Of a stretch of DNA of 34,904 bases, positions 1 to 34,904 are shown piece after piece. Position numbers and translations under genes: made by a program. This DNA comes from Desulfovirgula sp. (GTDB lineage Bacteria; Bacillota; Desulfotomaculia; Desulfotomaculales; Nap2-2B). The stretch is taken from positions 1 to 34,904 of the forward strand of contig DYES01000088.1 in the NCBI GenBank assembly GCA_020725585.1, given 5' to 3'. Under the pieces are notes generated by a model that was given only the letters and a program-made list of their open reading frames with translations, made no database searches and was not told the origin of the DNA. Each line of letters opens with the position of its first letter. Position 1 is the first letter of the stretch.

Positions 1-3
1 GCT

Positions 4-141
4 TTAAGCACTAACTCCCCAGAACCCCGGGAACCAGACACCAAAGCCGACGACGAGCAGAATCAAAATCAGGAATACCAGAAAAGCGAAGCTCCAGCCG
101 CCGACACCGCCGCCAGTGCCTACTCCTACACCAAAACCCAT
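4..141 (-). CDS. YjcZ-like small sporulation peptide (45 aa)
   Basis: This short frame encodes 45 residues. A glycine/valine-rich head (MGFGVGVGTGGGVGGWSF) is followed by one hydrophobic segment of about 18 residues and a short WFPGFWGVSA tail. This layout, a Gly-rich N-terminus plus a single membrane helix, is that of the YjcZ family of tiny spore-associated proteins in Bacillota. The start is secure: AAAGGAGG lies 6 bases before the ATG, and the TAA stop falls just inside the window edge. A sigma-K-like promoter lies about 45 bases upstream, which fits late mother-cell expression. The family call rests on composition and layout only, because such short peptides carry little signature; any single-pass Gly-rich membrane peptide is an alternative. 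Confidence 0.72.
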   Translation of the reverse strand: MGFGVGVGTGGGVGGWSFAFLVFLILILLVVGFGVWFPGFWGVSA

Positions 142-186
142 AATATTCCTCCTTTCCATTTATTAGGGTAGCTAGTTTTTCAATAC

Positions 187-215
187 CATATTATGGGCGC
201 CCCTGGAGAAGTGTT
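187..215 (-). promoter_or_regulatory. Candidate sigma-K-type promoter of the yjcZ-like gene
   Basis: On the minus strand AACA (212-215) is followed after 16 bases by CATAATATG (187-195). The sigma-K consensus is mACm-N16/17-CATAnnnTA, so only the last base mismatches. The site lies 46 bases upstream of the small peptide start, a normal promoter distance. The match comes from eye inspection of a loose consensus and could be chance. Confidence 0.35.
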
Positions 216-221
216 ACATCT

Positions 222-1124
222 CTATTTAAGAAATTTATCCAGAGAAATTCCCCGGTACAGCGGGTGGCGCAGTAAACCATCTTCCGTTAAACCAAGGTAG
301 CTTACGGAACAAAACAGCGCGGGCTTTACCCAGTGGACATTTTGTTTTTTCTCCGCGGGAAAGTGCAAGGGAGGGTTGTTTACTTCCAGAAGGGTAAGCA
401 ATTTCAGGAGCTGTTCTTCCTCCCGGCAGTCAAATCCGGTACCGACCTTTCCCCGGTAGATCAGTTTTTGGCCGGTTTTTTCCCCTAAAATCAACGCGCC
501 CAGCTTTCGTCCACCCCGGCCTTTCTGATAGCCGCAGATGATCAGTTCGGCTTCCTTTGTGTGGCGGAACTTTTGCCAGTGCGGCGAACGCTTTCCTGGC
601 AAGTAAGGGCTGCCGAGACGCTTGGCCATGACTCCTTCCAGGCCTTTTTCGGCGCAGGCCCGAAAAAAATCACGCCCCCTTTCCAGGACAAATTCCGAAA
701 TCACCAGCGGGCCGCCGGCGATTGCCGCATCAGCCAGGAGCTGCTTACGTTTCTCCAGGGGTTCGCGCAGGTGAGGAACGCCTTTTAAGTAGAGGAGATC
801 AAAAGCAATGAAAAAGGCCGGCGCTTCTTGCGCCCGGCGGTTGATCTTGGCGGGACCAGTCGCCAGGCCCCGCGCCTGGAGGGCGGCAAAAGAAGGAAGC
901 CCTTCTTTAAAGATTACAATCTCTCCGTCGAGCAGAGCCTGACCGGCCTTTACGTAATGATGCAACCCGGCCAGTTCAGGAAAGGTGGGAGTAATATCGA
1001 GAAGGTTACGCGAGCGCAAAACCGTAGTATTATTTTCTAGATAAGCCAGGCAGCGGTAGCCATCCCATTTGATTTCGTACAGGAAATCCGGGCTGTCGAA
1101 CGGCTCGCTGTTCACAGCCAGCAT
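222..1124 (-). CDS. ligD: ATP-dependent DNA ligase, LigD ligase-domain type (NHEJ)
   Basis: This is the partner ligase of Ku in bacterial non-homologous end joining; it seals double-strand breaks using ATP. The 300 residues show the nucleotidyltransferase motifs in order: EIKWDGYR with the AMP-accepting Lys19, LDGEIVIF, FIAFDLLYLKG, EGVMAKR and HWQKFR. A C-terminal OB-fold follows (LILGEK, IYRGKVGTGF). There is no polymerase or phosphoesterase domain, unlike full LigD of Pseudomonas or mycobacteria. It starts 70 bases after the ku stop. The residues just upstream of the ATG (KLPLLRP before MLA) also look like family sequence, and an AAGAGGTG motif lies further up, so translation may begin slightly upstream at a rare start codon. 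Function is confident; the exact start is not. Confidence 0.93.
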   Translation of the reverse strand: MLAVNSEPFDSPDFLYEIKWDGYRCLAYLENNTTVLRSRNLLDITPTFPELAGLHHYVKAGQALLDGEIVIFKEGLPSFAALQARGLATGPAKINRRAQEAPAFFIAFDLLYLKGVPHLREPLEKRKQLLADAAIAGGPLVISEFVLERGRDFFRACAEKGLEGVMAKRLGSPYLPGKRSPHWQKFRHTKEAELIICGYQKGRGGRKLGALILGEKTGQKLIYRGKVGTGFDCREEEQLLKLLTLLEVNNPPLHFPAEKKQNVHWVKPALFCSVSYLGLTEDGLLRHPLYRGISLDKFLK

Positions 1125-1194
1125 GGGGCGCAGGAGAGGAAGCTTATCGATAAGGCAAATACACCTCTTCTTGAAAGCAAATGGCGGGCTGTTT

Positions 1195-2028
1195 TCACCC
1201 TTTGCTGCGGCCGGCGGCCTTTTTTCTGTTTTTGGCCGGCGCGGGCGACCCCCGCTCCCGCTGGGCTTTTTCGATGCTGGCTTTGAGCGCCTGCATCAGG
1301 TCGACCACTTTTTCCGGCTCGGGCCGGGCAGGGGGCACCGTGACCCGCTCTTCAGCTATGCGGGCCTGGACAATTTCCATGAGCGCCTCCCGGCGCTCGT
1401 TAGCGTATTTTTCGGGCTTAAAATCAGTGGAAAGGCTATCAATGAGGCCGACGGCCATCTTTATTTCTTTTTCGTGAAGTTGCACGTGGTAGTTTAATTC
1501 CTCTATTAACCCGGCGCTCCTTACTTCGTCCGCATAAAACATGGTGCTCATGACCAACGCGCCTTCCGCCACCCGCAAGGCGGCCAGGGAAACCTTGCTG
1601 CGGATCATCACGTTGGCGATGGCAACCTTATTTGTTTCCTGCATGGCCCTTTTTAAAAGCTCATAAACCTTTTCCCCGCCCGCCGCGGGAGCCAGATAAT
1701 ACGCTTTATCGTAATATATCGGGTCAATTTTATCCAAATCAACAAAATCCTGGATATCTATGCTGTGGGCGGCCTCGGGAGCCAGGTTTTCTAAATCTTC
1801 CTCTTCCAGGATTACGTAACGCCCTTTTTCGTACTGATAGCCGCGCACAATTTCTCCGGCGTTCACTTCCTGTTCGCAATACGGGCAATATTTACGGTAC
1901 TGAACCGGGTTTTTGCATTTTTTGTGCAGGTAGCTGAATTTAATGTCCTTCTTTTCGGTCGCGACGTAAATTTTTACCGGGACGTAAACCAGCCCGAAGC
2001 TGATCGCCCCTTTCCACAGCGGACGCAA
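1195..2028 (-). CDS. ku: Ku protein, NHEJ DNA end-binding
   Basis: Bacterial Ku is a homodimeric ring that threads onto broken DNA ends and recruits the LigD-type ligase encoded next. The 277 residues open with the hallmark MRPLWKGAISFGLVYVPVKI, followed by a CxxCE-like segment (YCPYCEQEV, about residues 48-56). The beta-barrel core ends near residue 245, and a Lys/Arg-rich tail (KNRKKAAGRSKG) follows of the kind that binds DNA or ligase. The start codon is TTG with AGAGGTG 8 bases upstream. The gene lies 43 bases after the 58-residue membrane peptide and just before the ligase, so all three are probably co-transcribed. In Bacillus subtilis the ku/ligD pair is expressed in the forespore under sigma-G. 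The placement here behind gerA genes suggests a similar use. Confidence 0.97.
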   Translation of the reverse strand: MRPLWKGAISFGLVYVPVKIYVATEKKDIKFSYLHKKCKNPVQYRKYCPYCEQEVNAGEIVRGYQYEKGRYVILEEEDLENLAPEAAHSIDIQDFVDLDKIDPIYYDKAYYLAPAAGGEKVYELLKRAMQETNKVAIANVMIRSKVSLAALRVAEGALVMSTMFYADEVRSAGLIEELNYHVQLHEKEIKMAVGLIDSLSTDFKPEKYANERREALMEIVQARIAEERVTVPPARPEPEKVVDLMQALKASIEKAQRERGSPAPAKNRKKAAGRSKG

Positions 2029-2071
2029 GGTGGATTCACCTCTTTTAAGGGTTGGGGTGTCGCCTTCCGTT

Positions 2072-2248
2072 TCATTGCACGTACTGGTGATAAGCCCAGA
2101 CGGCCACGGGAACGGCCAGGGTCAGCAGAGCAAGGCAAACAATCCCCGCCGCCCCCCGCCGGTAGCCGTGCTGCCAGGCCCAGCGGGCATAGGTAGTCAA
2201 ATAATAGGAAACGGTGAACAAGAAAAATAGGACAAGAAAATTAATCAC
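2072..2248 (-). CDS. Small two-helix membrane protein of unknown function (58 aa)
   Basis: A GTG-started frame of 58 residues lies between gerAC and ku, with AGAGG 8 bases upstream of the start. Two hydrophobic stretches (about residues 3-20 and 34-52) flank a short basic loop (ARWAWQHGYRRG), so a small double-pass membrane protein is expected. It lies 44 bases after gerAC and 43 bases before ku, which is typical operon spacing. I do not recognise the family. The tight fit between two genes, the ribosome site and the clean hydrophobic pattern argue for a real gene; no function can be read from it beyond a likely role in the spore or forespore membrane. Confidence 0.66.
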   Translation of the reverse strand: MINFLVLFFLFTVSYYLTTYARWAWQHGYRRGAAGIVCLALLTLAVPVAVWAYHQYVQ

Positions 2249-2292
2249 GCTCTAAACCTCTTTTGCGCCCTTGAACCAACTTTAAACCAGCT

Positions 2293-3594
2293 TTACGCCG
2301 GCGCCCGGGACGTTTTCCGTAAAAGGCCGATACGCCGGATTTTGGTATCGAAAGTTACGCTCACGGTCGCCCCGGGGTAGAGTTCCGGCCAATTCATTTT
2401 TTCCCATTGGGAGTAGGTAGACGCCAGACGCCTGGCTTTTAAACCAAACCCGAAGATATCGGAGCAAAACTCTTCTTGCGTTTTTCTGATCAAACGCCGC
2501 GTCCTTTCCTCCAGCTGCCTGTTCACTGCCTGCTCCAGAACGGGGAGTTTATCCGGTCGCTCATAGTTTATCCCGCTCTGAATGGAAATAATCTCGGCGT
2601 CCAGCGGGACCCGCACTTTAATCGCGGGGAGCCCCTCGTCATCCAGGCTAACCTTTATATGAGGCTTTCTTTCCGCCAGCAACCGCAAGATGACAAACCG
2701 GTCGCGCCTGCCCGGGTCGGGAAAGGCGAAAAACCCTTCTTTGTACCAGCCCCTTAAAATATTTAAAATTACGGTTTCGCTGCCGTTGATCGTGCCGACC
2801 ATCTTCGGACCGCGAAAAACCGCCGCCCCGATGAATTCTATTTTATTGCCGCCCTGGCGCGGAAGCCGGCCGGCTATAAAGTCCCCTTCCGATTCTTCGA
2901 AGGCCTTCTCTTCCGGAGCAGCCCTTTGCTCTTTTTCCCCTTCCTTTTTTTGTTCCAGATCGACCAGCGCGCAGACGGGTTGCGAACCCCTCGATTTCAT
3001 ATCGGTATAAAAATGATGCACTTGATTAAAAGGAATAAACCCCACGTAGCGCTGCGTGCCCATAAGCAGTTCGGCGTACTTGGAAGGGTTGGCTTCCATA
3101 ATCGGTTGAAACTTCTCCAGCAGCTCCCGGCAGTTTTTCTGGCAAACGCCGATAAAGATGCTCCGGCGGGTTTCCGGATAACGCATTAACGGTGCCATAT
3201 AACGGTCCAGCCCCTCTTCGGCAATTTCCCCGGAAAAGAAAATAAACTTCAGGTGGTTAAGGGTCGCCCGCCGCTCAATAATGGAGTTAATCATATCCAG
3301 GCCCGTGAGAACGGTTCTGCATTCTACGGAAACTGTTACGGACGGCTTCTGGCCCCCACCGCCGCCCCCTCCGCCGCCGACGGCGCCGCCTCCACCGCCG
3401 CCGCCCATCCTTCTGGGCACCGCAATAAACGCAGTTAAAGTGAGTACGTTTTTCTTTCCCTTATCCAGCCCCAGGAGCAGGACGTGGGCAGTTTCATCGA
3501 CTTCCCGATACCCCCAGCAACCGGAAAGAAACAGGGAGCAGAAAAAAAGGAAAGCCAGCACCCCTTGCCTGACGATAAGCTGCCCCCGCCGCAT
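2293..3594 (-). CDS. gerAC: Spore germination lipoprotein GerAC
   Basis: This is the C subunit of a GerA-type germinant receptor, a lipoprotein on the outer face of the spore inner membrane. A signal peptide of 25 residues ends in a lipobox (LFLSGC, Cys26), followed by the family start CWGYREVDE. The length (433 residues) is slightly above the usual 370-400. The extra length includes a near-pure glycine run at residues 64-81 (seven Gly, AV, nine Gly), coded by 3352-3405, and an acidic/Lys-rich stretch near residues 195-220. I chose the ATG at 3594 because AGGGG lies 7 bases upstream and the signal peptide then has normal length. An ATG at 3630 is also open but would overlap gerAB by 32 bases and has a poor ribosome site. 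It is the third gene of the receptor operon. Confidence 0.92.
   Translation of the reverse strand: MRRGQLIVRQGVLAFLFFCSLFLSGCWGYREVDETAHVLLLGLDKGKKNVLTLTAFIAVPRRMGGGGGGGAVGGGGGGGGGQKPSVTVSVECRTVLTGLDMINSIIERRATLNHLKFIFFSGEIAEEGLDRYMAPLMRYPETRRSIFIGVCQKNCRELLEKFQPIMEANPSKYAELLMGTQRYVGFIPFNQVHHFYTDMKSRGSQPVCALVDLEQKKEGEKEQRAAPEEKAFEESEGDFIAGRLPRQGGNKIEFIGAAVFRGPKMVGTINGSETVILNILRGWYKEGFFAFPDPGRRDRFVILRLLAERKPHIKVSLDDEGLPAIKVRVPLDAEIISIQSGINYERPDKLPVLEQAVNRQLEERTRRLIRKTQEEFCSDIFGFGLKARRLASTYSQWEKMNWPELYPGATVSVTFDTKIRRIGLLRKTSRAPA
3352..3405 (-). repeat. Glycine-coding GGC/GGT simple repeat inside gerAC
   Basis: Degenerate GGN codons repeat here and encode 16 glycines interrupted only by Ala-Val. 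Runs of this kind are prone to slippage in steps of 3 bases, which would change glycine number without shifting the frame. Confidence 0.8.
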
Positions 3595-3598
3595 CCGG

Positions 3599-4714
3599 CT
3601 ACCCCTGCTGGGCATTGCTTTCCCCGCCATTTTTCTTCCCTTTCTTTTTCACTTTCTCTATCCCATAGAGGACGGTCGGCAAAAGAAAAGCCGGAATCCA
3701 GGCGTAATACCTGACCACATGAAAATCTATCCACAGCACCTGGCTGATATTTGTCGGTATAAAGGCCAGCGAGTAAATAATAACGGATACCGGGAGCAAA
3801 AACGGCCGGTTGTACGGCAGCTTAAGAAATCTGGTGATAATGGCGCAGCCGGCATATATTCCGACGGCTACGTGCAACATCCCGTTTAAGGCCCAAATGG
3901 GCACAAAAACGGATTCCACGCGCTGCAAAAAGCGGCCCAGGTAAATCAGACGGGACATTTCGTAAGAAGGCAAAGACATTTCCTGCAGGACGGGCACGTC
4001 AAAGGTAAGCAGCATGGCGAGCATCGTCAGGGTTATTGCCAACCCACCAATTCCGATGGCTCCCAGCCCTGTTCTGCGGATCTCGGGATTTTTTAAGGAA
4101 GGGAAGATTACCGACAGGAAAAAAACGCCATACATCAGAGAACTTCTGAATAGGCCCTCCTTCATGATTGTTCCCAGGCCGGGGCCGCCCAGCGGAAAAA
4201 GGTGCTCAAACCGCCAGTAAGGGTAAGTGAGCAGGCTGGCCAGGATTATTGTAAATCCCACAAAATAAAGAACGAATAATGAACTTCTCGCCAGCGCTTC
4301 CAAACCCATATAGCACCCGGTTATAGATCCAACCAGCATTCCAGCCATGGCTACACTAACCGGCAATTCCGGAATGCTCACCGTTAAAACACGCTCCGCG
4401 TATTGCCTTAAAGCCAGTGCCGGCAAAGAAAGGCAGAAAATAAGGAAAATAATCACAAGCAATCCGTTGAAATACGGCCCGACCAGTTCTTCGCCCACCT
4501 CAATGATGCTTTTCCCCGGGAATCTTTCCATCAGCGCCGCTGAAGGCAGAAAAAGCAGTCCGGCAATAATTGAGGCCACCAGGATAATCAGCCAGGCTCC
4601 GGTCTGCCCCACCTCGGCCAGGGCGGCCATAAAAGTAAGAAACAGCTCCGTGAGGATGGTCACTACAATAATTAACGTAGCTTCGCGATTGGTGATTTTC
4701 CCTTCATCAATCAG
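3599..4714 (-). CDS. gerAB: Spore germination permease-like protein GerAB
   Basis: This is the B subunit of the germinant receptor, an APC-superfamily-like integral membrane protein that senses the germinant. About ten hydrophobic segments span the protein, and the usual length of about 370 residues is met only if translation starts upstream of the first in-frame GTG (4663). The stretch before that GTG reads IDEGKITNREATLIIVV, which matches the GK(I)(S/T)NRQ opening common in this family. The only plausible start there is CTG at 4714, overlapping the gerAA stop (CTGA), with GGAGG 9 bases upstream. I therefore extend the gene to 4714, giving 371 residues. A conservative annotation would start at 4663. 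The downstream end almost touches the gerAC start, so the two are translationally linked. Confidence 0.9.
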   Translation of the reverse strand: MIDEGKITNREATLIIVVTILTELFLTFMAALAEVGQTGAWLIILVASIIAGLLFLPSAALMERFPGKSIIEVGEELVGPYFNGLLVIIFLIFCLSLPALALRQYAERVLTVSIPELPVSVAMAGMLVGSITGCYMGLEALARSSLFVLYFVGFTIILASLLTYPYWRFEHLFPLGGPGLGTIMKEGLFRSSLMYGVFFLSVIFPSLKNPEIRRTGLGAIGIGGLAITLTMLAMLLTFDVPVLQEMSLPSYEMSRLIYLGRFLQRVESVFVPIWALNGMLHVAVGIYAGCAIITRFLKLPYNRPFLLPVSVIIYSLAFIPTNISQVLWIDFHVVRYYAWIPAFLLPTVLYGIEKVKKKGKKNGGESNAQQG

Positions 4715-6732
4715 CGCCGGCCGCCTCCTTTTTTCAGCCAGCCCCGGCTGATGTCGGGCTGCCGCTTCGGCTGCCCCGGCTGAAGGTACTCCGGTCGCTG
4801 CTCCTGCTGCCAGGCAGGCCCCCTGTAGAGCAAATCGGGCCCCGTTTTAGCCTGCGGGGCGATGGGAACCAGGTAGGGCACGCCGAAAGATTTTGTTCCT
4901 GCCAGGATGTTCAGGTAAACGAAAACCCCCAGCATCAGCCCGTAAATGCCCAGAAAGGCGCCGAGCAGAATATTCACAAAGCGCAGAAAACGGGCGGTGA
5001 GCGAGAGCGAATAACTGGAAACGGCGAAGCTGCCGATCGCCGTGACGGCGACGATAATGATCAGAATGGGGCTGACGATGTTGGCCGCCACCGCGGCCTG
5101 GCCCAAAATCAACGCGCCCACAATGCCCAGCGTGGGGCCGATCGGTCCGGGAACGCGGATGCTCGCTTCCCGGATCAATTCAAAAGAAACCTCCATGATC
5201 AATACCTCCACAATCGACGGGAAGGGCACGTTCTCCCGGCTGGCCGAAATGGCCAGGAGCAGATCCGTGGGGATCATTTCGTGGTGGTGGGAGATGACCG
5301 CAATATACAAGCCCGGCAAAAAGGTGGCCAGAAACAAGCCAAAAAGCCGGATCAAGCGCAGCAGGCTCCCGAACGGCCAGCGCACGTAGGCATCTTCGGG
5401 ATTCTGAAAGACGGCGAAAAAGTTTGCCGGCATCAGCAGGGCGTAAGGGTTCCCGTCGACCAGGACGGCCACCTGGCCCTCCACCAGGCCGGCAATCACC
5501 CGGTCCGGCCGCTCCGTCGCCAGCGTTTGGGGGACGAGAATAAAGTGGCTGTCTTCAATGAATTGTTCCAATACACTGCTGTCGCTGATGAAATCGGCGG
5601 TTACGGATTGAATCCGGCGCTTCACCTCCGCCAGCAGCTGCGGGTTAGTTAAGCCGGCAATATACATCACGGCGCAGTCCAGCCGGTTGACCCGGCCAAT
5701 TTTGAAAAACTCAGTAACCAGGTTGGGCGAATGCAGCGATTTGCGGATTAAGGCCGTGTTTACCCGCAAGGTTTCCGTAAAGCCTTCCTGCGGACCGCGG
5801 ATGACTATTTCATTGGTCGGCCGCCCCACCTGGCGGTGCTCCCAGCCCTTGGTTTCGACGATGATGGCCTTGGGGCAGTAATCGATCAGCACCGCGGTGG
5901 AGCCCATCAGCACTCCGTCCACAACGTCCCTCAGCTCGTCAGTTGCATCCACCTGGTTGCCGGGAAGCAGGCGCTTGATCACCGTGTCCAGCAGGGTTTC
6001 TCCTCTGTCCACATTCAGGCCGGCGAGCAGCATGAGCGGTTCGAGAATGGAAAGATTCTGCAGGATTCTGTCCGTCATCCCGTCGATATAAATGACGGCA
6101 GCGGCCACGGGGGGATCGGCGCCGATGGTAAATTCCCTGAAAATCACGTCCTTGTTGGTAGGAACGTGGAACGTCTTTTTTAAGCATTTTAAATTTTTCT
6201 TCAGGTTGGCCGATACCCTGCCTAATTCCCCAATGTCAATGTTGCCACATTCGGATCTCGCAACACCTTTTCCCTCATCATGATCGTTGTTAATGCCATT
6301 TTGAACGCCAACACCAGCACGATCATGATCACTATTGCAGATCTTATTTTTACCCTGGTCTTTATTTCGGTCCCTATCCTGGGTTACCCCTTCTGCTTGC
6401 GCTGGTTTCTCTTTATTGTCGCCTTTTTTTTCCCGGGACCCCCCCTGCCCGGCCTGCCCCAGATGATCACCTGGGCAACTCCGCTTGTCCTGAGTACAGC
6501 GATACCAGACCGAAATGGGGATGGCCCGCCGGGGCTTGATAAATTTTTTGGGCTGTTCTTCTCTTTCCTGTTGCCCCGCTTGCTTTTGAGCGCTCTTCCC
6601 CGCGGCCGACTGCCCTGGCTGAGAACCGCCCTGATTTTTTCCCGGCGCGGCTTCCGTCCCCAACAATTCAAAGGGTTTCCGCTGCGGAGGTTGAAAAGTA
6701 ATTATTTTCGACAGGTTGTCCCAAACGGACAT
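4711..6732 (-). CDS. gerAA: Spore germination protein GerAA (GerA family)
   Basis: This is the A subunit of the germinant receptor, now thought to form the oligomeric ion-release core in the spore inner membrane. From residue ~190 the protein shows the GerA family body: a soluble domain (FREFTIGADPPVAAAVIYIDGM, ETLRVNTALIRKSL) and then membrane helices from about residue 460 onward (LRLIRLFGLFLATFLPGLYI, IGPTLGIVGALILGQAAVAA). A Pro/Gln-rich C-terminal tail follows. The first ~165 residues are a hydrophilic Lys/Gln/Asp/Asn-rich extension with little order. The ATG at 6732 (673 residues) is preferred because GTGAG lies 7 bases upstream; an ATG at 6804 has no ribosome site. It leads the gerA operon and lies about 90 bases after a sigma-G-like promoter. 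Confidence 0.93.
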   Translation of the reverse strand: MSVWDNLSKIITFQPPQRKPFELLGTEAAPGKNQGGSQPGQSAAGKSAQKQAGQQEREEQPKKFIKPRRAIPISVWYRCTQDKRSCPGDHLGQAGQGGSREKKGDNKEKPAQAEGVTQDRDRNKDQGKNKICNSDHDRAGVGVQNGINNDHDEGKGVARSECGNIDIGELGRVSANLKKNLKCLKKTFHVPTNKDVIFREFTIGADPPVAAAVIYIDGMTDRILQNLSILEPLMLLAGLNVDRGETLLDTVIKRLLPGNQVDATDELRDVVDGVLMGSTAVLIDYCPKAIIVETKGWEHRQVGRPTNEIVIRGPQEGFTETLRVNTALIRKSLHSPNLVTEFFKIGRVNRLDCAVMYIAGLTNPQLLAEVKRRIQSVTADFISDSSVLEQFIEDSHFILVPQTLATERPDRVIAGLVEGQVAVLVDGNPYALLMPANFFAVFQNPEDAYVRWPFGSLLRLIRLFGLFLATFLPGLYIAVISHHHEMIPTDLLLAISASRENVPFPSIVEVLIMEVSFELIREASIRVPGPIGPTLGIVGALILGQAAVAANIVSPILIIIVAVTAIGSFAVSSYSLSLTARFLRFVNILLGAFLGIYGLMLGVFVYLNILAGTKSFGVPYLVPIAPQAKTGPDLLYRGPAWQQEQRPEYLQPGQPKRQPDISRGWLKKGGGRR

Positions 6733-6829
6733 CCATTTACTCACTCCCAAGCAAGCATCCAGCCTCGCCCCAGTCAGTCCGGGCCGCCCTTTTTGGGCAT
6801 GCATTTGATTCGTGGGATTTGATTATTTT

Positions 6830-6859
6830 TATAATGTACACCGGAGCCGGTTTACATGC
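6830..6859 (-). promoter_or_regulatory. Candidate sigma-G-type promoter of the gerA operon
   Basis: On the minus strand GCATG (6855-6859) is followed after 18 bases by CATTATA (6830-6836). This fits the sigma-G consensus (GHATR, 17-18 bases, CATNHTA) at every defined position. It lies in the short gap between spoVR and gerAA, about 90 bases ahead of the preferred gerAA start. gerA-type operons are known sigma-G targets in Bacillus. The site overlaps an imperfect palindrome (6836-6857) that could be the end structure of the spoVR transcript. Confidence 0.55.
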
Positions 6860-6866
6860 CCGCCTG

Positions 6867-8324
6867 CTAGATGAATTTCTTGCCAACTTTTTCGCCGTTG
6901 AACGTAAAAAGCACTTTTTTGCCGTCCAGCACTGTTTCCAGGTGCACCGTCCGGCCCCAAAGCCGGTAAACGTAGGGTAAAGTCTTCTCCAGGTAAAACA
7001 CGTCCAGCTCCCTTCCTTCGTAACAGTGGCGCAAGTAAAGCTCGCCCCGCTTGCTGAAATCGCCGTCTTCCACCACGATATAAGGAAATCCGCCATTGGT
7101 CAGGCTGACTACAATTTCGTCCCTTACTTTCTCCCAATCCTTTTCCACTATTTTCCACTCATATCCCTGTTTTTTATAAAGGTATAAATCCAGTTCCTCT
7201 ATCAGCTCTTTCGTCAGGTAATTTCTTAAAAAGGAAATATCATTCTCCAGCTCCCGTACTTCAAAAATTTTCTTTTTTCCTTCTCCCCCGGGGCGGCCGA
7301 ATCTTTCTTTTTCCTCCTTAGACGGCCGCTCCCACCTTTTTTCGATGTCTTCAAAAATTTTTAAACCCACGTAATAGGGATTCAAGCGAAAGCACGAAGG
7401 CTGGATCACCCCCGCGTGCATTTTGGCAAACTCGACCGTTTCCTCCTCGGTAAGGTCGATTTCCCGCATAATGCGCAGGTGCCAGTACGTGGCCCACCCC
7501 TCGTTCATGATTTTGGTCTCCAGCTGCGGCCAGAAGTAAAGCATTTCCTGGCGCACGACGGAAATAACATCGCGCTGCCAGTCCTCCAGATCGCGGGCGT
7601 GCTCCATGAGGAAAAGCAATAAATCCTTTTGGGGGGATGCCGGTATTTTTTTGATTTTGGCTTCTTCCTTTCGGCCGGGGCACTCCTTTCCCAGGTTATC
7701 CAGCGCCCAGAGGTCGTCGTAAGGAGTTTCTTTCCGCTCATGGCAACTGGTCGAACAGCCTTTGTCACCGCAACAACTTTTTGGGCCTGGGGGTTGATCC
7801 TTTTGGGAACGCCCGCTTCCCCCGTAATGGTGATAAGGATCGACGTGCTCCTGAAGGGAAATGACGGCGTCTAAAAAAGCTTCCACCCGATCGCGGCCGT
7901 ACTTGTGCTCGTACTCGCGAAACCTCTGGGCGGCGCTGGCCATTGATTCCACCATATACTTCGCCGTTTTTTGAAAGTGGACGTTATTTTTAAAAAAATC
8001 GCAGTGGGCCAGAACGTGGGCAACGACCATTTTATTTTGAATCAAGGAGTTGCCTTCCAGTAAAAAGGCATAACAGGGATCGGAATTGATCACCAGTTCA
8101 TAAATCCTGCTTAGGTTGTAATCATACATCGTTTTCATTTTATGGTAAGCCTTGCCAAAGGTCCAGTGCGCGAAGCGGGTGGGCATACCGTAAGCCCCAA
8201 AAGTGTAAATGACGTCGGCCGGACAAATTTCAAAATACATGTCGTAAAAATCCAGGCCAAACTCCCTGGCCTTGGCCGTAATTTTTCCGATCGCTTCTTC
8301 CAGCATGCGCAATTCGTCACGCAT
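6867..8324 (-). CDS. spoVR: SpoVR family sporulation protein
   Basis: SpoVR-family proteins take part in spore cortex formation in Bacillus and are widely linked to YhbH and PrkA in one functional set. The body (LDFYDMYFEICPADVIYTFGAYGMPTR near residue 24, YELVINSDPCYAFL near 75, NEGWATYWHLRIM in the middle) is typical. The preferred start is the ATG at 8324, with GGAG 6 bases upstream, giving 485 residues; a GTG at 8336 is the alternative. An insertion near residues 168-198 carries four cysteines in a tight cluster (Cys184, 185, 190, 194) that is unusual and could bind metal. The gene follows yhbH by 39 bases and is probably in the same operon. Confidence 0.95.
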   Translation of the reverse strand: MRDELRMLEEAIGKITAKAREFGLDFYDMYFEICPADVIYTFGAYGMPTRFAHWTFGKAYHKMKTMYDYNLSRIYELVINSDPCYAFLLEGNSLIQNKMVVAHVLAHCDFFKNNVHFQKTAKYMVESMASAAQRFREYEHKYGRDRVEAFLDAVISLQEHVDPYHHYGGSGRSQKDQPPGPKSCCGDKGCSTSCHERKETPYDDLWALDNLGKECPGRKEEAKIKKIPASPQKDLLLFLMEHARDLEDWQRDVISVVRQEMLYFWPQLETKIMNEGWATYWHLRIMREIDLTEEETVEFAKMHAGVIQPSCFRLNPYYVGLKIFEDIEKRWERPSKEEKERFGRPGGEGKKKIFEVRELENDISFLRNYLTKELIEELDLYLYKKQGYEWKIVEKDWEKVRDEIVVSLTNGGFPYIVVEDGDFSKRGELYLRHCYEGRELDVFYLEKTLPYVYRLWGRTVHLETVLDGKKVLFTFNGEKVGKKFI

Positions 8325-8363
8325 GGCCGTCTCCACCCCATTTTTTCGGAATTAGGATATCGT

Positions 8364-9524
8364 TTACTGGATATTTACCGGCAGACGATCACCGGCCGGA
8401 GTAAAAAATTTTTTCAGCGCCGGGTAAACGCCGGTTTTGTCCTTAATCGTCACGACGATGAACTTGGGGTCGTTTATCCTTTTATAGGTCGAGCGCAAAG
8501 TGCTGGTGTAGTAATAGGGGCCTTCAATTTCCCCGTAACCGACCAGATTGCACACTTTAAGCAGCTCTTTCACCAGCCGAAGACAGGTTTCGTTGTCCGC
8601 AGCCAGGTTATCCCCGTCGGAGAAATGAAAGGCGTAAATGTTGTAATCCTGCGGGTTGAACCGCTTTTCAATAATCTCCAGCGCCAGCCTGTAAACGGAG
8701 GAACAGCGGGTGCCGCCGCTGGCCCCCTTGGTGAAAAATTCTTCCTCCGTGGTTTCCTTTGCCTCTACGTGGTGAGCCAGGAAAACAATCTGCACGTTCT
8801 GGTACCTGGTGCGCAGAAAGCGTACCATCCAGAAAAAGAAGCTGCGGGCAATGTACTTCTCGTATGGACCCATGGAACCGCTGGTGTCCATCATGGCCAG
8901 CACCACGGCGTTAGACTCCTGCTTTTGGGTAAGGTCCCAGGTTTTAAAACGCAGGTCGTCCGGGGTGATCTTCGCCAGGCCTGGTTTACCTTTTAAGGCG
9001 TTGCGCTTGATGGCTTCGAAAATGGTTCGTTTGCGGTCGATGTTGCTGCTGATTCCTTTTTTGCGCACATCCTTAAACTCAACGGCATTAGATACCAGCT
9101 CCGGCTTTTTTTTCGGTTTTAAGTCGGGCAGCCCCAGATCTTCAAAGATCATTTCAGCCAGTTCGTCAATGGTAATCTCCGCCTCGTAATAATCCACTCC
9201 GGGCTCCTCGCCCGCGCCTTTGCCGGAGCCGCCCTTGGCCTGGGGCTCTTGAGCCAGCACATCACCCACCTTGCTCTTTCCGTCCCCCTGCCCGGCATGC
9301 TTTTGCTTGCCCTGGTCGTAGCGAAAATGGTATTCGTCCAGGGTGCGGATGGGTACTCTGATCACTTTGTCGCCATCGGACATGATAATGCTTTCTTCCG
9401 ACACTACATCCGCCAGGTTCTTTTTGATGGCTTCTTTCACTTTTTCCCGGTGGCGCTGGCGGTCGAGCTCCCCTTTGCGGTGCAACGACCAGTCTTCCCT
9501 GGAAACAATGTATTTGCCGGACAC
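8364..9524 (-). CDS. yhbH: Sporulation protein YhbH (DUF444)
   Basis: YhbH proteins are needed for efficient sporulation; in many bacteria they are co-encoded with the PrkA kinase and SpoVR. The 386 residues open with the family pattern (VSREDWSLHRKGELDRQRHREKV in abbreviated form). The C-terminal half is a von Willebrand A-like domain with a MIDAS-type motif, MMDTSGSMG (about residue 215). That motif is followed by the FFWMVRFLR helix and GGTRCSS. The start is GTG at 9524 with GAGGGGTG upstream. No prkA-like gene lies within the window; the next gene upstream is an unrelated MFS transporter. Confidence 0.94.
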   Translation of the reverse strand: MSGKYIVSREDWSLHRKGELDRQRHREKVKEAIKKNLADVVSEESIIMSDGDKVIRVPIRTLDEYHFRYDQGKQKHAGQGDGKSKVGDVLAQEPQAKGGSGKGAGEEPGVDYYEAEITIDELAEMIFEDLGLPDLKPKKKPELVSNAVEFKDVRKKGISSNIDRKRTIFEAIKRNALKGKPGLAKITPDDLRFKTWDLTQKQESNAVVLAMMDTSGSMGPYEKYIARSFFFWMVRFLRTRYQNVQIVFLAHHVEAKETTEEEFFTKGASGGTRCSSVYRLALEIIEKRFNPQDYNIYAFHFSDGDNLAADNETCLRLVKELLKVCNLVGYGEIEGPYYYTSTLRSTYKRINDPKFIVVTIKDKTGVYPALKKFFTPAGDRLPVNIQ

Positions 9525-9587
9525 GGCAAGACACCCCTCTTTTATGAAGTTGTGCTCGTGATCTTGTGTGTCGAATTTTAGTATTAC

Positions 9588-9595
9588 ATTATATG
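9588..9595 (-). promoter_or_regulatory. Candidate -10 box upstream of yhbH (sigma-E-like)
   Basis: CATATAAT on the minus strand matches the sigma-E -10 consensus CATACAHT at seven of eight positions and lies 63 bases before the yhbH start. The region 14-15 bases further upstream is a poor match to the sigma-E -35 box, so the sigma assignment is weak. Confidence 0.28.
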
Positions 9596-9625
9596 CGCAA
9601 ATCCTAAAAAGCAGGAGCAGCAGCC

Positions 9626-9643
9626 TCTAAAAATATTTTTAGA
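9626..9643. repeat. Perfect 18-bp AT-rich palindrome
   Basis: TCTAAAAATATTTTTAGA is its own reverse complement. It lies between the end of the MFS gene and yhbH, about 100 bases upstream of yhbH. It could be an operator or part of a weak transcript end; nothing in the sequence decides between them. Confidence 0.5.
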
Positions 9644-9719
9644 AAATATCAAAGTTTATGAAACTATTTTTCAAATTATTTTAAAAGATACAGCAGTGCA
9701 AACAAACACAAGAGCCAGG

Positions 9720-10976
9720 CTATCCTTCCTTTCTCAAAACAGTTTCCTCAGCAACCAGCGCAAACAAGATCACCGCCAGGCATAGCCCTCCCGCTGTTAA
9801 GTAAAAGGGGAGGTTGACCCCCGCCACGTCTTTTAAATAACCGCACAAAAGAGGCCCGACCACCCAGCCCAGGTCGCTGACGGCCCGAAAGGCGGCCAGC
9901 ATGCTTTCGTAGCTTCCCCGCGGGGCGATGTCCGCCACGTAGGCAGTCGGGATGGGTCCACTAAACCCCCGGCCCACGCCGAGGAGCGCCGCGCTCAGCA
10001 AAAAAAGCCAGTAATTGCTGCTGTGCACGAACATAATAAGCCCTAGGGCGGCAATCAAGCCACCAGGCACAATCAAGGTTTTTCGCCCCAGGCGATCGGA
10101 AAACCTGCCGGCCAGCGGGGTCAAAATTAACTGCATGACGGCAATCACGGTCAAGCCGATGCCCACCTGCCCTTCTCTTAACAACAGGCGCTCGTAGCCA
10201 ACCATGGGAACCAGCGTAACCTGGGTGCCGGCGACCGAAACCAAGGTAAATAAGGAAACCAGGGAAATAAGAAGAAAATCGGGGTTAAAAAAGGCGTCTT
10301 TCCGGGGCGCGGGGCAGGCAGCCACAGGATGATCATTCGTGGCAGGGGCGCTGGCGTTTCTGGACGTGGTCTCGGGAATGCGTAAATACCCCCATAAGGC
10401 AGCCGTCAAAGCCAGCCCGGCATAACAAAAGAAAGCGGCCCGGTAGCCCAGATATTCCCCCATAAAGCCGCCAAAGCTGGGCCCCAGGCTGGAGCCGATA
10501 AGAAAAGTGCTCCAGAAAAAACTTATATTAAATCCGCGGTTGGCGGGGGTGCTGATCTCTCCCAAGACAATCAAGGCAGCCACGCTAAAGCCGGCCGAGC
10601 CGGCTCCCTGCAGGATCCGCCAGAGGATCAGCTGCCAGTACGCGGTGGTAAATGCCATGCCCAGGGCACTCGCGACAACTACAGCCGGGGCGCCCACCAA
10701 TAGGAAACGGCGGCCAAAGCGCCTGGCGAGCTTGCCCGCCGGGATGTCCATGCCCGCCCGGGCAACGCCAAATGCCGTCATCGCCGCGCCGACGGCAAAC
10801 CCTATATTCCCTGCTTCAACACCGAGAGACTGGACGAACTTCGGCAGAATCGGGCCCAAAAAACCCAACCCCATAATGAGCAATAACTCCTCTATGCAGA
10901 GGAGCACAAGAATTTCGTTCCGCCAAAAACTTTTTTTCTGAACTGCAGATCCCGGCTTGCGAACAGCTTCCGCCAC
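9720..10976 (-). CDS. MFS transporter, drug/organic-acid efflux-type
   Basis: This is a 12-helix major facilitator of 418 residues. Helix 1 carries LLIMGLGFLGPILPKF. The loop 2-3 motif reads DIPAGKLARRFGRR (the family's GxLaDrxGRR), and motif C-like ILQGAGSAGF lies near residue 135. A second loop motif (AGRFSDRLGRK) in the C-terminal half indicates both halves are intact. It starts at a GTG with AGGAGG 10 bases upstream. It is the last gene of the long catabolic transcript, after the MmgE/PrpD gene and a decayed hydantoinase start. It may move a pathway intermediate or product, but no substrate can be read from the sequence. Confidence 0.9.
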   Translation of the reverse strand: MAEAVRKPGSAVQKKSFWRNEILVLLCIEELLLIMGLGFLGPILPKFVQSLGVEAGNIGFAVGAAMTAFGVARAGMDIPAGKLARRFGRRFLLVGAPAVVVASALGMAFTTAYWQLILWRILQGAGSAGFSVAALIVLGEISTPANRGFNISFFWSTFLIGSSLGPSFGGFMGEYLGYRAAFFCYAGLALTAALWGYLRIPETTSRNASAPATNDHPVAACPAPRKDAFFNPDFLLISLVSLFTLVSVAGTQVTLVPMVGYERLLLREGQVGIGLTVIAVMQLILTPLAGRFSDRLGRKTLIVPGGLIAALGLIMFVHSSNYWLFLLSAALLGVGRGFSGPIPTAYVADIAPRGSYESMLAAFRAVSDLGWVVGPLLCGYLKDVAGVNLPFYLTAGGLCLAVILFALVAEETVLRKEG

Positions 10977-11032
10977 TTCCGGACTACCTCCTCTTTAATT
11001 AGCGACCCGGTGCTTAAAGGCTGCTGGTTGTT

Positions 11033-11155
11033 TTTCTCCCGCCTTTCCTTAACTATAACAATACCCTTCCTAACTATACTAGTCCCCACGTACACTTCTT
11101 CAACACCAACTCCCGGCATGATTACCTGGCCATTCTTAATTAACAAGTCGAGCAC
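11033..11155 (-). pseudogene. Remnant 5' end of a second dihydropyrimidinase/hydantoinase gene
   Basis: A GTG with a good GAGGTGG ribosome site opens a frame whose first residues (DLLIKNGQVIMPGVGV) closely match the N-terminus of the intact hydantoinase downstream (DLLVKNGYAVIPGVGV at 17958). After about 40 residues the similarity is gone, and the frame runs on into the MFS gene in another frame. No metal-binding HxH motif follows. This is a decayed gene start, most simply from a deleted paralogue of the intact ring-hydrolase gene. Confidence 0.6.
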
Positions 11156-11231
11156 TACTTCCCCACCTCTCTTGATTGCGCTCAGGTTAGTAAAAAATGC
11201 CCGACGCGTTCTAGCCGATATCTTTGGTCTT

Positions 11232-12572
11232 TTAAGTTCTGAGCAATGCCGTCAGTTCGCGGATATCGGCCAGTTCTTCCACGCGCAGGCAGGCTTCCCG
11301 CAGTTGCCCCGCAGCCTTCGCGCCGATGACCTCGCCGGCCAGCTGGCGAAACTTTTCCAAAAGAGCTTCTCTCGGATAGGGATTATCGAACCCGCCCCGG
11401 GCAGAAAGAACGGTCTGGGAAAGGCAGCGGCCGTCCCGCAGGCAAAGAACGACCCTGGCCGGCCGCTTGCAGGGCAACATGGCCGACATTTCCGGGTTTT
11501 CCCGCACGGTAACTTTTCCGGCCAGTTCCCGGACCTGGGGATCACCAAGGGTTTCCTCTGTAAAGGAATGCGGGCCCACATGCCCCCGCACCAGGTATAC
11601 GGCCAGGGCAAAGGGGATAGAAAATTTGGCGGCCAGTGCGTTCGCCGGTCGGCGGTTGGCCAGCTGGGTTGCCAGCCCGTAGGTTTCTACCTCAATTCCT
11701 TCTACCTCTTCATAAGTTACTCTCTGGTTGGCCAGGATGGCCCCCAGGGCGTCCAGCGCGGCGTGGTTATAACGGCAGCACGAATATAGTTTAAAATAAT
11801 TACTGGTAATTTGATAGACGCTTCCCAGATCCCGGGTAAGCTTCTCCAGCTCGAAGCCGGAGGAAAGGACCTGTCCGAATACCGTCTCTACGGCTTCCTC
11901 GCCTCCCCGGAACCCGGCCAGGTAAAAATCCGTCGCCAGCAAACCCAGATGATTGCTCAGCCCGGTGTAGAGGTTGCGGACCGTTGCTCCAGCCACCGCC
12001 GCCTGCCAGGTGGTCGCCAGAGAAAACGAAGCTCCCAACTGGATGACTCCGGGGATGTCGGAAGCCGGGAAATTGCGCAATTTAGCCACCGCTACCGCCG
12101 CACCGACGGCCCCCCAGGTTCCGTGCGGATGCACTTCCGGGCGCAACGACGCGGCGGCGCCTATCCGAGCGGCTACCTCGTAGCCGACCACCACGCTTTC
12201 CAGTAACCGGCCACCGCTCACTCCCTCCTGTTCGGCCCAGGCCAGGGCCGCCGGAATAACGTGAGCGGCAGGATGTCCCTTGGCAAACTGGTTTCCTTCA
12301 TCCATCTCCAGGGCCACCAGGGAAGTGCCGTTAACCAGCGCCGCCCAACAGGGAGCCACCAGGTCGGGATATCCGGCAACGGTTGCCGCGGCTCTTCCCG
12401 CTGCTTTTTTACTCCAGAGCACAAGATTGGGCACCGGATCGGTCCGGCTGCCCGCCAGCATTGCCCCCAGGCTGTCCAGCAGCACTAGCTTCGCCTGGTC
12501 AAGAACCGCTTCAGGAAATTTTTCCAGGCCCGTTCGTCCAACAAAATCGGCAACCCGATCCCAAGCTTTCAT
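11232..12572 (-). CDS. MmgE/PrpD family protein
   Basis: The MmgE/PrpD family includes 2-methylcitrate dehydratase, cis-aconitate decarboxylase and iminodisuccinate epimerase, all acting on small di- or tricarboxylates without an Fe-S cluster. The 446 residues show the family layout. An N-terminal helical domain has LDSLGAMLAGS (about residues 34-44) and ALEMDEGNQFAKGHPAAHVIPAALA (about residues 97-121), and further family blocks follow (HPHGTWGAVGAAVA; SSCCRYNHAALDAL-like). I set the start at the ATG 12572, with GAGGGGG 8-9 bases upstream; a longer frame to 12614 would include that ribosome site. It lies downstream of a broken MFS gene in the same operon. Dehydratase, isomerase or decarboxylase action on a pathway dicarboxylate is likely, but the reaction cannot be fixed. 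Confidence 0.88.
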   Translation of the reverse strand: MKAWDRVADFVGRTGLEKFPEAVLDQAKLVLLDSLGAMLAGSRTDPVPNLVLWSKKAAGRAAATVAGYPDLVAPCWAALVNGTSLVALEMDEGNQFAKGHPAAHVIPAALAWAEQEGVSGGRLLESVVVGYEVAARIGAAASLRPEVHPHGTWGAVGAAVAVAKLRNFPASDIPGVIQLGASFSLATTWQAAVAGATVRNLYTGLSNHLGLLATDFYLAGFRGGEEAVETVFGQVLSSGFELEKLTRDLGSVYQITSNYFKLYSCCRYNHAALDALGAILANQRVTYEEVEGIEVETYGLATQLANRRPANALAAKFSIPFALAVYLVRGHVGPHSFTEETLGDPQVRELAGKVTVRENPEMSAMLPCKRPARVVLCLRDGRCLSQTVLSARGGFDNPYPREALLEKFRQLAGEVIGAKAAGQLREACLRVEELADIRELTALLRT

Positions 12573-12617
12573 TTTTTTCGACCCCCTCAAGGCTTTTTTG
12601 CTTACCCTGGGCACTTT

Positions 12618-13007
12618 TTAACCCTCAGGCATATCTCTCCTATTTTTTGAAAAAAAACCCAGGCCGACGCCGTGACACAATCTGGCCAGCACCAGTAAAA
12701 GAATCCATTTGCTCCCGGCATAGAGCAAGATGACTAGCCCGGCAAGTGCCGCGCCCGTCAGCATCAGCAAGCGCCTGTTTTTAAAATCTGCTAAAACACC
12801 GGAGGAAAACTTCAACAAAATAATCGCCAGGGATGTGACCACTATCACGAGATCGACCACGGCTTCGTTGCAACCCCAGCTGGCTATATACAACGGCAAT
12901 ACGGGCACCAGGAAGTAATAACCGGAAAAAACAAGGAAGGTTGCCGCCGAAACCAAAAGAAAATTTTTTATGCTGTTCGGATTGTAATCACCGCCCTGGT
13001 TAACCAG
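12618..13007 (-). pseudogene. Truncated MFS transporter (N-terminal third)
   Basis: The frame encodes the first three or four helices of a major facilitator (FLVFSGYYFLVPVLPLYI; SGVLADFKNRR as the loop 2-3 motif; LCHGVGLGFFS as the start of helix 4). It then stops after an unrelated short tail. The open frame extends upstream of the first TTG (12956) to 13007, where a CTG with GAAGGGG would give MVNQGGDYN as N-terminus. About 270 residues of a normal transporter are missing, and nothing between here and the MmgE/PrpD gene restores them. It is not a copy of the intact MFS at 9720, since the two N-termini differ clearly. A deletion within the operon is the simplest account. Confidence 0.72.
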
Positions 13008-13064
13008 TTAGAGCCCCTTCTTTCGCGCTCCGTTGAAGGTGGGCCACCAGATTGAACAGATCAG

Positions 13065-13631
13065 CTAGCTAGCCGAGCGCTCAATTATTTCCTTTAATTT
13101 TGCCGCCACTTCTTGGGGCGACTTGCCCGGGGTGTTTCGCCGGTCGCTTACTTCCAGTCGTTCGGCTTTTACTCCGCATTGCTCCATTAAGGTGAAGAGA
13201 ACTTCAAAAAATGTCCCCATCCCATCAACCAAGCCCAAGGGGGGCAAGTCCTGATTGGGGTATCCGCCGGGCCAGTCCGTGGCTGAAGTTTTAAATATGC
13301 CGCACGTGGGGCTGCCCTCAATGCCTACGGCAGCAAGAATTTGATAGCCCGCCTTCTGGTATTCGGCCAGGTCAGCGATAATGGGTTCCAGTTCTTTCCT
13401 CGCCCGTCTCTGGTAGGAAGGAGTAGCAAACTGCTTCTGAGTGCCCGCCCAACGGTGGACTCCGAAATGAGTGGTTTCCACGCACGGCAGCTGGACAATT
13501 CCCACGCCGGACTCAACCAATACTTTTACCACGTCCGTGATTGCTCCCGAATGGGAAGCGGATCCCCGCACCCGGGCATTCTGGTTTAAGATGCAGTGCG
13601 CCAGCAGGACGATTTTTTTACTTCTCTTCAT
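13065..13631 (-). CDS. TudS-related putative desulfidase (DUF523-like)
   Basis: The opening LLAHCILNQNARVRG is typical of the CD3072-type branch of TudS-related proteins. TudS (thiouracil desulfidase) uses a [4Fe-4S] cluster held by three cysteines to strip sulfur from thio-heterocycles. Three cysteines in the expected places are visible: Cys13 (HCILN), Cys50 (LPCVE) and Cys110 (SPTCGIF). The length is 188 residues and AGGAGG lies 9 bases before the ATG. It sits between the unrecognised 276-residue protein and a broken MFS gene in the catabolic operon. Desulfuration of a sulfur-bearing ring or cofactor is suggested by family only; the substrate is unknown. Confidence 0.8.
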   Translation of the reverse strand: MKRSKKIVLLAHCILNQNARVRGSASHSGAITDVVKVLVESGVGIVQLPCVETTHFGVHRWAGTQKQFATPSYQRRARKELEPIIADLAEYQKAGYQILAAVGIEGSPTCGIFKTSATDWPGGYPNQDLPPLGLVDGMGTFFEVLFTLMEQCGVKAERLEVSDRRNTPGKSPQEVAAKLKEIIERSAS

Positions 13632-13647
13632 AAAATGAAGCCTCCTT

Positions 13648-14478
13648 TTAGGTTCTATTGTCCCGCCTTGTGTAAATACATCCCATATGATTGCGGCAGA
13701 CCGGGCTTCCGCGCGCGCATTCCGGGAAAGTTTCGGACATACCGGGTGTGGCTGCGCCCTTGAGTTCCTGCGCCAGGGCGAAGGCCTTTTCCACTTCGGC
13801 AGGAGGTCCGCTGACGATCATGGTCGTGGCCCCTTCCGCCCCGAAAACGCCGCCTTTGGCAATCACGGTACAACGCACGTTATATAAAATAGAGAAGGCG
13901 TCAGGTTCCGTGATAATGCGCCCAACCAGCGGAACCAACCCTACCGCCATCCCCATGGCTTTTTCCGTACGGGCGCGCCCCGCCGCCCTGACCGCTTCGG
14001 CGATGCTCCCCGGAATTAACTTTTCCAACCCAACCGGAATAATTACATGGGCGCCCCCGGAAACAATCCCGGCAATCACTTCTCCGGGGGCGCCGCCCAA
14101 GACAGCGCCCAGCATAAGCGCAGCTCCCCCCTGGCTATCAATGGCGTTGGCACCGATAATCACCACATCTTCCGGCCCTAACCCGGAAACTATTTCCTTC
14201 AAACGGTCATCGACGTACTCTATCGCGCCTTTGCTCACCAATAGGCAGTGCTTCCCCGGAATATCGGCGCCGGTGGTCCTCGTTCCCCAGGGGCTTACGC
14301 GGCCGGATATTTTCAGCGGCGCGCCGGCGATCTCCTCCGCCACCGCCGAAACTGTAGTTCCCCCCTTAAACAGGACTTTCCCTTTCTCCAGAGCCGCCCT
14401 TACCTCTGGCAAGGCGGCCACTCCTTTGGCAATGAGGCGTTTGCCTTCCGAAACCGTTAAAGTTACCTGCACCTGCAA
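13648..14478 (-). CDS. Uncharacterised protein with alpha/beta glycine-rich repeats (276 aa)
   Basis: I do not recognise this family. The protein is alanine-, glycine- and valine-rich. An early KGGTTVSAVAEEI segment resembles the GTGST loop of NagB/RpiA/CoA-transferase folds. A central GPEDVVIIGANAIDSQGGAALMLGAVLGG and a GAHVIIPVGLEKLIP block follow. The last 30 residues hold three cysteines (ECARGSPVCRNHMGC). I took the TTG at 14478 as start because GGAGG lies 8 bases upstream; the GTG at 14487 is inside that ribosome site. It follows the enoate reductase by 18 bases and precedes the TudS-like gene, so it belongs to the catabolic operon. The C-terminal cysteines could bind metal or an Fe-S cluster with its neighbour. 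It was first considered as a barbiturase-type hydrolase, but the hallmark motifs are absent. Confidence 0.75.
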   Translation of the reverse strand: MQVQVTLTVSEGKRLIAKGVAALPEVRAALEKGKVLFKGGTTVSAVAEEIAGAPLKISGRVSPWGTRTTGADIPGKHCLLVSKGAIEYVDDRLKEIVSGLGPEDVVIIGANAIDSQGGAALMLGAVLGGAPGEVIAGIVSGGAHVIIPVGLEKLIPGSIAEAVRAAGRARTEKAMGMAVGLVPLVGRIITEPDAFSILYNVRCTVIAKGGVFGAEGATTMIVSGPPAEVEKAFALAQELKGAATPGMSETFPECARGSPVCRNHMGCIYTRRDNRT

Positions 14479-14496
14479 CCTGCCCACCTCCTCTGG

Positions 14497-16455
14497 TTAA
14501 ATTTCGCGCCCCACCAGGTGCCCTTCCCTGATCGCCTCCAGAGCGGAGCGGGGCGCCACGCAATCCCCGGCCGCGTATACTTTTACTCCCCGTTCCCGTA
14601 GGGCATGAAACAGCGCGTCGTCGGCCTGGCGTAGCCCTGCCACCACGATGCTGTCCACACCTTCCACTTCCCAGCGTCCGCCGGAATAAGCGTCTTCTAG
14701 GGTCACCGTGGAGCCGTTGACGGCCCGGATCACCGTCCCGGTAGTAATTTTCACGCCCAGGTTGCGCAGGCGATGATGCTGGGTTATCCAGCTGATCTGC
14801 ACGATATCCCCTCCTTCCACCGTCCGGGGAGTGACAATTTCCACCTGCTTTCCCTGGTCGGCCAGGAATTCGGCCACGCTGGTCGCCCGATAATGACCAT
14901 CGTCATCAAAGACAATCACCCGCCGGCCGACTTCCACCTTGCCCAGAGCCATATCGTTGGGAGTAACCAGTTGCACGCCGCCTGACCCTTCGTACTCCGG
15001 GAACACGGGGAAAGAACCGGTAGCCACGACAACGGCGTCCGGGTTTTCCGCGAGAACATCGTCTACCGTCGCCGCAACGCCCAGGCGTACCTCCACCCCC
15101 AGCCTCTTTAATTCCAGGCTTAAAAACCTGTAGGCCCCTCCGATCTCCTGACGGCACGGCACGCTGGCCGCGGCAATTAGTTGCCCGCCTAACGCGGGCC
15201 CTTTTTCAATCAGCATTACCCGGTGCCCCTGCAGGGCCGCCACCCGCGCCGCCTCCATTCCTGCAGGGCCGCCACCCACTACCAGCACTTTTTGTGGCCG
15301 GGAAACCTTCTGCAGTGTGCCGGCGCCCAGCTCCTTTTCCCTGCCCACGGTGGGGTTCTGCAGGCAGGTGATTGGAAAGCCGCGGTGCATCATGCCCACG
15401 CACCCTTGGTTGCAGCTGACGCAGTGCCTGATTTCGTCCAGCCTGCCCTCCCGGGCTTTATTGGGGAGCTCCGGATCGCAGATCGTTGCCCGGGTCATAC
15501 AAACTACATCCGCCCAGTGGTTGGCGATAATCTCGTCGGCCTGGAGGGGATCAATAATGCGCCCTACGGTAAAGACGGGAAGATCCCGAACCACCTGCTT
15601 GATTCCGGCGGCCAGGTAAACGAAGGGCGCCAGCGGAAAATGCATATCCGGAATCATCGTGGCAAAACTAAGACCGTTATAATTGCACTGGCTGACGTTG
15701 ATAAAATCCAGCTTTCCGGTGTCCACCAGCAAAGGAACAATTTCCTGCATATCGTTTAAGGCGAGTCCGCCGTCGCAAAACTCATCGCCGCTAATGCGCA
15801 TGCCTACGGCCAGTTCTGGTCCCGCCGCCTCCCGGACGGCGTCGATTACTTCCCGGGCAAAGCGGAGGCGATTTTCCAGGCTTCCGCCGTACTCGTCGGT
15901 GCGTCTGTTACTAAACGGCGAGAGAAACTGCTGGATCAAGTACCCATGGGCGCCGTGGATTTCTACCCCGTCGAATCCTGCTTCCCTGGCCAGGCCCGCG
16001 CTAAAGGCAAAACCGGCGATTACTTCCTGGATTTCTTCTTTCGTCATGGCGTGGGGAATTTCTTTTTTTGTCGGGCAGGGCAGCGCCGAGGGAGCCCACA
16101 GCGGCCGGTAGGTCTCCGTACTTACGGTCTGACGCCCCATGTGCAGAAGCTGCAGGAAAATTTTTGCCCCGTGCTGATGAACCATTTCTACAACCATTTT
16201 TAGCCCCGGCAACGAGCGCCGGTCATAACCGGCGATTGCCTTTGGCCCGGGGTGAGTGGTAGGGTGCACGCGGATGGCTTCCATAATAACCAACCCGATG
16301 CCGCCCTTGGCCTTTTCGGCCAGGTAGTAGGCGTGCCGTTCGGTGGGACACCCGCGCTCCCCAAAGTTGGTGACGTGGGCGGAGCTGGCGATGCGGTTGC
16401 GGATTACCACCGGGCCAATTTGCAAAGGCTGGAACAGGTTTTCACAACTACTCAT
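14497..16455 (-). CDS. Fe-S/FMN/FAD enoate reductase (2,4-dienoyl-CoA reductase/OYE-type), copy 1
   Basis: Reductases of this family use an N-terminal old-yellow-enzyme FMN barrel, a [4Fe-4S] cluster and a C-terminal FAD/NAD(P)H module to reduce activated C=C bonds. Visible parts, with Met at 16455 as residue 1: the substrate-binding HGAHGYL (residues 167-173), RRTDEYGGS (185-192), the cluster cysteines 345, 348, 352 and 364 (CVSCNQGC then PITC), and the Rossmann loop VVGGGPAGMEAA near 396. The size is 652 residues, normal for the family. I chose the ATG at 16455 because GGGGGG lies 6 bases before it and a hairpin occupies the possible longer N-terminus. A second copy lies in the same operon. 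Its substrate is likely an unsaturated acid, imide or enoyl thioester; this is inference. Confidence 0.93.
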   Translation of the reverse strand: MSSCENLFQPLQIGPVVIRNRIASSAHVTNFGERGCPTERHAYYLAEKAKGGIGLVIMEAIRVHPTTHPGPKAIAGYDRRSLPGLKMVVEMVHQHGAKIFLQLLHMGRQTVSTETYRPLWAPSALPCPTKKEIPHAMTKEEIQEVIAGFAFSAGLAREAGFDGVEIHGAHGYLIQQFLSPFSNRRTDEYGGSLENRLRFAREVIDAVREAAGPELAVGMRISGDEFCDGGLALNDMQEIVPLLVDTGKLDFINVSQCNYNGLSFATMIPDMHFPLAPFVYLAAGIKQVVRDLPVFTVGRIIDPLQADEIIANHWADVVCMTRATICDPELPNKAREGRLDEIRHCVSCNQGCVGMMHRGFPITCLQNPTVGREKELGAGTLQKVSRPQKVLVVGGGPAGMEAARVAALQGHRVMLIEKGPALGGQLIAAASVPCRQEIGGAYRFLSLELKRLGVEVRLGVAATVDDVLAENPDAVVVATGSFPVFPEYEGSGGVQLVTPNDMALGKVEVGRRVIVFDDDGHYRATSVAEFLADQGKQVEIVTPRTVEGGDIVQISWITQHHRLRNLGVKITTGTVIRAVNGSTVTLEDAYSGGRWEVEGVDSIVVAGLRQADDALFHALRERGVKVYAAGDCVAPRSALEAIREGHLVGREI

Positions 16456-16484
16456 CCAAAACCCCCCATTTTTTAGGAACAAGA

Positions 16485-16512
16485 GCGGTACGCCCCAAAC
16501 GGGGAGTACCGC
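16485..16512 (-). promoter_or_regulatory. Intercistronic hairpin upstream of enoate reductase copy 1
   Basis: GCGGTAC and GTACCGC pair over 7 bases, extended after one mismatch by CCCC/GGGG with an AAAC loop. It lies between the hydantoinase stop and the reductase ribosome site. There is no clean T-tract after it on the minus strand, so RNA processing, stabilisation or partial attenuation is more likely than full termination. Confidence 0.5.
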
Positions 16513-16572
16513 CTGCCCGAAAACCAGGTTTTCCCACGGCAATTCGTCTTTCCGGGGACAGCCGATCCTACC

Positions 16573-17958
16573 CTACACGTTCCGCTTCAAGTAGCGGCCC
16601 CGTCCCTTGGAACCGGTCACCCGGTCCTTTTCCATGATAATTTCGCCGCGGCTGACGGTAAACACGGGCCACCCTTTCAGCTTCATCCCGTCGTAAACCG
16701 AGTAATCGCTGGCCCCGAATATTTCCGGCTTGACTTCCCGTTCCCAATCGAGGTCCACGATGGCCAGATCCGCGTCGGCCCCCACCTTAATGGCCCCCTT
16801 TTGCGGATACAGATGGAATGCTTTCGCCACCGCGGCGCTGGTCACCTCAGCAATTGTTTCCAGGGAGATCCCCCGGCGATGGTAGCCTTCGCTGATCAAG
16901 ACAGGTAGAATCATCCCCGCGCTCGGGAATCCCGGGAGGGTTTCCCACACCCCGCTGCCCTTGCTAAATTTCTTGGCCAGGTTGCTTGGGCAATTGTCTG
17001 AGCCTATCGTCTGGATCAGGCCTTTACGGATGCCCTCCCAGAGTTTTTCCGCGTCGGCGGCGGTATGAATGGGCGGGTTAACTTTGCCCAGCAGGCCGCA
17101 GGGGGATTCTTCGGTCAGTGCGAGGTAATGAGGGCAGGTTTCCACTGTCACTCCCGAACTGGCTAACTCCGCTTCTTTCTCCAGCAAATCCACGCTTGAA
17201 CCGGCGCTTAGATGAACTACGTACATATTGCCCCCGGCGATCTTGTTCAAGTAAAGCGCACTCATTAAAGAAACAGTTTCTACGTAATCGGGGCTGGTCT
17301 GCGCAAAGTAGCGGAGGGAATTCTCGCTGCCTCGCGCTTTCACTTCCCTGGCGATCTTGCGCTGCAAATCCATATCCTCGCAATGCACGCACAGCAACAG
17401 TTTGTCGGAAATGGCCGCAAACTGCTGTAAAATCTCCATCATGTCCGCAGAATCGAGTGTCAGGGGATCGGAAACCCCGAAGATGCGGGCCACATCATCC
17501 TGGTAGTTGCGGTAAAACTTGTAAGAGGTAATCCCGAACTTCTCGATATACGTCTCCACTTCCGCCAGATGTTGCTTGGTAAGCAGGCCCAGGCTAAAGG
17601 CAAAGTCTATATAGCTGTTTGCTTCGCCCGCGGCAATCAGCCCCGGGGCGGTTTCCTGGTAAGATTCTTTGCCCCGGTAATAGTTTACGATGGAAGTAAT
17701 TCCGCCAATGGCACAGGCCCTTGTCTCTGCCTCGAAATCCACCGCTAGATCGTTATAGATGCCAATATGAACGTGCGGGTCAATTGCCCCTGGAAAAATG
17801 TACAACCCGGAGGCGTCCAGGGAGGCTTCCGCTTCGGGCCCCGCGCCTGGAGCATAGATACCCACAATCTTGCCGCCCGCCACGCCGATGTCCGCCCTAT
17901 CCACGCCTACCCCGGGAATTACCGCGTAGCCGTTTTTAACCAGCAGGTCAATTGCCAT
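16573..17958 (-). CDS. Dihydropyrimidinase/hydantoinase-family cyclic amide hydrolase
   Basis: This family opens cyclic amides and imides (dihydropyrimidines, hydantoins, succinimide-type rings, allantoin) with a binuclear metal centre. With Met at 17958 as residue 1 the ligands are all visible: His62 and His64 (PHVHIG), the lysine that is carboxylated, Lys147 (TSYKFYRN), His192 (VHCED), His249 (VVHLSAG) and Asp321 (IGSDNCP). Length is 461 residues, normal. AGGAGG lies upstream of the ATG. It is encoded directly after an isochorismatase-type amidase, the classic pairing of ring opening followed by hydrolysis of the linear amide or carbamoyl product. The protein is therefore catalytically competent by motif; whether the ring is a hydantoin, pyrimidine or cyclic imide cannot be settled. 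Confidence 0.93.
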   Translation of the reverse strand: MAIDLLVKNGYAVIPGVGVDRADIGVAGGKIVGIYAPGAGPEAEASLDASGLYIFPGAIDPHVHIGIYNDLAVDFEAETRACAIGGITSIVNYYRGKESYQETAPGLIAAGEANSYIDFAFSLGLLTKQHLAEVETYIEKFGITSYKFYRNYQDDVARIFGVSDPLTLDSADMMEILQQFAAISDKLLLCVHCEDMDLQRKIAREVKARGSENSLRYFAQTSPDYVETVSLMSALYLNKIAGGNMYVVHLSAGSSVDLLEKEAELASSGVTVETCPHYLALTEESPCGLLGKVNPPIHTAADAEKLWEGIRKGLIQTIGSDNCPSNLAKKFSKGSGVWETLPGFPSAGMILPVLISEGYHRRGISLETIAEVTSAAVAKAFHLYPQKGAIKVGADADLAIVDLDWEREVKPEIFGASDYSVYDGMKLKGWPVFTVSRGEIIMEKDRVTGSKGRGRYLKRNV

Positions 17959-17970
17959 CCTTCTCACCTC

Positions 17971-18660
17971 CTACTTTCTCAGGCTCTGAAAGTAATCTAG
18001 AACCTTTTGGGTATTAATCACATCGCAGTACTTCATCCAGAGGTCCAGCAGGGAAGCTTTGTGGGAAAGTTGAATGCGGTCGTACACCGCGTCCTCCACC
18101 ATGGCGACGTTATAGCTGCGGCTCACCGCGTCCACCGCGGTCGCCCGGCAGCACCCGCTGGTTGAACCCCCCACGATGATGATGGTATCAATGCCCAGCT
18201 TGATCAGGTAGCTCTGGATGGGCGTGCCGTAAAATACGCTGGCGTACGCCTTGTCGATGACAATTTCATCATCCCCGGGTTCAAGCTCCTTAATGATCTG
18301 GGTTTCCGGCCTGCCGTCCAAAAATTTGGATTGATCCCGGTCGGTTTTTAAACTAAAACCGTCAAAAGCCAGGGTTCTCTTCTGCACGTTGCGGGTGAAA
18401 AACACCGGCACACCCGCCTCCTTGGCGGCCGCCCTGATCCTCTGGATGTTGCGGACCGCCGCCCAGGCGCTGGCGCCGCCCCCGGCCGGCCACCTCTCCA
18501 GTTGCTGCTCGATGGGCAGGTCTTCGCCCACATAGTTATACTGGACGTCGATGATCAACAGCAGCGGTTTTTTGCCAAGGCCCCTGCTCTTCCCGTAACC
18601 TCCCTTTTGAATTACCAGACGATCTACTTCCGAGAGTAGATCTTCCCATATTCTTGCCAT
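17971..18660 (-). CDS. Isochorismatase-family amidohydrolase (N-carbamoylsarcosine/maleamate amidase-like)
   Basis: Cysteine hydrolases of this family cleave linear amides such as N-carbamoylsarcosine, maleamate, biuret and nicotinamide. The triad is clear: Asp38 (LLIIDVQ), Lys137 (VIDKAYASVFYGT) and Cys170 (STSGCCRAT), the last being the nucleophile that normally reads SGCVRA. Length is 229 residues. The basic GYGKSRGLGKKP before the first strand is like that of carbamoylsarcosine and maleamate amidases. AGGAGG lies 7 bases ahead of the ATG. The hydantoinase starts 12 bases after its stop, so the two are expressed together and probably act in sequence on one substrate, releasing ammonia or ammonia plus CO2. 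Confidence 0.9.
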   Translation of the reverse strand: MARIWEDLLSEVDRLVIQKGGYGKSRGLGKKPLLLIIDVQYNYVGEDLPIEQQLERWPAGGGASAWAAVRNIQRIRAAAKEAGVPVFFTRNVQKRTLAFDGFSLKTDRDQSKFLDGRPETQIIKELEPGDDEIVIDKAYASVFYGTPIQSYLIKLGIDTIIIVGGSTSGCCRATAVDAVSRSYNVAMVEDAVYDRIQLSHKASLLDLWMKYCDVINTQKVLDYFQSLRK

Positions 18661-18711
18661 TTAATCTCCTCCTCCGTACTGTATTTGCTGTATATTTATT
18701 TGTCGTCCGGG

Positions 18712-20655
18712 TCAAATACCCAGGGCGATACGCAACCCGTCGTGGATGGCGTCAGGTGTTTTCCGCGGCGCCAGGCAGTTGCCGACCAGGTACATCTCCA
18801 GCGCGGGCATTTCCTGCTCCAGTTGCAGGGCCAAGGCGTTGTTGGCAATCATATGCTCCACCACCACTACCAGGTCAAACTCCAGTTCGCGCTCCCAACC
18901 CTCGTGGTCAATGAAAAACCGTTTTCCTTCGGCCCGCAGGATCTTGCCTTTTGATATAGACCGGACACCGTACTCACTTAAACGAAGCCAGGCCATCGTC
19001 CTGTTGATGCTTTCCATGTCGTACCCTACTTCCGCTTCTTCAGTGAAAAGCACTACCTCGGCACCCAGCACGGCCAGCTTTTCCCCGATTCCAATGGCTT
19101 TATTGTGATAATCTTTGTCGATTACCAGCACCCGCTTGCCCCGCAGATCTTCTTCCTGGAGGTCCAGGGCCTCCGTTACGTTCAGGTGGGGCACTTCCGT
19201 CGTGTAAACAACCGAAGGCCTTCCATAAGTGGCCCCCGTGGCGACCACCACCGCCTCGTAACCCCCTTCCCGGATATCCCGCACCGTACACTCCCGGCCC
19301 AGAAGCACCTGCACGCCCAGCTGTTTAACCTGGCGGATCTGCCAGCGCGTTACCCCAAACAGTTCCTGGCGGTTGGGCACGTCAAAGGCGCCGCGCCGGA
19401 GCATCCCGCCCAACTCACGGTCTTTTTCGTACAGGGTAACCCGGTGCCCCCTTTCCCGCAACACCCGGCCCGCTTCCAGACCAGCAGGACCTCCGCCGAT
19501 AACGGCCACCTTCTTTTGTCGGGTGGCCGGCCTAATCTGGTACTCCCTTTCTTTCCCCACCCGCGCGTTCCCGAAGCAGGAGATGGGCGCGCGGTAGCGG
19601 AGCCGCTGAAAGCACCCCTGAAGGCAGGCGATGCAGGGGCGGATATCGTCGAGACGCTCCTCCCTGGCCTTATTGGGCATTTCCGGATCGGCAATCGTCG
19701 CCCGGGCCATCCCCACCAGGTCAGCATGCCCCTCGGCCAGGATTTTCTCGGCCAGAACGGGGTCATTGATGCGGTGGGAAGTATAAACCGGTATCTTGAC
19801 CAGCCTTTTAATTCCCGAGGCCAGATAAACCGCAAACCCCAAAGGGAAGTCCATATTGGGAAAAGTAGGCGGGTAATTAAGGTTATGCCCTAGACTGAGC
19901 CCGATGTAATCCAGGCCCTCTTTTTCGAGCTCCTGGCAAATTTGCTGGTAGTCTTCCTGGGTGAGACCGCCGTCAACCAGCTCGTCGCCGTTTATGCGGA
20001 TGCCCACGATCTTCCCGTCAGCCAGCGCGCGCACTGCCCGAATTACTTCCCGGGCAAAGCGCAGGCGGTTTTCAAAAGAGCCGCCGTATTCGTCGGTGCG
20101 TTGGTTGTAAAGGGGCGAAAGGAACTCGTGGATCAGGTACCCGTGCGCCAGGTGCACCTCCACGCCGTCGTAACCGGCCTGCAAACACCGCCGGGCCGCC
20201 TGGGCGTACATCTGGACCATTTCTTTCACTTCGCGGGTGGTCAGCTCGTGAGGCACCTCTTTTTTAATGGGGTCAGGAATGGGTGACGGGGCCACGATCG
20301 CCTGCTGGGTGTCGACCGAGGTCATTTCCCGGCCCATGTGGTGAAGCTGGGCTATAATCACCGTGCCGTAGGCTTTTACGCGCCTGGTCAATTCCGTAAG
20401 CATGGGGATTACTTTATCGTCGAACAGGTGGACGACATATTGGGACTGGGCGGAATTAGGCGCCACGGCCATGGACTCCGTCACCATCAAGCCCAAGCCG
20501 CCTCTGGCCCGCTCTTCGTGATAAGCAATCTGGCGCTCGGTAGGAAAGCCGTCGGTGGAAGCCATGTGGGTGAGGTGGGCGGTCGCCATAATCCGATTTT
20601 TCACAACACAACTGCCTATTTTCAGGGGTGTAAAAAGGTGCTGAAAAAGGGCCAT
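18712..20655 (-). CDS. Fe-S/FMN/FAD enoate reductase (2,4-dienoyl-CoA reductase/OYE-type), copy 2
   Basis: This second copy has 647 residues, with Met at 20655 as residue 1. The substrate-site motif is HLAHGYL (168-174), followed by QRTDEYGGS (185-193). The cluster cysteines are 341, 344, 348 and 360 (CIACLQGC then PISC), and the Rossmann loop AVIGGGPAGLEAG follows near 390. It differs from copy 1 at many positions, so the two are old paralogues rather than a recent duplication. It follows the LeuD-like gene and precedes the amidase. Two reductases in one operon suggest two C=C reductions, or one protein working on the ring and one on a linear product. Start chosen for the AAGGAG/GAGGAGG upstream; the frame also runs to 20697. 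Confidence 0.93.
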   Translation of the reverse strand: MALFQHLFTPLKIGSCVVKNRIMATAHLTHMASTDGFPTERQIAYHEERARGGLGLMVTESMAVAPNSAQSQYVVHLFDDKVIPMLTELTRRVKAYGTVIIAQLHHMGREMTSVDTQQAIVAPSPIPDPIKKEVPHELTTREVKEMVQMYAQAARRCLQAGYDGVEVHLAHGYLIHEFLSPLYNQRTDEYGGSFENRLRFAREVIRAVRALADGKIVGIRINGDELVDGGLTQEDYQQICQELEKEGLDYIGLSLGHNLNYPPTFPNMDFPLGFAVYLASGIKRLVKIPVYTSHRINDPVLAEKILAEGHADLVGMARATIADPEMPNKAREERLDDIRPCIACLQGCFQRLRYRAPISCFGNARVGKEREYQIRPATRQKKVAVIGGGPAGLEAGRVLRERGHRVTLYEKDRELGGMLRRGAFDVPNRQELFGVTRWQIRQVKQLGVQVLLGRECTVRDIREGGYEAVVVATGATYGRPSVVYTTEVPHLNVTEALDLQEEDLRGKRVLVIDKDYHNKAIGIGEKLAVLGAEVVLFTEEAEVGYDMESINRTMAWLRLSEYGVRSISKGKILRAEGKRFFIDHEGWERELEFDLVVVVEHMIANNALALQLEQEMPALEMYLVGNCLAPRKTPDAIHDGLRIALGI

Positions 20656-20717
20656 CTCCTTAAAAACCTCCTCTTTTTGGCAAGTGGACCGCAACACTAT
20701 TTAATCCAGCCAAAAGA

Positions 20718-21230
20718 TCAGCCGCCCTTATTTTTATTTTTTGCTATTTCGCGCTCCAGGTAAGGCACCAGCCCTCCGGCGTTCAAGATCTCCATCACGT
20801 GCGCAGGCAGGCGGGTGGCTTGGTACGCGGTACCCCGGGTAAGGTTTTTAACTACACCGTGTTTCAAATCTATTTCCAGCTCGTCACCGGTCGCTACCTC
20901 GTCTGCCTGCGGACATTCCAGCACGGGCAGGCCGAGGTTTACGGCGTTGCGGAAGAAAATCCTCGCGAAAGAACGGGCTACCACCGCTCCCACCCCGGCG
21001 TATTTAATGGCCGCCGGGGCGGTTTCCCGGCTGGAACCGCAACCAAAATTGCTTCCTCCCACGATGATATCTCCCGGTTGAATTTTTTTGGGCAGTTCTG
21101 GATCGATCCCTTCCATCACGTGCCGGGCCATTTCCTGGTTGGACAGCTTTAAATACTTGCCGGGAGCGATTAAATCGGTGTTTACGTTGTCCCCAAATTT
21201 CCATGCTCTTCCCCGGATCGCATCAGGCAT
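20718..21230 (-). CDS. Aconitase-family hydro-lyase, small subunit (LeuD/DmdB-like)
   Basis: This is the swivel-domain subunit of a two-part hydro-lyase of the isopropylmalate/homoaconitate/dimethylmaleate type. The 170 residues show WKFGDNVNTDLIAPGKYL near the start and the substrate-gripping GGSNFGCGSSRE (59-70), both hallmarks of the small subunit. It starts 5 bases after the large-subunit stop with GTGAGGA upstream. No leuA, leuB or leuC-type biosynthetic partner lies nearby; instead a PEP-mutase-family lyase and enoate reductases flank the pair. A catabolic hydratase, such as dimethylmaleate or maleate hydratase, is therefore more likely than leucine synthesis. Confidence 0.9.
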   Translation of the reverse strand: MPDAIRGRAWKFGDNVNTDLIAPGKYLKLSNQEMARHVMEGIDPELPKKIQPGDIIVGGSNFGCGSSRETAPAAIKYAGVGAVVARSFARIFFRNAVNLGLPVLECPQADEVATGDELEIDLKHGVVKNLTRGTAYQATRLPAHVMEILNAGGLVPYLEREIAKNKNKGG

Positions 21231-21235
21231 ATTCC

Positions 21236-22498
21236 TCACTCCTCCAAATAGACGCGGGGATCGACAATTTTCCCGGCCAGGGCGGAGGCGGCCACCGTCG
21301 CTGGGGAAGCCAGGAAAACTTCGGCCTCTGGGCTCCCCATCCGACCTTGAAAGTTCCTGTTGGTAGAGGCCACGCATCTCTCCCCCGGGGCAAGGATACC
21401 ATTGCTCAGGCCCGCGCAAGGCCCACAGGCAGGGGGCAAAATGGTGGCTCCCGCCTCCACCAGGATGGCCAGTACCCCATCTGCGGCGGCGCGCCGGAGA
21501 ATCTCACGCGAAGCCGGCGCAACCAAAAAACGCACCCCCGGCGCAACCCGGCGACCGCTGACCACTCGCGCCGCCGCCGCCAGATCGCTGTACTTGCCGC
21601 CTGTGCAGGCGCCGATCAGCGCCTGCTGCACGGGCAACTCCGGCAAGGAAGCCGCTTTCTCCACGTTATCCGGGCTGTGCGGACAGGCAACAAGGGGCTC
21701 CAACTCCTCTGCCCGGCAGCGAATAACCTGGCTGTAGCACGCGTCCGGATCGCTAAACAGCGGGGAATACTCGACGCAGGTGCGTTGGGCCAGATATGCA
21801 AAGACCGTTTCGTCAGGTTCAATAATGCCGGTTTTTGCTCCCATTTCGATGGTCATGTTAGTAAGCACGATGCGCTCATCGATATTTAACCGGCGCACCG
21901 TATCCCCGGTGAATTCAACCACCTTGTAAGTAGCCCCTTCCAGGCCCAGCTGTTTAATGTTGTATAAAATCATATCCTTGGCAGACGTGGCGGGAGGCAA
22001 ATTTCCTTCCCAGACAATCTTAATGGTCTCCGGCACCTTCAGCCAAACGCTCCCCTTCACCAGAACACCCAGCATGTCGGTGGAGCCAAGGGCAATGGCC
22101 AGCGCCCCCAACGCACCTCCCGTGCAGCTGTGCGAATCACCGCCCACCATTAAAGTCCCAGGCAAAACGTACCCTTTTTCAATAGGTACGATATGGCAAA
22201 TACCTTCGAGCTCGTGGTACTTTTGGATCCCTTGCCTTCTTACCCATTCCCGGGTAAGGGCGAGGATGCCGGCCTCAATGTCGTTGCAGGCGGGCACAAA
22301 GTGATCCGCCACCACTGTGACCCGGTCGCTGTTCCAAACACCGGTACCCAGGCGCTCCAGGTTGGCGGCAATGCGCCGGGGGCCGCCGGAATCGTTCATC
22401 ATCACCAGATCCACTTCTACCCAGATAATTTCCCCAGGTCTGACTTCACTTTTCCCGCTTGCCCGGGCAAGAATTTTTTCTGCAACCGTTTGGCCCAT
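21236..22498 (-). CDS. Aconitase-family hydro-lyase, large subunit (LeuC/DmdA-like)
   Basis: This is the catalytic [4Fe-4S] subunit partnering the small subunit encoded next. With Met at 22498 as residue 1, three cluster cysteines are visible: Cys298 (GACTGGK), Cys358 and Cys361 (PACGPCAG). The catalytic-site block VGGDSHSCTGGALG (118-131) and DHFVPA (65-70) are also in place. At 420 residues it has the archaeal/homoaconitase-like length, not that of enterobacterial LeuC (~466). The usual VMxHD is VMMND here, replacing a conserved histidine by Asn35, which suggests an altered substrate. AGGAGG lies 6 bases before the ATG. The gene follows the lyase gene directly, supporting hydration of an unsaturated dicarboxylate before C-C cleavage. 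Confidence 0.91.
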   Translation of the reverse strand: MGQTVAEKILARASGKSEVRPGEIIWVEVDLVMMNDSGGPRRIAANLERLGTGVWNSDRVTVVADHFVPACNDIEAGILALTREWVRRQGIQKYHELEGICHIVPIEKGYVLPGTLMVGGDSHSCTGGALGALAIALGSTDMLGVLVKGSVWLKVPETIKIVWEGNLPPATSAKDMILYNIKQLGLEGATYKVVEFTGDTVRRLNIDERIVLTNMTIEMGAKTGIIEPDETVFAYLAQRTCVEYSPLFSDPDACYSQVIRCRAEELEPLVACPHSPDNVEKAASLPELPVQQALIGACTGGKYSDLAAAARVVSGRRVAPGVRFLVAPASREILRRAAADGVLAILVEAGATILPPACGPCAGLSNGILAPGERCVASTNRNFQGRMGSPEAEVFLASPATVAASALAGKIVDPRVYLEE

Positions 22499-22540
22499 TA
22501 TCTTCCTCCTTGGCAGAAGTAAAAGTGCGTATCGTTCAGG

Positions 22541-23407
22541 TCATTCCTGCATGTAGCGCTTTTCCAGCTGTTGCATTTTATTTAACTCCACTAGTTCGTT
22601 GATTTCTTGAAAGGTAAACATGCGCTCCAAAAAGCCCCTGGTGGTTCCGGTGGCGTAAAGCTCCTGCATTACTTCGCTCACCGCGCGGGCCAGCGACCTG
22701 ATCGCCGTGTTGGGAAAAATGACGATTTTGTAACCGATTTGTTCCAGTTCCTGAACGGAGAGCAAGGGCGTTTTTCCGCCCTCCACCATGTTGGCCAGCG
22801 TAGGGACACGGATAGCCGAAGTAATCCGGCGCATTTCCTCTATAGATTCAGGGGCTTCCACAAAAATTACGTCGGCTCCGGCCTCCGCATAGGCGGCGGC
22901 TCGCTCTAACGCATCTTCCAGCCCGTTTACCGCCCGGGCATCAGTGCGGGCGATGACTACAAAATGATGATTGGTGCGGGCATCCAAGGCCGCCTTAATT
23001 TTCCCGACCATTTCCTGGCGAGAAATCAGTTGCTTACCCAGCAAATGCCCGCAGCGTTTCGGAAAGGCCTGGTCTTCCAGCTGGATGGCCGCCACCCCCG
23101 CCCTCTCATAAGCGCGTACGGTGCGCATCACGTTTAAAGCATTTCCGTAGCCGTTGTCTCCGTCCGCAATCACCGGAATGTTTACCGCGCTGCAAATATT
23201 CTCTGCCCGCGCGACCATTTCCGTCATGGTAATAAAGCCCATATCGGGCAGGCCCAGGGTGGTGAAGGAAACTCCCGCCCCGGTCAGGTACAAAGCCTGA
23301 AAGCCGGTCTTTTCAATAATTTTGGCCACCAACGCGTCGGCGGCTCCGGGCGCTACCAGAATGCCTTCCTTTGTCAATAAATCCCGCAGCTTCTTTGCCT
23401 GCAGCAC
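22541..23407 (-). CDS. Isocitrate lyase/PEP-mutase-family C-C lyase (methylisocitrate or dimethylmalate lyase-like)
   Basis: Members of this family cleave substituted malates or citrates to a 2-oxo acid plus a carboxylate, or act as phosphonomutases. The 288 residues show the metal-binding ADGDNGYG (81-88) and AAIQLEDQ (106-113). The catalytic-loop motif KRCGHLLGK (117-125) has Cys119, as in the lyase branch (2-methylisocitrate lyase and 2,3-dimethylmalate lyase) rather than the mutases. The start is GTG at 23407 with GGAGG 7 bases upstream. It sits between the ABC importer and the LeuCD-like hydratase. The pairing of a LeuCD-like hydratase with this lyase matches the end of nicotinate fermentation, which gives propionate and pyruvate. 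The exact substrate is not proven. Confidence 0.88.
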   Translation of the reverse strand: MLQAKKLRDLLTKEGILVAPGAADALVAKIIEKTGFQALYLTGAGVSFTTLGLPDMGFITMTEMVARAENICSAVNIPVIADGDNGYGNALNVMRTVRAYERAGVAAIQLEDQAFPKRCGHLLGKQLISRQEMVGKIKAALDARTNHHFVVIARTDARAVNGLEDALERAAAYAEAGADVIFVEAPESIEEMRRITSAIRVPTLANMVEGGKTPLLSVQELEQIGYKIVIFPNTAIRSLARAVSEVMQELYATGTTRGFLERMFTFQEINELVELNKMQQLEKRYMQE

Positions 23408-23451
23408 TGGAAAACCTCCCTTGAAACAGGAATCAAGAACCAGCTCGAACT

Positions 23452-24156
23452 CTACATTCCCAGATAGGCTTTTTTCAGGTGCTCGTTGCGCAACAATTCA
23501 TGACCCGTGCCATGGAGAACCACCTTACCCTGCTCAAGAACGTAGCCCCGGTCCGCCATGTTTAACGCGTGGTGCACGTTTTGTTCAACCAGCAAAACGG
23601 TTACACCCTGTACTTTAATCTGCTTGATGGTTTCAAACATGGTCTGCGTGAGCAAGGGCGAGAGCCCTATTGAAGGCTCGTCTAAGATGAGCAGCCTGGG
23701 GTTGGCCATCAGACCGCGTCCGATCGCCAGCATCTGCTGCTGGCCGCCGCTCAAAGTACCGGCCCTCTGCTTAATTTTTGCTTTTAAATCCGGAAACAAA
23801 TTAAAAACTCTTTCCAGATTGGCTTTTTTGTGGGGCTTAGCGGCTTTGGGATAAGCGCCCATCTCCAGGTTTTCTAGTACCGAAAGGTGGGGGAAGAGTT
23901 TTCTGCCTTCAGGCACCTGCACCAACCCGCGCGCAACGATTTGGTAGGGTTCGAGATTATTAATTTTTTCGCCCACAAACTCAATGGTTCCGCTCTTTGT
24001 CCTTAACAGCCCGGAAACGGTTTTTAAAAGGGTCGTCTTTCCTGCTCCGTTCGCCCCCACAAGAGAAACCAACTCCCTTTCCTTAACTTCCAGGTCCAGG
24101 CCGCGGATGACCAGAATGTCGCCGTATCCTGCGCTAAGTCCGGATATCTTAAGCAA
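23452..24156 (-). CDS. livF: ABC transporter ATP-binding protein LivF
   Basis: This is one of two ATPases of a branched-chain amino-acid-type (HAAT) importer. It has the Walker A GANGAGKTTLLK (34-45), the LSGGQQQ signature (about residue 135), and Walker B LLILDEPSIGLSP. The 234-residue length and the switch region HHALNMADRGYVL are typical of LivF. The start is TTG at 24156 inside the livG end (8-base overlap), with GGAGGT 8 bases upstream. The lyase gene follows after 44 bases, tying transport and catabolism into one operon. HAAT importers also carry urea, amides and organic acids, so leucine need not be the substrate. Confidence 0.95.
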   Translation of the reverse strand: MLKISGLSAGYGDILVIRGLDLEVKERELVSLVGANGAGKTTLLKTVSGLLRTKSGTIEFVGEKINNLEPYQIVARGLVQVPEGRKLFPHLSVLENLEMGAYPKAAKPHKKANLERVFNLFPDLKAKIKQRAGTLSGGQQQMLAIGRGLMANPRLLILDEPSIGLSPLLTQTMFETIKQIKVQGVTVLLVEQNVHHALNMADRGYVLEQGKVVLHGTGHELLRNEHLKKAYLGM

Positions 24157-24874
24157 GCATGGCCACCTCCCCCAGGTAAGCCTCGATTACCTTTTGATTG
24201 GAAGATACTTCCTGGGGCGTGCCCTCGGCCAGCTTTTCGCCGTGGTGCATCACAAACACCCGGTCAGAGAGGTTCATTAAGGCATGCATGATGTGCTCAA
24301 TAATAAAAATAGTCACGCCGCTCTGTCTAATCTTCCTGATCAACTCCATCACTTCCGTAACCTCAGAGGGAGTGAGACCCGCCATCACTTCGTCCAGCAA
24401 CAAGAGCTTGGGCTGGGTGGCCAGGGCGCGCGCCAGCTCCAGGCGCCTCTGGTCGGCGATAGTCAACTCTTTTACGCGGATGTCTTTTTTTTCTGCCAAC
24501 CCCACAAAAACCAGCTTCTCCAAAGCCAGGCGCGCCGCCTGCGCGTACGGCCCGACCCGGTTAAAGGCGCCCACCATCACATTTTCCAAAGCGGAAAGAT
24601 TGCCAAAGGGCTTCACAATTTGAAACGTCCTGGCCAGGCCCCTCTGGCAAATGGTATGGGGGCCCAACCCCGTAATCTCCTGGCCGTCGAATATGATGGA
24701 CCCTCGGTCGGGGACATAAAATCCGGAAACAAGGTTAAAGAGGGTGGTTTTTCCGGCGCCGTTAGGGCCGATGAGTCCAAATATCTCTCCTTCGTTAACC
24801 TCTAAAGAAATATCCTTTACCGCCATTAATCCTGAAAACGATTTATTTACCTGCTGAACGACGAGCAACGGCAC
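24149..24874 (-). CDS. livG: ABC transporter ATP-binding protein LivG
   Basis: This is the second ATPase of the importer. Walker A GPNGAGKTTLFN (about 36-47) and Walker B KLLLLDEVMAGLTP are both clear, with a signature variant ELTIADQRRLELARAL in place of LSGGQ. That variant is normal for LivG, which has the TxxxQRRLEIARAL form. Length is 241 residues. The GTG start touches the livM stop (TAG then GTG). The C-terminal extension (EGTPQEVSSNQKVIEAYLG) is as in other LivG proteins. Confidence 0.95.
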   Translation of the reverse strand: MPLLVVQQVNKSFSGLMAVKDISLEVNEGEIFGLIGPNGAGKTTLFNLVSGFYVPDRGSIIFDGQEITGLGPHTICQRGLARTFQIVKPFGNLSALENVMVGAFNRVGPYAQAARLALEKLVFVGLAEKKDIRVKELTIADQRRLELARALATQPKLLLLDEVMAGLTPSEVTEVMELIRKIRQSGVTIFIIEHIMHALMNLSDRVFVMHHGEKLAEGTPQEVSSNQKVIEAYLGEVAMLA

Positions 24875-25912
24875 CTAAAAGCCCCCCTTTTTAACCCCGG
24901 GTTTGTTTTCGACAACGGTCGTCCTGCGCTTGAAGATAATCCGGCGGCGCCAGACTTTTTGAAGAAGCCCGACGATACCCTCAGGAAGGTAAATAATCAC
25001 CACAATAATAATTAACCCGTACACGATCATGCTGATCCCGCTGGAAAGCAGGCCGCGTGTCAGTTCGGCAATCGGCGTAAGGACCAGTGCACCCACCACC
25101 GGCCCCCAGACTGTGCCCACCCCGCCGATAATGGCCGGTGTCAGGATGTTTACGGAAACAGCGGTGCCAAAGGCAAGTTCTGGATCGAGATAGGAATAAA
25201 ATTGGGCGTAAAACGTTCCCCCGAGAGCAGTCAAAAAAGCGCTGATGCTAACCGCAATCAGTTTATATTTAAAAGAGTTGACCCCCATGGCCTCGGCCGC
25301 TTCTTCGTTTTCCCGGATGGCCACCAGGTATAAGCCGAGTTTCGAGCTGCCCAGTTTATAGACCAGAAAAGTAATCAAGGCAGCCATCACGAGAATTACG
25401 TAGTAGTAATGAACTGTTTCCGGAAATTGAAAATTGGCCGGTTTGTTGCCGAGGGGAATAAGGATGCCCATGGCGCCGCCCACAAACCGCCAGTTGAGAG
25501 CGAGAACGCGTAAAATTTCGGCAAAAGCCAGGGTAGCCAGAGCAAAGTAATGGCCCTTGAGCTGGTAGCGAAAAGCCAGAAAACCTATAAAAAGACCCAT
25601 CAAAGCGGCCACCGCTCCGCCCGCGAACATTCCGACCCAGGGCGTAAGGCCGGCTTTAGTAAATAAAAGAGAAGAAGTATACGCACCCAAACCAAAAAAA
25701 GTAGCGTGACCAAACGAAAACTGACCCGCCAACCCGCTCATGATATTCCAGCATTGCGCCAGATAGATTCCGTAGGCGGTAATAATCAGCAGATTTAAAT
25801 AATAGGAATCAATCACCTGGGGCAAAAGTGCCGCCGCTAGTAAAGCCAACAGGGCCGCAGCAAGAGAAACGACCCGCTTTTTCTTTTTCGCAAGCGTCCT
25901 TGTCTCAGCCAT
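24875..25912 (-). CDS. livM: Branched-chain-type ABC permease LivM
   Basis: This is an inner-membrane permease of the HAAT importer with about nine hydrophobic segments and the family patterns LAQCWNIMSGLAGQFSFGHATFFGLGAY and GALVLTPIAELTRG. I chose the ATG at 25912 (345 residues), which overlaps the livH stop by 8 bases with GGAGGG upstream; a longer frame to 25981 lies inside livH. The KKKKR motif near the N-terminus fits the positive-inside rule. Confidence 0.94.
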   Translation of the reverse strand: MAETRTLAKKKKRVVSLAAALLALLAAALLPQVIDSYYLNLLIITAYGIYLAQCWNIMSGLAGQFSFGHATFFGLGAYTSSLLFTKAGLTPWVGMFAGGAVAALMGLFIGFLAFRYQLKGHYFALATLAFAEILRVLALNWRFVGGAMGILIPLGNKPANFQFPETVHYYYVILVMAALITFLVYKLGSSKLGLYLVAIRENEEAAEAMGVNSFKYKLIAVSISAFLTALGGTFYAQFYSYLDPELAFGTAVSVNILTPAIIGGVGTVWGPVVGALVLTPIAELTRGLLSSGISMIVYGLIIIVVIIYLPEGIVGLLQKVWRRRIIFKRRTTVVENKPGVKKGGF

Positions 25913-26783
25913 TGCTGCGCCCTCCTCCAAACAAACCGGTCGGCCTAACCAGCAAAATACCGACAAAAAGCAGATAGACAACCATCTCTTTTAGACTGCC
26001 GGGCAGAAGCAGCGCGCTTAGCGATTCGGTAAGGCCAATAATCAAACCACCTACCAAAGCGCCGCCAAAGTTGCCCAACCCACCGAGAATAGCCACCACA
26101 AAAGCCCGCAGGAGGAAAACGTGACCCACCCCGGGCGACACGAAGTAAAAAGGCATGATCAAAGAGCCCGCTGCCCCCGCACAAGCGGCGCCAATCCCGA
26201 AGGCAATTCCGTTAATGTGCCGAACGTTCACACCTACCAGGTGGGCCCCCTCCCTTTCCTGGGAGGCAGCCTGGATAGCCCTTCCAAGTTCGGTTTTCTT
26301 GAGAACATAATACAAGACGGCAGTAATCGCGAGAGTAAAAACAAAGGCAAGCAATCTCGGCTTATTCAAGACCACCGATCCCAATAAGATACCCTGCTCC
26401 AGCCACTCCACCTTAATTGACCGAAAGTCGGGGCTCCAAAGCACCAGGGCAAGATTTTCCAGAACCAGCATAATTCCGAGGGTTAAGAGAAGCTGGTTGT
26501 GCTGTGGCGCATTGAGAATAGGGTCGAGGAAAAATCTTTGCAGAATAAATCCGACTAAAAATAGAGCACATATACTGGCCAGGATACTCACATAAGGGTT
26601 GATTCCCAGAAGGGTAAACGCCCAGTAAGTCACATACATGCCTAACATCATAAGAGCGCCGTGGGCAAAATTTACGATCTGCATTACGCCGAAAATCAAG
26701 GTAAGCCCCACAGCGACCAGGCCGTAAACCCCTCCCATTAACAACCCGTCGGTAATTGCCTGAAAAATTGCACTGATGTTCAT
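25905..26783 (-). CDS. livH: Branched-chain-type ABC permease LivH
   Basis: This is the second permease, 292 residues, with the LivH pattern YGLVAVGLTLIFGVMQIVNFAHG near the N-terminus (about 20-42) and AFVVAILGGLGNFGGALVGGLIIGL near the C-terminus. GGAGG lies 7 bases before the ATG. A 150-base gap containing a hairpin separates it from livK. Confidence 0.95.
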   Translation of the reverse strand: MNISAIFQAITDGLLMGGVYGLVAVGLTLIFGVMQIVNFAHGALMMLGMYVTYWAFTLLGINPYVSILASICALFLVGFILQRFFLDPILNAPQHNQLLLTLGIMLVLENLALVLWSPDFRSIKVEWLEQGILLGSVVLNKPRLLAFVFTLAITAVLYYVLKKTELGRAIQAASQEREGAHLVGVNVRHINGIAFGIGAACAGAAGSLIMPFYFVSPGVGHVFLLRAFVVAILGGLGNFGGALVGGLIIGLTESLSALLLPGSLKEMVVYLLFVGILLVRPTGLFGGGRSNG

Positions 26784-26847
26784 TATTTTCCTCCGTTTCC
26801 GAACAGGTGACCCCCCGACAAAAACCGCGGCTTTGGTCCGATTGACG

Positions 26848-26880
26848 GTGCGGAGCGGAACTTACCGGCCCGCCCCGCAC
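26848..26880 (-). promoter_or_regulatory. Hairpin between livK and livH
   Basis: GTGCGGAGCGG and CCGCCCCGCAC form an 11-bp stem with one mismatch and an 11-base loop. It is in the gap after livK, without a T-tract on the minus strand. Such hairpins after a binding-protein gene often stabilise its message and let it outnumber the permeases; that role here is inference. Confidence 0.45.
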
Positions 26881-26933
26881 TCAGTCCTTTTATTGCTATT
26901 CTTGCTTTTTTACGCAGCACTCTTAAGCAATGT

Positions 26934-28172
26934 TTATTGCTGCGGCATAGGGAAGATTAGTTTTGCTTCCGCGTATTCTCCAGGGTACACGACGAGCTTC
27001 TTACCGTTTTGGATTTGGGTAATTACTCCAGCTGCGTTAACGTTTTCGCCAGCCTCATTAAACCTGATCTCTTTGTTTGGCAAAATGTGGTCGGCAAAGT
27101 TTGTTTTGGTCAAAGCCTCCCTGATTTTTTCCTTATCAGTGGAGCCCGCCCGCTCCAGAACATCCGCGATCAGCTTGCCTACTACATAACCGTAGACGGC
27201 GTGACTGCTCAACGGCGAACCGTATTTTTGCTGGTATTTCTCCATCACTTCTTTAGACTTGGAATTCTTCGGGTTGTGGCAGTAGTTCACGTCCATTATA
27301 TATTCCGCATCTTTACCCAGTTCATCGATAAATTTGGGGTCGCTGAAGGCACCGTTGGCAATTCCGATAATGGCCTTCACCTTTACCTTCTGTTCCTTCA
27401 AGGTCTTGACCATTAAGGTCTGGTCGCGGTAGTAACCGGTGCCGATCAAAATGTCCGGCTTGGCGGCAGCCACTTTGTTAATCTCCGCGGTAAGGTTGGG
27501 ACTCTGGTTCGAATACGGTACACGCGCCACCAGTTTTAGTCCGGTTTCCCCGATGTGTTTTTCGATGTAGTCGGCAAAAGTAGTTCCAAACAAGGTATCC
27601 TCATGCATTATCGCGGCCGTTTTAATATCGGGGGTAACCAGTTCCTTCATATAGTCGATGAAATTTTTAGCAAAAACGTTGGCGTTTGGTTGTACGCGGA
27701 AACTATACTTGAATCCCCGTTCTAAAATGTTCGGAGCAGAAGCGATAGTAACCACAAAAGGTGTTTTTAGCTTTTCAGCTTCCTGAGTAGCTGCAAAGGT
27801 AGCACTGCTTGTATAGCATCCGGTAAGAATAACCGCTCCCTCTTTTACCAACCGCTGCACTTCCGTCACCGCTTTTTCCGGTGAACCCTGGTTATCGCCG
27901 TCAATTAATTTCAACTTGGCGCCGCCCAGGGATTTAATACCGCCGGCGGCGTTGACCTCTTCGAAGGCCAGCTCTAAAGCGTTACGGATGGCTTTGCCTT
28001 CATAGGCAAGATTTCCAGTTAACGGGTGAATAGCGCCGATTTTAATTTCGGTTGCCTGCTGGCCGGCTTTGCCGCTTTCCTTTGGCTTCTCCTTGGTTCC
28101 GCAACCCGCCAGCAAAGTCCCTGCCAACAGCAGGGAGACAAAAAAAGACACTAATCTGAAAGCTTTCGACAT
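26934..28172 (-). CDS. livK: Branched-chain-type substrate-binding lipoprotein LivK
   Basis: This is the extracellular binding protein of the importer. A 23-residue signal ends in the lipobox LLAGC (Cys24). The periplasmic-binding-protein type 1 fold follows, with IKIGAIHPLTGNLAYEGKAIRNALELA and DGDNQGSPEKAVTEVQRLV. Length is 412 residues. AGGAGG lies 9 bases before the ATG. It is the first gene of the import and catabolic operon, about 160 bases after iclR. Sequence alone cannot tell amino acid from amide or organic acid ligands. Confidence 0.94.
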   Translation of the reverse strand: MSKAFRLVSFFVSLLLAGTLLAGCGTKEKPKESGKAGQQATEIKIGAIHPLTGNLAYEGKAIRNALELAFEEVNAAGGIKSLGGAKLKLIDGDNQGSPEKAVTEVQRLVKEGAVILTGCYTSSATFAATQEAEKLKTPFVVTIASAPNILERGFKYSFRVQPNANVFAKNFIDYMKELVTPDIKTAAIMHEDTLFGTTFADYIEKHIGETGLKLVARVPYSNQSPNLTAEINKVAAAKPDILIGTGYYRDQTLMVKTLKEQKVKVKAIIGIANGAFSDPKFIDELGKDAEYIMDVNYCHNPKNSKSKEVMEKYQQKYGSPLSSHAVYGYVVGKLIADVLERAGSTDKEKIREALTKTNFADHILPNKEIRFNEAGENVNAAGVITQIQNGKKLVVYPGEYAEAKLIFPMPQQ

Positions 28173-28330
28173 ACCATTTTACCTCCTTATTAATTTCTTT
28201 CGAACCCGCTTGTTTCCAACCGTCTTTTAGGATAATTTCTCCCCTTTTTCACCTCCTTGAGCTTAACGGTAGTTCTTGAAGCGACAAACTGCTAATCAAT
28301 TCACAATTATTATTTGCCATTAAAATGTTA

Positions 28331-29188
28331 TTACTTTTTAGAACATTGTTCCGTATCTTGGGAAAATAAGAAGCCGGTCTGGAGGGTCCCCGTGGAGGGT
28401 TTCCAGCCCATCCGGTACGAAATTTCTCTGCTTGCCTCCACAGTCAGGCGGCAAATATACTCCACTCGCTCCGGAGTAAACCGGCTGTTGGGACCGGAAA
28501 CGGTAATCCCCGCCGCCAACTGACCAGTGTGATCAAAGATGGGTGCCGAAACAGAAGCCGCTTCCAGGTTGCGCTCACCATGAGTGTAGGCGTATCCTTG
28601 CCGGTATATCTCTTGCAAGTCCTGCAGTAACTTTTCCTTTTCTACAGCCTGGCCCCGGGCGTTGCGAGCCCCTTTGAGATTTTCAAGGACGCGCAGCACC
28701 TCTTCTCGGGGAAGAAAAGCCAGCAAAACCTTGCCTGAAGCACCCAGGTAAAGCGGGTTATGCATTCCGATTTGGACAAAATTCCGGATATCTTCCACGC
28801 TTTCTACCTTTTCGATACAAACCCGCTCACCGTTGCTGGCCACATTTAAAGTAACGGTCTCCCTGGTTTTTTCGCTCAATTCCCGCATCAGGGGGAGGGC
28901 AACCGAGCGCAATTCGATCTGGGAAATGACAATGTTCCCTAGATCGAAAAGCTTCAACCCCAGGCGATACTTTTGATTTTGCTCATTCTTACAAACAAGA
29001 CCCCGGTACTCCAGAGTTTTCAGGAGGCGAAAAACATTACTTTTATATAATCCCAGCCTTTCACTCAACTCCGTTATACCCAGTTCCGGCTCCTCTCGAG
29101 AAAAGCAGAACAAAATGTCTATACACTTATCAACTGCCCGGACGATGTTTCGATCCGGGACATCCTTACCCTTTAGTTTGCTTTTCAA
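28331..29188 (-). CDS. IclR family transcriptional regulator
   Basis: This is a 285-residue regulator. The N-terminal winged helix-turn-helix (about residues 13-75, with LGITELSERLGLYKSNVFRLLKTL) is followed by the IclR ligand domain (LRSVALPLMRELSEKTRETV near 99; LGASGKVLLAFLP near 150; YAYTHGERNLEAASVSAPIF near 217). IclR proteins usually control catabolic genes in response to a pathway intermediate. The start is TTG at 29188 with AAGGAGGG 6 bases upstream. A palindrome (29211-29227) lies right ahead of the ribosome site, and the same motif occurs twice before etfA. Autoregulation and control of etfAB are therefore likely. Control of the liv/catabolic operon is not shown by a motif copy there. 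Confidence 0.95.
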   Translation of the reverse strand: MKSKLKGKDVPDRNIVRAVDKCIDILFCFSREEPELGITELSERLGLYKSNVFRLLKTLEYRGLVCKNEQNQKYRLGLKLFDLGNIVISQIELRSVALPLMRELSEKTRETVTLNVASNGERVCIEKVESVEDIRNFVQIGMHNPLYLGASGKVLLAFLPREEVLRVLENLKGARNARGQAVEKEKLLQDLQEIYRQGYAYTHGERNLEAASVSAPIFDHTGQLAAGITVSGPNSRFTPERVEYICRLTVEASREISYRMGWKPSTGTLQTGFLFSQDTEQCSKK

Positions 29189-29210
29189 GAAAAACCCTCC
29201 TTCCCGTTGT

Positions 29211-29227
29211 GTTCCATAATATAGAAC
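29211..29227. promoter_or_regulatory. Candidate IclR operator upstream of iclR
   Basis: GTTCCATAATATAGAAC is a 17-bp palindrome with one arm mismatch. It fits the consensus GTTCTAT-N3-ATAGAAC shared with two sites before etfA. It overlaps the probable iclR promoter (TTGACG about 35 bases further upstream on the minus strand) and sits just ahead of the ribosome site, as expected for autorepression. Confidence 0.65.
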
Positions 29228-29336
29228 CCTTTTCTATTTTTTTTAAACATACCCACGTCAACTTGCTATGACCAAAATACCACCCGCATCTTCCGTCTCG
29301 TCAACTATTGCCCTGTCAACGGTCGAATGGAGCAGG

Positions 29337-30218
29337 TCAATGGTTCTTTTCCGTACTGAATGGTAAGAAGTGATTTTTAGATAAATATTTATATAACTTT
29401 TCAGCCCCCGAAAGATTTTCTTCCTTTTGCTCTGCCTCTTTTTTCAAATTTAGACCGCCGGAGATGATTAATTTCATTTTTTCCGCGGCAGAAAGAGAAT
29501 CGTCGGGAGTAAATATCTTCTTGGGCCTGGTCCTGGAAACAGATAATTCAACAAAAAACTCGTTATCTTCCTCTAATAATAAGGAGTATTTTATTTCGCT
29601 AATTTTACGTTTTGCGGTTACATAGCGAACCATGCTGGGATGCCGGGGAATTTCCCGCGAGCGCTCGATGGTAACAACAGAAGGAAGTGGACATTCTACA
29701 ACCTCCTGATCTCCTTTCCCGATATGCCTGTATATCCACACCACAGAACAATTTTCTGCTGGCTCAATGTGCCAGGAGCGGGTTACCACCGGCAGGTTAA
29801 GAAACTCAGCTAAGGCTACGCCCAAAAAGCCTGTGGCCATATCGTCAGACCTTACTCCGCATAGGATCAAGTCAAATTCTCTTTCTTTGAGCACATCGGA
29901 AAGCACCCTGGCCAGCTGGATGCTGTTGATTTTATTGGGATCTGGAATAGCCATATTTATCCAGATTAATTCCTCGGCTCCCATACTATGAGCAATCTGC
30001 AAAGCTTTCCTGCTATCTTCGTTACCAACAGCGATTGCGGCTATAGAACCATATCCCAAGGTCTTTTTAATCTGCTGGGCTTCTTCTAAGGCCGCCAAAT
30101 CATAACTGTTGATTTTTTTTCTTTTGTTGCGCTCATCAAAGATTTCTTTCAAAGATGCTGCCTTATAGGACGGAAAAAAAATCTCTGTAACCATTTTAAC
30201 AAGCACAATTATTCGCAC
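29337..30218 (-). CDS. etfB: Electron transfer flavoprotein beta subunit
   Basis: EtfB binds AMP or a second FAD and pairs with EtfA to pass electrons between acyl-CoA dehydrogenases and the respiratory or ferredoxin pool. The 293 residues show MRIIVLVKMV at the start, INSYDLAALEEAQQIKK (the usual NxxDxxALEEA), and FDLILCGVRSDDMATGFLGVALAEFLNLP, which corresponds to the nucleotide-binding block. It departs from typical EtfB by the SDDMATG sequence where DGDTGQ is usual. The GTG at 30218 has AAGGAAGGT 7 bases upstream and gives the family N-terminus; a TTG at 30278 would add a repetitive leader. It follows etfA by 63 bases. Confidence 0.88.
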   Translation of the reverse strand: MRIIVLVKMVTEIFFPSYKAASLKEIFDERNKRKKINSYDLAALEEAQQIKKTLGYGSIAAIAVGNEDSRKALQIAHSMGAEELIWINMAIPDPNKINSIQLARVLSDVLKEREFDLILCGVRSDDMATGFLGVALAEFLNLPVVTRSWHIEPAENCSVVWIYRHIGKGDQEVVECPLPSVVTIERSREIPRHPSMVRYVTAKRKISEIKYSLLLEEDNEFFVELSVSRTRPKKIFTPDDSLSAAEKMKLIISGGLNLKKEAEQKEENLSGAEKLYKYLSKNHFLPFSTEKNH

Positions 30219-30236
30219 AGCGGCAACCTTCCTTTT

Positions 30237-30274
30237 AGATAAATAATTTGTTTTCGATAGATAATAATTTGTTT
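30237..30274 (-). repeat. Short imperfect direct repeat between etfA and etfB
   Basis: AGATAAATAATTTGTTT (30237-30253) and AGATAATAATTTGTTT (30259-30274) are two copies differing by one base. They lie in the gap between etfA and etfB and look like a small tandem duplication. Confidence 0.55.
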
Positions 30275-30281
30275 CCAACCG

Positions 30282-31301
30282 TTACTGATCTGGTTGTTTG
30301 TCAATTTCTTTCCGGTTTTTCGCAAGTGCTTTTGCCTTATTTATAAAATCCGTTAAAATAGTAGGCGCATCCCCCACAATTTTAAGATCGGCCAGTTGAA
30401 AGATGGGAGCGTTTTTATCAATGTTAATGGCAATTAAATTCCTGGTGCCTTTTAACCCCATTGTAAGTTGCATGGCGCCGGATACACCGCAAGAAATAAG
30501 CAACTTAGGCGAAACCTTCTTCCCGGTTTGGCCTATCTGTCTGTCTAAAGTAATCCAGCCCTTGTCACGGGCAACTCTGGTGCCGGCCACAGACCCCCCC
30601 AGCAAATCAGCCACTTCGTGGATCAATTGAAAATTATCCCGAGAACCCATTCCACCGCCACCCACGATCAGGATATCCGCATTCACAATATCAACAGTTT
30701 TTGGGTCCGCTTTAATTTTTGTGATTATCCTCGTGGGTTCTTCTAGAGGGGAGAGATCTTTTGTAATTTCGACGATATTTGGCACTTTAGGCAATTTAGC
30801 TTTTTTTATATTGAATTGCTCAAGCTGTGTTGTAGCAACCAATACTTTTTCTCGAGCAATGATTTTTGCGTCAATTGTATTGTTTAATATTGTTCGGTAA
30901 ACAACCAGCCGGTTTTGTTCATCAAAACCTATTTCCACAAAATTCGGAAAGAGGGGCACACGTAGCTTAGCAGCAACCAGTGCCGCCAGGTCATGACCCC
31001 AAATTGTCCCGGCGGCGAAAATGGCCGCGGGCTTTTCTCTTTTGGATAAGTCAGCAACATTGGCGGCAATTTTATACGCTGACTTACCGCAATCCCCGCT
31101 AAAATAAATTACCTGCTCGATCCCATGTTCAGCCAAAACTTTATTTGTTTGCGCAACTTGATCATTTTTAAGGGCCAGGGCAACCAGTTTGCCTCTTCTT
31201 TTTTGCAACAGCCGATAAAGCTCAGAAATCAATTCAAGGGAAGGCTCTATAACTTGATCATCTTCATATTCAACAACTACCCAAAAAAGTTTATCCGCCA
31301 T
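30282..31301 (-). CDS. etfA: Electron transfer flavoprotein alpha subunit
   Basis: EtfA carries the FAD-binding domain. The C-terminal half shows the family chain: VGGGGMG where VGGRG is usual, SVAGTRVARDKGWI, QIGQTGKKVSPKLLISCGVSGAMQ, NIDKNAPIF and ADLKIVGD. The N-terminal domain has GTIWGHDLAALVAAKL. Length is 339 residues with the ATG at 31301, 6 bases after GGGGTG. No acyl-CoA dehydrogenase lies in the window, so its electron partner is elsewhere. The promoter region carries two IclR-type palindromes. Confidence 0.92.
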   Translation of the reverse strand: MADKLFWVVVEYEDDQVIEPSLELISELYRLLQKRRGKLVALALKNDQVAQTNKVLAEHGIEQVIYFSGDCGKSAYKIAANVADLSKREKPAAIFAAGTIWGHDLAALVAAKLRVPLFPNFVEIGFDEQNRLVVYRTILNNTIDAKIIAREKVLVATTQLEQFNIKKAKLPKVPNIVEITKDLSPLEEPTRIITKIKADPKTVDIVNADILIVGGGGMGSRDNFQLIHEVADLLGGSVAGTRVARDKGWITLDRQIGQTGKKVSPKLLISCGVSGAMQLTMGLKGTRNLIAINIDKNAPIFQLADLKIVGDAPTILTDFINKAKALAKNRKEIDKQPDQ

Positions 31302-31385
31302 AAATTGCACCCCAAAAGACTATAATTTTATAGTTCTATCCAGGCAAACCAGCAGGGCTTGCTTTAAAAGAAACTCACGAGGCTG

Positions 31386-31420
31386 TTCTATGTAATAGAA
31401 TACTGTTCTATTATATAGAA
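31386..31420 (-). promoter_or_regulatory. Tandem IclR-type operators over the etfA promoter
   Basis: Two 15-bp palindromes, TTCTATGTAATAGAA (31386-31400) and TTCTATTATATAGAA (31406-31420), have centres 20 bases apart, two helical turns. A perfect TATAAT lies in the upstream one on the minus strand (31410-31415), with only a weak -35. This is the architecture expected for repressor dimers binding side by side over a promoter. Confidence 0.68.
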
Positions 31421-31448
31421 AAGAAAAAATTAAGTCTTAACATTAAAC

Positions 31449-31488
<40 letters not shown>

Positions 31489-31634
31489 TGTTTGTTATTT
31501 CCCCTATCATAATTTATTATAAATATCCTGTCAATAACATAATGAACAAAACCGGATAATTCTCTTCATCTCTGCCGAGAATTTTATTTCTCTCTTAACA
31601 CCTGTAGCATTTTAATGCACCTTAAATATTTTTA

Positions 31635-32837
31635 TTAGATTACACCCTCGGCTTTTAGTTTTTCAATTTCCTCTCCAGTATACCCCAGCCGGCTAAGGAT
31701 TTCTTCGTTATGCCGCCCCAGCAGCGGCGGGGGCAGCCTGTACTGGATGGACATTTCCGAAAAGTTGAGGGGGTTGCCCAACACCTTTACTTTCCCTGCT
31801 TTTTCATGCTCCATTTCAACAACCATCCCCCGGTGAACAACCTGAGGGTGGGAAACTACTTCGGAGATCGAATTAATCATTCCACAGGGCACTTTGTGCG
31901 CATTTAATTTATCAACCCAGTAGCTTGCTTCTTTCTGGAGAAACATTTCTGCCAGCAAGCGGTCCAATTCTTCGCGGTTCTCGACCCTTTTTTCGTTTGT
32001 GGAAAACTTCGGGTCGTCGGCAAATTTTAGCTCCAGGGCAGAGCAAAAACGCTGCCAGATGGCGTCGTTGCCCACGGCCAGGATAAAGTATTTATCTTTT
32101 GCCCGGTAGGCCCGGTACGGAACGATGGAAGGATGAGCCGAGCCCATCCGGATGGGATCTTTCCCCGCAGCAAAGTAATTGGAGGCCATATAGGTCAACC
32201 AGGAAACTTCTGTATCAAGGAGGGAAATATCGATATACTGGCCCTGGCCTGTTTCCTTCTTTGCCATCAAGGCGCTCAAAATACCGATTACGGCGTACAT
32301 CCCCGCCCCGATATCAACCAACGCCACCCCGATCCGCACGGGTTCCCCGTCCTTTTCCCCGGTTATCGACATCAGCCCGCCTTCCCCCTGCATCAAAATG
32401 TCGTACGCCGGGTAGTCGCGGTAGGGTCCGTCCTGACCGTACCCAGAAATTGAACAGTAGATGATCCCGGGGTTAATTTCCCTGATTTTTTCGTAGTCCA
32501 ACCCCAGGCGTTTGACGGTGCCGGGCAAAAAATTTTCGATCATGACGTCCGCTTCTTTGGCCAGCTTGTAGATGATTTCTTTTCCTTTTTCTGATTTTAA
32601 GTTCACCGCAATACTTTTTTTATTTCTATTGATGCTTAAAAAATAAGCGCTTTCTCCCTCGATGAAGGGAGGACCCCACGCTCTCGTCTCATCACCCACG
32701 CCGGGCATCTCCACCTTGATGATCTCGGCGCCTAAATCACCGAGCAACATGGTGGCAAAGGGACCGGTTAAAACGCGGGAAATGTCGAGGACTTTGACGC
32801 CTTCTAGGGGCAACCTTGCTTCTTTTTTAGTCGGCAT
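31635..32837 (-). CDS. CaiB/BaiF family CoA-transferase (class III)
   Basis: Class III CoA-transferases move CoA between carboxylic acids through an aspartyl anhydride. The 400 residues show GVKVLDISRVLTGPFATMLLGDLGAEIIKVE at the N-terminus, NRNKKSIAVNLK, ENFLPGTVKRLGLDYE, and the catalytic Asp146 in YDILMQGEGGLM. The C-terminal PPPLLGRHNEEIL is also typical. It lies between the etf pair and a ThiS/MoaD-like gene, with a CoA ligase further upstream, so activation of a carboxylic acid is the theme here. The acyl substrate is not evident; formyl, carnitine, benzylsuccinate and mesaconate-type enzymes all share these features. Confidence 0.94.
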   Translation of the reverse strand: MPTKKEARLPLEGVKVLDISRVLTGPFATMLLGDLGAEIIKVEMPGVGDETRAWGPPFIEGESAYFLSINRNKKSIAVNLKSEKGKEIIYKLAKEADVMIENFLPGTVKRLGLDYEKIREINPGIIYCSISGYGQDGPYRDYPAYDILMQGEGGLMSITGEKDGEPVRIGVALVDIGAGMYAVIGILSALMAKKETGQGQYIDISLLDTEVSWLTYMASNYFAAGKDPIRMGSAHPSIVPYRAYRAKDKYFILAVGNDAIWQRFCSALELKFADDPKFSTNEKRVENREELDRLLAEMFLQKEASYWVDKLNAHKVPCGMINSISEVVSHPQVVHRGMVVEMEHEKAGKVKVLGNPLNFSEMSIQYRLPPPLLGRHNEEILSRLGYTGEEIEKLKAEGVI

Positions 32838-32898
32838 ATGAACAACAACCCTTTCTTTTATATTTGCTAAAGAAACGTGATCAGCAGCGTTCAGCCCT

Positions 32899-33132
32899 TT
32901 AACCGCCTTCTAGCGGCGGCAAAATAACTAAGACATCCTCTGGGCTAAGCGTATCATCTAAGTTCACCACCCGGGCATTTTTAATAATTACCGCCGGTTC
33001 GGTTTCCGGGATGTGAAAATACCTTAGCACTTCTCTTACCTTAGCTCCTGCGGGAAGTTCGATTAAACTTTCTTTTTCATCATTAATCCTAAACTTGGAG
33101 AAAGTCAATTCCAGGCGCACCCTGACTTTCAT
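32899..33132 (-). CDS. ThiS/MoaD-like sulfur carrier protein
   Basis: This is a 77-residue beta-grasp protein ending in PPLEGG. The C-terminal diglycine is the feature that is thiocarboxylated in ThiS, MoaD and related carriers. IKNARVVNLDDTLSPEDVLVILPP is the usual penultimate segment. GGGGGAG lies directly before the ATG. In anaerobes such genes often accompany tungsten or molybdenum enzymes such as aldehyde:ferredoxin oxidoreductases, but none lies in this window. It sits 61 bases ahead of the CaiB gene. Confidence 0.82.
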   Translation of the reverse strand: MKVRVRLELTFSKFRINDEKESLIELPAGAKVREVLRYFHIPETEPAVIIKNARVVNLDDTLSPEDVLVILPPLEGG

Positions 33133-33242
33133 GACTCCCCCGCATCCTCTCCATCCAATCTTTTAATCTAGTAATGTATACACTTCGAGATAAAAGATGG
33201 TTAATCCTTTTTTCACTAGCTAGCCAAGATAAAAAATCATCA

Positions 33243-33267
33243 GGGCCGGCTGCCAAACTGCCGGCCC
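33243..33267 (-). terminator. Rho-independent terminator downstream of the CoA ligase and mazF remnant
   Basis: GGGCCGGC and GCCGGCCC form an 8-bp GC stem with a 9-base loop. On the minus strand the stem is followed by TGATGA and six T residues; on the plus strand by CACTTTTT. It therefore can end minus-strand transcription from the CoA ligase, so the sulfur-carrier and CaiB genes need their own promoter. Confidence 0.7.
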
Positions 33268-33287
33268 CACTTTTTGCTCCGTTTCTG

Positions 33288-33538
33288 CTAATGCAAGCCC
33301 AGACTTATTTCTAAAGTCTTATCTACTTCGCTCATTTTCTCCGCCGATAGACTGCCCAGCTTTTTGACCAGGAATGATTTACTACCGTGAAAATTTCCGC
33401 GGCGTTAATCACGATCTGGCTTTCTATAAGCCCCCTTCACCCGGCTCTTAACATAACCAGGAAGGGGTAGATTTTGCCGACGGACGTGGTAACGGCCACC
33501 ATAATGATGGTGGGAGCTGAACCTACGGCTACGGATCT
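33288..33538 (-). pseudogene. Decayed MazF/PemK-type toxin gene (C-terminal part)
   Basis: In one frame the minus strand reads SAPTIIMVAVTTSVGKIYPF, a stop, then RGLIESQIVINAAEIFTVV. After a frame change it continues as VKKLGSLSAEKMSEVDKTLE, then ISLGLH and a stop. These match successive blocks of MazF endoribonucleases: the PTVIVAAITS strand, the SVVLLEQIRTIDK region and the LSEEKMxEVDEALKISLGL end. At least one in-frame stop and one frameshift are needed, and the N-terminal third is missing. No MazE-like antitoxin frame is visible. It is therefore a dead remnant, lying directly behind the CoA ligase. Confidence 0.72.
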
Positions 33539-34904
33539 TCACTTTTTTGGTTGGTACTTTTCTCTTAATTTATTCTTCAAAACCTTCCCGGACGGGTTCC
33601 TGGGAAGCTCGGAAACAAACTCGTATGAACGGGGGATTTTGTAACCTGCCAGGTTGGCCCTGCAAAATTGTGTAATTTCTTCAGGGCTGGCTTCGTGTCC
33701 CGGCTTCAAGACCACCACTGCATGAACGCGCTCGCCCCACTTTTCGTCGGGGACGCCGATCACCGCCGCGTCTGCAATCGCCGGGTGCTGGTAGAGGACG
33801 CTTTCCACTTCTTTTGAAGAAATATTTTCGCTTCCGCTCAAGATCATGTCTTTTTTCCTGTCCACCACGTACAGGTAGCCGTTCTCGTCAAAATAACCGA
33901 TATCGTTTGTGTGCAACCAGCCCCCGCGCAGGGTTTCGGCGGTCTCTTCGGGCATTTCCCAGTAACCGAGCATAACGTTCGGGCCTTTGGCGAGGATCTC
34001 CCCGCGCTGACCGACCGGCAAATCGTTGCCGTGCTCATCCACGATTCTTGCGCGCGTGAGAAATACCTCCCGCCCGGAATGTTCGTTAAAGCGGCCTTCC
34101 AGGATGTCTTGCCTGGTCACCGGACCGATGGTTACAAAGGGGGCCGCCTCCGTCTGGGCAAAAGAGGTGTAGAGCACGGTCAGGTTTGGAAAAATCCTGA
34201 ACAAATCTTCTGCAACTCTCTTGGGCATCTGGCTGCCCCCGGCCAGGATGGTACGCACACTGCTCAAATCATATTTTTTTGCATCTACCCCGGAGTTTAC
34301 CAAAATTGTCCACGGCCCGGCGGTGGTGGTTACCTCGGTGACCTTTTCCCGCTGGATGGTTTCGTAAATGGTGTTCACGTTGAATTCTTCATAAACCATT
34401 GTACAACCCAAGGCCATCATCCCCATCGCCATGCAGCCCATTACGTGGAACAAGGGGGCTGGGTAGTACACTATATCATCCGGGGAAAGGGAGATGCCCA
34501 GGTTCTGGTTGGCCGCGTTCGCCGAGATATTTCCGTGGGACAGCATAACCCCTTTGGGCATCGCGGTTGTCCCGCTGGTGTAGCAGATTACCGCCAAGTC
34601 CTGGGCCGAGATTTCCGTCCGGGGTTCTTTTGGCGAAGCGTTTTTTATCTCGTCCTCGTAAAGGACGTAGCCGTCGGCCGGCTCCATGGAGATAAAGTGC
34701 TCGACCGTTGGGATCTGGTCACGGATGGTATCAATGATCTTCGTGTAGTCTTTCCCGGCAATGATTGCCTTCGGCCGGCAGTTATTCAGGATGTAAATCA
34801 ACTCCCGCCCCACCAGCCGGTAGTTCAAGGGAACGGCAACCAGGCCGCCTATGGTTATCCCGTAATAGAACTCTAAATACCAGGGGCACGTTTTATCAAG
34901 GAAA
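33539..34904 (-). CDS. Acyl-CoA synthetase, AMP-forming (5' end beyond window)
   Basis: Class I adenylate-forming ligases activate carboxylic acids to acyl-CoA through an acyl-AMP. Visible motifs are YTSGTTAMPKGVMLSHGNI (the P-loop, with Ala for the usual Gly before the MPKG), FAQTEAAP, GWLHTNDIGYFDENGYLYVVDRKKDMI and the C-terminal PRNPSGKVLKNKLREKY with the catalytic lysine. The frame stays open to the window edge; the residues WYLEFYYGITIGGLVAVPLNYRL upstream of the first internal TTG (34828) are plainly family sequence. So the true start lies outside. The mazF remnant and a terminator follow the stop. Its acyl substrate (short-chain, aromatic or pathway acid) is not determined. Confidence 0.93.
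   Translation of the reverse strand, partial: FLDKTCPWYLEFYYGITIGGLVAVPLNYRLVGRELIYILNNCRPKAIIAGKDYTKIIDTIRDQIPTVEHFISMEPADGYVLYEDEIKNASPKEPRTEISAQDLAVICYTSGTTAMPKGVMLSHGNISANAANQNLGISLSPDDIVYYPAPLFHVMGCMAMGMMALGCTMVYEEFNVNTIYETIQREKVTEVTTTAGPWTILVNSGVDAKKYDLSSVRTILAGGSQMPKRVAEDLFRIFPNLTVLYTSFAQTEAAPFVTIGPVTRQDILEGRFNEHSGREVFLTRARIVDEHGNDLPVGQRGEILAKGPNVMLGYWEMPEETAETLRGGWLHTNDIGYFDENGYLYVVDRKKDMILSGSENISSKEVESVLYQHPAIADAAVIGVPDEKWGERVHAVVVLKPGHEASPEEITQFCRANLAGYKIPRSYEFVSELPRNPSGKVLKNKLREKYQPKK

Follow-up and report, generated by a model that had tools for sequence, protein, structure and literature searches.

A conserved gene cluster of Desulfovirgula sp. and its possible role in cyclic-imide catabolism

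The window analyzed here is a stretch of 34,904 nucleotides from Desulfovirgula sp. (assembly GCA_020725585.1, contig DYES01000088.1, positions 1 to 34,904 of the forward strand). It carries a run of importer and catabolic genes, which raises the question of what compound their products degrade. The host of the operon is a spore-forming anaerobe.

The genes are consistent with an operon for the catabolism of a five-membered cyclic imide, probably an alkyl-substituted one, and we assign this reading a probability of roughly 0.55. From gene content, linkage, conservation and residue patterns we infer each reaction, the direction of the flavoprotein step and the substrate as follows. A Liv-type importer would take up the imide or, possibly, its saturated form. 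A dehydrogenase of the OYE/TMADH type would then put a double bond into the ring and pass the electrons to ETF. The hydantoinase-family protein HYD would open the maleimide ring to a half-amide, from which the isochorismatase-fold protein ISO would release ammonia and a cis-enedioate (an alkylmaleate). A LeuCD-type hydro-lyase would add water to give a 2-hydroxydiacid, and a PrpB-like lyase would cleave this diacid to a 2-oxo acid (for example, pyruvate) and a carboxylate (for example, propionate or butyrate). The predicted route is closed, in that the product of HYD is the substrate of ISO, that of ISO the substrate of LeuCD, and that of LeuCD the substrate of the lyase.

Arrangement and recurrence of the gene cluster

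All genes named in the original prediction are intact, and they lie on the minus strand in the order given there. The features are as follows.

11232..12614, minus strand: MmgE/PrpD-family protein (PF03972 and PF19305), possible alternative hydratase
12618-12956: MFS fragment, between the TudS relative and MmgE
13065..13631, minus strand: TudS-related (CD3072 family) putative desulfidase, accessory (NF045597, TudS_rel_CD3072, 151 bits, cut-off 130)
13648-14487, minus strand: conserved 279-aa protein of no family (no Pfam or NCBIfam match)
14497..16542, minus strand: OYE1, second OYE/TMADH-type Fe-S flavoprotein (Oxidored_FMN and Pyr_redox_2)
16573..17967, minus strand: HYD, hydantoinase-family cyclic amidohydrolase, predicted imidase (Amidohydro_1/hydantoinase; TIGR02033)
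17971..18660, minus strand: ISO, predicted half-amide (maleamate-type) amidohydrolase (PF00857)
18712..20697, minus strand: OYE2, OYE/TMADH-type Fe-S flavoprotein, predicted ETF-linked dehydrogenase (Oxidored_FMN and Pyr_redox_2)
20718..21230, minus strand: LeuD-like small subunit (TIGR02087, 197.3 bits)
21236..22498, minus strand: LeuC-like large subunit, predicted alkylmaleate hydratase (NF001614, 537.8 bits)
22541..23407, minus strand: PEP-mutase/ICL-superfamily lyase, predicted 2,3-dialkylmalate-type (PF13714; TIGR02317 prpB)
23452..24156, minus strand: LivF-type ATPase (ABC_tran)
24149..24874, minus strand: LivG-type ATPase (ABC_tran and BCA_ABC_TP_C)
24875..25981, minus strand: LivM-type permease (BPD_transp_2)
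25905..26783, minus strand: LivH-type permease (BPD_transp_2)
26934..28172, minus strand: HAAT (Liv-type) solute-binding protein (Peripla_BP_6)
28331..29188, minus strand: IclR-family regulator (HTH_IclR and IclR_C)
29337-30278, minus strand: ETF beta, predicted to take up electrons from the OYE-type dehydrogenase(s) (Pfam ETF/ETF_alpha)
30282-31310, minus strand: ETF alpha, with the same predicted role (Pfam ETF/ETF_alpha)

By its domain calls, the whole HAAT importer extends from 28172 down to 23452, and the IclR gene is upstream of it. The LeuD start is most likely at about 21230, because a longer open reading frame would overlap LeuC. From the IclR gene to the TudS relative, intergenic distances do not exceed about 150 bp, and several neighbors overlap or almost touch. 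The IclR and ETF genes are counted as members of the module because they are conserved with the clusters described below; IclR is also present at L020, L023 and L024. By contrast, MmgE may lie outside the operon transcript, because the MFS fragment intervenes.

The five core genes (ISO, HYD, LeuC, LeuD and lyase) occur together in the window and at loci L019, L020, L021, L107, L023 (Desulfallas Bu1-1), L025 and L026, the last two in Acidobacteriota metagenome-assembled genomes. A more distant version of the set is found at L110. A search for the same genes elsewhere had been recommended, and the core indeed recurs in several Bacillota and two Acidobacteriota assemblies. Among 80 hydantoinase-family loci, ISO is found in 12 and the lyase in nine, with both in eight (Fisher p = 1.5e-7, an optimistic value in that related loci are not independent). 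Because other genera, and a further phylum, have the same core as a unit, the grouping is beyond chance. Neither LeuCD nor the lyase is found at L022 or L024, which counts against the imide reading, although both contigs end nearby. Loci at which ISO accompanies LeuCD and a dehydrogenase with an IPMDH-like start (L111), or at which ISO occurs alone with the rest of the set missing (L108, L109 and L112), were set aside as other contexts.

The 279-aa protein, which the original prediction left out, adjoins OYE1 in near clusters and is present at L019, L020 (broken), L021 and L107; homologues occur in 107 of 399 genomes of the phylum. Its predicted structure is of low confidence (mean pLDDT 49.5) and gave no Foldseek match under an E-value of 0.001. 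The TudS relative is represented in the same-genus cluster by only a 23-residue N-terminal match, and MmgE/PrpD genes are also found at L019, L027 and L107.

Predicted ring opening and amide hydrolysis

HYD scores below every specific family cut-off, including those for hydantoinase, dihydropyrimidinase and allantoinase, which also counts against the imidase prediction; against the D-hydantoinase/dihydropyrimidinase model TIGR02033 it reaches 252.7 bits, with a cut-off of 393.25. The binuclear metal site is complete (H65, H67, K150, H195, H252 and D324), and the protein has SDN where most relatives show SDH. Imide hydrolysis is found in the hydantoinase family, which favors the imide route: phthalimide is hydrolyzed by the dihydropyrimidinase of P. 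aeruginosa (PMC4437985), and a fish imidase is cited in the same paper as active on maleimide. Cyclic-imide metabolism by an imidase and a half-amidase, and the fungal HxnM and HxnN of nicotinate catabolism, proceed from imide to half-amide and then by amide hydrolysis, as proposed for the operon. However, HxnM and the cyclic imide hydrolase of P. putida YZ-26 are relatives with a structural likeness to the HP0310/PuuE group (PMC9304392) and, unlike HYD, are not of the hydantoinase type; no LeuCD or lyase follows in these systems.

ISO has the isochorismatase fold, the D-K-C residues and the downstream DR motif that are common to maleamate and N-carbamoylsarcosine amidohydrolases, and D38, K137, C170 or C171, and R195 are invariant in four members. 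It nevertheless belongs to a separate group of predicted function, with identities of 71-90% inside near clusters and 56-58% in Acidobacteriota. The nearest solved relatives are N-carbamoylsarcosine amidohydrolase (26st, E-value 8.8e-27) and 3ot4/3uao, which were deposited as putative isochorismatase (1.1e-21 to 3ot4). Their known or presumed substrates are small amides that bear a carboxylate, which we count in favor of the imide route. The best match is an N-carbamoyl amidase, however, and not a maleamate amidase, which counts against a half-amide substrate.

Accordingly, a hydantoin or pyrimidine substrate has to be weighed. HYD would then open a hydantoin (possibly substituted) or a dihydropyrimidine, and ISO would remove the N-carbamoyl group to free an amino acid, which would in turn give rise to a diacid for LeuCD and the lyase. 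The closest solved relatives of HYD are hydantoinases, in keeping with the solved relative nearest to ISO, and L025 carries two genes of the Asp/Glu/hydantoin racemase family beside the core. One gene at L110 has a PLP-enzyme-like start; this gene and the L025 racemases fit amino-acid-type chemistry and count against the imide reading. However, the clusters share no conserved aminotransferase or ammonia-lyase that would connect the amino acid to LeuCD and the lyase, whereas the imide reading lacks no core step. The sub-threshold scores of HYD and its SDN motif also argue against this substrate class, and we regard it as unlikely.

Probable direction of the flavoprotein step

OYE1 and OYE2 had originally been described as two Fe-S enoate reductases, a description that the residue patterns do not bear out. 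OYE2 has the cluster motif Cx2Cx3Cx11C, and the second nucleotide motif is degenerate in both proteins (DKDYH in OYE2, DDDGH in OYE1), as in histamine dehydrogenase and TMADH. Thus, the second Rossmann domain lacks the NAD(P)H motif GxGxxG; orthologues of both proteins are acidic at this site as well. ETF genes are found in the cluster, adjoining OYE2 or its replacement, at L020, L021, L023, L024 and L107, and an EtfD-like CCG Fe-S protein is encoded at L020 and L027. At L020 and L021, a FAD_binding_2 flavoprotein occupies the usual place of OYE2, between ETF and ISO. Domain order, cluster motif, degenerate second motif and ETF linkage are therefore common to these proteins and TMADH/histamine dehydrogenase. 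The flavinylation cysteine of TMADH is missing, as far as the alignment shows, and the best overall matches are NCR and dienoyl-CoA reductase rather than TMADH.

Those matches raise a second alternative, in which OYE1 and OYE2 would reduce enoates or maleimides at the expense of NAD(P)H, and the operon would reduce or detoxify an unsaturated ring instead of oxidizing a saturated one. The best PDB matches (NCR, 6qkg, and 2,4-dienoyl-CoA reductase) suggest such a function, and bilirubin reductase and BaiCD are among the OYE family relatives. However, LeuCD needs the double bond that a reductase would take away. Because the second nucleotide motif is degenerate and ETF is linked, we favor oxidation over NAD(P)H-dependent reduction; the acidic site in the orthologues, the EtfD-like genes and the FAD_binding_2 replacement also argue against reduction. 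It is more likely that OYE1 and OYE2 are ETF-linked dehydrogenases, and the reductase reading is doubtful. A mycofactocin-associated role was also considered and rejected: OYE1 scores 730.9 bits against TIGR03997, under the cut-off of 793.15, and no MftC radical SAM protein exceeds its cut-off in the genome.

Predicted hydration, cleavage and candidate substrates

A concern raised with the original prediction was that the LeuCD pair might simply be isopropylmalate isomerase (IPMI). The operon pair is not the IPMI of its genome. The cluster LeuC proteins form one supported clade (100/99) that spans two phyla and is apart from the IPMI of the same genomes; the IPMI side of the tree includes the C8 LeuC of the window genome, whose second LeuCD pair is on another contig. 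The LeuC proteins of L023 and L110 branch outside the cluster clade, apparently as a result of separate recruitment. The LeuD loop reads YLKL in the window and YLKL, FLAD, FLVL or YLIG in other members, compared with YLVY in MJ IPMI, YLRT in MJ homoaconitase (2pkp) and YLNT in the other LeuD of the genome. A homoaconitase identity was rejected, as the YLRT loop is missing from cluster LeuD proteins.

The lyase is the only over-threshold member of its family in the assembly. It retains all catalytic positions of superfamily C-C lyases (D58, D85, D87, E115, C123-G124-H125, R158, E188 and N210, E. coli PrpB numbering), but its score against the nearest NCBIfam model (prpB, TIGR02317) is 341.3 bits, below the cut-off of 354.4. 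Arg270 and Thr212, which we take to bind substrate in E. coli methylisocitrate lyase PrpB, are replaced by Phe and Val. In the cluster lyases, position 270 is F, L or W and position 212 is V, with the distant L110 as sole exception. Among PDB entries, petal death protein (1zlp) matches best; this alkylmalate-cleaving relative has also lost both residues (F and I). Petal death protein lacks Arg241 of PrpB as well, whereas the operon lyase retains it, which counts against the dialkylmalate-type assignment.

The loss of Arg270 and Thr212 is evidence against a variant methylcitrate route, in which MmgE/PrpD would dehydrate methylcitrate, LeuCD would form methylisocitrate and the lyase would cleave it, with HYD and ISO as bystanders. 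Such a variant is suggested by the near-threshold prpB score, the MmgE/PrpD gene, and a citrate-synthase-domain gene after the cluster in the same-genus relative. However, the window cluster lacks citrate synthase, MmgE matches PrpD families weakly (49 bits, cut-off 950), and the linkage to LeuCD and the lyase is tighter for HYD and ISO than for MmgE, which makes this route very improbable.

Nicotinate fermentation in Eubacterium barkeri ends with the LeuCD-type hydratase DmdAB (dimethylmaleate hydratase) and the ICL-superfamily lyase Dml (dimethylmalate lyase), which yields pyruvate and propionate; by family, these are the same two enzymes in series as in the operon. There, however, the enedioate arises from nicotinate by way of methyleneglutarate and methylitaconate, whereas the operon is predicted to form it from an imide. 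A place for the cluster at the end of this fermentation is most improbable of all, because HYD and ISO play no part in it, domain scans of the clusters reveal no other gene of the route, and the genome (83% complete assembly) has no PrpF/methylitaconate-isomerase homologue. Riboflavin degradation was dropped, as the matching literature named no genes in common with the operon.

The cyclic-imide reading is thus preferred. The originally proposed order from imide through half-amide, cis-enedioate and 2-hydroxydiacid to cleavage is supported by the position of LeuC outside the IPMI clade, by the lyase residues, and by retention of the five genes across phyla; the enoate reductases are the part that is not supported as worded. 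The gene combination had been thought unreported, and no match to it was found in the literature searched.

Tetrapyrrole-derived dialkylmaleimides are putative substrates that fit chemically. Senescent leaves and lake sediments are reported to contain maleimides and hematinic acid (PMC7318184), and maleimides from oxidized fossil chlorophylls provide a palaeo-redox index (PMC9620498). It is conceivable, though we think improbable, that anaerobic Bacillota and Acidobacteriota have a dedicated pathway for the maleimides of chlorophyll and heme (ethylmethylmaleimide, methylvinylmaleimide and hematinic acid). In such a pathway, ETF-linked ring oxidation would precede hydrolysis to 2-ethyl-3-methylmaleate, hydration and cleavage, and the products would be pyruvate and butyrate, or 2-oxobutyrate and propionate.

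If the cyclic-imide reading is correct, genes would be named for a complete catabolic route that is not described in the literature searched, and these would serve as markers of the turnover of imides, in sediments as well as in soils. If microbes consume free maleimides, the interpretation of maleimide signals would be affected. The clusters would also be a source of new imidases, new hydratases for alkylmaleates and new lyases for alkylmalates.

Gene content and distribution of the cluster

ORF and family scans of the window bore out the gene set of the original prediction, which lies on the minus strand. All functions assigned to the cluster are predictions from sequence.

Genes of the cluster, in transcription order
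31310-29337, minus: ETF alpha and ETF beta (first)
29188-28331, minus: IclR (family scan)
28172-23452, minus: solute-binding protein, LivH, LivM, LivG, LivF, in that order
23407-22541, minus: PrpB-type lyase (family scan)
22498-21236, minus: LeuC (family scan)
about 21230-20718, minus: LeuD (family scan)
20697-18712, minus: OYE2, Fe-S flavoprotein (family scan)
18660-17971, minus: ISO, isochorismatase-fold (family scan)
17967-16573, minus: HYD, hydantoinase-fold (family scan)
16542-14497, minus: OYE1, Fe-S flavoprotein (family scan)
14487-13648, minus: unannotated 279-aa protein (ORF scan)
13631-13065, minus: TudS relative (family scan)
12956-12618, minus: MFS fragment (112-aa ORF, its match confined to the initial ~100 positions of MFS_1)
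12614-11232, minus: MmgE/PrpD (family scan; last)

Ordinary genes flank the cluster. On one side they are for spore germination, SpoVR, Ku and DNA ligase; the opposite flank encodes a CoA-transferase and an AMP-binding enzyme. Within the cluster, the genes for the TudS relative and the 279-aa protein rank as accessory. The 279-aa protein belongs to a family for which Pfam has no model and which is present in 107 of the 399 genomes searched in the phylum; the neighbours of its genes in some of them (L162-L164) resemble, by eye, DUF917, DUF1177, AroM and Asp/Glu-racemase family genes. The MFS fragment, between TudS and MmgE, resembles a transporter remnant.

The window cluster is a real, conserved catabolic module. 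To collect homologues of HYD, 120 relatives were searched for hydantoinases and 84,980 species genomes were scanned; the close homologues form a small set, the majority in clusters with the same partners as in the window. These include an almost complete gene set in the same genus (L019), clusters in Paradesulfitobacterium ferrireducens (L020), a Clostridiales MAG (L021) and a Moorellales MAG (L024, ends cut), Desulfallas sp. Bu1-1 (L023, order IclR-ETF-OYE2-LeuCD-lyase-MFS-ISO-HYD), and two Acidobacteriota MAGs (L025 and L026, order ISO-HYD-LeuC-LeuD-lyase). A separate ISO search of 399 genomes of the phylum added a full cluster with ETF between LeuD and OYE2 (L107, genome G222) and a divergent set of the five core genes (L110, genome G135; ISO 42% and HYD 38% identity). 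ISO and lyase genes occur together in 8 of 80 HYD loci (12 carry ISO, 9 the lyase; Fisher p 1.5e-7, in which independence is overstated, as the loci share kinship). Arrangements that match more loosely are seen in Rokubacteria (L027), Actinobacteria (L032) and Roseovarius confluentis (L033). In a Desulfotomaculum MAG (L022, identical to L014), ISO-HYD lies at a contig edge; next come genes for a TRAP transporter, a further amidohydrolase and a deaminase.

Hydrolase, hydratase and lyase genes

HYD retains intact binuclear metal ligands, and scores below every specific hydantoinase, dihydropyrimidinase and allantoinase cut-off; it carries SDN at a site that reads SDH in most relatives. Hydantoinase-family enzymes hydrolyse imides, phthalimide among them (PMC4437985), and that paper also cites an imidase hydrolysing maleimide. 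In contrast to hydantoinase-fold HYD, the P. putida YZ-26 imidase and fungal HxnM belong to another group (PMC9304392). L019 carries a second, 47% identical HYD (15857-17233) immediately after MmgE, perhaps for a second ring substrate.

The window's genome has two other LeuC-family genes, on contigs C8 and, more divergent, C31. In the LeuC tree, the C8 protein, paired with a YLNT-loop LeuD, groups with isopropylmalate isomerases of the order. The LeuCs of the window, L019, L020, L021, L107, L025 and L026 form a single clade (support 100/99) outside the isopropylmalate isomerase clade, covering Bacillota and Acidobacteriota. Because the L023 and L110 LeuCs fall outside this main clade, the tree suggests that LeuC-type hydratases were recruited more than once into the core-gene context. 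In its specificity loop, the LeuD of the window has YLKL and members further removed have FLAD, FLVL or YLIG, unlike homoaconitase with its YLRT. Since the Rokubacteria locus has MmgE and lacks LeuCD, MmgE/PrpD could be an alternative hydratase.

The best solved relative of the lyase is petal death protein. Alignment with E. coli PrpB (MG1655 record) shows that the PrpB catalytic residues are retained. Every cluster lyase except that of L110 carries F, L or W in place of Arg270 of PrpB and V in place of Thr212, two presumed substrate-binding residues of methylisocitrate lyase. In petal death protein these positions are F and I; it lacks Arg241, which is present in most cluster lyases. As an inference from residues, the pattern would be consistent with a substrate bearing an alkyl, not a carboxymethyl, substituent. 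The L110 lyase keeps Arg270, but two other residues of the PrpB pattern, His125 and Asn210, are missing from it, so the substrate of this gene set may differ.

Redox proteins

OYE1 and OYE2, originally called enoate reductases, each have an OYE barrel, a Cx2Cx3Cx11C cluster and an FAD-type GxGxxG. Their second nucleotide site (DDDGH in OYE1, DKDYH in OYE2) aligns with YDDDHY of histamine dehydrogenase and LNADTY of TMADH, and close orthologues keep it with minor variation; it reads RDWH in L027 and differs in L033. ETF genes adjoin OYE2 at L023, L024 and L107; at L020 and L021, an FAD_binding_2 flavoprotein occupies the expected place of OYE2, with ETF and ISO on either side. EtfD-type CCG-domain Fe-S proteins occur at L020 and L027, L021 has a 78% identical ORF, and an ORF at the same place in L107 is recognised by position and sequence start only. 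With these motifs and the linked ETF, the redox steps are probably oxidative, and the simplest reading of the OYE step would be ETF-linked oxidation, for example of a saturated imide to a maleimide.

Candidate substrates and pathway

On chemical grounds, dialkylmaleimides derived from chlorophyll and heme are suitable candidate substrates; maleimides and hematinic acid have been reported in both senescent leaves and the sediments of lakes (PMC7318184). A hydantoin-type substrate instead of an imide is possible, mainly in view of two tandem Asp/Glu/hydantoin racemase family genes (982-2525) that, accompanied by a polar-amino-acid-type importer, lie upstream of the Acidobacteriota core set at L025. 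The other main ground for it is the nearest solved relative of ISO, N-carbamoylsarcosine amidohydrolase; next come 3ot4/3uao, of which 3uao is presumably Bordetella maleamate amidohydrolase. A nicotinate route is argued against because a PrpF homologue was not found in the window's genome (assembly 83% complete).

For an imide substrate, the proposed pathway would begin with import and ETF-linked desaturation of the ring; HYD would then open the ring, ISO would deamidate the product, LeuCD would add water and the lyase would make the final cleavage. The literature searched, which included few subscription journals, held no description of a pathway combining these known enzyme families, and novelty is provisional. 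The predicted core route, from imide through half-amide, cis-enedioate and 2-hydroxydiacid to oxo acid plus carboxylate, is plausible and now better supported by the conserved module, the separate LeuC clade and the lyase residues; the redox steps are the part revised. The cluster appears to encode an enzyme for each hydrolytic, hydratase and lyase step of the model, with none missing.

Follow-up and report, generated by a model that had tools for sequence, protein, structure and literature searches.

Conserved three-box sites before iclR and etfA in Desulfovirgula sp. are probable operators of the neighbouring IclR-family regulator

The stretch of DNA analysed here (the window; 34,904 nt, contig DYES01000088.1, Desulfovirgula sp., assembly GCA_020725585.1) carries palindromic sites around a single IclR-family gene, and these are very probably operators through which the IclR encoded at 28331-29188 controls its own gene and the neighbouring cluster. 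The sites are nearly unique in the genome, and related sites are conserved at iclR, livK, and etfA in relatives.

All genes of the locus lie on the minus strand, from a CaiB-type CoA-transferase gene (31635-32837) through etfA (30282-31301), etfB (29337-30218), and iclR to livKHMGF (23452-28172) and a group of catabolic genes (14497-23407). The electron transfer flavoprotein (ETF) alpha and beta subunits were assigned by PF00766 (7e-28) and by PF01012 (2.1e-21) and translation, respectively, and a GTG start is proposed for etfB. The regulator, 285 aa long from a TTG start behind GGAGGG, has the two domains of the IclR family, an N-terminal HTH_IclR (PF09339; 1.5e-14) and a C-terminal effector domain (PF01614, IclR_C; 1.1e-40). 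LivK (26934-28172) is a branched-chain amino-acid-type ABC substrate-binding protein (PF13458; 5.8e-57), and the other transporter genes, livHMGF, occupy 23452-26783. The catabolic genes encode, in order, a PEP-mutase/methylisocitrate-lyase-like protein, aconitase-type large and small subunits, an OYE, an isochorismatase-like protein, a hydantoinase-like amidohydrolase, and a second OYE. A G091 gene (L085) with 80% identity to the CaiB gene adjoins a different IclR gene.

A three-site IclR motif, GTTCTAT-N3-ATAGAAC, had been proposed in a preliminary description of this DNA and is borne out by the counts. One copy lies before iclR (29211-29227; GTTCCATAATATAGAAC) and two lie before etfA (31385-31401, GTTCTATGTAATAGAAT; 31405-31421, GTTCTATTATATAGAAA); each has one mismatch, and none of the three is perfect. 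The two etfA palindromes are centred at 31393 and 31413, exactly 20 bp apart as first described, and Tandem Repeats Finder reports the pair as a 20-bp repeat. At ≤3 mismatches, the window holds four matches versus 0.74 expected, a number reached in 0 of 100 shuffles. The genome-wide scan that had been called for was run on the own genome (2,367,152 bases in 92 contigs) and showed that the motif is not frequent at random: at ≤1 mismatch, it returned the three window sites only. This genome is 83% complete, so further sites may be missed. Two additional matches at two mismatches (C54 and C91) equal the level of the reversed-pattern control, our background for palindrome scans; of these 2-mismatch matches, L005 (on C91) is within a long open reading frame and L004 (on C54) just short of one, neither with a clear promoter. 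The 59 relatives that we also scanned hold ~0.3 scattered copies per genome, again the level of the control. A looser pattern, GTTCT-N7-AGAAC, occurs genome-wide at the frequency expected by chance. One relative (G046) has four identical perfect GTTCTATATAATAGAAC copies (C6, C8, C18, and C22), probably a repeated element. Within the window, a lone perfect box, GTTCTAT, lies in the etfA leader at 31333-31339, 52 bp from the proximal operator.

Because the operator cores are AT-rich and resemble -10 elements, they might be palindromes that arose around promoters by chance and regulate nothing. We regard this as hardly credible, given three copies in 2.2 kb around one regulator gene, the shuffle and whole-genome counts, the conserved position of the sites in relatives, and a match found blindly before etfA of another genome (see below).

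Alignment of the window sites with those of relatives brought out an extra alternating box 3 bases from the palindrome. On this evidence, the fuller binding unit appears to be a 25-bp three-box operator, RGAAC-N3-RTTCY-N7-RGAAC; the palindrome first described is real but, as a unit, needs extending to three boxes, and to four at etfA. A three-box scan of the own genome at ≤1 mismatch found the etfA and iclR sites only (control, 0). The etfA operator (31385-31409, minus strand; AGAAC-AGT-ATTCT-N7-AGAAC), which contains the palindrome at 31385-31401, is the sole 0-mismatch match, and the iclR operator (29211-29235, minus strand; AGAAA-AGG-GTTCT-N7-GGAAC), already found by the palindrome scan, has one mismatch. 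The distal etfA palindrome, TTTCTATATAATAGAAC (31405-31421, minus strand), detected by the palindrome scans and as part of the tandem repeat, contains TATAAT and brings the etfA tandem site to four alternating boxes across 31385-31421. Four relatives carry the three-box pattern, exact or with one mismatch. We also searched with a model, R1, built only from six sites of other genomes that were known before the three-box scan of Clostridiales bacterium PH28_bin88 (hereafter PH28). At E≤10, its single match in the own genome is the window iclR operator, with a modest E-value (0.35 per genome). A further R1 match falls within etfB (29735-29757) and was taken as chance.

Comparison with PH28, whose IclR is 77% identical to that of the window, led to several observations. 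First, the liv and catabolic genes are kept in order at 75-87% identity (livK, 78%; livHMGF, 75-82%; catabolic genes, 78-87%), and operators stand before iclR (GTTCTATTGTACAGAAC) and between iclR and livK (ATTCTGTAGAACAGAAC). Second, the PH28 ETF subunits share only 41% and 35% identity with those of the window, and their genes are located downstream, flanked by those for the aconitase small subunit and the first OYE. Third, a blind genome scan placed an exact three-box match (C43:189080-189104) 17 bp before the start codon of this etfA. Hence, etfAB is moved or replaced relative to PH28, and both copies have a three-box operator. That the operator is kept at etfA despite this change provides good support for ETF being part of the pathway. 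Together with the operators at the relatives' iclR genes, the site at the relocated and diverged PH28 etfA supports what had been proposed at the outset, namely an IclR regulon motif with autoregulation and control of etfAB. Other three-box matches in PH28 (C62, C90, C91, and C77) are inside predicted reading frames and were set aside. An intergenic three-box-like site (L100; G113:C10:93178-93202) lies upstream of a 3-dehydroquinase-like gene followed by a TPP-enzyme-like gene, and is possibly the site of another IclR or a chance match.

In G070 and G066, two genomes from the same taxonomic order, iclR orthologs of 46-47% identity are followed by etfA, etfB, an OYE, aconitase large and small subunits, and a lyase; the G070 locus additionally has isochorismatase-like and amidohydrolase genes. 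Each locus has one exact GTTC-N9-GAAC palindrome, directly before iclR, with an exact three-box match there. In G067, whose IclR is more distant (38%), one operator precedes iclR and another an aconitase-type gene. G192 was rejected as a cluster relative, sharing an isochorismatase-like gene and an IclR only, without the cluster. Because we picked the relatives' iclR sites by eye from a GTTC-N9-GAAC pattern scan near iclR, the evidence from them is not fully blind, whereas the PH28 etfA match is.

The own genome has eight IclR-family matches, and related IclR proteins bind similar boxes, so the sites could in principle belong to another IclR paralog or to another regulator. We consider this improbable: in the own genome, the sites are confined to this locus, in other genomes they travel with the genes of this ortholog, and the upstream regions inspected for two own-genome paralogs show different boxes (L088).

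Neither the CaiB gene nor livK had been credited with a copy. For CaiB this is confirmed, with no palindrome match at ≤3 mismatches before the gene. For livK it holds for the 17-bp palindrome but not for a two-box variant, CGGAAC-AAT-GTTCTA (28339-28353, minus strand), which overlaps the iclR stop codon and has a degenerate third box. Of the 15 positions of this element, 13 fit the published group 2 IclR consensus, and it is the third-best R1 match in the window. Its stretch CGGAACAATGTTCT (28340-28353, minus strand) agrees at 13 of 14 positions with the left-hand portion of the livK operator of PH28, which has the same location; such a match was reached in 5 of 200 shuffles. With only two good boxes, we regard it as a putative weak or half operator. 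Since a two-box site stands where PH28 has an exact three-box livK operator, the liv and downstream catabolic genes are probably in the regulon.

The strongest sigma-70-like candidate in the promoter scan, P1 (TTGACA-17-TATGAT, 11/12; 31506-31534, minus strand), lies ~90 bp upstream of the etfA operators, with a predicted start near 31499. The earlier placement of the palindromes over the etfA promoter is thus not established. With P1 as the best etfA promoter, the operators would sit in the leader, ~80-115 bases into the transcript, and blocking at etfA would be by roadblock, or else a weaker promoter with the TATAAT of the distal palindrome would be used. A perfect (ATTT)10 microsatellite lies between P1 and the operators (31449-31488), and its length could vary between strains. 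At iclR, the best -10 candidate (TATATT, 9/12) shares bases with the window operator. In PH28, G070, G066, and G067, the iclR operator lies between the predicted start and ~13 bp past it, as would be expected of an autorepressor.

PcaU and PobR, both IclR proteins, can activate. A similar activator or dual regulator could recruit RNA polymerase from the etfA sites to a downstream promoter while repressing iclR. A second etfA promoter candidate (TTGCCT-17-TATAGT, 31347-31319) lies downstream of the operators and would place them upstream of its -35, and the three-box layout resembles that of PcaU, which cannot bind without its third box (PMC8222616). This candidate, however, reaches only 9/12, close to what the scan yields by chance (13 promoters found, 9.2 expected), and its leader would be just ~11 nt long; moreover, the relatives' iclR operators cover or closely follow the start. 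Where the etfA promoter lies is ambiguous, and we find activation unlikely. Repression is the probable mode of action, favoured because the relatives' iclR operators are at or just after the start and the downstream etfA promoter is weak.

We suggest that IclR binds the three alternating boxes, and that the second in-register palindrome at etfA provides a four-box site that would fit two dimers or one tetramer on one DNA face. IclR would most likely repress iclR and etfAB by sitting on or just downstream of their transcription starts, and the liv transporter and downstream catabolic genes would probably be repressed likewise, with the extent of the operon inferred. IclR would leave the DNA in response to an inducer, probably the substrate once imported, or an intermediate. 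We rejected a larger regulon, as palindrome and three-box scans of the own genome gave no other credible site. The predicted regulon is accordingly local, made up of iclR and etfAB, with the liv and downstream catabolic genes as probable members.

What is less usual is the uncharacterised catabolic cluster that IclR would govern. Enzymes encoded at 14497-23407 include an N-carbamoylsarcosine-amidase-like hydrolase, a LeuCD/DmdAB-type dehydratase, a methylisocitrate/dimethylmalate-lyase-like enzyme, two OYE-type reductases, and a hydantoinase-like hydrolase, a set that points to a route in which the ring of a cyclic imide or N-heterocycle is opened and the product is then hydrated and cleaved at a C-C bond. 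Nothing bearing directly on an imide pathway turned up in a literature search. Tentatively, IclR and its three-box operators may mark out a conserved and so far undescribed regulon for anaerobic catabolism. Such a regulon might serve the breakdown of a cyclic imide or related nitrogen heterocycle, with the ligand sensed by IclR. Its proposed members are the liv importer, the two OYE-type reductases, the hydantoinase-like and isochorismatase-like amidohydrolases, the isopropylmalate/dimethylmalate-type dehydratase, the methylisocitrate/dimethylmalate-type lyase, and ETF. In this way, an uncharacterised catabolic cluster common to several anaerobic Firmicutes gains a regulator with a precise operator and a local regulon, and the substrate can now be sought via what releases IclR.

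Every architectural feature of the window sites is already covered by the description of Suvorova and Gelfand (2021; PMC8222616), who gave motifs for IclR group 1 (GKTYCRYW3-4RYGRAMC) and group 2 (TGRAACAN1-2TGTTYCA), three-box sites in 32 orthologous groups, and, in 94 groups, tandem sites spaced by 18-22 nt, with GTT-11-AAC motifs overrepresented in Firmicutes. The window sites fit group 1 in geometry and outer boxes: they are 17-bp GTT...AAC palindromes with a 3-bp centre, typical of Firmicutes, and the 20-nt centre-to-centre spacing at etfA falls in the tandem range of 18-22 nt. They differ in the fifth box base, which is T (GTTCTAT) in most window arms and C in the consensus; the G070 site, GTTCCATTGTAGGGAAC, is nearer to that consensus. 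As in the three-box sites of PcaU, PobR, and HmgR, a palindrome is joined by an alternating extra box, here 3 bp away, so that one pair of boxes is group-1-like and the other group-2-like. Unlike those sites, the one at window etfA comprises four boxes, as two full palindromes; ligand and target genes are also different. PcaR of Corynebacterium glutamicum (GTTCGC-N3-GCGAAC; PMC8222616) has near-identical geometry and outer bases, but it regulates protocatechuate genes and differs in the inner bases. TtgV, which serves as a model for DNA recognition in the IclR family (PDB 2xro) and was matched through PDB entries 2xrn/2xro (6.3e-12), belongs to the same family but is a distant relative that regulates efflux.
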